Shown in pieces: positions 1 to 64,000 of a stretch of 64,000 nucleotides of DNA. This stretch comes from Corallium rubrum. Its lineage: Eukaryota > Cnidaria > Anthozoa > Scleralcyonacea > Coralliidae. Made by a program: the position numbers and the translations under genes. The notes under the pieces were generated by a model. It was not told the origin of the DNA. It saw only the letters and a program-made list of their open reading frames with translations, and ran no database searches. The stretch spans positions 28,501-92,500 of the forward strand of contig CAXIUP010000118.1 in the NCBI GenBank assembly GCA_964035015.1, written 5' to 3'. How positions within the stretch are numbered: the stretch's first letter is position 1; the number at the start of each line of letters is the position of its first letter.

Positions 1-39
1 CTTGGTTATAAAAGACCTAGTAATGCAATCCGAAAGCAT

Positions 40-311
40 ATGATGGAGGATGAGAGGAGAAAAGTGATGCAGGAAGCAAGGCCTCAAAACGGGGCGTTGG
101 TCAAAAGTATGGTTTACCAGATAAATGAGCCAGGGATATATAGACTGATATTCTCCTCCAAACTACCTTCTGCAGAGAGGTTTAAGAATTGGGTATTTAA
201 AATTGTCCTACCATCTATAAGGAAAACTGGACAGTGCACTTCACCTAAGCTTATTGGAAACCAACTGTCACTGATGAATGAGACCGATCTACACTTTCAG
301 GTTATTAGATA
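40..311 (+). pseudogene. BRO-N/KilA-N-like N-terminal part of a split nuclease gene (Polinton A)
   Basis: The reading frame reads like a BRO-N domain. It has the I-Y-R-L-I-F-S-S segment, the S-A-E-R-F-K-N-W-V helix and the P-S-I-R-K-T-G-Q end, which is the usual BRO-N core (roughly residues 35-70). The upstream part lies outside or at the window edge. The frame then enters a transposon at 314 and stops at 366, so its last residues are transposon-encoded. The nuclease half resumes at 561, and the two halves were probably one BRO-N plus nuclease protein of the kind seen in invertebrate Polintons. BRO-N domains bind DNA; the exact role here is unknown. Confidence 0.6.
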
Positions 312-313
312 TA

Positions 314-560
314 CAGTACCGCTCAGAAATAACCTAACAGTGCGGTTGAGGTTGAAGTTAAGTTAAGCAATGATAGAAATGGTAATAAACTTTAGTAAAG
401 CACAATAAAATTATCTAGTAATACAGAAAACAGTCCATTTTTGATTTATAGTGATTTCGAGACAGTTTAACTAACACTGAACAGAGTTATATTATGATTA
501 AGCTGAGGTTAAACCTAGGTTTGACCTCGGTTTTTGTTAGGTTATTTCTGAGTGGTACTG
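314..560. mobile_element. 247-bp MITE with CAGTACC termini and TA target duplication
   Basis: The two ends are inverted copies of CAGTACC(A/G)CTCAGAAATAACCTAAC, and the element is flanked by TA on each side (312-313 and 561-562). CAGT-type termini and a TA duplication are hallmarks of the Tc1/mariner superfamily, so this is a non-autonomous derivative of that type. The interior has inverted runs related to the ggttgaggtt motif and no coding capacity. It interrupts the BRO-N/nuclease gene. A related end occurs at 63393. Confidence 0.8.
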
Positions 561-963
561 TATAAGAAGGTATCATCCAAATGTTATAATCATCCCAGGC
601 CTGGGAGAAAATCAGGATACCATACTAAAGAGAACTTCTAGTTGGAAGAAGGGATATAGAGGTGGACAACCTGACATTATTATTGGCAACCTAAATAAGG
701 ACTATACTAGGTTGGCTATAGAGTTGAAGACCCCGAATTGTATGGGGGCTCTCCCAAGCAGGCAGAAGGCGTTCATCAACGATCTGACTGATAACGGTTA
801 TAAGGTTCTACTGTCATGTGACTATGATGAGATACATAGATGCATTGATGGGTACATGGCAGGGGTGAGGATTAAGTGTAGATACTGTGGTAGGAAGTTC
901 TGTAATAAGTACACGCTTAAGAATCACTGTAAATATTTCCACAGGATTTCCCACACTTCATGA
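541..963 (+). pseudogene. PD-(D/E)XK (VRR-NUC-like) nuclease with C-terminal C2H2 zinc finger
   Basis: Gene sequence resumes at 561, after the MITE. The motif G-G-Q-P-D-I-I-I-G, then A-I-E-L-K-T-P, then S-R-Q-K-A-F and G-Y-K-V-L-L-S is the spacing of a VRR-NUC type PD-(D/E)XK nuclease (D, E-x-K, Q). It ends with one C2H2 finger, C-R-Y-C-G-(x)-F-(x)-L-(x)-H-(x4)-H. No ATG opens this half, which fits a C-terminal fragment of the gene starting near 40. It lies upstream of PolB, as accessory nucleases often do in Polintons. Confidence 0.65.
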
Positions 964-1093
964 GGCTTCTAATAAACCTGATGTACCCATCTGTCAGTTC
1001 CCGCTCCATATCAATTAGGTTGAAAACTTCATCAACCAGTTTTTCTATCTGTTCACGGATCCTTAGGATTTTTGCAGACATTACGTCTTCCAT
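917..1093 (-). CDS. Small acidic helical protein, unknown function
   Basis: A 58-codon frame starts at ATG (1093) and overlaps the 3' end of the convergent nuclease gene. It has no stop codons despite the heavy decay around it and encodes a charged, probably coiled-coil peptide (R-I-R-E-Q-I-E-K-L-V-D-E-V). It could be a small Polinton gene or a chance frame. I do not recognise a family. Confidence 0.35.
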   Translation of the reverse strand: MEDVMSAKILRIREQIEKLVDEVFNLIDMERELTDGYIRFIRSLMKCGKSCGNIYSDS

Positions 1094-1153
1094 ATAATTA
1101 CTATAGAAGATATAGAGCGTTTAAAATTATTTTATAAAAATATATAGCTATAG

Positions 1154-1266
1154 TATGTCGAGGACGGTCAAGAATATAAAACCACTTAAAGAAATAACAC
1201 CAGATGTGAGTATGCCAAGGACGGTCAAGAATATAAACCACTTAAAGAAATAACACCAGATATGGA
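1154..1266 (+). repeat. 57-bp tandem duplication over the PolB start
   Basis: Two adjacent copies (1154-1210 and 1211-1266) share the aggacggtcaagaatataaa core and both begin with an ATG. The second copy lacks one A in its A-run. Translation from either upstream ATG (1155 or 1212) therefore leaves the PolB frame soon after the second copy. The native PolB start probably lay in this block, and the ATG at 1262 is only the first one still in frame. Confidence 0.75.
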
Positions 1267-4200
1267 TAGTATGACTAGTAACAAGGCTAGATCAGTTGAC
1301 GATAAGCAGTTGTTCGCGAGTCGTAGAAAGGATCTGTATAATGAGCTGGGAGTTGTGGAGGCTAGGAGGGCTCTTAAGGGTTACACTAGAGGTTTTGAAA
1401 TTAGTATTCTAGACCGAGATGATCCTGAATCTGAGATAGATCAGACAAGAAGCCTAGTCTGCAGAGTACGTGAGACTGAGATGGAAGATATGGGCGGCAT
1501 AAAGTTTACGGAAATGTTGAAGATCCAACTAAGGAAGAGAGTATATAATAATGATGATAATGATTTCCTTTTTAAGGATGTCTACTTCGGAAGTAAAGCT
1601 GCCGTCGCCATAGACAAAAGTCAACTGCAGGATTTAACTATAGTTGGGGGTAAACATATGCTAAACATGTATGAGTCGTGGACCTCTGAAGGTAGTGGTT
1701 GGGTTATGAGTGGAATCCTTAACCACTATATTAACGTGGTAGACTATAAACCATTACAGGGTAGTAGTTACGTAGAACTGCCTATGGAATTGAGGAACTC
1801 TGCAAAGGGGTTGATAAATGTGGAGAATAGTGATAATGAGTGTTTCAGATGGTGCCATATTAGATATCTAAACCCGCAGAATAGGAACCCCCAGAGAATT
1901 AGGAAAACTGATAAAGTCTTACTACCGACCCTGGACTACACTGGTGTGAAACTCCCAGTTGGAAGTAGACAGTACAGTAAGATAGAAGCGCAGAACAGTA
2001 TACGCATAAATGTGTTTGGATATGAGGGTGGACAGGCTTACCCAATCTATGTGTCCAAGGAGAACCATGAACGCTGTATGAACCTACTGCTGATTGATAG
2101 TCATTATGTGCTGATTAAGGACTTTAATAAGTTCATGTACCGTAAGACCAAGCATAAGGAGAGAAAGCATTTCTGTATGCATTGCCTACAGTGCTTCAGC
2201 TCAGATGCTATACTGTCAGCCCATAGTGAGAACTGTATTGTGGTGAATGGTCAACAGGCTATAAAGATGCCTAAGGAGGGTGAGAACATACTCACATTCA
2301 TCAACCACCGTAAACAGCTTGAGGTACCCTTCGTGATATATGCCGACTTTGAAGCTGTGGTGGCACATAATAATACACCTAGTCCAGATGACAGGTTATC
2401 GTACACACAGGAGTACCAGAAACATATAGACTGTGGGTTTGCGTACAAGGTGGTATGTTGTGTTGATGATAGCTTTAGTAGATCGGTGAAGGTGTATAGG
2501 GGTGAGAAGGCTGTCTATAGATTTATGAAAAGGATGTTGAAGGAAGTCGCCTACTGCCAGAGTGTTAAGGAGAAATTATTCAACAAAGATATGATCATGA
2601 CTAAAGCTGAGATGGATGACTATGAAAAATCCACAGAGTGCCACATATGTAATAATAGTTATGTGGACTCAGATATAAGGGTCAGAGATCACTGTCACAT
2701 CACTGGGAAATACAGAGGGTCAGCCCACAGCAAATGTAATATGATCTACCGAATGACTGATAAGATACCAGTGATCTTCCACAACCTAAGGGGTTATGAC
2801 AGTCACTTCATAATACAGCAGATAGGTAAATTTGGAATGGATATAAATGTGATACCTAACAACATGGAGAAGTACATGTCATTCATGCTTGGTCGACATC
2901 TGGTGTTCATAGATAGCTTCCAGTTCATGTCCAGTGCTCTGGGACGACTTGCTGACAACTTACCAAGGGATAAATTCACGCTAACGTCTGAGGAGTTTAA
3001 GGGTAAGAAATTTGAGCTGATGACTCATAAGGGAGTGTATCCATATGACTACATGAGCAGCTTCGAAAAGTTTGAGGACACCTGCTTACCAACCAAGGAT
3101 GAGTTCTATAGCATCCTGAATGACGAGCACATTTCTGACGATGACTATACACATGCTCATAAGGTCTGGAGAACGTTCAGGCTGAGGAATATGGGAGAGT
3201 ACCATGACCTATACATGAAGTCAGATGTGCTGTTGCTGGCTGATGTTTTCGAGAACTTTAGGAAGACCTGCCTGCAGTACTATAAGCTAGACCCATGTCA
3301 CTACTTATCCAGTCCTGGGTTGTCTTGGGATGCAATGCTAAAAATGACTGGCGTGAAAATTGAACTGATGACTGATATCAATATGTTCCAGTTTATTGAA
3401 AAGGGTCTGAGGGGTGGTACGTCATATATCGCGAACAGGTATGGGGCGGCTAATAACAGGTACATGAAAAATTATGATAAGAAGCTGCCCAGTAAGTATC
3501 TTATGTACCTAGACGCGAATAACCTATATGGATGGGCCATGAGTCAGTACCTACCGACTGGTGGGTTTAAGTGGCTTGACACTGACACGGTGGACTTGAG
3601 TCAGTACGGTGATGAGTCTGACCGGGGTCTGATACTTGAGGTTGATCTGGAGTATCCGGATGAATTGCTTGAAAAACACAATGACTTTCCTCTGGCCCCG
3701 GAGAAGCTTAAAGTTGAATCGGATATGTTGTCAGACTACTGCCGCAACATAAAGGATAAGTATAACATCTCCATAGGAATAGTCCACAAACTGATCCCCA
3801 ACTTAATGGACAAGAGTAAGTATGTTTTACATTATAGGAACTTGCAGTTATACCTGGAACTAGGGATGAAGCTGAAGAAAATCCATAGAGTATTGGAATT
3901 TGATCAGTCCCCATGGCTGAAGAAGTATATTGACTACAACACACAGAAGAGGGCGCATGCGAGTAATGCGTTTGAGAAAGACTTCTTTAAACTTATGAAC
4001 AATAGCGTCTTCGGTAAGACTATGGAAAACCTTAGGAAGAGGGTGGACGTTAGACTTGTGACTGATCCAGGTAAACTACTGAAACTGGTGTCTAAGCCAA
4101 CATTCGTCAGCAGTAAGATATTCAATGAGAACCTGGTTGCCGTGCATAAAATTAAAGAATGTCTGACACTGAATAGACTTGCCTTCGTTGGAATGTGCAT

Positions 4201-4408
4201 ACTTGACATGTCTAAGACTTTGATGTATGACTTTCACTATAGATATATAAGAAATCTATATGGTTCTAAGGCTAAGCTGCTATTCACCGACACTGACAGT
4301 CTACTCTATGAGATCTCCGCTGGGGATATAGAGACTTCCACTCTGACTGTGACAAGTTTGACAATAGTGACTACCCAGTGGACTCTGAATATTACTCGGA
4401 GAAAATAA
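1262..4408 (+). pseudogene. polB: Protein-primed family B DNA polymerase (Polinton A), main part
   Basis: All catalytic blocks of a Polinton PolB are visible: Exo I Y-A-D-F-E-A (near residue 360), an endonuclease-VII-like Cys/His insert C-H-I-C-N ... R-D-H-C-H-I-T-G-K-Y-R-G (about 458-495), Exo II N-L-R-G-Y-D-S-H (508), Exo III K-S-D-V-L-L-L-A-D (652), Pol A D-A-N-N-L-Y-G-W (750), Pol B N-N-S-V-F-G-K (912) and Pol C F-T-D-T-D-S (1009). The enzyme copies the linear element from a terminal protein primer. The frame is lost near 4330, after Pol C, and a second one-base shift near 4404 joins it to the piece at 4425. The start is also damaged, so the gene is probably dead although its core is well kept. 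Confidence 0.9.
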
Positions 4409-4424
4409 GAAAGTCATAGGTAAG

Positions 4425-4796
4425 ATGAAGGATGAGACAGCCGGGACTCCCATCATAGAATTTGTCGGGCTGAAGAGTAAGATGTACTCTTACATGAAAG
4501 ATGATAATAGAGGGGATAGGAAGGCTAAGGGTATCAAGAAGGTTGTCATAAGGAAGGACATGAAACATCACGACTATAAAGATACGCTACTGGGGCAGAA
4601 GCAGCTCATGCATAAGATGAAAACTATAAGAAGTGTTAATCACCAGTTAGGCTCTTATGAAGTTAACAAAGTTTCGCTGAGCTGTTTTGATGATAAGAGG
4701 TACATACTTGATGATGGGGTGAGCAGTTATGCTTATGGACATAAGCTCATCAGGGTTTTTGGTGAGGTGTTTTACAATTGTGGATTTGCCTGGTAG
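4425..4796 (+). pseudogene. polB: C-terminal part of Polinton A PolB
   Basis: This frame begins with V-I-G-K-M-K-D-E and continues F-V-G-L-K-S-K-M-Y-S-Y, the thumb/C-terminal block that normally follows the T-D-T-D-S motif. Its last segment, L-S-C-F-D-D-K-R-Y-(I/L)-L, recurs at the end of the PolB remnant of Polinton B, so this is the true C-terminus. It is out of frame with the main part by single-base changes, probably loss of an A in an A-run near 4404. Confidence 0.8.
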
Positions 4797-5289
4797 TTGA
4801 AGTTATACTTCATAGAGTTTCTCACATTTGTGTGGGATTCAGTGAAGTGGATATATTTTAGGACATAAGCTTATCAGGTTCTATGACCTGACTGAGGGAA
4901 GGTGTGGGTCCGATGTTTTGTTGGGGGTTGGGAAAAGTGATGCAACCGACGACTTTACCATCAACTGGATCCATAGATCTGACTAGGGAGGTGTCTATGA
5001 ATTAGCCGTAAGGTATGGCTAAGTGATGTGACCTTCACCGTGACTAACACATAACCGGTCATACCTTCAACCTTTAGGATCCGGGGGTCTATGAATCACA
5101 TTGTGCCAGCACCTAGCTGATAGTCTGTACTAATGAATTTCGCCAAGTGTCTGACCAAGTGTCTGACCAAGAGGATCGTACTTCTCTATAACAATCACTA
5201 TGACTAATCCCCTCTAATAACTCCTGGGACTGGCGGGAGGGAGTAACCCTGAAGGCCTACGGCCTTCAGGTCCTATCCTATGCCAGAGC
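4797..5289. other. Non-coding stretch between PolB and the Helentron, with a perfect hairpin
   Basis: No convincing gene. A short echo of the PolB end (acataagctyatcagg at about 4738 and 4862) indicates a local duplication. A perfect 10-bp stem with a 3-base loop (cctgaaggcc, tac, ggccttcagg) lies at 5248-5270, about 20 bp beyond the last Helentron codon. It could be the 3' hairpin of that element, but no CTRR end follows within the expected distance. Confidence 0.5.
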
Positions 5290-5691
5290 CTATCCAAGGG
5301 AAAAATAGTGAAATTCTAGAGAGATGGTACAACCTCCTAATCGCTTATATGGAGCAAAATGAAGAAGTTTGTTGCTCATAGCGCTCTTAAAAAGTGTGCT
5401 CGTACCCCCATATTCTATACTACTATACACATGGTCTAAGAAGCTTCCAGAAGAAATAAACGTAGGTTTTGTCATAATCTGAGTGTAATTGAAACATTCC
5501 ATTAAAGACTTGAGTGGTTCAACCTGACTGTCATTGAAATAATTAATATTAAAGTCGCCAAGAACCATATCAACTGTATAACTATTAAGGATGTATTTCA
5601 AGCCATCTACATACTGTAAGATATTGGAGCCGTGCTTTCGATAGAGCAATAGGAAAGTTTGAATTTCTCGCGATTGGGTATTATTTATCAC
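5290..5691 (-). pseudogene. EEP (APE-like) endonuclease, C-terminal half, of the Helentron
   Basis: The motif V-L-G-D-F-N-I-N-Y-F is the EEP-family D-x-N metal site. It is followed by T-K-P-T-F-I-S-S-G-S-F-L-D-H-V-Y, matching the usual P-T-(x)n-S-(x)-L-D-H block. In Helentrons this domain is fused behind the helicase. It is out of frame with the N-terminal half at 5706-6152, and the C-terminal tail looks frameshifted. Confidence 0.75.
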
Positions 5692-5705
5692 AAACTTAAG
5701 TGCAT

Positions 5706-6152
5706 TTAAGGGAAGTATTCACACTCCCTTATTTCTATAGTATTTCTGGTGCAGAGTGCCATACTCGAGTATTTATCGGTAACGTGATCCTGACGGTACA
5801 GTTTAAAGAGATTGAGATTACGTATAATTTCAATGCCAGAATCATGAGGCAGAAGTTGTGTTTCAGTCAGAGCTATGATATCACTATTAAAAAGTTTTGA
5901 ATCAAATTTAATATCAATGCTGTGTTTTTTGAGAGATCTTACATTTAAAATCGATATGCTCAATACTGAGTTGTTAAAATCATTTTGCGATAAAATTGTT
6001 GAGGAAATGGTACTCTCATTTCGTAGTCGTGTATATTCTTCAGTAACTTTGGGATTTGCTTTAACATTTTTACCGGCAATTTGTCCCAAAATGTGAATAA
6101 CTTCTAAAGTAGTTGAACGGCTTAAGGCAACATGAATTTGTCCATAGTTCAA
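5706..6152 (-). pseudogene. Helicase C-terminus joined to EEP endonuclease N-terminus (Helentron)
   Basis: The start, N-Y-G-Q-I-H-V-A-L-S-R-S, is the last Pif1/RecD helicase motif (G-Q-x-Y-V-A-L-S-R). About 60 residues later comes I-L-N-V-R-S-L-K-K-H and S-D-I-I-A-L-T-E-T-Q-L, the first EEP blocks (N-x-R-S-L and T-E-T). This physical fusion of helicase to EEP nuclease is the strongest evidence that the element is a Helentron rather than a canonical Helitron. It overlaps the upstream helicase frame by four bases and is shifted relative to it. Confidence 0.8.
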
Positions 6153-6655
6153 GTTCTTTGTCTTCTTAACTCGGAACTGATAACAACATTTTCAAGAGTT
6201 AGACCTTGAACCTTGTGTACAGTACAAGCCCAAGAAAGTGCAACAGGAAATTGTACCCTTTGTATTTCTGGATTAGATGCTTTACCTGGTTTGATTTTAA
6301 TCTTTGTTAGTACAGGTTCAATAGGAACTACTTTGTGTTCTCTTGCAAAAGAATTAGCATAAGTGTTCATTAAGTTTTTACCAGCTTTTACACCATCAAA
6401 TTTTACATAGAGAACAGTTGGTTTTTGAGTATTTTGATTGACATCAATTCTAAACACAGTTTCCCATTTGTCCAGTAATAAGTCTATCTGAAATATTGAT
6501 ATTTGTTGTAAGCTAGCACGTTCTTTAATCAAAATTTCATAAGCAAGTCCACCTGTTTCAGACCGTCCTCTTGATAAAACTCTATCAATGTCTTGTTTAC
6601 TTACATTTGTTGGATATTGATCATTAGCCTTAAGAACAAATAAGGATCCATGCAT
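6149..6655 (-). pseudogene. Pif1-type helicase, C-terminal domain (Helentron)
   Basis: The frame carries the downstream RecA-like half of a Helitron helicase. Markers are M-H-G-S-L-F-V-L-K-A-N-D-Q-Y-P, a V-L-Y-V-K-F-D segment, and R-V-Q-F-P-V-A-L-S-W-A-C-T-V-H-K-V-Q-G-L-T-L, which is the motif with the conserved T-(I/V)-H-K-(x)-Q-G. It is one of four frames into which the helicase has decayed. Confidence 0.8.
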
Positions 6656-6757
6656 TTCTTCTAGTTTTCTCTTGTTATGTTCATGAACAGGAACATTTTC
6701 AGCCCAGCTATGAATAACATCTGATGGATAATTAGCATCTGATTGGGTTATTGATCT

Positions 6758-7033
6758 TCATTGGATAATTTCGATGTCATCATCAGTTCGGGAAGCTGTT
6801 CTTATCCTGTTCAGAAGTTCAGTAAATGGTTGATCATTTTTCTGTCTCATGATTTCAGAAAGTTCTATCATTTTGAAGACCTTCCATGGATGACATAGGT
6901 TATAAGCATCATTTTTGTAATTGTCAAAAACAGCTTTCTTACGTATTGGTGGGAGTTGGTATAGGTCACCTACGGCTATGATACTAATTCCGGCAAATAA
7001 AAGAGAATTGCGTGTACAAAAAATTTCTTTCAA
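6758..7033 (-). pseudogene. Pif1-type helicase, middle part (Helentron)
   Basis: It contains I-A-V-G-D-L-Y-Q-L-P-P-I, the Pif1/Helitron G-D-x-x-Q-L-P-P motif III, and then E-L-S-E-I-M-R-Q-K-N-D, the usual L-x-x-(I/N)-x-R-Q block. It joins the Walker A/B piece upstream after a frame break near 7035. Confidence 0.8.
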
Positions 7034-7036
7034 TCT

Positions 7037-7405
7037 TTAATGGATATGTAGTAAGGTCGTGTTTCCAACCATAGAAATTTCATCTATTATTATAAGTTTT
7101 AGGTCAGATAACGATAACCTAAATTGTGTTTTCTTTTGGTCTGACATTGCAGGTAGGTTATCACCGGCTATTTCTTTAGGAATTGAAAAACCAGTATTTA
7201 TTGTTGTTCCATCAATGTTTATTGCAGCCACACCTGTCGGAGCCAGTAAAAGAACAGTTGGTAGTTCAGTATTAATAGGAGGGTGTCTAAAAGTTTTAAC
7301 TGCTGTGTAATATATTGTTTTAATCAAGTGACTTTTTCCTGCACCTCCACCACCAGTTATAAAAGGATATATTGGTTTTACTTCAAGAGGTTTTAAGCTG
7401 TTCAT
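7037..7405 (-). pseudogene. Pif1-type helicase, ATPase N-terminal part (Helentron)
   Basis: Walker A is G-G-G-G-A-G-K-S-H-L-I. Next come L-L-A-P-T-G-V-A-A-I-N-I-D-G-T-T-I-N (motif Ia) and Walker B L-I-I-I-D-E-I-S-M-V-G. These are textbook Helitron helicase motifs for ATP-driven unwinding during rolling-circle transposition. The frame ends prematurely at 7037. Confidence 0.85.
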
Positions 7406-7410
7406 ATTTT

Positions 7411-8083
7411 TTATTGTATCTCGGCACCAGGCGAGAACTGTATCATATGCATGACGCTGTCTATGTTCAACGACCTTACAGATTGCCGTAGTAAATCATG
7501 AGAAATCTCTGCTGGTTGGTTGTAGGATGTCATCATTCCAGGAGAGGTGTGCTGATTAGATTGTGTGGTTGGATCAAGATGTGATGGTAATTGTTCATTA
7601 AATGACTCATTTGAAGTTGACTCGTCCTGCACTTCACCTCGCAAACCGGCATTTTCTTGATCATTAATTGAATCATATGAATGAATAATATTGCCCTGAT
7701 TACTTTTTAGTAGTTCAAGTGCCTCGCTAACAGCATCTGCATCAGGTTCAAATATTGCTCTGTTTTGCTCAACAATAGCTTGAACATCAGGTTCATAGAA
7801 TTTTGATGCATATGTTTGCTGAACCAAGAAGAATAGTTTCATCTCGCCATAGATAATAGAACATGACTAAATGATGGAAATAAGATACTGGTTCTTTTCT
7901 TTTGTTTGGTGTATGATATGTTATAACAGCCTTAACTTTCTTACATTTCATATATTCATTTGTGTTAATTAATTTTATTTTGTTGGGAAGACATTGTTTT
8001 GCAACTGTTGTTGGATGTTGTGATTCAATTAAATCATCTTGAAGAACATGTGGTTGAGAATCTCCAGTTTCACTAGAATCCAT
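7411..8083 (-). pseudogene. Rep-helicase linker of the Helentron
   Basis: Two overlapping frames (8083-7793 and 7842-7411) lie between the Rep and helicase domains and are shifted by one base near 7815. One contains Y-H-T-P-N-K-(x)-K-E-P-V-S-Y-F-H-H-L-V-M-F-Y-Y-L-W-R-D-E-T, resembling the conserved Helitron segment before the helicase with F-(x)-(x)-L-(x)-L-Y-(x)-(x)-W-R. The rest is low-complexity and polar. Confidence 0.6.
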
Positions 8084-8752
8084 TTTATAATCCTTATAGT
8101 AATATGCAGCAAATTCTGCCAGACATAAGTTGGCAACAGTAGGAATTGATACTGGTGTAATGCTGAATTATATTTGATTTATAGATATCAGTGCTTTCAT
8201 CTAGTTCATCAAGCTCATGCTGTCTTAGTAACACGTACTCTTTTTTCTGGGAAATCTGTACTGACAAAAACTGTTGCTGGAAATATTTTCCTTAACCAAA
8301 GTTCTGGCATTGATCTGTAGACACATTCTTGTGAACTCACTTCTCTTGTAGACAAAAAAGCAGCGCCAATTTTTTTCAAGCCATCCCATATTCATGTTGG
8401 AAGCTTTTGCTTGTTTTGCTGCATTTGCAATAGCCTGAGAACATTCCGTTTCATCTTTAGTAAAATATGAGCAGATATATGTTATGCATTTGTAATGATT
8501 AAATACAGGTTACAAATCAACATTTGCTGCGAATCCCTTAATACCAGCAACAAAGTAATTGTTAATAAAACAGCTGTCTATTGGCCCCTTAAGGTGCAAC
8601 TCAAAATCAGAATCTGATGAAATTGATAGAGCCCAGTAATATTCATCCTCAGTAATACCAATTGAATTAAGAATGTCTGCATCACTTAGAGTTGCATCAT
8701 CATTTGGCTTTGATGGGTTTAACACTTCATCTATTTTCTGTTTGACCAACAC
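8084..8752 (-). pseudogene. Rep C-terminal region with tyrosine motif, broken by a stop codon (Helentron)
   Basis: The frame 8752-8510 ends at a TAA where glutamine (CAA) would be expected. Read past it, the same frame continues with Y-I-C-S-Y-F-T-K-D-E-T-E-C-S, resembling the tyrosine block of Helitron Rep proteins. Before the stop are F-I-N-N-Y-F and G-I-K-G-F-A-A-N-V-D. A single C-to-T change explains the stop. Further decay runs down to about 8084. Confidence 0.65.
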
Positions 8753-8823
8753 GAGAACCTCTCTTCGCCTGTTTAGTATGTTACCTTTGATCTCCTCATC
8801 TAGATCTTTATTAAGAGGTTCTG

Positions 8824-9843
8824 CTACAATTGTTCTTGTAAAAAATTGACCAAAATTAAATCTACAACTAATATTTTCGTACTTTCTGCAGGTTTAGAAT
8901 GATTGTGCTTTTGATAAGTTTTGACTAATTCATGTAACCCTGGTTCTTTTTCCTTGTCTGGAACGTTGGTTTGTACATGCTTATCTATAAACTCAACATA
9001 AGCTTGTTTAGTGTCTGATGTACGTTTTGGGCAGTCAGAAGTCCATATCAATGCATGTAAATGAGGAGATTCTCTCATTTGAAATTCAATACGAAGTGCA
9101 TAATAGATTATTTTACCTACTGGGTTATTTTGACTAAGAAGAAGTTCAGTGAAAAATGTTTCAACTCTATGTTGAAAATGCTTCGCAACCACAACAGGAT
9201 TAAGATTTAGCATCGCACATCTTTCATTGTAAGATAAAGCTTCAATTTGCTCATCAGTCATGTTTTTGCCTTGCGTTCTAGCTATAATCTGAAACAACTC
9301 AAACCATCTAAGATCAGCACAAGGTAATGTCATAAACCATGTCGGAATCCCAAGTTGCTTAACCATGGCTACTACTTCATACATAAATTTTTGCCAGTAT
9401 TGTGGTGTGCCTGGAATTTGCCTTAAAAATAAATATGCCTGATCTTGACAAATTAAATTTTTTAGCTTGTTTACTTGTGATGCAGTGACAGGTTGGCCAT
9501 GGATTTTCTTTAAGGCTATATTAATACTGTCTGATACCTTTTTCTGTTCTATTATAAACTGTGCAAAGAAAACATATTCTGGATTCGTAGCAAACCTTCC
9601 ACTGCAATGTAAAAGTCGAGCATTAAAATACTTTACTGGTGATAATTTAATTTTTCTATCTTCGGTATACACAAACCGTCCTTTTGGAAACAACACTGGA
9701 AATGCTAGCTCTTCACATTTTTTATCAGTCATTAGCGATACAGGATGTCTATTTTCTCCAGGTGCAATATTGTATACTTCATTTCCTAATGAACAGTTTT
9801 GATTATTTTGTTGTATTCTAACTGGATAATCTGGTAATACAGA
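8824..9843 (-). pseudogene. Helitron_like_N HUH Rep domain (Helentron)
   Basis: This is the rolling-circle initiator domain. L-A-F-P-V-L-F-P-K-G-R-F and K-Y-F-N-A-R-L-L are typical Helitron_like_N blocks. G-I-P-T-W-F-M-T-L-P-C-A-D-L-R-W precedes the two-histidine metal site in R-E-S-P-H-L-H-A-L-I-W, and A-Y-V-E-F-I-D-K-H-V follows. The open frame begins upstream at 9960 inside Polinton B, so its first 39 codons are terminal-repeat sequence. True Helentron coding enters at 9843 and continues from the piece that stops at 19090. Confidence 0.85.
9838..9843. repeat. Left copy of the 6-bp target duplication of Polinton B (TACAGA)
   Basis: TACAGA directly precedes the AGTAGT terminus at 9844 and is repeated exactly after the opposite terminus at 19090-19095. 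Six-base duplications are diagnostic of Polinton integration. Confidence 0.9.
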
Positions 9844-10550
9844 AGTAGTATAGGACATGGGGGTTGCGGCACACCAGCCAAAAAGTCCAAAACAAATTTT
9901 CAAACAACTCATTTCAAAAGCCAGTTTATGATGAGTACCCAACTGATTTAGCCGTTTCAAAAAATAGGCCGTTTTGGGCCATTTTCAGGGTTCTTATATC
10001 CCCGTTTTCCGATTTTTCGAATTAAAAAACACCAAAAAAAAAATTTCTTAAACTTTCTCATTTTAAAAGCTATTCTACAACGGATATCCAACCGATTCGA
10101 GCGTTTCAGAAAATCGCGAATTTTCTAACCGTTTCTACAGAATTTTTATACCCTTCTTTTTTTTTTCCCCCCATTTTTTTTATCCCATCAGTGGTTCATA
10201 TAGCCTTTAAAACAAGAAAGTTTAAGAAATTTTTTTTTTTTGGCCATTTTCCAAAATTCTATCCCCTTCATTTTTCTATTCCCCCCCCCCCCCAATGTTC
10301 TCGTCCCACAGAAAATAAAAAAAACTTTTTAAAAACTGTTCGATTTTCAATACGGCTGAGAGTTGGGTACTCATCATAAACTGGCTTTTGAAATGAGTTG
10401 TTGTTTGAAATTTTTTTGGACTTTATGACTAGTTTGCCGGAACCCCCATATCCTATACTACTATTAGTAGATGGCCTATACCTCCCCGTTTTTGTTTCCC
10501 GGTTTCTGCTCTACTTTTGTTTTATATTGGTACATATGTTTTCCCACAGT
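9844..10550. repeat. Left terminal inverted repeat of Polinton B, with its own internal palindrome
   Basis: The outer 619 bp (9844-10462) is itself bounded by inverted arms of about 110 bp: agtagtataggacatggggg at the start and its complement at the end. It therefore looks like a stand-alone MITE. The next 85 bp begin AGTAGATGGCC, a second Polinton-like terminus, and also occur inverted at the far end (18425-18504). The stretch has long A/T runs and a 12-base C run near 10280, and no gene. Confidence 0.8.
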
Positions 10551-11116
10551 TACACCACCAGATAGCAGTCCTAGACATGGTAAATATGGCGTGATCATTG
10601 CCACAATTCTGCCGACGTCACTCTTTAACAGCTTATCTTTTTGTAGCTCGGTGTCTAGCGCCTCAGAGCTTTCTACGGCGTCGAAACCGCCGAGAACATT
10701 AGAGAATCTACTAATCAACATATCAGTTAAGAACTCATTAGCTCTTTCCATTCTTCTAGCTTCATTTTCAGAGTATAGCCTATCCACAACCTTCGCCGAT
10801 GCTTTTTTGATGTAGCTGACTGACTGAGTTTCCTCACCATCCTCCGATAGTTTTATCAGCTCACTTCTCTTCTTTTCGGTGTCAGTTGGTGGGGGTGTTG
10901 GCGAACTGTTGGACTTTTTCGGTGTAGGAACAGTGTCCTCAACTTCAACCTTTTTTAACTCACTGACGAGCTCATTGACGAGGTTTTTAACAGGTATTTC
11001 CACTTCTGGTTTCCCAAACGTCTCGGTTGGTTGGGTGGTACTGACTGGCGTCTTGAGGACTTTCTCTTTTTTTTTCCACGGGTCTTTTTTTTTACGCTCA
11101 TCTCTTTTTCCACCAT
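10476..11116 (-). pseudogene. Basic membrane-associated Polinton protein, frameshifted
   Basis: ATG at 11116 lies two bases past the ATPase stop and gives a Lys/Arg-rich N-terminus (K-K-K-T-R-G-K-K-K-R). A change in the A9 run at about 11067-11075 shifts this out of frame with the main 175-codon frame (from 11003). That frame has a Pro/Ser/Thr linker, a helical R-L-Y-S-E-N-E-A-R-R segment and a hydrophobic stretch M-I-T-P-Y-L-P-C-L-G-L-L near the C-terminus. The last codons lie inside the terminal repeat. A virion membrane-active role is possible but inferred only from composition. Confidence 0.5.
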
Positions 11117-11117
11117 C

Positions 11118-11640
11118 TTACTGTAGACTAGATTTTGGAATCACCACTTTATACGCGTACGGGTGTCTTAACATTATCTCAAGCCTGGCGTATTTATTCT
11201 TTTTTAACTTTTCAATTATTCTCCTGACCTGTTCTTTACTACCCAAACCACCTAGGTAGTCGTCAGTAATAACCTTCATGCCGGCCTTGCTGGGGTTGTA
11301 GAACGTTACCAGCTTACTGATATTCTCCCTATAAGGTTTTGTGATAGCTGTTAGCTGTTGTGTGATTACAATAGGTGACAGATTGTAGTGCCGTGCGCTG
11401 AAGGCTAATTTAACTAACTCACTCGTTCTGTTTTTCACAGTTTGTCCGCTGGCACAGCCGTCGAGGACTATTAGTGTTTTGGAACCTCTGAATATCCTAA
11501 CAACATGCTTAAGCACTATCTGTACGTCGTCTTGACTAACCTCCAATGTGATGAAGTCCGGGTCAGGGGTGTACTTCCAAGTAGTGTAGGTCTCATTCCA
11601 GCTGAATGTTGGGCAGATCAGAACGATATAGCTTTCCTTA
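11118..11640 (-). pseudogene. A32/FtsK-type packaging ATPase lacking Walker A (Polinton B)
   Basis: Walker B is T-L-I-V-L-D-G-C-A-S-G, and the following S-P-I-V-I-T-Q-Q-L-T sensor segment matches the Polinton/adenovirus-like genome-packaging ATPase family. The frame is open upstream of the first ATG (11546) to about 11640 with V-L-I-C-P-T-F-S-W-N, a conserved block after Walker A. Walker A itself is absent: the frame runs directly into the end of the neighbouring gene. A deletion has fused the two genes and removed the ATP-binding loop. Confidence 0.7.
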
Positions 11641-12100
11641 TCTGCTCCTTGAAATCCCCGACGGCTTTAGCATTTACTTTAGCATCACTAATCTTAATCC
11701 CACCACCTTTTTTACGTACCATAACTTTCTTATCTTTGAACTTCGCTGCGGTAATATAACCTTTTTCATCAAAACTAAATTCAGTTTTTTTAAGCATTTC
11801 CCTAGACTCAATACCATCCCCCACATTTACCGTGATCTTAAGATCTCTAATAAAGATCCGCTTTACATCTCTTGTAATAGAACTCTTCATTACCCCAGCA
11901 TCCCTACTGGCCTTAGGGATTTTTCTATCTATTACGTGGGTTATATCATCTGAACCGAACGTGTGGTGACCTGTCAGATCATCCAGTCTTCTTCTCTGAT
12001 CTCCATCGGTGAAACTCGTCTCGCCGGTATCTTCATTGTCTGCCCTCTCTTCTTTGTTAACATCACCCATTTCGAGGTCTTCCCCCCCCCCTTCAGCCAT
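11618..12100 (-). CDS. Hypothetical Polinton protein with acidic N-terminus and basic core
   Basis: This is a 160-codon intact frame. The first 40 residues are acidic, then come R-K-I-P-K-A-S-R-D-A-G, V-K-R-I-F-I-R-D-L-K-I-T-V-N-V-G-D-G and R-K-K-G-G-G-I-K. It overlaps the truncated ATPase start and follows the penton-like gene by six bases in the same direction, so it was probably cotranscribed with the virion genes. I do not recognise the family; a minor structural protein is a reasonable guess from its neighbours. Confidence 0.55.
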   Translation of the reverse strand: MAEGGGEDLEMGDVNKEERADNEDTGETSFTDGDQRRRLDDLTGHHTFGSDDITHVIDRKIPKASRDAGVMKSSITRDVKRIFIRDLKITVNVGDGIESREMLKKTEFSFDEKGYITAAKFKDKKVMVRKKGGGIKISDAKVNAKAVGDFKEQIRKAISF

Positions 12101-12106
12101 TATAAA

Positions 12107-12454
12107 CTAACTGATATACAGCTTGAGTAGAACAGCGCCAACATTCTCAGAACCGTTGTTCCCGCGGACTCTAAAGGTCATCCTGTTGTAAACGCCCTTA
12201 CAGATCTCAGCTTTCGACTCAATGTCTGTAAAATGTTGTACACTCTCTTTTAGACTTTGTTCTGAGGTAATTGGAAGAGTGCCAATCAGGTTACTCCTTT
12301 TTCCATTATGTAGACTTTCCTCGCTTTCGACAGCGTCACACAAGATCTCAACATACCTTAACCCTTTGTTGATGTCCACCTGGTTTGGACTGCTCATCGT
12401 CCACTCGTTATCAGTTATCACGTCGTCCTCATTAAACCCCAAAAGAAGACCCAT
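12107..12454 (-). CDS. Penton-like minor capsid protein, C-terminal part (Polinton B)
   Basis: G-L-L-L-G-F-N-E, then L-R-Y-V-E-I-L-C-D, H-N-G-K-R-S-N-L-I-G-T-L-P-I and a final beta-rich V-G-A-V-L-L-K-L-Y follow the same order as the C-terminal half of the penton-like protein at 51897-52853 (M-L-G-F ... Y-C-D-E-L ... I-G-D-S ... V-P-I). The frame is open upstream of the ATG to about 12541, so the N-terminal half has been lost and the gene is probably truncated. In the family this single jelly-roll protein sits at capsid vertices. Confidence 0.6.
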   Translation of the reverse strand: MGLLLGFNEDDVITDNEWTMSSPNQVDINKGLRYVEILCDAVESEESLHNGKRSNLIGTLPITSEQSLKESVQHFTDIESKAEICKGVYNRMTFRVRGNNGSENVGAVLLKLYIS

Positions 12455-12541
12455 TTTTCCGAGTTCTAACCTCCCCGTCGTCTTTACTCTAGAAGTTCCG
12501 TCGTGGAGATTCTTCTCAAAGTCTACTGTTTTATCGGCCTA

Positions 12542-13312
12542 ATGAGAGAGTTTGGCGTTGAAAAACATAGTGATGTAAATGACAACATGGTGAATATACC
12601 TAGGGAAAAAAAGGTCCTGATTAATCCTCACTCTGGTTTCAAACACAACCGTCCATTCGTGAGTGGATGTGGCGTCTTAATAGCGATTATAAAACACACT
12701 ACAAAAGATTTATCCCCCTACGAACAAATGGTTTCACCAAAATAGGTATACAGTATCTAAATGAAAGTATTGAGGCTTATGTTTACGCCGTTCTCGGTTC
12801 ACAGGCTAAGACAAGGGTCAGTATTGTTAACAAAGGTGCTGGCAGTCTCGAAACACAACAAGAATTCAGAGTCCTTGTACAAGATGCTATTGTTAACTAT
12901 TCTGTTAGTCACCCAGAACCTAGCCATTAGTCCTGACACGTGGTTAGTTCCAGGTTCACTGATAATATTAAAGAAGAAAATCATAGGATACAACAACGTA
13001 CTAAAACGTGCGTCAGAGGGTATGAAATTTGGTATTAATTCTAAAGTCAACTACCAAGGGGAACACTATGGTATTCCCAAAGGTGTCCACAAACAACCAC
13101 CAAAGACAAGCATACACCAAGCCAAAGATCAGCCGTCACACTTGGAAACACTAGACGAACACATTGACAAACCAGCTGTCCATACACCTGACAAAACTGA
13201 TAAACCAGTCGTCCATACACCTGACAGACAACCAGAGCCGGACAATGAGTTGGGAATATTGTTGGTCCTAACAGTCGCGTTTGGTTGTCTGTTCAGTACA
13301 TATGTTATATAA
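12542..13312 (+). pseudogene. Frameshifted protein with Pro/Thr stalk and C-terminal membrane anchor
   Basis: Three overlapping frames (12542-12745, 12667-12930, 12761-13312) appear to be one gene shifted near 12680 and 12925. The last part has a stalk with a repeated V-H-T-P-D-(K/R) motif and ends in a hydrophobic helix L-G-I-L-L-V-L-T-V-A-F-G-C-L-F. That layout (ectodomain, stalk, C-terminal anchor) fits a surface-exposed membrane protein. No family is recognised. Confidence 0.4.
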
Positions 13313-13317
13313 TATAT

Positions 13318-14081
13318 ATGAGTCTGTTTTATGGTTACAGCAGACCGGACACGGTGACTAAGAAACAACTCAACGATAAACTAAAAGAGGTCCTTCACAC
13401 GAAGAGCCTACTGGCCTATGGCCCCGATGACCACAGGGTCATCTTCGACCTGAACGTAACCAGAGCTGATAAGAGCGCGGCCTCCAAACTCAATTTCTTC
13501 ATTGATTACATAGAAGACAGGGACGGTACCAGCTCAGTCATGTTTTGGAGACCTTTTAGTGCCATCCCACAGCTAGACACCACCGGCGACCACCACTTCC
13601 TTCACCCTGATAGCAAAATTAAGGCAGCCTTTCACGCTAACGTACCCAGACTCGTATTCGCCGACGTCTCAGTTTTCATTGTGGTAAAGAGGAATAGTGT
13701 AAGACTGGCGTCAGATACCTGGGAAACAATCTTTTCTAAAGCTGGGGTGAATGACAAACTGATTATAAGTGGGATGTCACGCTCCGAGAATGTACGATTC
13801 CAGCGAAGTTCATCGGAAAGAAGAGTCTAATATCTGTCCACTGGATGTCCGGGGTTGTTGTGACACACGTCAGGATAAATGATGAGAAACTGAGAGACTC
13901 ATACTCTCTTACTAACATTGAACAAATAGGGAGACCTTATCTGGATGCGTTCGGGGTAAACAACCTGAAAAAGTATTATTCAGACATCAACTTTTACGGT
14001 ATGAAAATCGTAGAGGGTCGTCTGGGAAACACGGAGATCGGGAAGATCTGTAAAGAGACTATGGTTGCATATGGTCTATAG
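13318..14081 (+). pseudogene. Unknown Polinton protein of about 250 codons, one frameshift
   Basis: ATG at 13318 opens a frame that runs to 13830. A one-base shift near 13790 moves the coding sequence into the frame ending at 14081, in which the sequence is continuous upstream of the 13845 start. The protein is mixed alpha/beta with no clear membrane segment. It lies among membrane-protein genes in one orientation. I see no known domain; a virion component is possible. Confidence 0.45.
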
Positions 14082-14085
14082 TTAG

Positions 14086-14597
14086 ATGCCTCCGAAAAGA
14101 AAAAGCGTTATAAACTTCAACCATATTAGTGAAAACCTTTTATCAACTGAAGTAGACGAACTACAGAAGCTCTACTCGTATTACCAAATGGAAATATACC
14201 CGACTAAAGAGAATAAAACTGATCCTCGAGACGGTTTCTATTGGGGTTGACTGTGATTGGGGGAATAACCGGTGGCGTTACAGCCAACCCAGTAATCTTC
14301 GGGGCCATAGCCGGTCCAGGTGTGCTAATTCAAGGGTATATGACCAAGTCGAGGGTGTCTAGAAAAATGGAAAACTGTCAGTTTGCCTATGTTAGCTATC
14401 ACAAGGTCCTGACACAGATTAGGAGCTTCCTACGTGGAGTAAAGTACGACCGGACTGTTTTTTTGTCTGACGTCCGTGTACTCGATGACATTGTGATTGA
14501 AGTCTGCCCACGTTATGATACTTCGCGTTACCATAAAAAGTATGGCGACACCACATATAGTCTGACAGACCAACTGACGGCCTCACAGACCAACTGA
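14086..14597 (+). pseudogene. Two-helix membrane protein, SLATT-like layout, one frameshift
   Basis: A 54-codon frame (14086-14250, ending in D-G-F-Y-W-G) continues after a one-base shift into the frame from 14241. There a glycine-rich hairpin V-I-G-G-I-T-G-G-V-T-A-N-P-V-I-F-G precedes a helical C-terminal part with the S-F-L-R-G motif. Similar two-helix membrane proteins occur in cnidarian virus-like elements. Comparison to SLATT pore-type domains is tentative. Confidence 0.45.
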
Positions 14598-14632
14598 TAG
14601 ATCAACTGAAGCGAATATAGACTAATACATAG

Positions 14633-15034
14633 ATGACTACGACTGTTACTGAACCGTTGCCTGAAAAGACCCCCAAGATAACAACAGTAACTAAAACAGA
14701 AGGTAAAGCCAAAGACCCAAAACGAGTGGCCGTGGGTAAACAACTGGCTCAGATATCGAAGGAAGCTAAGGAGAGAAAAGCTAGGGAGCGACTAGCTACT
14801 GAGAAGGAAACTAACTGTTCGGACTGGAGTTATAACCGCCTAATTGGGATTGTTGGAATCGCTGAACTAATCATCGGAATAATAGGCATATACTTAATTT
14901 ACACTATGGGAAAGAAAGAGAAAAAAGTACAGCAGGAGGACCACCCTAACTATTTTCCAGAGAGGTATGAACAACCAAGAGAAGAAACCAGTCGGAAAGA
15001 TCCCCTACCTGTTTTAGACAGTTTTGGTGAATAG
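14633..15034 (+). CDS. Basic single-pass membrane protein of Polinton
   Basis: This is an intact 133-codon frame. The N-terminal half is Thr/Lys-rich with K-D-P-K-R-V-A-V-G-K-Q-L, a motif I associate with small basic membrane proteins of invertebrate Polintons. One strong transmembrane helix follows (L-I-G-I-V-G-I-A-E-L-I-I-G-I-I-G), then a charged tail. It sits in a run of small plus-strand genes with short gaps. Function unknown. Confidence 0.6.
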   Translation: MTTTVTEPLPEKTPKITTVTKTEGKAKDPKRVAVGKQLAQISKEAKERKARERLATEKETNCSDWSYNRLIGIVGIAELIIGIIGIYLIYTMGKKEKKVQQEDHPNYFPERYEQPREETSRKDPLPVLDSFGE

Positions 15035-15054
15035 AATATCAATTAATAGTATAA

Positions 15055-15306
15055 ATGTCAACAACCGACAGGAAAGAAATGATGGATGAAGTCTACGACG
15101 CTCTCCTAATCACAGGTGGGGCTGTGGCGGTCTCCATGATCTCAAAAAAGATATCGAAGGAGCCTTTGGGTACTCCAGAGTCTATGAAAGGTACTGTCAA
15201 GCTGGCCATCGCCGTTGGGATCAGTACGGTAACAGTTAAATATGCCCAATCAAAGGGGTACCTACCAGTTGACCCTTTTTCAAAACCTAAGTTGATGAAA
15301 GGCTAA
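15055..15306 (+). CDS. Small two-helix membrane protein of Polinton
   Basis: This is an intact 83-codon frame. Two hydrophobic segments (D-A-L-L-I-T-G-G-A-V-A-V-S-M-I and V-K-L-A-I-A-V-G-I-S-T-V) are separated by K-E-P-L-G-T-P, and the tail Y-L-P-V-D-P-F is a recurring ending in related elements. It lies 20 bp after the preceding membrane-protein gene. It may be a virion or membrane-active component; its function is not established. Confidence 0.6.
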   Translation: MSTTDRKEMMDEVYDALLITGGAVAVSMISKKISKEPLGTPESMKGTVKLAIAVGISTVTVKYAQSKGYLPVDPFSKPKLMKG

Positions 15307-15332
15307 GAGGAAAGCTCGAGGTAAGGGGTAAT

Positions 15333-15953
15333 ATGACAACACTCTGTCAAATCTGTAGAAAGTCGTTCGCCAATAAGAGAAGTCTCAACCAGCACGTCAG
15401 GCAGGTGCACTACGGGGAGAAAAATTACAGGTGTGAGGACTGTGGGAAGACATTCTCACGGGGAAATTATTTGAGTAAACAGTGAAGTACACTGGAGGCT
15501 TTCTAATCAGCCCGCTCGCTGTAGGTCCAGGGGGGAAAGAGATGTTGAGGACGTCCTACGTGTTAATGGAGTCCGGGCAGTTAGGGAGTAGACGTTTGAT
15601 GGGTTGGTGGGGTTAGGTGGAGGTATGACTTCGCTATACTGATTGGTAAAGATCATTTCCTACTGATTGAATATGATGGCAAATAACATTTCATACCCAC
15701 CCACCCAGTGGTCGAGGAAAACGGCTCCGGAAGAGGTTGTAAGGTGCTTTGAAAGACTGCAGAAACACGACTGGATAAAAAAACAAACGGCTATCCCCTA
15801 CTCAGGATCCCGTACTGGAAAAGGCCTGAAATTTACCCCATAGTCACAGAATTCCTGAAAAATAACCACGTCAAAAACGACTCTCAACAACTTACAATAG
15901 AGACTGAAGTCGCTGACTTACGTCTCAGATATGTGTCTTTGGTTTACTTCTAG
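15333..15953 (+). pseudogene. C2H2 zinc finger plus PD-(D/E)XK-like nuclease, heavily decayed
   Basis: A 50-codon frame at 15333-15485 has one full C2H2 finger (C-Q-I-C-(x)-F-(x)-L-(x)-H-(x4)-H) and a second cut off after its Leu. From about 15640 a second frame, broken by two stops, has F-L-L-I-E-Y-D-G-K-(stop)-H-F, then G-Y-P-L-L-R-I-P-Y-W, and ends at 15953. E-Y-D-G-x-Q-H followed by P-L-L-R-I is a common restriction-endonuclease-like signature. The order suggests one DNA-binding nuclease gene. Confidence 0.55.
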
Positions 15954-15961
15954 TTATATAT

Positions 15962-16369
15962 ATGGCTAGTGTAGTTGCTGGTGGACTGTTTAACGCCTTA
16001 GCCTTCGTGGGTGCTGGATTTTTGTTCTCAAAGTTAAACCATAGTGGATATGAGGATGGGATAAAAAGACACAACCAGGCCACTGAGCAGTTGGCTGGAG
16101 CAAAGGAAAGATGGTATGAAAACGAGGTAGCTAAAAAGGATAGGGTACAGAAGCCCAGACAGCAGCTGTCCACAACGAACCATGCCATGGATCTGTTGAA
16201 ATCAGAGCGAAGACAGGCCGAATCTGCTAGGATCCAGTCATATGTGGGACCCCCTAAAATGTCTGACTATTACAAGCCATCTGGTGAGATGAAAGAGTAT
16301 GAGGTGTTGTTTGTCGGAGTTGTTGGTATAGCTGGTGGGTATTTGATAACCAAGTTTGTTTTGAGGTGA
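15962..16369 (+). CDS. Polinton membrane protein with N- and C-terminal helices
   Basis: This is an intact 135-codon frame. It has an N-terminal hydrophobic helix rich in Gly/Ala (A-G-G-L-F-N-A-L-A-F-V-G-A-G-F), a long charged helix, then K-M-S-D-Y-Y-K-P-S and a C-terminal helix L-F-V-G-V-V-G-I-A-G-G-Y. The S-D-(F/Y)-Y-(x)-P-S plus F-V-G-(x)-G pattern recurs in invertebrate Polinton proteins. Probably a virion membrane or vertex component; function inferred only from context. Confidence 0.6.
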   Translation: MASVVAGGLFNALAFVGAGFLFSKLNHSGYEDGIKRHNQATEQLAGAKERWYENEVAKKDRVQKPRQQLSTTNHAMDLLKSERRQAESARIQSYVGPPKMSDYYKPSGEMKEYEVLFVGVVGIAGGYLITKFVLR

Positions 16370-16387
16370 GGAGGCGCTAACGCCTCC
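16370..16387. repeat. 18-bp hairpin GGAGGCG-CTAA-CGCCTCC, first copy
   Basis: A perfect 7-bp stem with a CTAA loop starts one base after the stop of the preceding gene. An identical copy lies inside the PolB remnant at 17038. Here it could act as a terminator or be a dispersed palindromic element. Confidence 0.6.
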
Positions 16388-16412
16388 CGGCCTAACGGAT
16401 TGTCATTGGACT

Positions 16413-16930
16413 ATGGTTATAATGGCTGTCTCCTGGCCGAAAGAACTAGAGGGTCTACCTCCGTCAAGTGTTGAATGGATTTGTAGAGAGATTGGACTAG
16501 AGTTACAACAAGATAGGACAGACTTAGAGCAATACAGCCGACGGTTATGGTGTGGGAACTGTTCCAGATTCCATCTTGAGGTCAAAACTGGGATGTTCTC
16601 CTGTCCAGGGTGTGGTGTTACAGAGTATGGGTATGTTGTTGATAGGCCTACTGACAGGACAGCTGTGGTAAGAAAAGTGTGCACTCGAAATCACGCTGGA
16701 TGAGGAGAAAACTTACTAAAGTCGTTAGTGCTGACGTTGTCGACATAATTCTAGCCGACTTCTCCAAGGTCCTCCACGTGATGAACAGTAAGAATCTGAT
16801 AAAAGGTCGTAACCTATCAGGATATGACTATTACATCGTCAGGTTGTGCTCAAGGAGGGGGATTGGGATGTTGGAAGGAGGAGGCGTCCTCCTTAAGGAT
16901 CTTAAAAAGGGAAAGATGAAGGACTTGCTT
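16413..16930 (+). pseudogene. Zinc-ribbon protein, frameshifted, transcription-factor-like
   Basis: The first frame (16413-16703) has C-G-N-C-(x)n-C-P-G-C-G, a zinc ribbon like those of TFIIB or viral late transcription factors. A one-base shift near 16690 leads to a helical part (V-S-A-D-V-V-D-I-I-L-A-D-F ... N-L-S-G-Y-D-Y-Y). The gene is cut at about 16930, where PolB sequence begins. A viral transcription factor is a plausible but unproven reading. Confidence 0.45.
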
Positions 16931-16935
16931 GATAT

Positions 16936-18317
16936 ATGGAAAAATACCAGAGACACGTTGACTGTAGTTATGGGTATAAGGTTGCCTGCTGTTACGACGA
17001 CAGATACAGCAGGCCTGTCCAGACGTACAGAGGTCAAGGAGGCGCTAACGCCTCCAAAGGTGCCGTTAATAAGTTTATTGGAAAAATGCTAGAAGAAGTG
17101 GAGTATTGTAAGAAGACAAAGAAAGAGCACTTCAACCAGGACATGGTCTTAACTGCTGCCGACATGGTGGACTTTGGAGACGCTAAAAAGTGTCACATCT
17201 GTGGTCGGAAGTATGGGGGAAAAGATATACCAGTTAGAGACCATTGTCACGTAACAGGAAAGTATCGGGGAAGCGCCCATCAGCTTTGTAATAGGAACTA
17301 CAGACTAACTGATAAAATACCAGTCATCTTCCACAACCTGAGGGGGTATGATAGCCATCACATCATGTGTGAGATTGGAAAATTCAGACAGGAGATTAAC
17401 GTCATCCCAAACAATATGGAGAAGTATCTGGCTTTTATGTTGGGGAAGAACCTCGTGTTTTTGGACAGCCTTCACTTCATGAGTAGTCCACTGGAAAAAC
17501 TAGTGGATAATCTTCCAAGGGACTGTTTCAAATATACAACTGAAGAATTTGAAGGGAAAGTCCTGACGAAGGGCGTTTACCCTTATGACTACATGGATAG
17601 CTTCGAGCGGTTTGAAGAGACAAACTCCCACCAAAGAGTGAGTTCTACAGCCTACTAAACGATACAGAAATATCTGACAGTCAGTACCACAATGCTTTGG
17701 AGGTTTGGAAGGCGTTTGGAATAAAGACAATCGGCGACTATCATGACGTGTATCTAAAATCGGATGTCCTGTTATTAGCTGACGTCTTTGAGAACTTTAG
17801 GAAGACATGTGTTCGGAATTATAAGCTAGATCCCTGTCACTACTTCACCTCACCAGGGTTGGCATGAGACGCTATGTTGAAGATGACAGGAATTGAGTTG
17901 GAGCTAATGACCGACATCGACATGTTCCAGTTCATAGAAAAAGGAATGAGAGGTGGGGTTAGCTACATAGCCAACAGATATGGGAAGGCGAACAACCCAT
18001 ACATGACAAACAATTACAACAAAGGTAAGGCTAATAAGTACATAATGTATCTGGACGCTAACAATCTCTATGGTTGGGCCATGAGTCAGTGCCTCCCAAC
18101 TGGTGGGTTTAGGTGGGCGAGTGAGGATAAGTTGAAAAACTTAGACCTGGGAAAATTTCCTGACGACGGTCGAACTGGGATGATAATAGAGGTTGATCTT
18201 GAATATCCCTCGGAACTCCACGACCTACACAGGTCACTCTCATGCTTTGATGATAAGAGATACCTGCTGGAAGACGGGGTTAATTCCTACGCGTATGGAC
18301 ACCTACGAAACGCGTGA
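16936..18317 (+). pseudogene. polB: PolB remnant of Polinton B with both ends deleted
   Basis: The frame enters at Y-Q-R-H-V-D-C-S-Y-G-Y-K-V, which matches residue about 385 of Polinton A PolB, so the N-terminus and Exo I are gone. It keeps the endonuclease-VII-like block (R-D-H-C-H-V-T-G-K-Y-R-G), Exo II (N-L-R-G-Y-D-S-H), Exo III (K-S-D-V-L-L-L-A-D, in another frame) and Pol A (D-A-N-N-L-Y-G-W). A Trp-to-stop change lies near 17866. After L-E-Y-P-S-E-L the frame jumps to L-S-C-F-D-D-K-R-Y, deleting motifs Pol B and Pol C. It cannot be an active polymerase. Confidence 0.85.
17038..17055. repeat. 18-bp hairpin GGAGGCG-CTAA-CGCCTCC, in-frame copy inside PolB
   Basis: This is identical to 16370-16387. 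In PolB it falls between the Y-R-G segment and the helix before M-L-E-E-V and adds about six residues (A-N-A-S-K-G) absent from the Polinton A protein. The frame is preserved, which suggests insertion of a small palindromic element into coding sequence. Confidence 0.6.
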
Positions 18318-18424
18318 CACTCTCAGAGGTAACTGCGCATGTGTAGTCTGACGCATCAGACTGAGCATGCGTACAAGTTACTTAGTTTCAGTTTCTCGCT
18401 CTGCTAAAACACATACCCCCGAAT

Positions 18425-19089
18425 GACTGTGGGAAAACATGTGTATAAAACAAAAGTAGAGCAGAAACCGGGAAACAAAAACGGGGAGGTATAGGCCATC
18501 TACTAATACTAGTATAGGACATGGGGATTCCGGCAAACTAATCATAAAGTCCAAAAAAAATTTCAAACAACAACTCATTTCAAAAGCCAGTTTATGATGA
18601 GTACCCAACTCTCAGCCGTATTGAAAATCGAACAGTTTTTAAAAAGTTTTTTTATTTTCTGTGGGACGTTTTCCGATTTTTCGAATTAAAAAACACCAAA
18701 TTTCTTAAACTTTCTTGTTTTAAAGGCTATATGAACCACTGATGGGATAAAAAAAATGGGGAAAAAAGAAAAAAAAGAAGGGTATAAAAATTCTGTAGAA
18801 ACGGTTAGAAAAATCGCGATTTTCTGAAACGCTCGAATCGGTTGGATATCCGTTGTAGAATAGCTTTTAAAATGAGAAAGTTTAAGAAATTTTTTTTTGG
18901 TTTTTTTAATTCGAAAAATCGGAAAACGGGAATATAAGAACCCTGAAAATGGCAAAAAACGGCCTATTTTTTGAAACGGCTAAATCAGTTGGGTACTCAT
19001 CATAAACTGGCTTTTGAAATGAGTTCTTGTTTGAAAATTTTTTTTGACTTTTTGGCTGGTGTGCCGGAACCCCCATGTCCTATACTACT
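18425..19089. repeat. Right terminal inverted repeat of Polinton B
   Basis: This is the inverted counterpart of 9844-10550. The part 18425-18504 matches the inner AGTAGATGGCC segment. The part from about 18508 to 19089 is an inverted copy of the outer palindromic module. It differs from the left copy by several small indels, so the repeats have drifted since insertion. No gene; frames crossing it are read-through. Confidence 0.8.
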
Positions 19090-19095
19090 TACAGA
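19090..19095. repeat. Right copy of the 6-bp target duplication of Polinton B (TACAGA)
   Basis: TACAGA directly follows the ACTACT end at 19089 and matches 9838-9843 exactly. Confidence 0.9.
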
Positions 19096-19617
19096 CTGCA
19101 CACATGTTTCATTAGTTGGTTGTCTATACTCATTCAATGGGTTATCCCTTTCTTCATTATCATAATTTTTGTGCTGTTTGCAGGTATCTGTTGGAGTGTC
19201 TTCATCCTTATCAAAGTGTATGCCTGAATTAGCGTCATCTTGTCCTAAATTTCTAAGATTTGCACTGATATTGTTTGTATCAATTGTCATATTATTGTAC
19301 AATGTATTATTTATCTTAAGCCAATGAAGGGCATCAAGAATGAACTGAGGACGCACTGCTTGAAAATAAACATGACCTCTGAATTCTAGTTTTCGTTTAA
19401 GTTTCAACATTATTATACCTGATCTTTCAGGTGGCCGTGGTAAAACCTTACATGTCTGATCACGTTCAACTGGCACATTACAAATTGCTCCCTTAACTTT
19501 TCTTTGCTGTCCTTTTGGCATTACAATGATCTTTTCAAAAACTATTCGCTGTGCAATAAGAATTTGTTCAAGTTTTTCTAGAGATGCAAGTTCAACTGGT
19601 ATTTTGTCAACATACAT
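19090..19617 (-). pseudogene. DUF6570-like domain of the Helentron, truncated by Polinton B
   Basis: K-I-P-V-E-L-A-S-L-E-K-L-E-Q, L-I-A-Q-R-I-V-F, M-P-K-G-Q-Q-R-K-V-K-G, N-V-P-V, L-P-R-P-P, L-K-R-K-L and V-R-P-Q-F-I are the ordered blocks of the region preceding Helitron_like_N (often labelled DUF6570). True coding stops at 19090, the target-site duplication; the open frame beyond it is terminal-repeat sequence. The protein would continue at 9843. Confidence 0.8.
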
Positions 19618-19621
19618 GTTA

Positions 19622-19996
19622 TTATATACTGCCTGACATGGGATATTGCCTTTCGAAACCTTTGAATGGCAGGTTTACAATGTATTCTTTTTGATCAAAT
19701 GACCTTATATTAGTAAAGACAGATTGATTGGCATGGATGTACTTATTTTTTTGTAATAGTATGACTGACCTTCTGTACAGTAATCGGTTGCAAACAGAAC
19801 ATATATAATAAGGACCTTCTTTTATTTTATTGTGGAACCTAGAAATAGAATTGTCCAAATCGTGCAACAAGGGTTTTTTCTTTGTTGCTCTACTCGTAGC
19901 TCTTGTTTGAAGGAGCTCTTTCTTTTTCAAAGGATCCATTGATTCATATTTTTTTGAATATGTTTCAAGCAGCTCATTCTTTTTCATAAGATCCAT
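19622..19996 (-). pseudogene. Helentron segment with Cys-pair motif ahead of DUF6570
   Basis: It has Lys/Leu-rich tandem repeats (K-K-(N/K)-E-L-L-(E/Q)-T), then I-S-R-F-H-N-K-I-K-E-G-P-Y-Y-I-C-S-V-C-N-R-L-L-Y in two adjoining blocks. The F-H-(x)3-I-(x)2-G-P-(x)-Y-I-C-(x)2-C pattern is typical upstream of DUF6570 in Helitrons. It is separated from the flanking pieces by frame breaks near 19620 and 20000-20067, where further copies of the D-P-L-K-K-K repeat continue. Confidence 0.7.
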
Positions 19997-20067
19997 TCAA
20001 TATCTTTCAAGGAGCTCTTTCTTTATCATAGGATCCATTGATTGATATTTTTTGGTATTTGTTTTAC

Positions 20068-21580
20068 CTAGAGATCTTTCTTTTTCAAAGGATCTATTGA
20101 TTTGTAATATAAAGCAGATTTCTCTGACCTCATTTTTTTCTTAGCAGGTTCCAAATTTGCATACCATTTACGGCTGTTCTCTTTATTTTTGTCAGCAAGT
20201 AACCTTTTTTGTGTAGTAGAGTTATGCTTTCTTATGATCTTTGTCCTCTCTGATTTTGTTAATTGACATGAACATGAGATAAATTGAATGTTGTATTGTA
20301 TTTCCTCACATTTAAGTTTTTGTGTAATAATATTGCAAAGTTTATTAGTAACAGAAGAAGAATCAGTATATTTTTCAAATAAATTAATTGTTCGGCTTTC
20401 ATTGGATGCAACTAAAAAATATTTTGTTTTTTGTTTTGTATTATTCACATGCTGAAAAATGCAACATAGACAGTAGGTTGAAAGCCACAGCAAAAATCCT
20501 GTATTTTCCGTAGTGTTGTCTGAAATGATCTCCTCAAGGACATGTTTACTAGGAACAGAATTAGAAGACAATGTATCCTGGTATCTTGCATTAAATACTA
20601 CATCAATAGCAGCACCACATACATTTACAATGTGTGGCATATAATCACTCGTAAACTCCTTTCCATCATTCAAGGCTTCCCTGTGCATCAACTTAGCATG
20701 CTCTGCAATAGCAGTCAAAGTAAGATCATTCCGGTAATTACATGCTGTAATAGTAGAAAAGTAGATGGAATAGAAGCACATTATTACACAACATTGTCCA
20801 CAAGAATTAAAATTGTCATTAAATGTCTCAGTATTACATGCTGAAAGACAGGAACTTGAGTTTGACTCAGATGTGTTGGTATGTATATCTGTAATTTGTG
20901 TAAATTGTGCAACAGTAATTTTAACGCCTTTGAGTTCAAATGGAACATCAGGTTTGTATAAGTTTTTGAAGTATTCAATTAAGTTATTTATTGAATTTAC
21001 TTCTAACAGTACACATGTGCCATGAGCATCGGCCATACCAAATGAATCTCTAGCATGAGAATCAAATATTTTTAGTACATCATTTGAAGTTGTATAAATA
21101 GCTACGGTACTACATCCAATTGTTAACAAAAATGAAATATAACCTTCTTGTATCAAAGTTTGCAAAGCACAATCTAAGGGCATGACATATGGTATGTTTT
21201 CATTCAAAGTAGCATTATGCAGACTACCGCTGTAACTTTCACTGAATTCAAGTTGATAAGTTGTGTTTAGTACTGTAACAATTGCAGGTAATTCTGTCAG
21301 CAACAGATAAGATTGCCCTGACAATCTTGATAATGCAGAATATAATTCGTTGCCAATGTTCATAATTTGAATCAGGTGCTCTGGATGAGTTATTGTGTAA
21401 CTAGTCGTTGATTTGTTTCTGAAGTTATGCATCAAAGCACACAAACTCATGGCAACACATTGCTGTCCTGCATTAGGACCAAATACATCAACATTACCTT
21501 CACTATAAGGTGCCTGAATAGTCTTTCTGTGGTCAATAAAAGTAGGACCAGGATTTTTCTCAATGTCTGTACTAATCTTG
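20068..21580 (-). CDS. Helentron ORF: 2A peptide followed by protease-like (deneddylase/OTU-like) domain
   Basis: Near its start the frame has D-I-E-K-N-P-G-P, a canonical 2A ribosome-skipping motif (cleavage before the last Pro). Then come G-P-N-A-G-Q-Q-C-V-A-M-S-L-C-A and, about 130 residues later, F-D-S-H-A-R-D-S-F-G-M with G-T-C-V-L-L. This Cys/His arrangement resembles papain-fold deubiquitinase or deneddylase-like domains found in some Helitrons. A second S-C-G-Q-C-C-V segment may be a degenerate repeat. The first ATG (21603) lies in Penelope-like sequence; native coding starts upstream of that insertion at 23379. The tail has K-K-(x)-L repeats. Confidence 0.7.
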
Positions 21581-21591
21581 TTACAAAAATT

Positions 21592-22588
21592 ATTGCCCAG
21601 CAAATAATTCGTAACAAAGCCATAATAAAATCAAAAGTCGTAAGTAAGCATGATAAAAAATTTTTTAATAAAGAACTAACGTTTCGTCACTAACCAGCGA
21701 CATCATCAGAGTGATAAATATTTACAAAAATGTCTCAGCTTTATACCTACGCAATTACAAAAATAGATGTGATAGGAGAATAATAGATGAGGGAGACGTC
21801 AGAAGTGAAGAGACACCCGCGAAGGTGAGAAGTCAGAATAACATTAAAGGAAAGGATCTAATATTAGCATTAAGTGATGGATTTATTTTTGATATGAGTA
21901 AACTTTCTCGGAGAAGGACATTAAATTCTGAATTACCAGATGATAAAATAGAAAAGTCATCAAACGAGATAGGATGACCAGTTTGACTCACGTGTGTGGA
22001 AATACTAGATAAGGTCGATTGAGAAACTTTGTTTCCGGTGTAAGGTGAAATGCCCATATGCTCAGAAGCCCTAATGTGTAAATTTCGGCATGTTTCGCCA
22101 ATATACAAGGAGTTACATCCTTGGCACGTAAATTTGTAAACCACATGAGATCTTAATTGCATAGGAATCCGGTCCTTAAATCGAAAAAAGTTTGAGAGAC
22201 GGCATACAGGTCGAAATATAATTCGAAGGTTAATGTGCGGATAGGCTGATGAAATTAATCTTTGAAGTTGTGTGCGGATTTGTAAGCCGTGATCACCAGT
22301 GAAAGGGAAAACAAACGAAATCTGTAACTTAGGCGCCGTGAGAGGTTTGATCGGAGGTGAAAAAATTTTATTCAAAAAAGTGCGAATACACTGATCTAAA
22401 AACCGTTCAGGGTATCCATTTTTAAGCAAGAAAGTTTTAGATTTTGCAAGTTCTTCATGAAAAATAGTATATGACGAACATAAGTTGAAGTATCGAAATA
22501 AAAGAGTGTAAATGAGCCCCTTTTTGTAAATCGTAGGCAAAAAGCTTTCAAAATTAGTAAACAATCCGGTGAAAGTAAAAGATTAAAC
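21592..22588 (-). mobile_element. 5'-truncated Penelope-like element inside the Helentron
   Basis: A 3' fragment of about 1 kb encodes the end of a reverse transcriptase and a GIY-YIG nuclease. Its lower end (attgcccagcaaataatt ... actaacgtttcgtcact) matches the terminus of the longer copy at 25465. It is flanked by 11-bp direct repeats with one mismatch (ttacaaaaatt at 21581-21591, ttacagaaatt at 22589-22599). It splits the Helentron N-terminal ORF just upstream of the 2A peptide. Confidence 0.75.
21833..22564 (-). pseudogene. Penelope-like RT C-terminus with GIY-YIG endonuclease
   Basis: F-T-(x)-F-E-S-F-L-P begins where the RT palm would have ended. The C-terminal part has Y-K-F-T-C-Q-G-C and S-L-Y-I-G-E-T-C-R-N-L-H-I-R-A-S-E-H, the EN(+) Penelope GIY-YIG core, and ends with S-F-P-L-M-L-F. 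It is clearly homologous to 25695-27317 but lacks palm and fingers, so it is a dead-on-arrival copy. Confidence 0.8.
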
Positions 22589-23379
22589 TTACAGAAATTA
22601 ATTCTGTGGTTTAAATTCTTGTAAGCACAAGTTGCCGCTTCAGAATTATTTTGATCTAATGGTTTTGTAGACGACTTGCATCTCTCTCTATTACTTTTTA
22701 AACAAGATGGAGAAGTTTTCAATGAAGCAGTTTTTGTTCGACATCGTTTTGAAGATTTCTGTAGACATTTAGTTTGCTTAATAAGTTCGGGTAAATACCT
22801 TACTTGATCAATCGATAGCCTGTTATGTTCTTGACTAGATGCACACATGAAGCAATGAATTTGAGAAGATCTGGGTACAGTATTTTTAATGTGCTTTCGA
22901 AGCAGTTTACGTAATTTCCTGCTTTTTTTCAAAAGGCGAGAAAGTTTTTTACCTGGAATTCCGCTAGGCTCTCGGTCACGTTGAGCAATATTGTGGTGGT
23001 TGTATGTTAGAGTTAAACCAGATTTATGATTATTAAATTTTCTGTAACATGATCTGCAGTCTTCTGTAGTAGCAGGGCATGAGTTTATATTAGTAGTCTC
23101 TATTTTAGATAACTTTGGAATTTCCACTTGATCAAAACTTTTAATGGAAATATCGTTAATAGAAAATGTATCACCTTGTTTGTTTGGAACTTGGTCAGGC
23201 AATGGCCCATTGTTACATAAAGACTGTTCACTGGTACGACGCCCATCATTGGAACAAGGCCCATCATTGGGACAAGGCCCATCATTGGGACATGACCCAA
23301 GGCTGCATTGGTTTTTCTTATTTGGGCTAGACCCAAATTTGAGGAGATAATGTTGTCTAAAAAGAACAAGAAAAAACAA
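22589..23379 (-). pseudogene. N-terminal part of the Helentron ORF, upstream of the 2A peptide
   Basis: The frame opens at 23379, runs through three 15-bp tandem repeats encoding C-(P/S)-N-D-G-P near 23240-23300, then Cys-, Lys- and Arg-rich sequence (E-D-C-R-S-C-Y; L-L-K-K-S-R-K-L-R-K). It stays open into the Penelope-like insertion until 22396. The frame at the junction (N-F-C) is shared with the 2A ORF across the target duplication, so both pieces were one ORF. No known domain is recognised in this part. Confidence 0.5.
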
Positions 23380-24911
23380 CTTTTAGCTAAGTGTGCATAA
23401 AATTAGTACGAGGGCACAGTTCTATAAAGGCCTTAACTACAGTTTAACTCTTGTTTGGGTAGTTAACGCCTAGTTAATTTCGCAAACTGTGATCCTGATT
23501 GCCTAGAAATATGGTTAAAGTTAACTGCCTTTTTGTACAACCAGCACTAGGTAAATAAAATAAATGGATTTATCATAGGAGTATCAGTGGCCAATTTTTT
23601 TTATTTGTTAGATTATGGATTTCCGGAACTTTTAGTTCGAAAAACTAGAAGAAGAAAAATATTTGCACTCATCAATTTTTGTGTCTTGTTATATATACTA
23701 CAGTATGCATTCTGAATTTGTTTTAATAAATATAAATGCATTTTAATATAAACGTACAAGGTCAATGAATAGTGAAACAATATTTTTCAAGTTCCTGTAG
23801 TGCATTTTTTACTGGCATTTTGTCTAAATATTTTGTCTAAATATTTGGCTAAAATTGGCACTGAGGAGAAAAGGGAGGCATCTTTAATAAGATACATAAA
23901 AGCAGAAATTGACAAGTCACACAATTCATGACGAACACTGTGTAATATGAAATGCAAATTAATTACAGTCAAACTGGATGTTCTCTTACATAACCTTGCA
24001 ATGTGCTGATACAGGGTTTGCACTTGGAAATTTTTTTTTGTTTTTAATCTGTCAAAGTGATGCTGCAAGTTGATTGATTTGTTTTCAAATGTTCAAGGTT
24101 TTCTGATGAAACTTACAACTTTCAAACATAAACAAAAATAAAAATAATCGTAAGCCTAACAATGGTGGCTTGCAAATGGCAATATTTACCCTGAAGGAAT
24201 TACTTCCTTAAACTGGAGTAATGTTTTGAAAATTAGGCCACACCAATTTAATTTGCTGTTTTACAAACCCGCCGAACTTGATTATTTTCAAAATCAGAAA
24301 AAAAAATACAGTATCAACTTTGCCTTGTTTGAAATTAATATGGTTTGTGTAATTTTGAACAAGCGATGGACGAGCAACTTTATATAGTGCATCTGATTGG
24401 CTGTTTATAACAGCTGGGTTTTGACCAATAACAATGCATGTTTATAACTTTAATATCTGACACAGTTTGTCATCGAGTGTTCTGTTTTCACCATATTTCA
24501 CAATGTTATTTGTTTGTTTTTTCCGACCTCCGATCTTAGGTTTTTGATCAGAAAGTTCGTAAAACAACAAATTAAATTGGTGTTGCCTTATTTACAATTG
24601 CTTGAAAGAAGGGGAGCCTTTATGGAAATCCAGCAAAAAATCCAAAGAATTTATACTCAGCTAGCCGTGCACATTTGCAACTTGTTCAACCGAAGTTGAC
24701 AATCAACAAAACATTGCAATGTTTGAATGTTGTGATGCAACATTGCAAAGTCGCACGCAAGAGCACACCCGGTTTGACTGTAAAACAGCGCATTTACATA
24801 CAAAATTCAGTAAACTGTAAAAGAATCTCTGTACAGTAGCTTATATTGTTTGTAAACTCTTTCTTAGGGTAGCTTCCAAACCCTAAAATAAACAGTTACT
24901 CACTACAAGGT
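23380..24911. other. Non-coding A+T-rich stretch
   Basis: No gene can be supported. Short open frames (for example 23787-24068 minus, 24514-24699 plus) show no domain, no repeat of known type and no coding bias. A tandem duplication of attttgtctaaatat lies near 23817-23845. It may be intron or upstream sequence of the OB-fold-like gene that follows on the minus strand. Confidence 0.4.
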
Positions 24912-25464
24912 TTACTTGAACACAACCTGAACGCAACTTCTAAATTTTTCAACATCAACTGACCTTATCGATTCGATCTCCACTGTTGTATCTAACGGTG
25001 GTAGTAGCATTTCGAGACCAGTGGAGTCGTCTAGTTGTTCCAGAGCGTCACCTTTTTTGATAAACCGAGTTGTAGGGGTCGTAGTGAGGAATTTGCTGTG
25101 ATCACGAACTCTCACGCCGACGTTATGCAGCTGGTAAACAAAGCCATCCTCGACGTTCTTCCCAGATTGTTATCGGAAGCGTGTCAGTGTTATCGGTTAT
25201 AGCACATTTCAGCATGTTCAGATTGTTCCTTCCCACAAACTCTGGTGTACTCCCTTTCGTAAATTTTCCCTTTATGTTCACAAACGAGCCAATTTCACTT
25301 TCTGAGAGGACTACAGACAACGGAGTTATCTTCCCTTCCTTCTCCTCATCTGCCAAGTACTGAAAGCTATATTCAGACGAGGCAGGCACCTGAACGACAG
25401 TCATATCGTTAATACGTATTTCCTCCTCACCACTTCCATCCCACGTTGGACCTACAAGGTAATT
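24912..25464 (-). pseudogene. OB-fold/RPA-like protein, C-terminal part, broken by Penelope insertion
   Basis: L-S-V-V-L-S-E-S-E-I-G-S-F-V-N-I-K-G-K-F and L-K-C-A-I-T-D-N-T-D-T-L-P-I-T-I-W-E-E look like an OB-fold DNA-binding domain of the RPA type (beta strands around I-T-D-(x)n-I-x-(I/L)-W). A one-base shift near 25150 moves the frame to 25115-24912 (V-R-V-R-D-H-S-K-F-L). The N-terminal part continues at 27412-27748 on the other side of the retroelement. It may be a multicopy invertebrate gene or a transposon-borne protein; identity is uncertain. Confidence 0.5.
25452..25464. repeat. 13-bp direct repeat flanking the Penelope-like element, left copy
   Basis: ctacaaggtaatt is repeated at 27442-27454. 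The right copy is separated from the retroelement end by 30 bp of gene sequence. This fits a target duplication made at a staggered break, which is common for Penelope-like elements. Confidence 0.6.
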
Positions 25465-27411
25465 TAGTCAAGAAGATAATTGCCCAGCAAATAATTTTCA
25501 AAAAAGCCATAACGATAAGGTTTGGAAAAACATAATTTAATTAACTAACGTTTCGTCACTATTCAAGTAACATCTTCAGAGTGATAAATATTTACACGAT
25601 TTCGACTAATATACTTCACTGATACAAAAATAGATGTGATGAAATAAGAGAAGGAAAAGGGAGTGGTAGAGAGGTGAAGAATCAGTGATAGAGATTAAAA
25701 TAGTGTTAAAGGAAAGGAACGGATATTGTTATTGAGAGTAGGGTTGACTTGAGAGATGAATAAACTTTCTTTGATGAGAACATCAAGTTGGGAATTTCCC
25801 GAAGCTAAAATACTAAAATCTGAAAAAGATATGGGATGGTCATTATTCCTAGAGTGAGATAAAACGGCTGAAAGTTGAGAAATGGAGAGTGTTCTCCCTG
25901 TAAGGGCCGAAATACCTTTATGATCTGAAATCCTCGTATGTAAATGTCGGCATGTTTCGCCTATATACAACGCGTTACAGCGTTGGCACGTGAATTTATA
26001 TACAACGTGGGATCTCAATTGAAAAGGAATTCGATCTTTAAAACTAAAAAAGTTAGATAAACGACGGGAGGGTCGAAAAATAACGCGTAGTTTAATATGC
26101 GGGTAGGCTGAAGAAAATAACTTAACTAATTGTTGGCGGATTTGAAGCGCGTGGTTTCCAGTGTAAGGCAAGACCATTGACAATAGCAATTTAGGGACAT
26201 CAAAGGTTTTTGCCGGAGGTGAAAAAATTTTTTGTAAGAAAGCGCGTATGCATTTCTCTAAGAATTTGTCGGGGTATCCATTTTGAAGTAAAAGATGTTT
26301 AAATTTGTCGAGTTCTTCATGAAACTTAATGTACGAAGAACATAGGTTAAAATATCGAAAGAGGAGAGTGAAAATCATGCCTTTTTTATACGCAATTGGT
26401 AAAAAGCTTTCAAAGTTAGTAAATAAACCTGTGAAAGTAGGTTTTCGGTAGACGGAAGTAACGAAAGAACCATTGGAGCGACTAATGTTTATGTCGAGAA
26501 ATGCTAATGACTTGTCGGATTCAACCTCATGTGTAAATTTGATATTTTTGTGTTTTGAATTTAAGTAATCGAGGAAAGGAATAATATGGTCGCGAGATTT
26601 AAATAAGATAAAAGAATCGTCAACATAGCGTTTGTAGTAAAGTGGTTTGAAATGATTGGGACAGTCATCGAGCCAAAAGCTTTCATGATAAGCCAAAAAT
26701 ATGTTAGCGAAAAGTGGCCCAAGCGGAGAGCCCATGGCAACTCCATCAACTTGGTCGTAGAATTTACCATTAAAAATAAAATGAGAATTTTTGACGGCTA
26801 AATTTAAGAATTCGGTAAACTCACTTCGGGTGAATCCATGAAACAAAGTGACGGTCGAAAACAATTGGTCAGTAATAATATTAATAGTTTCATCTAAAGG
26901 GATGTTGGTGAATAAAGAAGTCACATCAAAGCTGGCCATAATTAACTTATCAGTATCAAGATCTAAGGAAAATAGGTCTTGGATAAAAGAAAAGGAGTCG
27001 TTAATTAAATAAGAATTAGAGATCAGAGGACGGAGTAACGGAACAAGAAACTTAGCTAGGTTGTAAGAGTGAGATTTTATAGCAGAGAGAATAGGTCTTA
27101 GTGGAATGGTAGGTTTGTGTACCTTTGGAAGTCCGTATAAAATACCCGGTCGAGAACCAATCGGACATAGTTGCTTATATTGCGTCTCGGTTAAAACTTC
27201 TTTTTTCTTCAAGTCACGGAGAAAAGTTCGAACTTTGTTCTCTCTCTTCAAGGTGGTTTTCACAGGATCATCTTCAATAGGAGAAAATTTCGTTTGGTCA
27301 GTCAGAATGCTTTCCATTTTCTGATGGTTAGTTAATTAAATTATGTTTTTCCAAACCTTATCGTTATGGCTTTTTTGAAAATTATTTGCTGGGCAATTAT
27401 CTTCTTGACTA
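25465..27411 (-). mobile_element. Penelope-like element with perfect 85-bp inverted ends
   Basis: The ends 25465-25549 and 27327-27411 are exact inverted copies beginning tagtcaagaagataattg. One ORF fills the interior on the minus strand. The taacgtttcgtcact motif just inside the lower end is shared with the copy at 21592. Identity of the inverted ends and a full-length open frame suggest a recent insertion, younger than the gene it disrupts. Confidence 0.85.
25695..27317 (-). CDS. Penelope-like reverse transcriptase with GIY-YIG endonuclease
   Basis: The 540-codon frame is open. RT blocks are L-Y-G-L-P-K-V-H-K, F-D-V-T-S-L-F-T-N-I-P (motif A), D-G-V-A-M-G-S-P-L-G-P (motif B) and Y-K-R-Y-V-D-D-S (motif C, YVDD). 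The GIY-YIG nuclease is A-L-Y-I-G-E-T-C-R-H-L-H-T-R. Full-length relatives are usually longer at the N-terminus; here the ATG lies 10 bp inside the inverted repeat, so the copy is 5'-truncated although the RT core and nuclease are complete. The enzyme primes from a nicked target. Confidence 0.9.
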   Translation of the reverse strand: MESILTDQTKFSPIEDDPVKTTLKRENKVRTFLRDLKKKEVLTETQYKQLCPIGSRPGILYGLPKVHKPTIPLRPILSAIKSHSYNLAKFLVPLLRPLISNSYLINDSFSFIQDLFSLDLDTDKLIMASFDVTSLFTNIPLDETINIITDQLFSTVTLFHGFTRSEFTEFLNLAVKNSHFIFNGKFYDQVDGVAMGSPLGPLFANIFLAYHESFWLDDCPNHFKPLYYKRYVDDSFILFKSRDHIIPFLDYLNSKHKNIKFTHEVESDKSLAFLDINISRSNGSFVTSVYRKPTFTGLFTNFESFLPIAYKKGMIFTLLFRYFNLCSSYIKFHEELDKFKHLLLQNGYPDKFLEKCIRAFLQKIFSPPAKTFDVPKLLLSMVLPYTGNHALQIRQQLVKLFSSAYPHIKLRVIFRPSRRLSNFFSFKDRIPFQLRSHVVYKFTCQRCNALYIGETCRHLHTRISDHKGISALTGRTLSISQLSAVLSHSRNNDHPISFSDFSILASGNSQLDVLIKESLFISQVNPTLNNNIRSFPLTLF

Positions 27412-27748
27412 GACTACGCTTTCCGCCTGGTATATCAATAGCTACAAGGTAATTGCTGATTTTTACGGGGGTAATTGTCTTTTCTTTTTCTACGAAGATA
27501 TTGTACTTCTCCTTCGAAAAGCAAACGGCCCTGACGCGTTTGTTCGCTGCGGTTTGTAGTTGCATGTCGAACCACTCGCATTTTTGACCTTCGCGGATAC
27601 TGGATAAATTGTGAACATAACCAATCACTGGTTCGTTCTTCTTTTTTGGCGATGATCTCGGAGATGGTTTTGGAGACAATATTTCTCGCTTTGCTCGTTT
27701 TGGAGATGAGCTGGTCGATCTATAGCACAATAATACGGTACGGTCCAA
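27412..27748 (-). pseudogene. OB-fold/RPA-like protein, N-terminal part
   Basis: A Ser/Pro/Lys-rich leader (S-P-K-P-S-P-R-S-S-P-K-K-K) precedes a globular part with V-I-G-Y-V-H-N-L-S and V-R-A-V-C-F-S-K-E-K-Y, and the frame enters the retroelement at 27411. The same gene continues at 25464. An N-terminal basic linker followed by an OB-like fold suggests a nucleic-acid-binding protein. A promoter is not evident. Confidence 0.5.
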
Positions 27749-28254
27749 ACAGCGCAGAGTGTAGATACTGTAAGAAATGACTTTGCTAAACGGTAAACAC
27801 GTTGGCCGGGATCACGTGGACGGTGATCAGGTGATCGCACACATGACTGTAAGCGTATGTATAAATATTATATCAAGATGCTTGCAACATTAATGACCAA
27901 TAAACTATGTCAGTGAACACACTGAACACGTCCAACAAAGAACACTTGACTTCAAACAACTTGATCAGACATCAGAAAAGCGAAGAAAGCATAGATTACC
28001 ATTTTAGCACGCATCAGTTTCGCAAAGCCTGACGGGATGACGTAATGATTGCCATTTCGAAACAGACAAAACGGGAAAAAACGGAGCCGAAACCTAGACT
28101 CGTTCTACCATAGGTAGCCCGAGTAATAAACTTTGCAGTCTATTGATTGTATACTTTACCGAGAACAACAAGGATATTAAATATCCATTCTAAATAAACA
28201 TATATATATTTGATAGGTTGATCCACATTTACTTGGTGAAGCTCACAAGATTGC
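27749..28254. other. Non-coding stretch between the OB-fold-like gene and the hAT remnant
   Basis: No gene is seen. It has a probable upstream region for the minus-strand gene and a short (at)n run near 28198-28210. Confidence 0.4.
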
Positions 28255-29657
28255 CTTGATGATGGACAACCGCCAACCTGCGGAAGAGCGATTGGAATCA
28301 AGTAATGAACGGCCTGTCCAACCTGACATTGGAAAGTTTATAAATGATTCTGCCCAGGAATCATTCAGAAAGTTAATGAAAACAGCCTAGAGATGGCTTT
28401 AACACCGTCGATGCCACAGTCACTTCAAGGTTCTCATTAAATGCCCGTGTGAAAATGGAGTCAGGTTAGTCGAAGGCAAAGATGGAGGGAATGCGCTCGA
28501 GAATTCATCCATTGCATATCAGATGCAATCAAAGAAAAATGTGCCGCTGTCATTGCAGGCAGCCACTTTATATCTATATTGTCGGATGGCTCACAGGCTA
28601 AGAAGGTGAACGATGAAAAAGAAATGATCCTTGTGTGAACAGAGCAAAACGGCATACCAGTATATTTTGTTGTGTCATTGCTTGAGATGGCAGATCTTGG
28701 CGGGTCGAATGCTGATTCTATCAAAGCTGCCATTGACAGTGTTTTTGCGTGTGGAAGCGACGAAGATGACGAGAGTGGCGTTAAAGGCCCTATTCCCCTC
28801 TTCGACTACAACACAAAGGTGGTCAGCACAACTGCGGATGGTGCCAATGTAAACCTTGGAGTTTACTCGGGAGTGTTAACACAAATGAGAAATGAAAGAG
28901 AGTGGCTCGTCACTATTCACTGTGTCAACCATCGTTTTGAGCTTGCTTTAAAAGACGTCGTGAAAGGCTTCCATCACTTATCCGTAATCGCTTTTCCTCT
29001 TTCGACCAGGAAGTATTCAAGACAACCACCTGGCTTGATCCTAAGTTTTGGGACAATTCGGACAAAAACTACGGGAAGGAAGATATAACGAAGGTTTGTG
29101 ATAGATTTGAAAAACCCTTAGCTGCTGCTGGGTTTGAAAAATCTCGCGTATTCGGGGAATGGCGTTCGCTAAAGGCATTGCAAAGATCGTTGTACCAAAA
29201 AATGGAATCTGGTCAACTGTGGGAAAAAATTCTGTGCTTCAGACGAGATGAGTTTCCAAATCGATCACTGCTTGTCGAATTGGCGCTCTGCATTTCTGGA
29301 TCCAACTCACAAGTGGAGAGAGGTTTCAGTATTCTCACCTTGATTCTCTCAAACCATCGGTTTAGCATGTCACATGATGTGATGGAGCGCTGCATTATGA
29401 TTGCTGCAAATGATCCAAATTGGTCAAAGGAGGAGAGAGAATCATTAATTGATCATGCGGTCGACATATATATGGCAAAGAGGAGAACAACAGTCTTTCC
29501 CAGCCAACGCCGAGAAGAAGAAAACACACAAGATGTCCTGCAAACTGCAACAACACTGAGTGATTGTGAAGAAACGGATGCTACGTCAATTTCGTCTACG
29601 TCAGAAGACGAAAGCGAAGATCTAACACATTCAGATGATTATTTAATGCAAATATAA
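28255..29657 (+). pseudogene. hAT-transposase-derived gene (ZNF862-like), broken
   Basis: An open start (M-M-D-N-R-Q-P) meets a stop after 43 codons. Further pieces read F-I-S-I-L-S-D-G-S-Q-A-K-K, V-S-L-L-E-M-A-D-L-G-G-S-N-A-D-S-I-K, H-C-V-N-H-R-F-E-L-A-L-K and, in the last frame, S-N-S-Q-V-E-R-G-F-S-I-L-T. That is the layout of ZNF862/KIAA1586-type hAT-derived proteins: an RNase-H-like DDE fold followed by a hAT dimerisation block. Stops near 28390 and 28637 and a frame change near 29090 make it a pseudogene. Confidence 0.75.
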
Positions 29658-29749
29658 ATTAACAATATTCTTCTTTTGTTTCTTAAATTTAAAGTTGTTT
29701 GAAGGATATTCCTTGAATGAATTATTTGATTTAGACACAGATTCTGTGA

Positions 29750-29949
29750 TTAACTCTTTCTTGTCCGAATTTTATTCTGGCTAACGCCAGACGATTTTAT
29801 TCACCTCTGGGGAAGCCCCCGGACAGGAATGAGTTATAAACTATCTCTTTAACTCTTTCTTGTCCGAATTGGTCTTTAGTATTTTATTCTGGCTAACGCC
29901 AGACGATTTTATTCACCTCTGGGGAAGCCCCCGGACAGGAATGAGTTAA
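29750..29949. mobile_element. Two tandem copies of a TTAA-flanked MITE
   Basis: Each unit runs from ttaactctttcttgtccg to cggacaggaatgagtt(at)aa and has an internal palindrome (ggctaacgccagacgatttt with cacctctggggaag). Copies lie at 29750-29836 and 29849-29949; a third lies at 63790-63890 in reverse orientation. TTAA ends suggest a piggyBac-type derivative. Confidence 0.65.
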
Positions 29950-30175
29950 TAGTACTGTAGTTAAATGTTCAAAATTAATAGTTTATTTGTTATATCAAAA
30001 TATTGCACCAGCGAATGATTAGGCAAATGAAACTTTATATATAAATTTACAGTGTTTACTTTGTCATTTCTGGTAGCTGTGCTTCATATTTTTACATTCT
30101 ATATTAACCAGATTTTAGTCTAGTTGCTAACCATTAATTCAACACTTTCAAAAAAGCTGTGCCACGCACTGACCA
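29950..30175. other. Left flank of the provirus, ending in the TGACCA target copy
   Basis: No gene. The last bases before the provirus are tgacca (30170-30175). gacca recurs right after the opposite end at 61451-61455, and tgacca if the shared T at 61450 is counted. Confidence 0.6.
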
Positions 30176-30629
30176 AGTAGTGGTAGAGAAGAGACTATTT
30201 TTTTAATGTGTTGGGGACTGGCACTAGTTATTAACCAATCAGATTGCAGTATTTTTTTCATTAGCCAATCAGCGTTGAGCTGATATAAAATTAGCATAAT
30301 TTTGGCCGGGGGGAGATCGAGAGTGGGTGTTGGCTCTCTTGATTAGCATGTTGTTTTTTAGGGGGGTATGGGGCGGGGTTTTTTTTTGGGGTGGGGTGGG
30401 GTGTGGGGGTGGTGGGGGTTGGGAGTTGGTGGTGGTGGTGTGTGTGGTGTGTGTGGTTATGTGGTTTATTGTTCTGCGTGCGTGTGTTGTGTGCGCTTGT
30501 ATGTGTTAGTAGTAGTAGTGGGTAGTAGTAGTAGGAGCAGCCAGGAGCAGCACTACACCGGATGTATCGCTCTCGCTAGTTAGGGTGAAGTGATTGTGAA
30601 ATCTTAGATGTGTGATTATTAGTAAATAT
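30176..30629. repeat. Left inverted terminal repeat of the provirus
   Basis: It matches the complement of 61018-61450 nearly base for base. Differences are short indels, such as extra trinucleotides in the gtagtagtag run near 30510-30540. It holds a CCAAT/CCAAT/TATA module and a G-rich stretch at 30360-30450. A 60-codon Gly/Val-rich frame occurs in both repeats, but it is a composition effect rather than a gene. Confidence 0.9.
30235..30290 (+). promoter_or_regulatory. Inward promoter in the left terminal repeat (two CCAAT boxes and TATA)
   Basis: CCAAT at 30235-30239 and 30265-30269 (both within CCAATCAG) is followed 14 bases later by TATAAAA at 30284-30290. The arrangement faces into the element and is preserved in mirror image at 61335-61390. 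A downstream transcript start is expected near 30315-30320. No ORF follows closely, so it may drive a spliced or non-coding transcript. Confidence 0.5.
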
Positions 30630-31737
30630 TTTTTACCGAAATGTAAATGAAGCTCTACAAAAAGATGGGAATCAGTAAATGACATCCATCTTATTCTAAA
30701 GCTTTATCTAAAACATCTTCTATCCATTTTAAAAAATCTTTTTTTTTTGTTTCTTTTGATTTCTTTTGTGAAATTTTAGACGTGTGAATAATATATGTAA
30801 ATGAAGCTTTACCAAAGACGGAAATCAGTAAATGGTGTCCGTCTTATTTTAAAGCTTTATCTAAAATATTTATTGTAATCTTCCATCTTGTAAAAAATCT
30901 TTTGTTTTTTGTTTCTTCTGATTTCTTGTTATTTTTACAACCATAACAATACAAACACAACAATACCCCGTGACATTTATTGATATGTCGCGTGCTATTA
31001 TTGCTGTTGTTTTGCTAAGTGACATCTTGTTTCTTCTGATTCCTTCCTTCTTCTTGTTGTTCTTTGGAGAGAGAGATAACTGAGCGAAGAGGCTAACCCA
31101 GAGGTAGATAAAAAACGTTTAGAATTTTATTCACATCTGGGGAAGTCTATCCAACAGTCTTTCTTTTCTTTCTTTCTTTGACTTCTTCTCCATCAGTTTT
31201 TAAAGTTTTTCTTGAGGAGACCCAGAGCACGAACCTTCATTCTTTCTTTCTTTCTTGTCTTTTTTTTTTTTGTTGTCTTTCAACGTGATGGTAAGAGAAA
31301 GATTATAGTTTGTTTTTTTATAGTCTTTGTCTTAACCATCGCGACTCAAGAACAATTATTACTGTTCCATGCCGAACCAGTGCGCATACGCTTTGTCTTT
31401 CTTGTTTTTCCCGGTATGTAAATGAAGCTCTCCATGTATAAAAAAGACTGAATCCTCTGAGAAAAAACTGTTTAATTTAAAGCATTTCTCGTTTTGCTAC
31501 TAATTAAAATAGCAGAAAGAGAAATGCCATACAATGTTAGGTTAAATCAATTGTAATCAAAGAGAAGACTAAAGAAATCGTAAAAAATAGACTTTACGGT
31601 TACTCCGTCTTCTTGTTGACAACATTGGTTAAAATCCAGGGTTCTTTCTGCAATTTCGATGATTTCTAATTAAGCTATGAAAACCATTTTCTAAAGTTTT
31701 ATTAGAATATTTTATTTAATAATTTCCAAGGACATCT
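30630..31737. other. Left subterminal non-coding region with a 172-bp tandem repeat
   Basis: Two copies of about 172 bp (30595-30766 and 30767-30939) share tgtgaaatyttagaygtgtga and gtaaatgaagctytac. The first copy starts inside the terminal repeat. After that there are pyrimidine-rich runs (ttctttc) near 31140-31260. No supported gene. Confidence 0.55.
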
Positions 31738-31938
31738 TCAATTAAATATATATCTTTTACGCCAACGTTCTTGTCTATTTTCACAATCGCATCTCTGGTA
31801 TATTTTACACACGACAGCTTTAGGATAATTTCTTCGACAAAAATCACAAAATACTTCATAAACTTCGCATTCGTGACATGTGTAGTAAATGTGATTTACA
31901 TTTTGAATTTGATTATCACATCTGTAACAGCATTTCAT
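31738..31938 (-). CDS. Small zinc-binding protein, family Z copy 1
   Basis: The 66-codon frame starts at ATG 31938. Cysteine pairs are C-C-Y-R-C-D, T-C-H-E-C-E-V, C-D-F-C-R-R and R-C-D-C-E-N-R, giving at least two zinc sites. The same spacing and the markers (Y/F)-x-T-C-(x)2-C-(E/D)-V, C-D-(F/L)-C-R-R and R-W occur in the protein at 38491-38700, so the virus carries two paralogs. A transcriptional or ubiquitin-related role is possible for such small multi-zinc proteins but not shown. Confidence 0.6.
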   Translation of the reverse strand: MKCCYRCDNQIQNVNHIYYTCHECEVYEVFCDFCRRNYPKAVVCKIYQRCDCENRQERWRKRYIFN

Positions 31939-32660
31939 GGTGGCGACGACGTATAATATCTCCTCGCCAAGAATAAATGAATACTATAGTCAAGTATAAC
32001 TATCCATTTATACTTGTAAAGGATATAATAAATTCGCCCATTCATTCCGTTTCTTCTTTTTTTTTTCATGGTTTTGAATTTGATTATAACACCTGTAACA
32101 GCATTTCATGGTGGTGGTGGTAGTCTCCTTCGCCAAGAATAAATATGAATACTATAGTCAATATAACTAGAGAGAACCGTAAAGAGTGGGAACAAAATTA
32201 ACAATTAGCTTTATTTCCATTCTTCACGTTTCTCTCTGATATATTGAATATCGCAAATATTGGTGTTGTTTTGCTAAGCGATGTTTCTTCTCAGTTCTTG
32301 AAGCAACTCAACACGCATAAATTATCTGTGATTTGTGTGTGTTGGGTTACCTTAAGAAAAAAAAAAGATTTGTCTTCGTTTGTTTGAATCTTATCAGTTT
32401 TTCTTTGATTTCTTAGAGAGAAAGCTTTGTCAACGTTTTTAGAAACCGTGATGAAAGAAGAGATACTAGCTAGACAAGAATTTCTTTTATCATCACGTGT
32501 CCAAGACGTTCAAGACTATCGTATTACCATGTTGATACGTCTTCTTGAGAGAGAAATAATTGAGAGAGAGAGGCTATCTGTAACAGCATTTCATGGCGGG
32601 CGAAAACGTATATCTCATTTACAAGAACAAAAGAATATATGACAAGTATATATCCGTTTA
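31900..32660. repeat. Three copies of the 5' end of the family Z gene
   Basis: The start and upstream region of the zinc-binding gene (ctgtaacagcatttcatgg with adjacent tcgccaagaataaatatgaatactatagtc) recur at about 32080-32165 and, more diverged, at 32575-32660. The second and third copies hit stop codons after about 20 and 6 codons. They look like decayed duplicates of a tandem gene array. Confidence 0.65.
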
Positions 32661-33857
32661 TACTTGTAATGAGATAATAAATTCTGTTTGACTTCTTGTA
32701 TCTTGCCTTGTCTTGTCTTGCCTTGTCTTGTCATGTTTCATCATGCGTCTGGGTCGGCAAAGAAAGACATAAAGTTCTTTCTTTGCCGAACCAGTACAAG
32801 AGAGAAACATAGCCTCTGTTGTCTTCGTTCGTTCGTTCATTGTTTTCTTAAACGTGATGATAGAAGAAAGACTCGTTAGTTATTAACGAGATCTTTCCTC
32901 CATCATTGCGTTTCAAGACCGGCGTTGAATTTTCAGCTAGCTCAATTCATCAAATTTTCTTATGTACCTGTAACAACATACATACATACAACATACAATA
33001 CGATTTTAGCGTTACTCACCGTCAAACTGGGTTCAGAAGGGATGTAGTTTTGAACTCAGAACGATTTTTTACACCCTAATATGAAATTTGTTTTGAATTT
33101 CTAATTGGTTCTGGGAAAAACGATTCTGGGTAAGAAAAATCGGTAAATTTCGTATGCCTTTCGATTCTGGGTAAGAAAAACGGAAAATTTCGTATTCCTT
33201 TTGTTTTGAATCTTAATTGATTCTGGGAAAACATCATATTATCGATTCTGGGTAAGAAAACGGAAAATTTCGTATTCCTTTTGTTTTGAATTCTTAATTG
33301 ATTCTGGAAAAACATCATATTATCGATTCTGGGTAAGAAAACGGAAAATTTCGTATTTCTTTTGTTTTGAATTCTTAATTGGTTCTGGGAAAATTGGTTC
33401 TGGGTAAAACATTGCATTATCGATTCTGGCTGCGACCCTTTTGTTATTAATGGTTCGAAACCGGAAAAAAAAATTTAATTGACGTTGAGTGGGAATTGGA
33501 ATTAATTAAAAAATGATGATGAATGCTGAACGAAAAAATTTGATTGACGCGACTCGCTTTCGATGTTCAACCTCGTTGGAATTAATTAAAAATGAGATGA
33601 GAGATGAGATGAATGCTGAACGTCAGCTCCATTTTATGACTCGCTTAATCACTCCTCAGTGGCGAGAGATCCCTATCAGCACGAATTGTGAGTGATTTAA
33701 GCAAAAACGTGCTTTTTTCAGTTATTACGTGCAAATGTGTGTGTATGTGTGGATGAAATTGATTTTTTTTATGTATTTTTATGAATAAATTTAAAAAATA
33801 ATCTATATAAAATTTGACAGGCAACTTGATTTGACATAATTCAACTGATTTTTGAAG
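31939..33857. other. Left-arm region with repeats and no firm gene
   Basis: Apart from the family Z copies it contains an open frame at 32427-32642 (coiled-coil-like, overlapping a decayed copy), a cttgtcttgcc simple repeat near 32700-32740, and a 60-codon frame at 33513-33695 built on a duplicated gatgaatgctgaacg segment. None is supported as a gene. Confidence 0.45.
33060..33430. repeat. Tandem array of about 82-bp units in the left arm
   Basis: Units contain cgattctgggtaagaaaa, cggaaaatttcgtatt and ttgaattcttaattg. The best copies start near 33162, 33243 and 33325, with partial units at both ends. The array lies in the sub-terminal region, like another array at 58130-58585. Confidence 0.7.
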
Positions 33858-34124
33858 ATGAATTTTTATCTGGGTATATTTTGTTTTCTCATATTAGTTA
33901 CCGTTGCTGATACTGACGCTGACGATGTGAAACAAGAGTGTTGTTATTGCGAGAACAGTGGTCAACGCGTTTATTATTTGTATTCTACACCTACTGTGAC
34001 AGAAGAGAAGAAGCAGAACCAGATATCGAGTACACTGACAGATAGTGGTGAGAAGAAGCAGATTAAAGAGAAGAAGATATCGATAGTTACAAGATGTGAA
34101 GAGAAAAAGAAAGACAACCCATAG
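33858..34124 (+). CDS. Small secreted Cys-containing protein
   Basis: This is an 88-codon frame from ATG 33858. A signal peptide is clear (M-N-F-Y-L-G-I-F-C-F-L-I-L-V-T-V-A) with likely cleavage before D-T-D-A-D-D. The mature part starts acidic, has C-C-Y-C, and then a Lys/Glu/Ser/Thr-rich tail with a duplicated S-G-E-K-K-Q-type motif. It is one of very few exported proteins in the element. A secreted effector is possible; no homolog is recognised. Confidence 0.5.
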   Translation: MNFYLGIFCFLILVTVADTDADDVKQECCYCENSGQRVYYLYSTPTVTEEKKQNQISSTLTDSGEKKQIKEKKISIVTRCEEKKKDNP

Positions 34125-34197
34125 CCTACTACAGCATTAAAGATGAAGAAGAAGAAAGACAAAAAAAAAACATTTAAAACTCTTTAATGAACTCTAT

Positions 34198-34674
34198 TTA
34201 ATTATATTTAATTTTTGAACAAAGTTGATTAATATTGTCTAATGTTGTTAATTTGTCAAATTGATCTGAAAGTTTTTTTATACGGGCGTATTCCACTGTC
34301 GGTAGACTTTCTAGATCTCTGAGTAAAAAATGTTTGGGTATACGTGTTAATAAAGCATAATCTTTCATTTTCAGTGTTTCTCTTGATAGAGCGTGTTGTA
34401 GGCAGGCTGGGAAGACGCAACATACACCTCTTTCGCAATTATCCACGGTTAAACCAAATACATCTGGGAATCGTTGACAGTTATATGCAAAGCATTCTTC
34501 TACATCATCCGCTAATGTTGATATACACCATAATCGCTTAGCAACAGGTTGAATGGCGCGTAATATACTTTCGTTAGTATAATCGATGTTATAACCTTTT
34601 TTCTTTAATTGTTGATTCAAGTATAACAATGTATCTGTGCCCGTTTCTTCTTGTTCTTTTATTTCATTCATCAT
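34198..34674 (-). CDS. Unknown Cys-rich protein, 158 codons
   Basis: ATG at 34674 is chosen; a TTG lies 12 bases upstream. The centre has C-F-A-Y-N-C-Q-R and C-E-R-G-V-C-C-V-F-P-A-C, and the rest is helical. It lies alone between two plus-strand genes. No known domain. Confidence 0.5.
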   Translation of the reverse strand: MMNEIKEQEETGTDTLLYLNQQLKKKGYNIDYTNESILRAIQPVAKRLWCISTLADDVEECFAYNCQRFPDVFGLTVDNCERGVCCVFPACLQHALSRETLKMKDYALLTRIPKHFLLRDLESLPTVEYARIKKLSDQFDKLTTLDNINQLCSKIKYN

Positions 34675-34962
34675 TTCCCTCCACAAAGTTTACCCATACA
34701 AAAATAAAACACTTCATTTAAGTCAACATCAAGGGGTTCTATGTTAATTTTTCAAGTGGGCTTTTAACATCCGGTTAGAATCTGTAAAATTAAATATTCT
34801 ACTATGTATCGGTAAATTAAATATTTTTTCTTCGTGTGTTGAATTGCAAAAAAGAAAATTACGCGTCTTATTGGATGAAAAAATTAATTAGTTTAAAAAT
34901 ATGCAGTATATATAATACGGTAAAAATTAGATTTGACATTTTTTGGAAGACGTTCGATAAAG

Positions 34963-35757
34963 ATGGAACAATTCTACAAGTTCATTAGTGAAAATAAGAT
35001 CGACATCAATGAGGTTATGAGACTGAATAACGAACGATTAGTCAGAGAACAACAGCAGCAATCAACAGCAAGTACAATCACAGCAAGTACAATCACAGCA
35101 GCAGCAGATAAACGAAGACAACAACAGGTTGAGAGGCTAGAAAAGGAACGCCAAGTTGCGATTGAGAAACAACGAGATCAACATATTCAATATCCTCCTA
35201 CTATGGTATCGATGGGGGAGATTTACACCCAGATGGCTACACCGAGTTTTCCCCAGTTATCGCCTCTATCTGATTGTGCACCGACTCCATTTATGGAATC
35301 TGTAATAGACGAAGGCGAAGGAGAACCAGAAGGAAATAAAGAAGAAGAAGACGGTGGTGGTGTTAATGAGGAGTTACTTAATTATATATTTCCAGAAGAG
35401 AGTTCTCGACAGACAGCGGCGGTTAGACCCCAAGGGAAAAATATTGACATTCTGAAATATGCATTCAACGAAGTGGAACAACAGGCGAGGTTAGAAGAAC
35501 ATGTAGATAAGAGAAATTATAGACGTACACTTATTTTTAAAAAAAAGGAAATGCTTGTAGGTACGTATGGTATATTAAATAGACAGGATAGAGACATAGT
35601 AGTGACGGCTGAGAACAAATTTAGAGAATTGAAATATATTTACAATGATAAACAAAAAAAAATTACAAAATTAGTTAAGTTGAAAGATAAGTTAGCGACG
35701 CTAGAGCTGATTGCAGCGCGATATATATTACCAGATAAAACTGGTAAAAAAAAGTAA
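34963..35757 (+). CDS. Gln-rich coiled-coil protein with acidic centre, unknown function
   Basis: This is a 264-codon frame from ATG 34963. An N-terminal helix leads into a Gln-rich tract and a Q-R-(x)-Q-Q-V-E-R-L-E-K-E-R coiled coil. An acidic Gly/Glu segment follows, then a basic C-terminal domain with Y-R-R-T-L-I-F-K-K-K-E-M-L and a helix ending in K-T-G-K-K-K. The layout suggests a DNA- or protein-binding regulator. It heads a plus-strand run with the Bcl-2-like and Fic genes. Confidence 0.55.
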   Translation: MEQFYKFISENKIDINEVMRLNNERLVREQQQQSTASTITASTITAAADKRRQQQVERLEKERQVAIEKQRDQHIQYPPTMVSMGEIYTQMATPSFPQLSPLSDCAPTPFMESVIDEGEGEPEGNKEEEDGGGVNEELLNYIFPEESSRQTAAVRPQGKNIDILKYAFNEVEQQARLEEHVDKRNYRRTLIFKKKEMLVGTYGILNRQDRDIVVTAENKFRELKYIYNDKQKKITKLVKLKDKLATLELIAARYILPDKTGKKK

Positions 35758-35883
35758 AAAATTAATGGTGTAATTTTAAAATCGGATTTTTTATGAGGGT
35801 GTAGGGTGTTAGAATTGTAATTTAATGTTTGGAATTTTTAATTTGTTTGGAATTTTAAATGTGTTGTGTGTAAATAAAAAGGG

Positions 35884-35890
35884 TATAAAA
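35884..35890 (+). promoter_or_regulatory. TATA box ahead of the Bcl-2-like/Fic gene pair
   Basis: TATAAAA lies 28 bases before the ATG at 35919, in a gap of 160 bp. A very short leader is implied. It would serve both overlapping genes. Confidence 0.45.
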
Positions 35891-35918
35891 CGTATTTGCG
35901 TTATATATTTTTTTTTAA

Positions 35919-36260
35919 ATGGATATTATATTAGACGAGGTGAATAAAGCTGGTGTTCTTACGCGCGGGAGGATATTTGAGGGGAAAATTAAAGAATGCA
36001 TTTTTGACCAATCACGCCTATTTAAAAATATATCTGCTCAAATTTCGAAACATCAATTTCAGGATATTTATGAAGCGATTCAGCGTTATACTATTGGGGA
36101 TATTATTGCGTATTATTCGTTGGTAATCGTGTTTTTTGAAGGCGTGGAAAACCAGGATTTTTTTATTAGAGATATTACAAGAATCACGTGTCAACATCTT
36201 AAAGATTGTTGCGCCGACGTGTATTTTGACACCGCTTTTTGGGGTCTATCGACGAAATGA
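35919..36260 (+). CDS. Possible Bcl-2-like protein
   Basis: This is a 113-codon all-helical protein. The segment G-D-I-I-A-Y-Y-S-L-V-I-V-F-F sits where the BH1 region and central helix of Bcl-2 proteins would be (usual pattern W-G-R-I-V-A-F-F-x-F). The C-terminal I-T-R-I-T-C-Q-H-L ... D-T-A-F-W could be a BH2-like end. The key BH1 Trp and Arg are absent and there is no C-terminal anchor, so this rests on weak pattern matching. The stop overlaps the Fic start as ATGA. Confidence 0.3.
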   Translation: MDIILDEVNKAGVLTRGRIFEGKIKECIFDQSRLFKNISAQISKHQFQDIYEAIQRYTIGDIIAYYSLVIVFFEGVENQDFFIRDITRITCQHLKDCCADVYFDTAFWGLSTK

Positions 36261-36868
36261 ATTGGGAACATCATTTAAGAATTAAAATATTTTCCTATTA
36301 TGTTGTACTCATGGAAGAAGACGAAGAGGATATATTTTTTTTTTACAAGTGTGCAAAATATGCACGAGGATTGAGTGATTTTTATCGATTAAAAAAATCA
36401 AAACGAGAACAAATGCAAATAAGTGAAATATGCGTTTATTTACATAAGCGTAGTATGAAAAATTACAACGAGGGTGAATATTCCAGAAATTACAGATATT
36501 GTGGTAGTAATCATACACCTCCAGCGCCTGAGTATATAGAATTATACATGGAATTATTAGATGAACATTATTGTAGAATTAAAGTTGACAGTGATGATGA
36601 CGTGTTGAATTTGATACCTACACGAATATATTATATATTCGAATATATACATCCGTTTGGTGATGGTAATGGACGTGTGGGAAAAGCTTTACACGCTATA
36701 TTGAGAAATAATTTGACGTGTGGAGTAAAGTCTTTTAAACAACATAAAATGTTATGTGAGCAATTAGAAATATTGCAATGTAAAAAAGGCCAACGTGTTT
36801 TTGAAGATAGAAAATCACATTTGTCTATGTTGTTTAATTTGAAAGATATATTAGAGAAATTTATGTAA
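36257..36868 (+). CDS. Fic-domain protein (predicted AMP-transferase)
   Basis: This is a 203-codon frame from ATG 36257, in an ATGA overlap with the previous gene. The active-site motif H-P-F-G-D-G-N-G-R (residues 132-140) is complete, including the catalytic His, the Asp and the Arg that hold the nucleotide. Upstream, N-Y-R-Y-C-G-S-N-H-T-P-P-A-P is the usual beta-hairpin block, and P-T-R-I-Y-Y-I-F-E-Y-I leads into the motif. Fic enzymes transfer AMP or other nucleotide moieties to protein hydroxyls. No inhibitory (S/T)-x-x-x-E-(G/N) helix is obvious, so the enzyme may be unrestrained. A role in altering host proteins is inferred. Confidence 0.85.
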   Translation: MNWEHHLRIKIFSYYVVLMEEDEEDIFFFYKCAKYARGLSDFYRLKKSKREQMQISEICVYLHKRSMKNYNEGEYSRNYRYCGSNHTPPAPEYIELYMELLDEHYCRIKVDSDDDVLNLIPTRIYYIFEYIHPFGDGNGRVGKALHAILRNNLTCGVKSFKQHKMLCEQLEILQCKKGQRVFEDRKSHLSMLFNLKDILEKFM

Positions 36869-37498
36869 ATAATTTATAAAATTACTCGAACGATATATAG
36901 ATTTAAAGAATTTACGAATAAAACTTATTATGTCGTTATTGAAACCGTCAGCGTATACGATACGTATCGTGTGCTCGTTTGTATGTTGTTGGGTGAGTAT
37001 ATATGCAGCTGGTTCAAGACTAGTTAACGTGATAGCTGGTTCTGAAAGATATGTTAAGTTTTGTTTTATTTTATTTATTGATTTTTTTGACACAGTGTCA
37101 TAATCAAACATTTCAAATTCACGTGTGTCTACATGTGATGAATTTTTTTCCTCACAATGTTCAAATAAACACATTTCATGATTTTTCTCTCTCTCTTCTC
37201 CTAAAATATCAACATCTTCTTCTTCTGAAATAATATCAAAAACATTGTAAGTATGTGATTTTTTTTGAATCATTCCGCGAGGATTGTGTTTTTCACAAAA
37301 ACAAATAAAGCAACAGGCTATATTTAGCAAAAATTTTACACTTATCTCACCGTCTTTGCATTTAAGCGCTTGGTGGAAAAAATTTGGTGATTTACAATAC
37401 ATATAGACTGCTATACTCACACCTTCATCACCGTACTTTTTATATATATATATGTAAATACGGCGTGTAATGTAGTGTACGATTTCTTGTTCCAACAT
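36851..37498 (-). CDS. Arm cassette gene B, left copy
   Basis: This is a 215-codon frame. It shares with 55097-55828 the order Y-G-(x)n, F-(C/Y)-C-E-(K/D)-H-N-P-(R/L)-G-M, then E-(M/I)-C-(x4)-C-(x)n-H, and V-(x)-K-K-(x)n-K. Conserved Cys and His suggest a structural zinc site. It overlaps its upstream partner (gene A) by 82 bp and converges with the Fic gene, sharing 18 bp. No known family. Confidence 0.55.
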   Translation of the reverse strand: MLEQEIVHYITRRIYIYIYKKYGDEGVSIAVYMYCKSPNFFHQALKCKDGEISVKFLLNIACCFICFCEKHNPRGMIQKKSHTYNVFDIISEEEDVDILGEEREKNHEMCLFEHCEEKNSSHVDTREFEMFDYDTVSKKSINKIKQNLTYLSEPAITLTSLEPAAYILTQQHTNEHTIRIVYADGFNNDIISFIRKFFKSIYRSSNFINYLHKFL

Positions 37499-38100
37499 TG
37501 ACGATATATATAGAAAGAGTAAGGCACATGCATGCGATTGTTATTTAAAAGAGCTACACGGTGATAAATTTCACTATGCCATTGTTCAAAATCCACGGGT
37601 AATATAGGAAATAAAAAAGAATTATATATATGACACCCTCTTTTAGGAAAAAATGAATAAATAAATCGTTTGTCTTTTACTAACACTATTTGACGTCCTT
37701 CATTTATAACACACCAATTTTCACCTTGTTTATACATATAGGGAATTGTCATATAATAATCTTCATTTCTTGCAATGACGTGACGTAATTTTCCAGCACC
37801 AGGTAATACATTCCCACCATAGTATCTCCAATAGTGGAGGGGTATACACCAACTACGTGTAGCCTTCCGCTTCGGCTGTTTTCGTTGTGGAATTAGTCTT
37901 ATGTAGCCACCCTCGTAGATATCCATTAACCCCATCAACCAGTACAACAACCCGATTTCTCGGTTGGGAAAGAAACGAAAACACGTATGCATCAGCACCA
38001 TTTTTAATAAATCAAATAAATCAGCGTCAGTTAATTCTTTTTCTTCTTCTTCAACACGCTTGCGTTTCCTGTCTTTTTTTGTTGCTGAACGTTTACTCAT
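37417..38100 (-). CDS. Arm cassette gene A, left copy
   Basis: The 227-codon frame starts M-S-K-R-S-A-T-K-K and contains G-L-L-Y-W-L-M-G-L-M-D-I-Y-E-G-G-Y-I, matching the right-arm copy at 55904-56257 (G-L-L-Y-W-I-A-G-V-L-D-Y-Y-E-G-D-Y-I). The C-terminal part is much longer than in the right copy. The N-terminus is basic and may be a nuclear signal. Unknown function. Confidence 0.55.
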   Translation of the reverse strand: MSKRSATKKDRKRKRVEEEEKELTDADLFDLLKMVLMHTCFRFFPNREIGLLYWLMGLMDIYEGGYIRLIPQRKQPKRKATRSWCIPLHYWRYYGGNVLPGAGKLRHVIARNEDYYMTIPYMYKQGENWCVINEGRQIVLVKDKRFIYSFFPKRGCHIYNSFLFPILPVDFEQWHSEIYHRVALLNNNRMHVPYSFYIYRQCWNKKSYTTLHAVFTYIYIKSTVMKV

Positions 38101-38227
38101 CGTGAATTTTTTTATTTCTAAGGTTGGTAGAACTTTTTTCGTTTTTAAGGAGAGGCACCTACAATTTTTTTTGATTTTTTTTGTTCTTTTAAAAAAATAA
38201 ATTAGAAATTATAATTGGTGAATTTAT

Positions 38228-38234
38228 TATAAAA
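38228..38234 (+). promoter_or_regulatory. TATA box of the plus-strand block starting at 38277
   Basis: TATAAAA lies 43 bases before the ATG at 38277 in a 176-bp divergent intergenic gap, opposite the gene A start at 38100. Confidence 0.4.
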
Positions 38235-38276
38235 ACTCGTCTGAATTTTTAGAACAACAACAACAGACCCGTCGTT

Positions 38277-38534
38277 ATGAATAGTAGTGAGGAGAAAAAA
38301 CCTAAGAGTGACGAGGAAGAACGTGCTGAAATTTTACAAAAAATGCGTGATTTAAAAGAGCAAACCAAAAAATACGTACTTAGTTATCACAGCGTACAGC
38401 AAGCTATCACGGCGTACGCTTTAAAAGGAAAAAAAGACGATGAATTATTGAATTGGAATAATTATCAAGTGATACTTCAGGAAATTTCAAATGGTATTTT
38501 GCATAATATGCCGTCAACAAACAGTGACGTTTGA
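38277..38534 (+). CDS. Small charged helical protein
   Basis: This is an 85-codon frame with a Lys/Glu-rich N-terminus and a predicted coiled coil (I-L-Q-K-M-R-D-L-K-E-Q). It heads a tightly packed run of five plus-strand genes and overlaps the next gene by 44 bp. Unknown. Confidence 0.5.
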   Translation: MNSSEEKKPKSDEEERAEILQKMRDLKEQTKKYVLSYHSVQQAITAYALKGKKDDELLNWNNYQVILQEISNGILHNMPSTNSDV

Positions 38535-38700
38535 ACGATGTTATTTTACGTGTAGAAAATGTGATGTGAATATTATGTATTGTGATTTATGCAGAAGAAT
38601 TTCACCATTAGTGGTTGCTAGACGTGTGACGTGTTCACGATGTAATTGTATAAAAAGGAAACAACGTTGGGGTTTGCAATTTGCAGACATACAACAATGA
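38491..38700 (+). CDS. Small zinc-binding protein, family Z copy 2
   Basis: The 69-codon frame has C-I-I-C, T-C-R-K-C-D-V, C-D-L-C-R-R and T-C-S-R-C-N-C. Order and spacing match the copy at 31738-31938 on the opposite strand. The stop overlaps the next start as ATGA. Probably a two-zinc treble-clef or RING-like fold; this is inferred from Cys spacing only. Confidence 0.65.
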   Translation: MVFCIICRQQTVTFERCYFTCRKCDVNIMYCDLCRRISPLVVARRVTCSRCNCIKRKQRWGLQFADIQQ

Positions 38701-39173
38701 AACGTACGTTCATATGTACAGCAGATTTTGATAAAGCCGTAGCTGACTGGGAGGTTAAAAGAATTCAAAAGAAATATGAAGAAGAAGAAGAAGAAGGAGA
38801 ATCATCGACATTATCGCCATCATCATCGCCAGCAGCAGTAGCAGCAGCAGAACCACAGAGACATGAGATAGCGGTGTTTGAACGATGTTATTTGGAGTTG
38901 TTAAACAAGACTATTAACAAGATGTATTTTGACGCCTGTGGTTGTGTCATTACACAGGAAGAAAAAGTCGAACTGTTTCTGAAATCCGCTATGAAAGAAA
39001 TGAACCGTAATGAACTACGTGATAATTTTCACACCGATGTGAAACAGTCTGCGCCTCTGTACGATATAGTGCTTACTAGTAATATATCAAAAATGATAAA
39101 ATGTGACGTGCATATGCATAAATTACGTGAAGACAATTATTTTTACTTTAGAGATAAATTGATGAACATGTGA
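38697..39173 (+). CDS. Unknown protein with acidic/Ser-rich linker, 158 codons
   Basis: ATG at 38697 (ATGA overlap) is preferred over the earlier in-frame start at 38646. Helical N-terminus, E-E-E-E-E-G-E-S-S and P-S-S-S-P-A-A-V-A-A-A low complexity, then a globular Cys-containing C-terminal half (Y-F-D-A-C-G-C-V-I). No family recognised. Confidence 0.5.
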   Translation: MKRTFICTADFDKAVADWEVKRIQKKYEEEEEEGESSTLSPSSSPAAVAAAEPQRHEIAVFERCYLELLNKTINKMYFDACGCVITQEEKVELFLKSAMKEMNRNELRDNFHTDVKQSAPLYDIVLTSNISKMIKCDVHMHKLREDNYFYFRDKLMNM

Positions 39174-39197
39174 GTTTTTAAATCATTATGTTGTAAA

Positions 39198-39833
39198 ATG
39201 TATTCGTGTTACGACAATGAGTTTAACAAAATTGTAGATCATACAGATTTATTTGGTGTAAAAGGAGAAGAGATATTAAAAAATGTTACGCATATTATGG
39301 ATTGTGAATGTTATCGTATTAATTCGTTAATTTATTTTCGTGAAGTTTCGGTGATTTCTATGGATAGTGGAAAATATGAAATGTTTCATTGTTTTATCGA
39401 AGATGTTCAACAAGATTACGAGAAAATGACTAAACAAGATAAACGGACTGTTCATCGTCAATTTCAGATTCACGGGTTAAAATTATATAATTATCGAAAA
39501 AACCCACGATATTACAGTCAAGCAGAATTTTTAGATGAATTTAAAGAAAAATTTAGTGGTAAATCTGAGATTTTATTCGGTTATAAAGGGGGTAAAATTG
39601 AATCTGATTTATGTGCGTTAATGGGGGTGGAATGTGTAAATTTAGAACATTTTGGTGTAGAAAAATATGAAAAATTAGTTAAATATTTTTTAAAAAATAT
39701 AAAAATTTGCAAGGAACATGAGAGACATAATGTTCATTGTTCTTTATACGAGGTTAGGCTTTTCGCAGCAAAGGTTGCCGAGTTAACACACGATATAAAA
39801 AAAAGAGATAAAATTTTGCATTATTATGGGTGA
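39198..39833 (+). CDS. DEDD-exonuclease-like protein
   Basis: This is a 211-codon frame. An I-M-D-C-E-C-Y block gives the D-x-E of exonuclease motif I, followed by F-R-E-V-S-V. Later segments are V-H-R-Q-F-Q-I-H-G-L, then F-G-Y-K-G-G-K-I-E-S-D-L, N-L-E-H-F-G and H-N-V-H-C-S-L-Y-E-V. This order resembles RNase-H-fold exonuclease-like proteins found in arthropod and cnidarian mobile elements. Whether all catalytic acids are present cannot be settled by eye. It overlaps the next gene by 8 bases. Confidence 0.45.
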   Translation: MYSCYDNEFNKIVDHTDLFGVKGEEILKNVTHIMDCECYRINSLIYFREVSVISMDSGKYEMFHCFIEDVQQDYEKMTKQDKRTVHRQFQIHGLKLYNYRKNPRYYSQAEFLDEFKEKFSGKSEILFGYKGGKIESDLCALMGVECVNLEHFGVEKYEKLVKYFLKNIKICKEHERHNVHCSLYEVRLFAAKVAELTHDIKKRDKILHYYG

Positions 39834-40443
39834 TAAAAAAATTATTATCAAAAACCCGCGTTTTTGGTTTCATTCATCAGTCGATTATGGAAAAATTCCC
39901 GAACGCGACAGCAATGGTAAATATCTTTTTCGAGAACAAATATCGCGTCTAGGTGTTTTTGTTGAACCTTATATTGATGAGAATACGAGAATCGTTATTT
40001 TAAAGCCTATAAAATCAGGAATAGAACGTCAAATTGGCTATCCATTTTCATTAACGTACAGCCCCGATGTAAATGAGTGGGAAAAAAGAAAAATTATTGA
40101 TTCTATCGAAATAAAAGTATTTAAAAATGTAAGAAAAGAAGATGAAAATGAGATTTTTTTCACAATACTTCAAGTAAAGAAAGATTTGTTCAAAACATCT
40201 ACACCTTATGTTGCGGATTACATATCACAAGATCAAATAATTCCTCGAAGTTCAAAAAACAACTATTTTGAAAAACCTATGTTCCTAAGCTCAATTAAAT
40301 TGGACAATTTAAAATATGATTTATCTCGAGACGACGATTTAATTTTACTTCAGCATATTGAATTTAATGAAGTAAAAACCGGTATAGGGAATTTACCTTA
40401 CACAACATATGAAATACATGTAATATATTCTGATCATTTTTGA
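39826..40443 (+). CDS. Unknown protein, 205 codons
   Basis: Intact, beta-rich, without membrane segments or Cys pairs. It is the last gene of the plus-strand run and is followed by an A/T-rich 70-bp gap before the convergent core-protein-like gene. No recognised domain. Confidence 0.5.
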   Translation: MGDKKIIIKNPRFWFHSSVDYGKIPERDSNGKYLFREQISRLGVFVEPYIDENTRIVILKPIKSGIERQIGYPFSLTYSPDVNEWEKRKIIDSIEIKVFKNVRKEDENEIFFTILQVKKDLFKTSTPYVADYISQDQIIPRSSKNNYFEKPMFLSSIKLDNLKYDLSRDDDLILLQHIEFNEVKTGIGNLPYTTYEIHVIYSDHF

Positions 40444-40514
40444 AAAAATAATAAATTATAAAAAATATAAGACTACGCGTTTTTTTCTTTATTTTTTTTA
40501 TTTTTTTTTATAAA

Positions 40515-40763
40515 TTATTTTAAATAATATTTTTTTGGTTGCATTCTACCACCAAATTGCTGAAATGTGTCTACATCCGGTTGCACCAATCCACCAAATT
40601 GTTTTTTTTTAAATTTTTTCACTTTCACTACGCCATTTTTTATTTTTCTTATAATTTTGTTTTTGCTGGATTCAAAATCTTTCATAATTTTCATTACTTT
40701 TTGAATTTTTTTACTACCACCTCTTTGTCTTTTTTTTCCTCGAAAACCTCGGTTTCTGCTCAT
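40515..40763 (-). CDS. Small basic GG-motif protein, core-peptide-like (copy 1)
   Basis: The 82-codon frame starts at ATG 40763, in ATGA overlap with the SET gene stop. It is highly basic, with R-G-K-K-R-Q-R-G-G-S and two further G-G sites (K-K-Q-F-G-G-L, F-Q-Q-F-G-G-R). Such sites before small residues resemble adenain cleavage sites of adenovirus core proteins. Probably a packaged DNA-binding peptide. Confidence 0.55.
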   Translation of the reverse strand: MSRNRGFRGKKRQRGGSKKIQKVMKIMKDFESSKNKIIRKIKNGVVKVKKFKKKQFGGLVQPDVDTFQQFGGRMQPKKYYLK

Positions 40764-41326
40764 TTTTTCGTTTTTTTGAAGTATCCACGTGGCCAATACT
40801 CATCACCATAATCGGCAAAAATTTCCTGATGGGGTTTTATACCCGCTGTTGTTTGTAATTTAAATCGATTATTGTATTTTGTTGTTCCTGTAAAACAAGC
40901 GTTATTTTTATATCGCGATCCTTTTGCATCATTACAAAATCGAGGTGCACCGTCGGTTGACTTATATGCGTCGACGCAGTGGCGGGGACCATCGCACAAG
41001 CTATATTGAGCGATTGTTTTACTACCGTATTTTCGATCCATATCTTTTACCGTAGTTCTTTCACCTGTATACGTAGCGACGTTAGTATTGCGTTTAAAAG
41101 GTTTCTTCCAACTGTACAAACCTTTACCTGCATTTGGAATTCGTGATTTTTTAACACGTAAGTTATCTTGTTTTGCTAAATGAATCCAACATTTGTGTGT
41201 GTGTGCTGTTCTTTTTCGACACCGTTTTCTTTTTAACGTGAAGCTTCGACATTGTAAAACAGCACGTACATTTTGTGAGTTTAAACTCATTATCCGACCA
41301 CCTCTATTTACCGGTTGTTTAGCCAT
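40760..41326 (-). CDS. SET-domain protein methyltransferase
   Basis: This is a 188-codon frame. SET motifs are in order: G-K-G-L-Y (67-71), Y-T-G-E (86-89), R-F-C-N-D-A (129-134, in place of R-F-I-N-H-S) and D-Y-G-D-E-Y-W (172-178). The N-terminal 60 residues are basic with C-R-(x)n-C-R-K-R-T. SET enzymes methylate lysines, often on histones. The N-D-A variant occurs in several viral and bacterial SET proteins. A role in silencing host chromatin or modifying viral core proteins is inferred. Its partner, the next gene in the unit, is a histone-like basic peptide. Confidence 0.8.
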   Translation of the reverse strand: MAKQPVNRGGRIMSLNSQNVRAVLQCRSFTLKRKRCRKRTAHTHKCWIHLAKQDNLRVKKSRIPNAGKGLYSWKKPFKRNTNVATYTGERTTVKDMDRKYGSKTIAQYSLCDGPRHCVDAYKSTDGAPRFCNDAKGSRYKNNACFTGTTKYNNRFKLQTTAGIKPHQEIFADYGDEYWPRGYFKKTKK

Positions 41327-41353
41327 TTTTTTTATTTTGATTGTTTATTTTTT

Positions 41354-41686
41354 TTAGAATATTGTTCTTATACCTATGTAGAGATCCTGGTTATTTTCTA
41401 TTTTCTCTCTCTTTGCGATAAAATTTATTAAACATCTTATTTTATACAATATATCTGAAGGTATGTCAAATATTATTTGTTGCATATCATTAAGTCGTTG
41501 CATTAATTCAAAACTTGAAATAAATATTAATTGTTTTCCTTCGTTATTTTGAAATTCTTTAAGACAGTCTTGTAAGATAAAAGGAGAAAATAATATTTCA
41601 ACATCATTATCGACAATTTCGTACCCGATGTGAGAATTCCCGTTTTCTTTATTTTTTAAATAAACTTCGATGTGAATTTGATCCAT
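41354..41686 (-). CDS. Unknown 110-codon protein
   Basis: Intact frame heading the minus-strand unit with the SET and core-peptide genes. Mixed alpha/beta with an acidic N-terminal half, no Cys, no membrane segment. No family recognised. Confidence 0.5.
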   Translation of the reverse strand: MDQIHIEVYLKNKENGNSHIGYEIVDNDVEILFSPFILQDCLKEFQNNEGKQLIFISSFELMQRLNDMQQIIFDIPSDILYKIRCLINFIAKREKIENNQDLYIGIRTIF

Positions 41687-41777
41687 TGGAAGTCGAGGTT
41701 AAGACTAGACTAAACTAAAAAATTAAACCTGTTGTTTTTTTATTATTTTTTTATTTTTTTTAGTTTTTTTTAAAAAT

Positions 41778-41954
41778 ATGGGTGAAATGTGTTCTAAAGA
41801 TAAACCTTTTTTCACTTTTAATTGTATAAATATACGTGATTCAGAACACGTCGTAATCGAACGCGTTGATGGCGGTAGTGAAGTAAAAGAAGAAGAAGAA
41901 AAAGAGACAAGAAAATTTCCTTTTTTTTTTAGAAGTAAAAAAAGAAATGAGTGA
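41778..41954 (+). CDS. Short frame overlapping the PolB start
   Basis: A 58-codon frame overlaps the PolB ATG (41947) by 8 bases. It encodes a peptide with N-C-I-N-I-R, an acidic E-E-E-E-K-E run and a basic end. It could regulate PolB translation as an upstream ORF or be a small gene. Confidence 0.35.
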   Translation: MGEMCSKDKPFFTFNCINIRDSEHVVIERVDGGSEVKEEEEKETRKFPFFFRSKKRNE

Positions 41955-44900
41955 GAAAAATCCCTATGTATTTACAAATGAAGATGTGAGTGAGTTAAGG
42001 GAGTTACTAGAAAAACGTAAAAAAAAAGGAGATGGAAAACGAGTTGAAGAAGAAGAAGAAGATTTTAAAACTAATACTATCGAGTCTAGTTATAATGAAA
42101 AATTTAAATTTTCTCAAAAAACACTACACGTTTCGATTGCGCGAAAATCGGGTATGAATTTTATCGCGTTTATTCAATCGTTACGTATAGTGTTTACTTA
42201 TTTACTTAATGTAGCTCGAGCGTCTACAAGTTCAGAGAATGATTATGTACGTTTTATTTTTTCACACGCACCAAAATCTTATTTTTCAACTGCTGTTCTT
42301 CAACTTAAAGATTTTAACGTCAATTTTTTACTTAATATTTTTGAAAAAATGATGCAAAGCAACCGTACGTTGATCGCTGACGGGTGGGAATCAAACGTAG
42401 TCATTCAAACTTTTCCACATACGTATAATAAAAATAAAAAAACCAACAAACAACTGGGTAAAAAAAACATATATCGACAATTAGGTAGTGGCGGTGGAGG
42501 GGGTGACGATGAGGGTGGTGGGGGTAAAAATGTGGAAAAATACGGTCGTGATCAACGGATGGGTGTTTTTTCCATCGTATGTGACGGGTTAAATAAAATC
42601 ATCAAAAATTGTTGCTTCGCAGTTAGTTTACTAGTGAGTTTGTCGTGGTTAAAAAAAAAAGACACACGGTATGTGGCGATGGAAAGATCCCCACACACAG
42701 CTCTCGACACACTGTACAGTATTGACGAGGTTCGTGAGATTTATGACAAATGCGGTCTAGTTGAAGGATGTTGTGTGGGGTCAAAGCATTACGATGGTGT
42801 TTATCAGAATTTTCTTAAACAACAGGGTATTGATTTAGTAGTATATTCGGATCAATTTGATAACGACATAGTGTATGATTCACGATGCGATGAAGAAGGT
42901 AATTTAATTAAGTTAACCAACGACGTTGTTTGTTTATGGTTAAATAATAAACATTACGATGTCGTCTTAAGCATGGTTAAGTTTTCAAAATTACCACCGA
43001 GCAAATTTTGCGTAAGATGTATGAATTATTACTCACATCACGAACGTAAAAATACACATATATGTTATAACCATTTGACATGTCAACGTTGCTACGAACA
43101 AGCCAAATGCCGTCTCGTCGTCGACTGCAAAATTGAGTGTTCTAATTGTAATATTTTATTTTATAATAATAAATGTTTTTTAGCTCATTTAACAAACCGT
43201 GTTTTTCCCCCTTTACAACCTAACCACGGGAAATTAACACCGTGTAGTTACTTTTTTTTTTGTCAAACTTGTGATAAGATTGTTCCTCGATTTCGTTTTT
43301 TCTCTGCAAAGAATGTAAAAAAGCACGACTGTAACAAACAATTTTGTCATCACTGTAATGACTATAAAGATAAAACGCATTTTTGTTATATGAAAACCGT
43401 GAAAAAAAAAAAAGAAGTTGAACAACCTACTTTATTTTTTTTTGATTTTGAAACGCGCGTTGACGTGAATAAATTAATGGTACCATATTATTGCATCGTG
43501 CAAAAAGTATGTCGTAAGTGTGAAAATATCGAGTTTAAAAAAAGTAAAAATTACATTGCGAGTGATATTCAACCCTGCTGTGGAAAACGTGAATTTATCT
43601 TTCAAGGAGATAATACTGTAGAGGATTTATGCGAGTTTTTATTAGCGCAAGAAAATTCTGTTTGGTTAGCGCATAATGGGGGACGTTTTGATACAATTTT
43701 TATTTTTCAATATCTCATTAATGAAAAAAAAATTTACCCTGACACTATAATGAATGGTTGTAAAATAATGATGTTGAAAATCCCTGATAAAAAAATAACT
43801 TTTTTCGATAGCTATTCATTTTTAAACATGAAATTGGCTAAAATTCCACAAACAATGGGGCTTGAGGAATTAACGAAAGGTTTTCATCCGTATAAATTTA
43901 CAGATTTAACCTATGTTGGGTGTATTGTATCGCGTGATTATTTCGATCTTGAAAATATGGAGAAGAAAACAAAAGTTGAATTTGAAAAATGGTATTTGAA
44001 AAAAAAAGAAAAAACATATGTATTTGAAGAAGAAATGTATTATTACTGTAGCTCAGATGTCGATATTTTACGAAAGGGTTGTGTTAAATTTGCTACGTTT
44101 ATGCGTGAAACTTCGGGGATCACTCCTTTTTACGATACAGAATGTATTACCATAGCGAGTTTGACGTTAAAAGTATTTCGCATGAATTTTTTAAGAGACA
44201 AATGTGTCGGTATTATACCCGCTAGCGGTTATAGAGGGCGCGCTAATCAAAGTGTTGTAGCGTTAATGTGGTTAGATAAAATAAATGCAGAAGAAGCAAA
44301 CGGTATGTTAGAGTATAAATGTTCGCGAAATGGTGAAAAGCAAATTTTGGGTCGTCATGTTGACGGCTTTTACGCCGACACCGTCTATCAATTTCACGGT
44401 TGCTATTTTCACGGTTGTCCGAAATGTTATTTTCCCTACGAAACGAATCGTTTAAATAATACAAAATTCACGCATCTTTACGCGAGTACAAAAAAATTCA
44501 CACATAGTATGGAAAAAGCCGGTTATAAAGTAATAGAAAAATGGGAGTGTGATTTTCGAGAAGAATGTAAAGTCACAAAAAAAACCATAGTTGAGAAAAA
44601 TATTTTTTACGCCGCTCATCTCCCATTAGAAGTAAGAGATGCGCTTTACGGTGGTCGAACATCACCTGTTTGCTTATTTAAAAAGACGAATATGAATGAG
44701 AAAATTCATTACGATGATTTTACATCTTTATACCCGTACGTTCAAAAAGCGAACAAATTTCCTGTCGGACACCCGACGATATATATTAAAGAAGAATGTC
44801 AACGTGTGAAAATATCTGAAGTATTCGGTTTAGTAAAATGTCGTATTCTACCACCGCAAAATTTGTATTTTCCCGTTTTACCCCTACGTCTTAACGAGAG

Positions 44901-45993
44901 ATTAATATTTCCTTTGTGTCACGCGTGCGCTAGTACAATTCAATTAACACCGTGTGGACATAACGAAGATGAGCGGTGTATTTCGGGTACATGGTCTAGC
45001 GTAGAAGTAAATAAAGCTATTGAGAAAGGCTACAGAATTATTGAGACTTACGAAATTTACCATTACCCGCGTCAAGAAAGAATTTTTCAAGAGTTTGTAA
45101 ATTGTTTTTTAAAAATAAAACAGGAGGCAAGCGGTTTTCCAGATAATTGTTACGACGATGAGAGAAATTTAATCGATTCCGAAGTTGATAAATATATCGC
45201 TGATTATTATAGAAACGAGGGTATTTTATTAGAAAAAGACAAGATAGAATACAATCCCGGGTTACGAGCTACAGCGAAAAATATATTAAATTCACTTTGG
45301 GGTAAATTCGCGCAAAACGATAATAATACAAAGGTCGATTTTTTATCCGATTACCACGAACTGCTAAGGTTAGCGAACGATCCGAATGTAGATTTAACTT
45401 CGACTGATTTTGTTAACGAAAACACCTTACGCGTCACTTATCAAAAAACCGATGTCGTTACTACACCGTTAAAAACGGGAAATGTAGTTATCGCAAGTTT
45501 TGTTACAGCTTATGCGCGCTTGAAATTATATGAGTTGATCGATAGCTTAGGCGAACGCGTTTTGTATTTCGACACCGACTCCGTAATTTACACAAGTAAA
45601 ACTAGCGACGACGTAGTGGTTAAAAGGGGTAATTATTTAGGCGATTTAACAAATGAGTTAAAAAAAAATGAATGGATTACACAATTTTGTGCAACTGGTC
45701 CGAAATCGTACTCGTATCGTACAAATTTAGATGACGAAGTTGTACACATAAAAGGTTTTAGTTTAACCAATGAAAAAATAAAAAAACAGTTAAATTTTGA
45801 ATCGTTAAAAAATTGTGTCGAAAATAAATCGCAGATGATTAAAATTAAATATACAGATAAAATAACACGCGATAAAATTAACCATATATTTACTGCAGAC
45901 GAAGAGAAAATATTCACTTTCACTTTTAACAAACGTGTGGCTAAAAATAATTTTTATACCGTTCCTTATGGTTTTCTTTTTGTAGAGACTTAA
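41947..45993 (+). CDS. polB: Protein-primed family B DNA polymerase of the provirus
   Basis: This is an intact 1,348-codon frame. Exo I is F-F-D-F-E-T (about 500), Exo II A-H-N-G-G-R-F-D (574), Exo III S-S-D-V-D-I-L (702), Pol A D-F-T-S-L-Y-P (924), Pol B N-S-L-W-G-K-F (1114), Pol C Y-F-D-T-D-S-V (1206). Cys/His clusters (C-V-R-C, C-Q-R-C) precede the exonuclease, and F-H-G-C-Y-F-H-G-C sits before Pol A as in other adintovirus polymerases. The N-terminal 250 residues may hold a terminal-protein region. A Gly-rich insert near residue 185 is low complexity. It differs clearly from the two Polinton PolBs in this window, which use N-L-Y-G-W. Confidence 0.95.
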   Translation: MSEKNPYVFTNEDVSELRELLEKRKKKGDGKRVEEEEEDFKTNTIESSYNEKFKFSQKTLHVSIARKSGMNFIAFIQSLRIVFTYLLNVARASTSSENDYVRFIFSHAPKSYFSTAVLQLKDFNVNFLLNIFEKMMQSNRTLIADGWESNVVIQTFPHTYNKNKKTNKQLGKKNIYRQLGSGGGGGDDEGGGGKNVEKYGRDQRMGVFSIVCDGLNKIIKNCCFAVSLLVSLSWLKKKDTRYVAMERSPHTALDTLYSIDEVREIYDKCGLVEGCCVGSKHYDGVYQNFLKQQGIDLVVYSDQFDNDIVYDSRCDEEGNLIKLTNDVVCLWLNNKHYDVVLSMVKFSKLPPSKFCVRCMNYYSHHERKNTHICYNHLTCQRCYEQAKCRLVVDCKIECSNCNILFYNNKCFLAHLTNRVFPPLQPNHGKLTPCSYFFFCQTCDKIVPRFRFFSAKNVKKHDCNKQFCHHCNDYKDKTHFCYMKTVKKKKEVEQPTLFFFDFETRVDVNKLMVPYYCIVQKVCRKCENIEFKKSKNYIASDIQPCCGKREFIFQGDNTVEDLCEFLLAQENSVWLAHNGGRFDTIFIFQYLINEKKIYPDTIMNGCKIMMLKIPDKKITFFDSYSFLNMKLAKIPQTMGLEELTKGFHPYKFTDLTYVGCIVSRDYFDLENMEKKTKVEFEKWYLKKKEKTYVFEEEMYYYCSSDVDILRKGCVKFATFMRETSGITPFYDTECITIASLTLKVFRMNFLRDKCVGIIPASGYRGRANQSVVALMWLDKINAEEANGMLEYKCSRNGEKQILGRHVDGFYADTVYQFHGCYFHGCPKCYFPYETNRLNNTKFTHLYASTKKFTHSMEKAGYKVIEKWECDFREECKVTKKTIVEKNIFYAAHLPLEVRDALYGGRTSPVCLFKKTNMNEKIHYDDFTSLYPYVQKANKFPVGHPTIYIKEECQRVKISEVFGLVKCRILPPQNLYFPVLPLRLNERLIFPLCHACASTIQLTPCGHNEDERCISGTWSSVEVNKAIEKGYRIIETYEIYHYPRQERIFQEFVNCFLKIKQEASGFPDNCYDDERNLIDSEVDKYIADYYRNEGILLEKDKIEYNPGLRATAKNILNSLWGKFAQNDNNTKVDFLSDYHELLRLANDPNVDLTSTDFVNENTLRVTYQKTDVVTTPLKTGNVVIASFVTAYARLKLYELIDSLGERVLYFDTDSVIYTSKTSDDVVVKRGNYLGDLTNELKKNEWITQFCATGPKSYSYRTNLDDEVVHIKGFSLTNEKIKKQLNFESLKNCVENKSQMIKIKYTDKITRDKINHIFTADEEKIFTFTFNKRVAKNNFYTVPYGFLFVET

Positions 45994-46030
45994 ATTAAAC
46001 AAAGCTGTAATACCATTTCAACACCCGTTT

Positions 46031-46669
46031 ATGTTAACATTATGCGGTCCGTCGCAGTGTGGTAAAACATTTTGGCTTTACAAATTATTACAATCCATCG
46101 AGGTCATGATAACACCTTTAATCGATAAAGTTTTGTTTCTATACACATCTTATCAACCCCTGTACAGTGAGATCGAGCGTGTTGGAAAAGAAAAAAATCT
46201 GAAAATTGAATTTATTGAATGTACTAAAGGAATACCAAAAGCAACTGATTTGCAAACTAGTTTAAACGATAATACTTTAGTAGTTTTAGACGATCTTATG
46301 ACTGTTGCTGCTTCTTCGAAAAAAAATTTAATTAATTTGAATAACTTTGCGTGTCGTGACGCGCATCATAAAAATATCAGTGTTATTTTTGTGTGTCAAA
46401 ATTTAATGTACGGCGATGGTAAATTACGCAACTCACGTGTCAATAGTCAATATCATTTAATGTTTAAAAATTTAGCCGATGTTAGAAATATGTATACTAT
46501 TGCCGATAATAAACAAATTAATCGTGAAGTATTCACATCTATTTTAGATGATGTAAATAAAGACCCTTATGGTTATTTATTATTTGATAACGCGGCAAAT
46601 AGTTATGAAAATACTCGCGTACGCACTAATATATTCCCTGGAGAAAATACATTAATTTATAACGTGTAA
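46031..46669 (+). CDS. A32/FtsK-like genome-packaging ATPase
   Basis: Walker A G-P-S-Q-C-G-K-T is at residues 6-13, Walker B V-V-L-D-D-L near 95, then V-I-F-V-C-Q-N-L. The first ATG cuts close to Walker A; the conserved P-F-x-H-P-F segment of the family is encoded just upstream (46010-46030) in the same frame, without an ATG. Translation may therefore start at a non-ATG codon or on a spliced transcript, or the family start is simply shortened. It lies 37 bp after PolB. Confidence 0.85.
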   Translation: MLTLCGPSQCGKTFWLYKLLQSIEVMITPLIDKVLFLYTSYQPLYSEIERVGKEKNLKIEFIECTKGIPKATDLQTSLNDNTLVVLDDLMTVAASSKKNLINLNNFACRDAHHKNISVIFVCQNLMYGDGKLRNSRVNSQYHLMFKNLADVRNMYTIADNKQINREVFTSILDDVNKDPYGYLLFDNAANSYENTRVRTNIFPGENTLIYNV

Positions 46670-46810
46670 ATTTTTTTTTTTATTTTAATAAAAAATAATA
46701 AATCTATATTTGTTGTGTAATTTAATTTTCACGTTTATTTTAAAACAAGTGTGACGGCGAAAACATCTGGTATGGGTAAAAGGTAAAAAGGCGGTATTTT
46801 AAGTTTATTC

Positions 46811-47020
46811 ATGCCAAAACAAATCATGCCCCCACCACTAAAAAAACAAAGAGGAGGTTCACGGCGAAAACATCAATTAGGGGGTTTTTACGATGCTTTT
46901 CGTGCGAGACAAACAAATCAACTGAAATATTTATACCGCAAGAAAACAAAACAAAAGGGTAGTGGTGTTAAACCGCGGAAACGAAAGGTTGGTAAAATTC
47001 TGTATAATTCAGACTGGTAA
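46811..47020 (+). CDS. Small basic GG-motif protein, core-peptide-like (copy 2)
   Basis: This is a 69-codon frame with R-G-G-S, Q-L-G-G-F and a Lys/Arg-rich end. It belongs to a tandem duplication with the next gene: the upstream start M-G-K-R is followed by TAA where the second copy has CAA, so translation probably starts at the later M-P-K-Q. H-Q-L-G-G-F fits adenain-type cleavage. Confidence 0.6.
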   Translation: MPKQIMPPPLKKQRGGSRRKHQLGGFYDAFRARQTNQLKYLYRKKTKQKGSGVKPRKRKVGKILYNSDW

Positions 47021-47021
47021 G

Positions 47022-47339
47022 ATGGGTAAAAGGCAAAAAGGCGGTTTTATAAGGTTATTCATGCCAGACAAAATCTTACCCCCGGAATTTAGAAGACAAA
47101 AAGGAGGCTCAACTGTTTACGCCCCCGGGTTGCGGGGCAACTACTACAATTACCCCAACTATGCTATGATACAAAGAGGTGAGGGATTGAAAAAAAGACA
47201 AAGAGGAAATGGTTTGAAAAAAAGACAAAGAGGAAATGGATTGAAAAAAAGACAAAGAGGAGGTGTTTTGAAAAAAAGACAAAGAGGAGGTTTTGGGGGA
47301 CTTGCAGCTATAGCGAGTCTAGTTGCAGGATTAATGTAA
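47022..47339 (+). CDS. Core-peptide-like protein with tandem K-K-R-Q-R-G repeats
   Basis: The 105-codon frame from ATG 47022 has G-K-R-Q-K-G-G-F, R-R-Q-K-G-G-S, then four to five tandem copies of G-(L/V)-K-K-R-Q-R-G-(N/G), and a hydrophobic C-terminus (F-G-G-L-A-A-I-A-S-L-V-A-G-L-M). Basic repeats plus a hydrophobic tail and multiple GG sites resemble adenovirus pX/pVI-type precursors. It converges on the protease gene. Confidence 0.65.
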   Translation: MGKRQKGGFIRLFMPDKILPPEFRRQKGGSTVYAPGLRGNYYNYPNYAMIQRGEGLKKRQRGNGLKKRQRGNGLKKRQRGGVLKKRQRGGFGGLAAIASLVAGLM

Positions 47340-47347
47340 AAAAAAAA

Positions 47348-47953
47348 TTATTTATTAATAAAAGATTCTACAAAACTACGACAACATTGTTGATTTTCTT
47401 CTTTACTTTTACATTTTTTAATTATTAATTTATCGACTACACTACCAAATTTCAAATCTATCTTTTTTTTTAAATTTATTTCGTTTTTTATTTTGATTTT
47501 ATTGTTTTTCCATTTCCACCAGTGACGAACATTTTCTATGTTTTTACATTTTTCGTATAAATATAATAAACTCCAATAACCACAAGTATACGTTATTTTT
47601 GATTGTAATGGTTGTTTCTGCACGTAAATAAATTTCTTTTGTTGTTTTTTTGCATATTTCACCCAATAATCGCGACGATAAAAATCAATCGACTTTGCAA
47701 AACTATCGAAAAAATACATTTTATCATCGCTCAAAAAAATAGCTACCCAATGACGACCATCGGAATCACTCTCGTCCGTATTCCATATCCAGCAACAATT
47801 TTCCGTTATATTTTTAGGCAACACGTCCGCCGGAAAAGCACCCAAAAAAAATTTTTTTAATATAACATTTTCAGACGCTAGCTTTTCAATTTCGTTAGTG
47901 TATAGAAAACGTTTTAAAAAACATACGAATTTACATTTTTTTTCACCTTTCAT
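47348..47953 (-). CDS. Adenain-type cysteine protease
   Basis: This is a 201-codon frame. The catalytic His is H68 in R-H-W-V-A-I-F, the acid D83 in F-F-D-S-F-A, Gln Q117, and Cys C124 in T-Y-T-C-G-Y-W. The Gln-to-Cys spacing of seven equals that of adenain. In the family it matures capsid and core proteins after GG-type sites, matching the GG-rich small proteins nearby. It ends the minus-strand unit that includes 47950-49375. Confidence 0.85.
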   Translation of the reverse strand: MKGEKKCKFVCFLKRFLYTNEIEKLASENVILKKFFLGAFPADVLPKNITENCCWIWNTDESDSDGRHWVAIFLSDDKMYFFDSFAKSIDFYRRDYWVKYAKKQQKKFIYVQKQPLQSKITYTCGYWSLLYLYEKCKNIENVRHWWKWKNNKIKIKNEINLKKKIDLKFGSVVDKLIIKKCKSKEENQQCCRSFVESFINK

Positions 47954-48183
47954 TCAGATTTTCTACCGCGAGCTTTTTGACGTGCAAAAATAAATTCCCG
48001 ATTCTCGTCGTCAATGTATTTTTTTTTTGGTTTTTCGGGGGGGATCAAATCGAAAAGGAGCTCGTCTGAACTTGAGGTTGTTTCCCCTGAGCTTGTACCT
48101 CTTTCTGTTGTAGTGCCGGAATCGTATTGTTTTGAGCTGTAGTGTTGTCTTAACACATTATTTTTAATGATATTGGCTGGCAT
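47950..48183 (-). CDS. Small Ser/Thr-rich hypothetical protein
   Basis: This is a 77-codon frame in ATGA overlap with the protease start. Polar centre (S-G-T-T-T-E-R-G-T-S-S-G) and basic C-terminus. Unknown; its position between virion genes suggests a structural or assembly role. Confidence 0.45.
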   Translation of the reverse strand: MPANIIKNNVLRQHYSSKQYDSGTTTERGTSSGETTSSSDELLFDLIPPEKPKKKYIDDENREFIFARQKARGRKSE

Positions 48184-48671
48184 ATTTTTTTTTTTTTTAA
48201 GAATTTTAAAGCAGCTCTTCGTTCATTAATGTTTAACATAAATTGTTTACTTGCGTTGTGTGATAAGTCGTATATTAAATCTGCGCGATTAATGTTTTTA
48301 CCCTCCATTCGAAGAGTGTTGTCTTTCAGTCCTTTTTTATTTAAAAATTCTATTATTTTTTTTTCAGCTAGTGTTTTTGTTTCTTGACTTTCCTTGGGTT
48401 TTTTTTCTTCTTTTTGTTTTGTTTCATCATCTCCAATTAAATTGTCGGCTTTACGTTTGAGAGCATTTTTTTGTTTTAAAAAACTCACTACGCTTTCACC
48501 GACATGTTTGTTTTGTTTAACAGCGTTTTCCATTGCCGCCTTTTTTTCTTCCAACTGAAATTCATCAGGTTTTTGTATTCCTTGAAGTAATTTTTTTTTT
48601 TGATGATCGTTTTTTAAATATTCAAACATCTCGTTCAATTTAACAGCGTCAACTAATTGTAATTTATTCAT
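48150..48671 (-). CDS. Lys-rich helical protein, unknown
   Basis: The 173-codon frame overlaps its neighbours at both ends (34 and 4 bp). Charged helices, then N-I-N-R-A-D-L-I-Y-D-L near the C-terminus. Possible virion protein. Confidence 0.5.
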   Translation of the reverse strand: MNKLQLVDAVKLNEMFEYLKNDHQKKKLLQGIQKPDEFQLEEKKAAMENAVKQNKHVGESVVSFLKQKNALKRKADNLIGDDETKQKEEKKPKESQETKTLAEKKIIEFLNKKGLKDNTLRMEGKNINRADLIYDLSHNASKQFMLNINERRAALKFLKKKKICQPISLKIMC

Positions 48672-49375
48672 TTTTCTTTTTCAAATTTACTTAAAAATTT
48701 AAGTGCTCTTTCAAATACAATACTGAGACAATGATCCTCGCATAACATGATCTTAAGATCATTTGAATTAATTTTTTTGGACACCATTTTTTTAAGTAAA
48801 TATAAATAATCATCGTTGCATTTTACCGGTATTCTTTTTTCCACAATATTTTTAGCTAAAAGTAATATTTTTTTTTTTAAATTTTCATCGTATAATTTAT
48901 GCTTTTTAATCATATTTACTTTAAAAAATTCTTTAAGCGAAGGGATGAATTTTTTTTTTTTTTTTTCCTTTTCTTTTTTCAACAAATGATGATATAATAT
49001 TAATGATTTTAACACACCCGTTTCATTTCCATCATCATCATCATCATCATCATTATCATCATCATCATCATCATCATCATCATTATCATCATCATCATCA
49101 TTATCATCATCATGATCATGATCATCATTATCATTCAATTCATTTTCTGAAAAATCAAATGATTTGTGTTTTTTTTGTTTTTTTGTTTTTTGTTCATTTT
49201 TTTCTTCTTCTTCTTCTTCTTCTTCTTCTTCTTCTTCTTCTTCTTCTTCTTCTTCTTCTTCTTCTTCTTCTTCTTCTTCTTCTTCTTCTTCTTCTTCTTC
49301 TTCTTCTTCTTCTTCTTCTTCTTCTTCTTTCTTTTTTTTTTCTTCTTCTTCTTTTTTTTTTTCTTTTTCATCCAT
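48668..49375 (-). CDS. Poly-Glu/poly-Asp protein with Lys-rich C-terminal domain
   Basis: This is a 235-codon frame. It has a Glu run of more than 40 encoded almost only by GAA (a pure trinucleotide repeat at about 49201-49330), then an Asp/Asn run encoded by GAT (about 49023-49130), then a 110-residue globular Lys-rich domain. Acidic tracts of this kind could bind basic core peptides as a chaperone. The repeat is likely length-variable. Confidence 0.55.
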   Translation of the reverse strand: MDEKEKKKEEEEKKKKEEEEEEEEEEEEEEEEEEEEEEEEEEEEEEEEEEEEEEEEEEKNEQKTKKQKKHKSFDFSENELNDNDDHDHDDDNDDDDDNDDDDDDDDDNDDDDDDDGNETGVLKSLILYHHLLKKEKEKKKKKFIPSLKEFFKVNMIKKHKLYDENLKKKILLLAKNIVEKRIPVKCNDDYLYLLKKMVSKKINSNDLKIMLCEDHCLSIVFERALKFLSKFEKEK

Positions 49376-49378
49376 TTT

Positions 49379-49510
49379 TCAAGCAAATTTCGACACTGCT
49401 GGATGAACTATAATATGTTCTTTATTTAAATATGTTGCTTTATCAATTATATTTCCTGGTCGTATAGTTTTAATTATTATTTTTTTTTTTTTCCCGTTAG
49501 CTTTTTCCAT
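49379..49510 (-). CDS. Small basic peptide gene between capsid and poly-Glu genes
   Basis: A 43-codon frame from ATG 49510 reads M-E-K-A-N-G-K-K-K-K-I-I-I-K through to V-H-P-A-V-S-K-F-A. It is packed between the major capsid and poly-Glu genes with a 3-bp gap to the latter. An A13 run is in frame. Possible core or cement peptide. Confidence 0.4.
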   Translation of the reverse strand: MEKANGKKKKIIIKTIRPGNIIDKATYLNKEHIIVHPAVSKFA

Positions 49511-49557
49511 GACGAGATTAACACGGTTATGAGTATGTTTTTTAATTTCTCATAAAT

Positions 49558-50871
49558 TTATACGTCGTATAACAGACGAGCTGGTGTTTTCATTCCGACT
49601 TTTATTTCATTACGAAATTCACCAATATAGAAAATGTTTCCCGCAGCAGTATCAACTGAAAAATTCATGTGGACGTTAACAACACCACTGGGGCGGTTAG
49701 GTAACACTTTCAAATGTGTGTCGGAATTTGTACTCAAATCAAAAGCTAAAACAGCAAAACCGTTTGTAAATTGCTCATAAGTTATCGGCATTTCAGAATG
49801 ATCTCTATTAAGAACATTACGTAATTGCTCGTATGCTTCAACTGAATTTTCTATTGTACCAATAGACACGCTATTTACTGTGACGTTTACATTTGAATAG
49901 CTCTCCCATCCGAAATTAAACACATTCGTTCCCATCGTGCCAACAAAATTGTTACGTCTCACGTACACTATAAATAATCGAACAGGGCATGATCCATTAA
50001 ACACATCGTTTTCAATATGTGTTCTTCGAAGACCAGCTATTGACGATGTTACTGTGCGAAATGTTGTCGAATAATATCGCGCTTCTTGCGAATCAGTGAC
50101 AAACGCTGTATTTAAAGCGTTGCTCAACTGGTCTTTTGGTTTGTAAACAGGTACTCGTATATGAAAATCTTCAAATGACATTGTCATATCAGCAAAAGCT
50201 ACATCCCCGTGATTCCCACCCATGAAAAGAAGTTGATAGGGTGCTCTTACATATTTTAGTTCCAATTTGAAAGCTGACGGTAAAAAAACTTCACCACCCG
50301 ATTCGCTAAAACACGGTAGATCAATTTTATCAATAAGTTGTACTTGGGCTATATTGTTCAGAAGAGTACGTCTATTTGCACTCCCCACATTATGTCCTCC
50401 AACGGTGTTCATATGTGAATGGGTATCAAAATATCCGCAATTTATTTGCTGTGAATCTTTATACATTTTAGGCGTTTCACGGGTAATAATTTTCATATAT
50501 GACGCAAAATAATTAAAATTACTAGCTGGTGTAATTAAACATTCATTAATCTTCAATTCTGCAGAGCGCCACCCAGTACGGAGAGGAAAAGGTGGTGGTA
50601 TAAAATTAGCATTTGCAAAAAGAGCAGCAGCAGGACCTCGTAGTGATACTTTCGCAAGCATTCTTGCATCACTTGTTTTTATCAACCCCACATTATTTCC
50701 TTGTCGTTTAAATGTATACGCATCTGCAAAAGGTGTATTGGGAATAGGGTGTATTACATCCATGCGATTTTCCGTAAAAAGATCATTAAAAGGTGTTGGT
50801 TTAAATAACTGTAAAGGTTTTGAAAATAATGTTTCGTGTTGATCGACCTCTTGATCGCGTGCTTGATCCAT
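49558..50871 (-). CDS. Major capsid protein (double jelly-roll hexon-like)
   Basis: This is a 437-codon frame. The second half has the marker order of adintovirus/Polinton capsids: D-V-F-N-G-S, F-N-F-G-W-E-S-Y-S-N-V-N-V-T-V, I-T-Y-E-Q-F-T-N-G-F-A-V-L-A-F-D-L-S, and a beta-rich end. The first half has P-P-P-F-P-L-R-T-G-W-R-S-A-E-L-K-I-N-E. Length and position, next to the core peptide, penton-like and integrase genes, support the call. Such proteins form the capsid shell as trimers. Confidence 0.8.
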   Translation of the reverse strand: MDQARDQEVDQHETLFSKPLQLFKPTPFNDLFTENRMDVIHPIPNTPFADAYTFKRQGNNVGLIKTSDARMLAKVSLRGPAAALFANANFIPPPFPLRTGWRSAELKINECLITPASNFNYFASYMKIITRETPKMYKDSQQINCGYFDTHSHMNTVGGHNVGSANRRTLLNNIAQVQLIDKIDLPCFSESGGEVFLPSAFKLELKYVRAPYQLLFMGGNHGDVAFADMTMSFEDFHIRVPVYKPKDQLSNALNTAFVTDSQEARYYSTTFRTVTSSIAGLRRTHIENDVFNGSCPVRLFIVYVRRNNFVGTMGTNVFNFGWESYSNVNVTVNSVSIGTIENSVEAYEQLRNVLNRDHSEMPITYEQFTNGFAVLAFDLSTNSDTHLKVLPNRPSGVVNVHMNFSVDTAAGNIFYIGEFRNEIKVGMKTPARLLYDV

Positions 50872-50886
50872 TTTTTTAAAAAAAAA

Positions 50887-51036
50887 TTAAATATTAACTT
50901 TAAGAATCCCTTTTGTCGTATCCAATAACTTCGGTAGAAACATACCAAGTGCCATACCCGCACCAAACCCCGCGCCTTTTTGTTGTTTTCTTCTTGTTTT
51001 TCTTCGTTTTTTTATCTTTTTTCTATTGCGTGCCAT
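50887..51036 (-). CDS. Small basic virion peptide (pX/pVI-like)
   Basis: The 49-codon frame starts M-A-R-N-R-K-K-I-K-K-R-R-K-T-R-R-K, then Q-K-G-A-G-F-G-A-G-M-A-L-G-M-F-L-P. A basic head, a G-A-G-F site that resembles an adenain site, and a short hydrophobic helix match adenovirus-type membrane-active or core precursors. It lies 15 bp upstream of the capsid gene. Confidence 0.6.
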   Translation of the reverse strand: MARNRKKIKKRRKTRRKQQKGAGFGAGMALGMFLPKLLDTTKGILKVNI

Positions 51037-51143
51037 ACTACTAGCGGTAAAACAAACTGAATAATGATTTTTTTTGACAAACATATTTATTTAAACCTAG
51101 AAAAAAAATTTTTTTTACATTTTTTAAAAAAAAGGAAATAAAA

Positions 51144-51410
51144 TTATCTATTTAAAATACGTAAAAGTTCAGGGTGTAAAGTATCTTTTTTTCTTTTTTT
51201 TGCAGGTTTTACATAATTTTCACCATGTTTTTCATCCATATTAGGAGGTAGTCCCACTCTACCATTAAGTAAAATTTCTCCTGTAGTTTGTTTTGTTTCT
51301 TGTTTGATTACAAAATAATCTCGATTATACCCCCCACCATTTCTTCTTCCTCTTAATAAATCCAAATAGTCTTTTTCATCTAATTGTGATGTTTTCTTCT
51401 TATTGTTCAT
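51144..51410 (-). CDS. Hypothetical virion-cluster protein, 88 codons
   Basis: Intact frame with a basic C-terminus and L-L-R-G-R-R-N-G-G-G-Y and L-N-G-R-V-G-L-P-P-N segments. It lies between the core peptide and the 159-codon gene in the late block. The L-(x)-G-R and R-N-G-G motifs could be protease sites, but this is a guess. Confidence 0.45.
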   Translation of the reverse strand: MNNKKKTSQLDEKDYLDLLRGRRNGGGYNRDYFVIKQETKQTTGEILLNGRVGLPPNMDEKHGENYVKPAKKRKKDTLHPELLRILNR

Positions 51411-51424
51411 TTTTTTCTCTCTTA

Positions 51425-51904
51425 TTACTCCTCTTCAAACAAATTCAATGTGACCGTAATTTCTTCATCACGCAATCTTTTATCACTATCTTTTTCATAC
51501 ACGATAAAAAATTGGACTTTTTTTTCCATAGTGTTTGATAATAACATTAACGGTAATTTTTTTTTAGATTCTGTTTTTTTAGGGTTTTTTTCATCGTGAA
51601 ATAATAATAAACGTTTAGACAATAATATATGCTGATCAGCTGGAGATGCTATCCCCAAATAATAATTATTCAAATATGTTACATTTTCAATTTTTTTAGA
51701 ATCCAGATTGGTCTGAATATTAGAAAAATCTAATTTTCTGCGATATAATAAACGAAAATTTCCTCGAATATTTTTACATTCTATAGAATTTAAACTCCAT
51801 AATACGTTCTTATCACCATATGAAAAAGACGAAAAAGGAAATGAAATTTCTTTACTTGCCATTTCCATCCTATTTTCTTTCGCTTTAAGACAGAATTTAA
51901 GCAT
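51425..51904 (-). CDS. Hypothetical protein next to the penton-like gene
   Basis: The 159-codon beta-rich frame overlaps the penton-like gene by 8 bases. It alternates hydrophobic and charged residues (V-Q-F-F-I-V-Y, I-T-V-T-L-N-L-F) and has no Cys pairs. A second minor capsid or cement protein is plausible by position. Confidence 0.45.
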   Translation of the reverse strand: MLKFCLKAKENRMEMASKEISFPFSSFSYGDKNVLWSLNSIECKNIRGNFRLLYRRKLDFSNIQTNLDSKKIENVTYLNNYYLGIASPADQHILLSKRLLLFHDEKNPKKTESKKKLPLMLLSNTMEKKVQFFIVYEKDSDKRLRDEEITVTLNLFEEE

Positions 51905-52853
51905 AATGAACTACACCTTCGATGCTAACAGTTCCCGAATCAAAGGGTACTTTAACACCTACACTATCTTTTAACGCGATATGTAACGAAGAAATAGACG
52001 CTTTTTTAAATTTTCTTCTAACCGGTACAGATGGGGTGTAAATAATTAGTTCACCATTCCCTTTTCCTTGTTCGCTCCAACGAATCGGTACTGTACAAAT
52101 AAGTTCAGCAGATGAGTCACCAATAAAACTTCTTTCAAGCTCATCACAATAAACAAACATTTTATCTAGTCCATCAGATATGTCAGGTAAATGATCTGCT
52201 ACAACCGGTTGTGTTATATCATCAATTACGGCGCCAAATGTTGGTTGTTTAAATGATAAAATTTCATCCGCAAACCCTAGCATAAAAGCTAATTTCTTAG
52301 AAATTTTCAATGTAATATAAATACGAAAATTCGCAGTCTTTCTCGCCGATAATGATTTAGTTGACATATGATAGTAATCAACATTTTCCCCATCATATGC
52401 TACCGCCTTACCATGGAGGGCAATCCATGCAGATTCTTGATTCATCCAATATTCGCACCATACATTCGCGGCTATTTTTACTTTACCACCCGATGTTAAC
52501 ATAAATACTAAATCGTATTCATTTAAAGCGTTATTTAAATACCGCAATAAATTTTCTAAAGTATAGCACCCCTCTGGAATGATGAAGTTATCGGTAGTCA
52601 TGGTTATTTTGCTGCTCACGTATTTATCATCTGTTACACTATACTTAAAATTAACAAACTCATATTTTAAATTAAACCAACAAGAATCATCAGCAATATT
52701 TTTTGTCGTACCCGGGTAAGAAATTTCTGTTAATTCAAAAAACGCGTCGTGATTTATCGCATCAATCGGTTCGGCTAATTTCATTTCAAATTGATTCGTG
52801 TAATTTACCACACCATCATCTAAAACAGTATTGCTTAAAATTTGCAAATTCAT
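51897..52853 (-). CDS. Penton-like minor capsid protein
   Basis: This is a 318-codon frame. The N-terminal segment Y-T-N-Q-F-E-M-K-L-A-E-P-I, E-L-T-E-I-S-Y-P-G-T and L-E-N-L-L-R-Y-L-N matches the N-terminal pattern of invertebrate penton-like proteins. The second half has L-G-F-A-D-E, Y-C-D-E-L, I-G-D-S and a beta-rich end, and aligns in order with the fragment at 12107-12454. It is expected at the capsid vertices. Confidence 0.7.
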   Translation of the reverse strand: MNLQILSNTVLDDGVVNYTNQFEMKLAEPIDAINHDAFFELTEISYPGTTKNIADDSCWFNLKYEFVNFKYSVTDDKYVSSKITMTTDNFIIPEGCYTLENLLRYLNNALNEYDLVFMLTSGGKVKIAANVWCEYWMNQESAWIALHGKAVAYDGENVDYYHMSTKSLSARKTANFRIYITLKISKKLAFMLGFADEILSFKQPTFGAVIDDITQPVVADHLPDISDGLDKMFVYCDELERSFIGDSSAELICTVPIRWSEQGKGNGELIIYTPSVPVRRKFKKASISSLHIALKDSVGVKVPFDSGTVSIEGVVHYA

Positions 52854-53755
52854 AATGGTTGTAATTCTTCGCGATAAAATATTCCCGTAATTTTTTCACC
52901 GTTTAAATCCACCAATTCGTAGGTCACAGGATCCGTTACAAATACTTTTCTGATTTTAAATTTTTCGTTCGTCCAACGTCGTAGACTGCTTTTCTCAAAA
53001 ATATTCGTCTTTCCACGTGCTATTCGCACCAGCGTTCCTTCTTTCAAGACGTTTTTAGTAAAAATGACGGGGGATATCATATTACGTAATAATATATTTT
53101 TAATTTTTTTTTGTTTTTTACCCTCACGATAAAGCTCGTGGGGTGTGGCACCACCCAAACTTTTATGCGGTGAATTATTGTATCTTTCGAGAATTATGGG
53201 AAAATAAGTGTAATAATCATATTCACCCGTCAACGTTAAAACACGACGCACCATTGTTTTTAAAGTTTGAATTACTCTTTCAACGTGAGATGCTTTAATT
53301 TCTCGATTAAACGTGTGAAAAACTTCAAAATTGTATTTTTTACTCAAAGTTTTACGAATTATTTGAAATTCTGTTCCTTCATCGCATTGAATTTTTTTAG
53401 GAATTCCATCTTTTTTTAGAATTTTTTACATTTTTTCCGCTGTATTTTTTCCCGTTTTTTTCTTTAAGAATTCCACCCACACATAACGCGAATATACATC
53501 AATACACACAAGCCAATAACGAAATTGACGATTAAATCTCGCCAAATCTTTATTTTCTGCTAAATCAATTTCCCACTGATCGTTCTTTTCACTCACATGA
53601 ATATTTAATCGTCTATATTTTTTTCTAGCCAGTTTATGTTGTTTATATTTTTCTAATTGTTCCAATTCTAATGTTTCTCCTTTTAAAAGTCGCGAAGCTT
53701 TTTTAATAAAATCTTCATTAAACACCGTTTTTCTTTCTTTCTTCTTCTTCACCAT
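52850..53755 (-). pseudogene. Retroviral-type integrase with a single in-frame stop
   Basis: One 302-codon frame carries all three catalytic acids: D in W-E-I-D-L-A, D in Q-C-D-E-G-T-E-F, E in S-H-V-E-R-V-I-Q-T-L-K. P-H-K-S-L-G-G-A-T-P follows, and a C-terminal SH3-like part ends in Y-E-L-V-D-L-N-G-E. A lone TAA at 53426-53428 follows K-N-T-A-E-K-M, between the first and second catalytic acids. Everything else in the frame is intact. The enzyme inserts the linear genome with a short target duplication, matching the ends of this element. The stop is either a late mutation or a recoded codon. Confidence 0.85.
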
Positions 53756-53806
53756 TTCTTCACGTTTTTCTAAATAAAAGAAAAACGCTGTTTACTCCTT
53801 AACTGT

Positions 53807-54703
53807 TCAACAATTCTTAAACTGCGCAACAGTACGTCTGATATGTTCAAAATCATTAGTGTTTATAAGACTGACAAAATCTACTTTATCAGCTGGTTTT
53901 AAATTCTCATTCATCTCATCATTATATCTACAGATACAATCTTCTAAACTTAATTTTTTCGATATCGAATAAAAATAAATTAATTCAGCTAAAGCAAACG
54001 AATTTAATTTATTCACATCAGCATTTACTTTATTCACATCACACTCTACATCTGACTCACACGCTATTTCTTCTTCATGAACATTTTTCTTCTTCTTCAA
54101 TGCTGGTGTCGTTGTACTTGTTGATTTAGCAACAGGCTTTCTTTTTCTTCCACCAGCGTTGCCACACACATCGTGATGAAAACGGCTCAACTGTGTAGCG
54201 ATACCCAATAACGAATCTGTTTTTTTGAACGAGAAATTCCCCCATTCATCTGTCCATTCTTCTTCTTCTCCTTCTTCTCCATCCCCCGATGCATCCACAG
54301 CTGGTAGTTCATTTTCATCGAACGATAAATCATCGTCAGGAATGACTTCCTTTTTTTTTTGCACGACTAATTCGCCAGTTCCAAACTCACTAGAACGTAG
54401 CACCAAACGCAGCTCGTCATTTTTGTAATTTCGATAACGCGAAATCACAATATGAACACGTTCGCTCCAGTTAAAATTCCCATTAGCTTGTTGAATGACG
54501 TTAATCAGTTGAGGAATTGATTCCATCTCCAACTCCATCATCGATTGCATGATAAATTTCACACATGCTTTACTCGTGGGGTATGCCTTCACTAAAATTG
54601 GTTTACTGTTCTTCTTCTGAAGAGCCACCACTTTTTGAGAGAGATCTGCATACTTTTGAAGCACACGTTCGTTGCTCAAAAATTGTTTCAAATATAATTC
54701 CAT
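53807..54703 (-). CDS. Unknown 298-codon protein with acidic centre and nuclear-signal-like motif
   Basis: ATG at 54703 is chosen over an upstream GTG. An N-terminal helical domain (about 120 residues) is followed by an acidic tract (E-E-G-E-E-E-E-W-T-D-E), then R-K-R-K-P and K-K-K-K-N, then a C-terminal helical part. It is the first gene of the late minus-strand block, before the integrase. A DNA-binding or transactivator role is possible; none is shown. Confidence 0.5.
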   Translation of the reverse strand: MELYLKQFLSNERVLQKYADLSQKVVALQKKNSKPILVKAYPTSKACVKFIMQSMMELEMESIPQLINVIQQANGNFNWSERVHIVISRYRNYKNDELRLVLRSSEFGTGELVVQKKKEVIPDDDLSFDENELPAVDASGDGEEGEEEEWTDEWGNFSFKKTDSLLGIATQLSRFHHDVCGNAGGRKRKPVAKSTSTTTPALKKKKNVHEEEIACESDVECDVNKVNADVNKLNSFALAELIYFYSISKKLSLEDCICRYNDEMNENLKPADKVDFVSLINTNDFEHIRRTVAQFKNC

Positions 54704-54753
54704 GATGTTCACTTATCTGACGATTAATGACAAAAAACGTAACGCGTTCTCTG

Positions 54754-54762
54754 CTTTATATA
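54754..54762 (-). promoter_or_regulatory. TATA box ahead of the 54703 gene
   Basis: On the minus strand it reads TATATAAAG, about 50 bases before the ATG at 54703, in a 76-bp gap after the preceding gene. It may start the long late transcript that includes integrase and capsid genes. Confidence 0.4.
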
Positions 54763-54779
54763 ATAAATGATATTTTAAT

Positions 54780-55067
54780 TCAGCGTATAAAATAATGATT
54801 TTTTATATATTCATCTACTTCATTTGTAAAATCATGCATTCTACTCAAACCCCAATAATATTTATGCGGGAGATCGGGAAAACCCACGGGTTCAAAAATA
54901 ACTTTATCACAATCTTTTCTAAAATAATCTTTTTCCACACCAATTATTTTAAAATTATATGATGAATTAATTAACAAATATAATTGATCAGACTGAATCG
55001 GTTTTGCATAAATTTCACCTATATTAATTTTACGAAGAATATCACTATTATCACTATTAACACGCAT
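54780..55067 (-). CDS. Hypothetical protein with Y-W-G motif, 95 codons
   Basis: Intact frame. The segment K-V-I-F-E-P-V-G-F-P-D-L-P-(x)-K-Y-Y-W-G-L loosely resembles K-V-L-L-P-I-Y-(x)n-R-H-Y-W-G-V in the gene at 60169-60513, so they may be distant paralogs on the right arm. Unknown. Confidence 0.45.
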   Translation of the reverse strand: MRVNSDNSDILRKINIGEIYAKPIQSDQLYLLINSSYNFKIIGVEKDYFRKDCDKVIFEPVGFPDLPHKYYWGLSRMHDFTNEVDEYIKNHYFIR

Positions 55068-55096
55068 TTTTTTCTCTTTAGATTACATAACTACAG

Positions 55097-55828
55097 TCAT
55101 TTACTAAGCTGAATAATAATGTTTTGATCGTTAGGTAAAATAAAGTTTATATATCGTTGTTTACACATAGATTCATCCCGCGAACGCACATGAACGAGTG
55201 TATCTAAATTTGTTGTTCTTAGTTCAAAATATCCATAAGCACGCCGATCACTCAACGCTACGTGTACATAATTGCGAGAATATTTTTTACAATTTTTCAC
55301 TTTTTTTTTAAAAACGTATTGAGATTCTTTTAATCTATCTAAATGAGTCGCTCCGCACTTTTTCTTACAATTTTTATACATGCAAATTTCACGTGTTCTA
55401 TACATATAATTACAATAAAAATAATTTTCCCCATCATCAATCCTATCCAATTCCCATTCTAATTTTTTTTCAATAAACGATGTTATTGCTTCAATTGAAT
55501 ATTCTATTTTTCTCCTAGCCAATAACATACCCAAAGGATTATGATCCTCACAATAAAATAGAAAAATTAACACCAGCGTACGTAACAATTCAATATCAAA
55601 CAAAGCAAAGCTTGTAAACACATTTATAAAAATATCAGGTGCGATAGTAAACAGAAAATACGCTGTCATGAAAACTCTTTCGCCATACTGCGTGTTAATC
55701 CTGATTAATAATTGTCGTAGTGAATTATTTAACGGGTAGAGTACTTCACCCGTCACACTATTTACACAATATAATTTATGCTGATACATCGCGTGTTCTC
55801 TTCCCTCGACATCAAAGTAAATATGCAT
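55097..55828 (-). CDS. Arm cassette gene B, right copy
   Basis: This is a 243-codon frame from ATG 55828; a GTG lies upstream. It shares F-Y-C-E-D-H-N-P-L-G-M, E-I-C-M-Y-K-N-C and H-L-D-R-L with the left copy at 36851-37498. Hydrophobic helices precede the conserved Cys. Gene A lies directly upstream, as on the left arm. Confidence 0.55.
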   Translation of the reverse strand: MHIYFDVEGREHAMYQHKLYCVNSVTGEVLYPLNNSLRQLLIRINTQYGERVFMTAYFLFTIAPDIFINVFTSFALFDIELLRTLVLIFLFYCEDHNPLGMLLARRKIEYSIEAITSFIEKKLEWELDRIDDGENYFYCNYMYRTREICMYKNCKKKCGATHLDRLKESQYVFKKKVKNCKKYSRNYVHVALSDRRAYGYFELRTTNLDTLVHVRSRDESMCKQRYINFILPNDQNIIIQLSK

Positions 55829-55903
55829 AAAATAAGAGTATTCCGAATAAAAATTCACGTTGCAATTACGCGTTCACTTCAACATCACTCCGTCTCTCAT
55901 TGT

Positions 55904-56257
55904 TCAATACACACACCATTCGCTGGTCTTCATCTTCATCTTCGGCAATAAATATTCCCAACCATTTTCTAAAATAATATAATCCCCATTATCCTTGTAC
56001 AAATATACGCTGTTGCGAAATGAATAATCTATTACGTCTTCGTCTTCTTCTCTTTCTTCTTCTGGTGACCTTCTTTTAAATCCCAATATATAATCACCCT
56101 CATAGTAATCCAATACACCGGCTATCCAATACAACAACCCCATATATCGTGATGAAAAACGCCTCATTTCAGGTATTATGCAAAGTAACATAGATAGTTT
56201 AATAGCTGGTTCAACGCTGTTCATTTTCACACGACCGGTATGATCGCGTTTCGACAT
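55904..56257 (-). CDS. Arm cassette gene A, right copy (shorter)
   Basis: ATG at 56257 gives M-S-K-R-D-H-T-G, matching the M-S-K-R start of the left copy. The core G-L-L-Y-W-I-A-G-V-L-D-Y-Y-E-G-D-Y-I is conserved. It is 117 codons against 227 on the left, so the C-terminal domain is missing here or was gained there. A tandem copy of its 5' region follows (56239-56432). Confidence 0.55.
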   Translation of the reverse strand: MSKRDHTGRVKMNSVEPAIKLSMLLCIIPEMRRFSSRYMGLLYWIAGVLDYYEGDYILGFKRRSPEEEREEDEDVIDYSFRNSVYLYKDNGDYIILENGWEYLLPKMKMKTSEWCVY

Positions 56258-56432
56258 TGCTTTGAACCCGAGACAGAAAAAGAAAAAGCATATTTTGATA
56301 AATTTTTTTATTTGAAAATGAATATAATATATGTATGATCGCGTTTCGACATTGCTTTGAACCCGTAAAAAAGACAGAAAAAGAAAAAGCATGTAAATTT
56401 TTTATTTGAAAATGAATATATTATATTATATA
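56239..56432. repeat. Tandem duplication of the gene A 5' region
   Basis: Two units of about 96 bp (56239-56334 and 56335-56432) each contain tatgatcgcgtttcgacatt and the tttatttgaaaatgaatata segment. The second unit carries an extra ATG in the same direction. Confidence 0.75.
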
Positions 56433-56454
56433 TATTATATATACATCCTCAACG

Positions 56455-56979
56455 ATGGGTTTTTTTTATCGATCCCCAAAGGAAAAAATGGCTGTCGCAT
56501 ATGCTGATGACAAAATCACTATTGAGAATGAAAAAACCCATCAAAGTGTCGTGTTTCGACGTATAGTGTCTAACGCGTGGTGGTGCTTTTTAGCCAAACA
56601 AGCAAATAGCAAAATGGGATTGTATAGAAATGCTAAACTGGGGTTCTTTAAAAAGTTATTAGACAAATTACGATATCAACCCTCTGTAAGTTTTATCATC
56701 GATTCTTATGGTATTGGTATGGAAGGCGAATCGACGGAGGCTAAAACACAACGTCGCGAGAAATATTGTTTAATATGGGCACTCGAGAAAGAACATATCA
56801 CTGACTTCGAATCGATATTATTATGGTGTGATGTATGGGACGATGCAATCAGCGCAAACGAATTAGCCAACACTGTGTACCATGTGCATCCAGAAACTCA
56901 AAAAAAATTTACACCGGTAAACATAGAACGATGTTTTAAAGATGTTTATTGTGAAATTAAAGACATTATGGAACACTAA
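56455..56979 (+). CDS. Unknown 174-codon protein
   Basis: This is the only long plus-strand gene on the right arm. Trp-rich segments (N-A-W-W-C-F-L, L-I-W-A-L-E-K) and a helical C-terminus (V-N-I-E-R-C-F-K-D-V-Y-C-E-I-K). It starts 22 bases after the duplicated block. No known domain. Confidence 0.5.
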   Translation: MGFFYRSPKEKMAVAYADDKITIENEKTHQSVVFRRIVSNAWWCFLAKQANSKMGLYRNAKLGFFKKLLDKLRYQPSVSFIIDSYGIGMEGESTEAKTQRREKYCLIWALEKEHITDFESILLWCDVWDDAISANELANTVYHVHPETQKKFTPVNIERCFKDVYCEIKDIMEH

Positions 56980-57063
56980 AAAAAAACATGTGAACGAACA
57001 CAATAAGTGTCTTTGTCTATATAAAATGTTCACGAACATGAACTACCAACTATAAATGTTTTT

Positions 57064-57140
57064 CACGATCTAATGTTAATAAAATGTCTTTTGTCTATAC
57101 CCACGATCTAATGTTAATAAAATGTCTTTTGTCTATACCC
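57064..57140. repeat. 38-bp tandem repeat
   Basis: cacgatctaatgttaataaa followed by atgtcttttgtctatacc occurs twice in a row, with a third shortened unit, just beyond the 3' end of the gene at 57161. Confidence 0.7.
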
Positions 57141-57160
57141 ATTGTTAATAATGTCTTGTT

Positions 57161-57433
57161 TCATTTCTTTTCTTCTTCTTCAAGCGGTAGTGTGTTGTTG
57201 TTGTACGCAACGTTGTGCGACGGCTTTTCCTGTTGGTACACTTCGGATTGAAGGAAATAAATTTCTTTAAAATTACGAGCTTCTCGGGATTTTGTCACCG
57301 TATACGTTGGCTGACCATTTTCTTTTGTCCACGACGTTTTATGAACCCACCAATTTTGATCAAGCACCCAATCTTCAATTACTACACCGTTTTCTAAACT
57401 TGTCACGTTATAGTAATCTTCAGCATTCATCAT
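57161..57433 (-). CDS. Hypothetical 90-codon protein
   Basis: ATG at 57433; the frame is open upstream to a TTG. Trp-rich centre (W-V-L-D-Q-N-W-W-V-H-K-T-S-W) and an acidic end (L-E-E-E-E-K-K). No family. Confidence 0.4.
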   Translation of the reverse strand: MMNAEDYYNVTSLENGVVIEDWVLDQNWWVHKTSWTKENGQPTYTVTKSREARNFKEIYFLQSEVYQQEKPSHNVAYNNNTLPLEEEEKK

Positions 57434-57567
57434 CAATATTTCACTTCCACTATCTTTTACGAAATACTCCAACAACTGATCGTCACGAGTTTATCAATGT
57501 TTATATAAGTGTATGTTAATTTTTTCCCCTCACATACTCCGTGTCACTACGAAACAAAGTGTTTTGT

Positions 57568-57879
57568 TTACAGCATAATACAACAGCGTCGCTGTCGCTG
57601 CGGATCTTTCCACATTTCGTGCGTTGTATACCTGTTAACATGCATTTTGAAATTATAAATCAATTCAACATCCTCTACAGTCGTCCAACAATGAACATAC
57701 TTCATTCTTTTCGCTAGTGGTGATAAATTAACCACGTTGTAATAAACTACAGCTTCGCCCTTATTAAAAAAATCCTCCTTCACGGTGATAACTTTCAAAT
57801 ATGTGGTGTGACATTGTTTCAACTCGGGATATATTTCATTGAACGCTATAAATTTTCTTCTTAAAATATGTCCCTCCAT
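57568..57879 (-). CDS. Hypothetical 103-codon protein
   Basis: Its start overlaps the stop of the upstream gene as TGATG. Mixed beta/alpha with K-Y-V-H-C-W-T-T-V and a basic Cys-containing tail (Q-R-R-C-C). Unknown. Confidence 0.45.
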   Translation of the reverse strand: MEGHILRRKFIAFNEIYPELKQCHTTYLKVITVKEDFFNKGEAVVYYNVVNLSPLAKRMKYVHCWTTVEDVELIYNFKMHVNRYTTHEMWKDPQRQRRCCIML

Positions 57880-58070
57880 CAAGCAGCTGTAAACTTATCT
57901 TTTCTCTTGTTTAGTTGTTTCATAGCCGCAGAAAAACATTGTTTAAACTCTTCACTCTCTTCCATACGCGTTATATTTGCAGACAACTCCTCAAGGGAAC
58001 AATCATTGATAATAAATTCATCGTCGTCTAAATCATCAGAAATAAATTTCTCACACTCCTCCCTCTCCAT
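57879..58070 (-). CDS. Small acidic protein, 63 codons
   Basis: ATG at 58070. Very acidic (D-D-L-D-D-D-E-F-I) with a short helical end. Translationally coupled to the next gene by TGATG. Unknown. Confidence 0.4.
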   Translation of the reverse strand: MEREECEKFISDDLDDDEFIINDCSLEELSANITRMEESEEFKQCFSAAMKQLNKRKDKFTAA

Positions 58071-58129
58071 CACTATTCAAATGCAAAAAATTTGATATTC
58101 TTGGAGGTTTTCTGTATTTTATTTAATTG

Positions 58130-58585
58130 ATTCTGGCTAAATTTTCTAAGGGGTAAAAAAAAATATTCCTAAAGGTTTCGAATTTTCGATAAATTTCTCA
58201 TCCAGTTTTTTTTTCGAATGTCTAGCGGGGGTTTCTCAAAATTATGTATTCCTTGGTTAAAGTGAAATTATGTATTCCCATCCAAGGTGAAAATTATGTA
58301 TTCCTTTGGTTAAAGTGAAATTATGTATTCCCTACTTTCAGTTTGGAATGTCAATCATTTTTGAACCATAGGTTCCTACTTTCGGTTTCGAATGTCAATC
58401 ATCCCAAGGGTAAAAATTATTCAGTTTCGAATGTCAATCATTTCGAATTTGATAAAATTTCTCATCCGGTTTCGAATGTCAATCATCCCAAAAGGTAAAA
58501 AATTATGTATTCCTACTTTCAGTTTCGAATGTCAATCATCGAGTTTTCGATAAATTTCTCACACGGTTCGAATGTCAATGACCTC
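58130..58585. repeat. Right-arm repeat array
   Basis: Six spaced copies of ttcgaatgtcaatcat and about five of aattatgtattcc, at intervals of about 35-50 bp, in a 590-bp stretch with no gene (58071-58663). A ttgattctgg motif at its edge also occurs in the left-arm array at 33060. Confidence 0.7.
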
Positions 58586-58663
58586 TTGAAAAAATCTGTC
58601 AATAATTAATATATTTTTTCCTTCGTAAAATCCTCTTTTACCAACTTTTTTTCACACACACAT

Positions 58664-58900
58664 TCATTCCATAATTTGTTTTAACAATATATTTCTTCGT
58701 AAGTCATTTAAATATTCTTTAGCAACTTTTTCACGCGCTTTCTCTCTTTCACGCAATATTGATTCAATATGCAGCCACACAGCAGTATGTAAACAGCCAT
58801 CTCCTTCTATATTATTCTCCCGTAATTTCTGAACGAAAAATTCCGCCGTTTCACATATCAATTTGTCAAGCAGCAACGTCGTGTGCGTACCCTCCGACAT
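58664..58900 (-). CDS. Hypothetical helical protein, 78 codons
   Basis: ATG at 58900 is chosen over an upstream GTG. All-helical and charged at the C-terminus (R-E-R-E-K-A-R-E-K-V-A-K-E). Unknown. Confidence 0.4.
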   Translation of the reverse strand: MSEGTHTTLLLDKLICETAEFFVQKLRENNIEGDGCLHTAVWLHIESILREREKAREKVAKEYLNDLRRNILLKQIME

Positions 58901-58961
58901 CTCTCTAACCAATAAAGCAAAGCAACAAAACACAAATGGTTTTTTTAAAAAAATCTTTTAT

Positions 58962-59171
58962 TTACAACGATCCTAATAATGTTAACAGATAAAAAATCTC
59001 CGCAATCCCAACTAAAATAACATTTCTATCAACATAATCACCACAAAGAAAAAAATAATAAAAGCTTAGGAAAAAAAGTTTCTCACAAACGAAGAATAAA
59101 AACATGTTCGTTATTCGTTGTTTAATAAGTATATACACCGCGAGTTCATCTACTAATCCGTATCTGTTCAT
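58962..59171 (-). CDS. Small hydrophobic membrane protein
   Basis: The 69-codon frame shares a 4-base overlap with the upstream gene. Two hydrophobic helices (M-F-L-F-F-V-C-E-K-L-F-F-L-S-F; V-I-L-V-G-I-A-E-I-F-Y-L-L-T-L). Viroporin-like size, but no evidence beyond hydropathy. Confidence 0.4.
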   Translation of the reverse strand: MNRYGLVDELAVYILIKQRITNMFLFFVCEKLFFLSFYYFFLCGDYVDRNVILVGIAEIFYLLTLLGSL

Positions 59172-59563
59172 TGTTTCCTCAGTGTGTAACCTGACAAACC
59201 GTAGTGTTCAACTTGAAAATTCAATGTTTGCACGTCAATCCCGTGCTGAGTACATCTTCTATCCACGGCTACTTTTAACTGCGCGTTAACTATTGCCGTC
59301 TCTTCTCTAACAATTTGTTGTATTTCTTGCGGTATTTTTACCACCCTCAACTCTTGTACGCTGCTCAAAATTTTTGCAACAGTTCGCTCTTCCCCTTTCT
59401 TTTCAAATAACGACACGATGACCCACGCGTCAGGTTTTTCACCGATCGCTTGCAACCTTTCTGCAACACGTAAGGTTAACTGATTATTAATTACAGCTGT
59501 TTCTTCTTCCAAAATCGTATCAACCAGGTTACGAATTATATCTTGTTGTTGTTGTAACGCCAT
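59168..59563 (-). CDS. Unknown protein with an internal duplication
   Basis: This is a 131-codon frame. Residues about 10-45 and 78-113 are related: both have I-(x)n-I-(L/V)-(E/R)-E-E-T-A-(V/I)-(I/V)-N-(N/A)-Q-L followed by V-(x)2-R. The middle holds V-I-V-S-L-F-E-K-K. A two-copy helical hairpin is likely. Unknown role. Confidence 0.5.
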   Translation of the reverse strand: MALQQQQDIIRNLVDTILEEETAVINNQLTLRVAERLQAIGEKPDAWVIVSLFEKKGEERTVAKILSSVQELRVVKIPQEIQQIVREETAIVNAQLKVAVDRRCTQHGIDVQTLNFQVEHYGLSGYTLRKQ

Positions 59564-59690
59564 TCTTATATGATTTAATATAACCTACCAACCTACCCCC
59601 CTCTTTAAATAATAGACGTCAGTCAATTTAAATTTCAAAAAAAGATTTTTAATTAACATAAATCAACTGATTTTTAAAATTAAATTAAAT

Positions 59691-60179
59691 TTAACAATTA
59701 CACGAGTAGAAATCAAATTGTTTAAGATCGTTCCAATTCCATATAGAAATCACATTATGTTCATAACCGTCATAAATGCAATAATCAAATAATTGCTGTT
59801 CCTTAAATTTAACGCTACATGTCTTCACTACCGACAAACATTTCCGAATCAACGTATAACGATGTTCCCAACTTGTTGGTGCTGGGTCATCTATCCACTG
59901 AACCGCTTTCATCATTACACCCGCTATTTCTCGAAGATCTCTCTCTTCGTTCATAGGTAGAAACGTATAGATCTGTGGAAGAATCCTCAACATCTCGGAT
60001 ATGACAGGTTGAAAACTAGTTAAATATTCCATTAGAGTATTAGAATTAACATTAGTGATAGAATTACTCTTTGCCATACGATCTTCAGTTATGCAGATTC
60101 GTGTTGAGAGAGTACTCAGCAATTCATTCAACCTCTTCTCCAATTCGTCTTGCTTAAGCGCTTCAAGTTCAAAATTCAT
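59691..60179 (-). CDS. Hypothetical 162-codon protein
   Basis: Helical N-terminal two thirds, then a Cys/Tyr-rich end (F-D-Y-C-I-Y-D-G-Y; F-Y-S-C-N-C). It overlaps the next gene by 11 bases. Unknown. Confidence 0.45.
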   Translation of the reverse strand: MNFELEALKQDELEKRLNELLSTLSTRICITEDRMAKSNSITNVNSNTLMEYLTSFQPVISEMLRILPQIYTFLPMNEERDLREIAGVMMKAVQWIDDPAPTSWEHRYTLIRKCLSVVKTCSVKFKEQQLFDYCIYDGYEHNVISIWNWNDLKQFDFYSCNC

Positions 60180-60513
60180 TCTTTACCATCGAAGACTCCT
60201 CAAAAGATTTCATATAACCCAATATATGTGTGTTCCACTTTGCAATAAATTGCGTGTCTCTAATTTTATCAAATTGTTTAACGTCTACACCCCAATAATG
60301 TCTCTCATAGGGGATAGTACATTCGTCATCTAAATATATGGGTAGAAGAACTTTACGTGGTACCTCGCAGCAGTCGTTTAAAAGCGGCTCACTCACCCTT
60401 ACTCCTTTAACACGTAGTCGTTCACTACCGTCTATTAATAGAGGCACGACTTTGTCCAGCATCATTACTAGGCATCCGTAATATCTGTATACAGGGACAA
60501 ATCGATAAGGCAT
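60169..60513 (-). CDS. Hypothetical protein with Y-W-G motif, 114 codons
   Basis: ATG at 60513 is chosen over an upstream TTG. V-P-R-K-V-L-L-P-I-Y and R-H-Y-W-G-V-D resemble a block in 54780-55067. It is the outermost minus-strand gene on the right arm. Confidence 0.45.
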   Translation of the reverse strand: MPYRFVPVYRYYGCLVMMLDKVVPLLIDGSERLRVKGVRVSEPLLNDCCEVPRKVLLPIYLDDECTIPYERHYWGVDVKQFDKIRDTQFIAKWNTHILGYMKSFEESSMVKNEF

Positions 60514-60542
60514 TTTTCTCACGTCTTGTTCAACCAAGTCAC

Positions 60543-60701
60543 ATGCGGTATAAAAAAAAAATTAAAAAAAGGAGAAAATGTTGTAGTGGTATAAAAACGA
60601 AAAAAATACAAAATACGTCAAAAAGCAGACAAAAAGGCGGATGGTGGGGAGTATTAAAAATCAAGAAAAAAAAAAAATATATATTAGAAGAAAAAAACTA
60701 A
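60543..60701 (+). CDS. Small basic GG-motif peptide, core-like (copy 3)
   Basis: This is a 52-codon frame. Lys/Arg-rich with S-R-Q-K-G-G-W-W. Sequence just after the stop, in another frame (60702-60786), may be its original C-terminus displaced by a frameshift. Part of a tandem pair with the next gene. Confidence 0.5.
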   Translation: MRYKKKIKKRRKCCSGIKTKKIQNTSKSRQKGGWWGVLKIKKKKKYILEEKN

Positions 60702-60786
60702 TATATTCTGTAAATGGTTCACAATTAGCATTTCAAAATATTCAACCCTTCGTTCAACAAAGACAAACTATCCATCATCATCTATA

Positions 60787-60945
60787 ATGATCCTAAAGAA
60801 AAAACGAAGAAAAAAAATAAAAAATATTAGAAGAAAAAAAACTAATAAATATTCTGTAAGTCAAAAAGGCGGATGGTGGTCAAAATTTAAAAAAAAGCAT
60901 TTTTCTCAGAAAGGTGGTGCACCCTGGTGGCATTTTGACTGGTGA
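60787..60945 (+). CDS. Small basic GG-motif peptide, core-like (copy 4)
   Basis: This is a 52-codon frame. K-K-K-R-R-K-K-I-K-N-I-R-R-K-K head, then S-Q-K-G-G-W-W-S-K and S-Q-K-G-G-A-P-W-W. The two Q-K-G-G sites resemble adenain cleavage sites. It lies about 70 bp from the right terminal repeat. Confidence 0.5.
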   Translation: MILKKKRRKKIKNIRRKKTNKYSVSQKGGWWSKFKKKHFSQKGGAPWWHFDW

Positions 60946-61017
60946 TAAAAAAAATGTAAAAAATAAACATTTGTTTTACAATTATTCTGTGCATTTTTTA
61001 TTCTAATTTAAAAATAA

Positions 61018-61450
61018 AAAAATATTGCTAATAATCACACGTCTAAGATTTCACAATCACTTCAGCCTGGCTAGCGAGAGCGATACATCCGGTACTGCTG
61101 CTCCTACTACTACTAACACATACAAGCGCACACAACACACGCACGCAGAACAATAAACCACATAACCACACACACCACACACACCACCACCACCAACTCC
61201 CAACCCCCACCACCCCCACACCCCACCCCACCCCAAAAAAAAACCCCACCCCATACCCCCCTAAAAAACAACAACATGCTAATGAAGAGAGCCAACACCC
61301 ACTCTCGATCTCCCCCCGGCCAAAATTATGCTAATTTTATATCAGCTCAACGCTGATTGGCTAATGAAAAAAATACTGCAATCTGATTGGTTAATAACTA
61401 GTGCCAGTCCCCAACACATTAAAAAAAATAGTCTCTTCTCTACCACTACT
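61018..61450. repeat. Right inverted terminal repeat of the provirus
   Basis: Inverted match to 30176-30629, ending ...ctctaccactact. It contains the C-rich complement of the G-rich stretch (61190-61260) and the mirror promoter. Differences from the left copy are small indels. Confidence 0.9.
61335..61390 (-). promoter_or_regulatory. Inward promoter in the right terminal repeat
   Basis: On the minus strand two CCAAT boxes (61386-61390 and 61356-61360) are followed by TATAAAA (61341-61335), the mirror image of 30235-30290. It points toward the core-like peptide genes, though those lie on the other strand. Confidence 0.5.
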
Positions 61451-61521
61451 GACCATGTAGGGGAATGAAAAAATTGACCACACTCCATTGCACGCCTAGA
61501 TAGCTCAAGGAGTGTGATTGG

Positions 61522-62986
61522 TTGCACCCCTACCATTTTCTTCCTGGGAAGGCCTGTATAAGTGACAAAATCGAACAAACTACAAAGCGCGAAGCTTTTA
61601 TTTCACTCAAAGACCATAAGGAATATTTGAAAAGCAACCCAACATGCCGATTGATAAACCCAGCAAAAAACGAATCAGCTAAACTTAGTAAAACTATTCT
61701 TGACAAAATAAATTCAGATTTAAGACAAATCACACAGGTAAACCAATGGAGAAGCACGCAAAAAGTAATTGAATGGTTTAAAAATATCAGCGAAAAAACC
61801 CAAATACTTTTATTTCATTTGATTTTGTCGACTTTTACCCATCAATTTTGGAAGACCTTTTGGACCGAGCTCTATCATGGGCCGCAAAGTTGACAAAACT
61901 AAACACACAAGACATTTCCATTGTTAAGCACACACGAAAATCTCTACTTTTCAACCGAGAAAAAACATGGGTTAAAAAGGACAGTCAAAACTTATTTGAT
62001 GTAACAATGGGCAGCCATGACGGCACCGAGGTATGCGAATTGGTCGGCCTTTTTATACTTAGCACCTTAAAAACAAGTTTGGCAAAGAAAACATTGGCCT
62101 TCATAGAGATGACGGTTAGCTATTTTAAAGAACAAAACCAGAAGATTGGCAGACAAAGCAATAAAAGACACAAAATTTTCGAAGAATTTGGACTTAAAAT
62201 CACAGCCCAAGCAAATATACATGTAATAAACTTTCTAGATGCAATATTCGACTTACAAAATGGAACATACAAACCCTATAGGAAGCCCAATGACGATCCG
62301 CTTTATGTTAACAAGCATTCAAACCATCCACCTAATATTTTAAAACAACTCCCAGCATCCATAAGTAAGCGCATTTCACTCCTTTCATCAAACTACACAA
62401 CATTCCAGGAGTCTGCACCCACATACCAAAACGCATTACACCACAGCAATTTTAACCAACGATTAGTATACACGCAAGCTAATGAGGCAACAAGCCAACC
62501 ACGTAGGAAGCCACATGGAAACATCATTTGGTTTAACCCGCCATACAGCAGAAAAAGTTAGTTATACCTGCATGAACAACATTAAATCCACAATCACGGA
62601 ACACAACGCATACATCCTTAGAAAAAAATGAAGGAAATAACAATAGCACAAGTGGTTGTAACTGCAGAAATAAAGATCAGTGCCCACTCCATGGACGGTG
62701 TTTGACAAACAACATCATATATAGAGCAACTATTTCGACAAACAACACTAATGAAACTAAACATTATATAGGCATGACAGCAAACAGTTTTAAGGAGCGA
62801 TACAGAAACCACACCAAATCTTTTCAAAACAAAAAATATTCAAATAAAACCGAACTCTCCGAACATATATGGAATTTGAAAAACAAAATTTTAACATTAG
62901 TTAGTCAATTTGAAAACGATCAGCAGCATACTCAGGGGGTTCTAACCGATGTAATTTATGTTCGGCAGAAAAACTTTACATTATGA
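61522..62986 (+). pseudogene. Reverse transcriptase with C-terminal GIY-YIG endonuclease, broken
   Basis: R-E-A-F-I-S-L-K-D-H-K and C-R-L-I-N-P-A-K form the RT finger region. Motif A (F-D-F-V-D-F-Y-P-S-I) and motif B (V-T-M-G-S-H-D-G-T-E-V-C-E-L-V-G) lie on either side of a frame change near 61820, and a second frame change near 62080 precedes H-R-D-D-G. A later frame at 62702 has K-H-Y-I-G-M-T-A-N-S-F-K-E-R-Y-R-N-H, a GIY-YIG nuclease. This RT differs from the YVDD Penelope type above and belongs to another RT/GIY-YIG lineage. Inactive. Confidence 0.7.
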
Positions 62987-63299
62987 AATCCGAAAAAAAC
63001 CCACTTTCAACAGAAATGTCGGCACAAAAACAAGTTCAAGATAAACAATGTAGGCGTAGGTAAGAACAAGGTAGAAATGCAGGAAGCGCCCCATCAACCC
63101 ACACACCCAGAAGCGCGCCGTCAACCCACAACCCACTAAGACAGCGCCGAATCGAAAATCTTCACTCGTCTGAAGATCGCCAGCGTGAAAGTGACAGTAG
63201 CGACCATCAAGATTTGAGGTAAATCCACTTATTGTATTTTCGCTCTGTCTTTATGGTATTGAGCACTTTTCGACATTTCGTGAACAACACTTTGTTTGT

Positions 63300-63306
<7 letters not shown>
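62987..63306. other. 3' part of the RT element, no further gene
   Basis: The frame after the nuclease is lost. Two related segments, (g)aagcgccccatcaaccca and aagcgcgccgtcaaccca, lie near 63084 and 63113. Nothing else is recognised. Confidence 0.4.
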
Positions 63307-63373
<67 letters not shown>

Positions 63374-63392
63374 GATATATATATATAATATA
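63307..63392. repeat. (AT)n microsatellite
   Basis: About 86 bp of nearly pure AT repeats with three ATGATAT/ATAATAT interruptions. It abuts the CAGTACC terminus at 63393, as would happen after insertion at a TA target. Confidence 0.9.
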
Positions 63393-63600
63393 CAGTACCG
63401 CTCAGAAATAACCTAACACTGCGGTTGCGGTTAACTGGCGGTTAGTTTGCGGTGCGGTTGCGGTTAACTGGCGGTTAGTTGGCGGTGCGGTTGCGGTTAA
63501 CTGGCGGTTAACTGGCGGTTAGTTGGCGGTGCGGTTGCGGTGAGGTTGTTGTCGCTACGTGAACCGCAAGAGGGAAACCGCGGTTAACCGAACACCACGA
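63393..63600. mobile_element. End of a CAGTACC-type MITE with a GC-rich minisatellite
   Basis: It starts with CAGTACCGCTCAGAAATAACCTAAC, the terminus of the MITE at 314-560. It continues into tandem gcggttaactggcggttagt units (about 63420-63545). No matching second end is seen, so the copy is truncated or its far end has diverged. Confidence 0.6.
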
Positions 63601-63789
63601 GTACCGACTTATTCCGACTGCACATGTAGCAATCTATTATTGCTAGCTAGGATAATCTATATATTAACGAACAAAGCAACTAAGTAAAACGGCTTACGCA
63701 GACACACAAGGCTGTAGCGCTTTTTACGTAAACAACAAGGAAAGTTTTCAGTGCATGTCAGGTTACGAAAGCTGGACTAAACTTGAATA

Positions 63790-63890
63790 TTAACTCATTC
63801 CTGTCCGAGGGTTTCCCCAGAGGTGAATAAAATCGTCTGGCGTTAGCCAGAATAAAATACTAAAGACCGATTCGGATGGGAAAGAGTTAA
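63790..63890. mobile_element. TTAA-flanked MITE, third copy
   Basis: Reverse-orientation copy of the units at 29750-29949 (ttaactcattcctgtccgag to ggaaagagttaa), with TTAA at both ends. Confidence 0.65.
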
Positions 63891-64000
63891 AGTCCGTCGT
63901 TGTTAGTTGTTGACTTATTCGACAATTTGTATAACATTTCCGAAATTGTATAACATTCACGGCCAAGAATGGCAAGATTATTCGTCGATCAAATTGAATT

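Follow-up and report, generated by a model that had tools for sequence, protein, structure and literature searches.

The segment at 30176–61450 of the window (the whole 64-kb stretch of DNA that was analysed), 31,275 bp in length, can be assigned with high confidence to an endogenous virus of the known Maverick-Polinton kind, most likely one of a cnidarian. It encodes a protein-primed DNA polymerase B (PolB) with terminal-protein and vOTU domains, an rve integrase (interrupted), an A32-like packaging ATPase and a double jelly-roll major capsid protein, and it is bounded by inverted repeats with the published (AGT)2//(ACT)2 end motif. The evidence, from sequence or predicted fold, covers the ends of the element and its target duplication, the PolB domains, the ATPase, the protease motifs, the capsid fold and the integrase pieces. 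The PolB and ATPase genes, on the plus strand, face a minus-strand series that consists, from right to left, of the genes for integrase, a 318-aa protein, a 159-aa protein, the capsid protein and protease. A plain transposon was ruled out by the capsid and packaging genes, and a virophage or an adenovirus because PolB occurs together with an A32 ATPase and an rve integrase, in the order typical of Mavericks.

The PolB gene (41947–45993, plus strand; 1348 aa) was recognized by its match to PF03175 (2.9e-54), its motifs, its alignment with homologues and a predicted model with fold comparison. The protein starts with a terminal-protein (LF/PAD-like) region at residues ∼40–160 and an OTU-like region at ∼195–342, followed by the PolB catalytic region; both the terminal-protein-like and the OTU-like (vOTU) domains are supported by the alignment, the predicted model and the fold comparison. 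It has the length of full-length homologues, the closest of which (P0001 and P0002) are 61% and 59% identical, respectively (59–64% across the values obtained). In the PolB tree it falls into one clade with Paramuricea clavata (Octocorallia), the sole organism named among the 25 rows of that clade. The A32-like packaging ATPase (45986–46669 from stop to stop, plus strand) matches PF04665 above the cut-off (2.7e-08) and has Walker motifs, with Walker A (GPSQCGKT) five residues past its first ATG at 46031. At the position of the Maverick protease, an ORF on the minus strand (47348–47953) contains HW and CGYW motifs and matches PF00770 below the Pfam cut-off (0.0046); it is a putative adenain-like (Ulp1/adenain-type) cysteine protease.

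The 437-aa product of the minus-strand gene at 49558–50871 is, on the basis of its predicted fold, a double jelly-roll major capsid protein. Its length is that of full-length homologues, and the assignment draws on 21 homologues, an AF2 model, whose confidence is low (pLDDT 58.5), and Foldseek and VIA matches. Only one of the 21 sequence relatives bears any name, and that one is cnidarian (Paramuricea clavata, 31% identical). The host would thus be a cnidarian, as judged from the relatives of PolB, through its clade with P. clavata, and of the capsid protein. Two further minus-strand genes were assigned by position only. The 159-aa ORF at 51425–51904 occupies the place of the Maverick PW gene, and the 318-aa protein (51897–52853) is a probable minor capsid protein, predicted from gene position alone; it matched no Pfam family, and a search of PDB gave two chance-level matches (E = 1.8 and 1.9). 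A 96-residue frame lies between the 159-aa gene and the major capsid gene, and two more ORFs lie between the capsid and protease genes. A Glu/Asp/Lys-rich ORF at 48668–49378 (minus strand) consists mostly of triplet repeats.

The original prediction of a full core gene set does not hold for the integrase. The gene (52850–53791, minus strand) is split into two pieces, 53429–53791 and 52850–53425, by a single in-frame TAA at 53426–53428. This breaks the core set and makes new integration by this copy alone unlikely. The first piece contains the start of the rve domain (PF00665, 1.1e-4, below the Pfam cut-off) and the second, with the later part, matches rve_3 at 0.13–0.18. The gene lies at the Maverick integrase position and the pieces contain acidic residues of a DDE-type triad. 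The ORF of the C-terminal piece stops where the next gene starts, and Pfam profiles at E ≤ 0.5 listed only rve_3 and no chromodomain in this piece. The other named core genes (PolB, A32-like ATPase, adenain-like protease and capsid protein) are open. Upstream of the integrase, a 301-aa ORF (53807–54712, minus strand) matched no Pfam family at E ≤ 1.

These core proteins bear on whether the element is an adintovirus, a group defined by a BLASTp-reciprocal hexon, an N-terminal OTU-like domain of PolB and a C-terminal chromodomain of the integrase (PMC11071296). Calling it 'adintovirus-like', as originally proposed, is justified in the loose sense, given that Polintons and adintoviruses have been called largely synonymous (PMC10120064). 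Of the defining features, the OTU-like PolB domain is present and the integrase chromodomain was not found. We consider it unlikely that the element is an adintovirus in the strict sense, that is, one with a BLASTp-recognisable hexon, an OTU PolB and an rve integrase with a chromodomain. Such an assignment could draw on the OTU-like domain and the rve integrase pieces, and on the 50 BFVD matches listed for the capsid model, among which the name adintovirus occurs twice (E = 1.1e-11 and 3.4e-7) and the name MELD virus once. However, none of the 21 capsid relatives is so named, a count to be read with the fact that only one carries a name at all and that the search relies on shared five-residue words, and the C-terminal piece of the integrase lacks a recognizable chromodomain at the E ≤ 0.5 threshold. 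Because the chromodomain was not found, as judged by sequence profile only, we class the element as a Maverick-Polinton virus and not as a strict adintovirus.

The ends of the element could be placed exactly. The left inverted terminal repeat (ITR; 30176–∼30635, ∼460 bp) starts with AGTAGTGG and the right one (∼61015–61450, ∼436 bp) finishes with CCACTACT, the inner limits of both being approximate. The predicted exact ends and repeats of about 430–450 bp were thus borne out, with GACCA directly outside each terminus (30171–30175 on the left and 61451–61455 on the right). With full AGTAGT/ACTACT ends, the target duplication is these 5 bp; a 6-bp reading (TGACCA), allowed for in the predicted 5–6 bp, is conditional on a right end without one terminal T. 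When the first 470 bp are aligned globally with the last 440 bp, the repeats share 424 matching columns, with eight mismatches and seven gap openings that amount to 46 gap columns. The outer 381 columns contain only two mismatches and three gaps, and the inner ones (beyond 380) hold six of the eight mismatches and four of the seven gaps. Across the window, the left ITR has no match other than itself and the right end; the joined flanks match, besides themselves, only repeats on the side of the left flank. Both ITRs contain long G/T-rich runs (30388–30457 and 61184–61272) that might form G-quadruplexes. Outside the provirus, a short repeat lies beside the left junction (29769–29951), with an inverted copy past the right junction (63788–63892).

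The element is A+T-rich, as predicted, with a GC fraction of 0.328 compared with 0.387 and 0.384 in the flanks. It contains 22 ORFs that start with ATG and span 150 aa or more, whereas 20 order-1 Markov replicates gave a mean of 0.15 and a maximum of one. The claim that almost all frames are open is valid for 34.2–57.0 kb, where ATG ORFs of 100 aa or more cover 83% of the sequence. It does not apply to 30.6–34.2 kb (9.5%) or 57.0–61.0 kb (38%). The share is 67% for the whole element, 22% for the right flank and 54% for the left flank, which makes the contrast on the left modest. 'Nearly intact' is therefore a fair description, with the reservation that one core gene is interrupted and the ends are ORF-poor. 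The stop codon in the integrase, these ORF-poor ends, the modest excess of ORF density over the left flank and the total of ITR differences would all suit an old, dead insertion that just retained long frames. We find this improbable in view of the excess of long ORFs over expectation, the full lengths of PolB and the capsid protein, and the near identity of the outer ITR columns. The insertion is probably fairly recent, though not pristine; recent integration is plausible as judged by ITR similarity. A false join of two different elements during assembly might be suspected from the large size of the element for its kind, but the matching ITRs, the identical 5 bp outside both of them, the core genes in Maverick order and a window free of any N make it highly improbable. 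The element is best seen as an integrated virus with exact ends, a reading that is well supported.

The accessory genes are, in our opinion, the most interesting part of this provirus. A Fic-domain protein with the motif HPFGDGNGRVGK is encoded at 36230–36868 (plus strand) and matches PF02661 (5.7e-13) and Fic proteins in PDB (best 1.6e-5). The motif has Lys at the position held by Arg in the aligned PDB Fic protein, and Arg is also the residue of the Fic consensus. A SET-domain protein (40760–41326, minus strand) matches PF00856 just above the cut-off (6.7e-5) and PRDM9 in PDB (0.031). A two-gene block is found on the minus strand in two copies, 36851–38208 on the left (36851–37540 and 37417–38208, from stop to stop) and 55097–56401 on the right (55097–55873 and 55904–56401, likewise). 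The copies share gene order, the pairs being 37417–38208/36851–37540 and 55904–56401/55097–55873, and pairwise comparison gave E values of 3e-9 and 1e-8, at identities of 31% (90 columns) and 22% (128 columns), respectively. A 274-aa accessory ORF (34933–35757, plus strand) had no Pfam match above the cut-off. The Fic and SET proteins and the duplicated pair would act on the host cell. We tentatively suggest, with more doubt than conviction, that a cnidarian Maverick lineage may have grown to almost double the mean length of intact vertebrate Mavericks by acquiring host-modifying enzymes, among them Fic-type (nucleotidyl-transferase-like) and SET-type (methyltransferase-like) proteins, along with the two-gene block, whose two diverged copies flank the core, and that these act on infected animal cells. 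In the open-licence papers searched, we found none that joins 'Fic domain' with 'Polinton' or 'Maverick' and, among titles and abstract starts, nothing relevant that combines any two of Polinton, SET domain and AMPylation.

Several other elements share the window with the provirus. Another PolB-like protein, of a type that carries an Endonuclease_7 domain, is encoded at 1262–4408 and 16936–18317, by one open copy (1048 aa) and one broken copy that are ∼60% identical. Inverted repeats of ∼600 bp (9903–10526 and 18444–19028; listed arms 92–98% alike) enclose ∼8 kb that include the broken copy. Remains of Helitrons are suggested at 6149–6655, 8824–9960 and 20068–21603 by a replication protein of the Helitron type, a weak match of helicase-like character and an ORF that matches Herpes_teg_N. 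A reverse transcriptase that weakly matches GIY-YIG, and is probably Penelope-like, and a partial second copy of it (70% identical) occupy 21836–22582 and 25695–27317.

From the gene content we infer each step of the following life cycle. The element would be, in life, a linear dsDNA virus, whose replication would start at the inverted repeats with the N-terminal domain of PolB as primer; the OTU-like domain would then release this primer. The DNA would be loaded by the A32-like ATPase into the double jelly-roll capsid, which the adenain-like protease would mature, and insertion of the genome by the rve integrase would create a target duplication of 5 or 6 bp.

The vertebrate Mavericks described in PMC8097293 offer the closest comparison in overall organization. 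Their commonest end motif is (AGT)2//(ACT)2, and their genes are arranged as PolB-ATPase facing integrase-minor capsid-PW-major capsid-protease (PMC8097293). The element described here has the same ends, a terminal repeat length inside their range and two facing gene modules with the same core order and accessory regions on either side. It differs from them, as far as that account goes, in its large accessory regions bearing Fic and SET genes, in its target duplication, which is 5 bp assuming full ends as opposed to 6 bp (PMC8097293), and in size: intact vertebrate Mavericks range from 12,723 to 24,620 bp (PMC8097293), so that at 31.3 kb it is larger, in line with the prediction that it would exceed most Polintons and adintoviruses. 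With adintoviruses, as defined in PMC11071296, it shares the OTU-like N-terminus of PolB, rve integrase pieces and a double jelly-roll capsid, and differs in that no chromodomain was found. Cnidarian capsid genes have been reported outside the main Maverick-Polinton group (PMC10120064); the capsid protein found here is likewise divergent and its sole named relative is cnidarian, a likeness that does not imply membership in the published set. The P. clavata PolBs belong to the same clade, with catalytic regions 43–47% identical to that of our element (10 matches listed), and are thus less close than the two nearest homologues. These comparisons add to the known Mavericks a well-delimited and unusually large member of a lineage whose host-named relatives are from octocorals, and its near-complete gene map with accessory enzymes provides a starting point for work on host-directed effectors in animal Mavericks.
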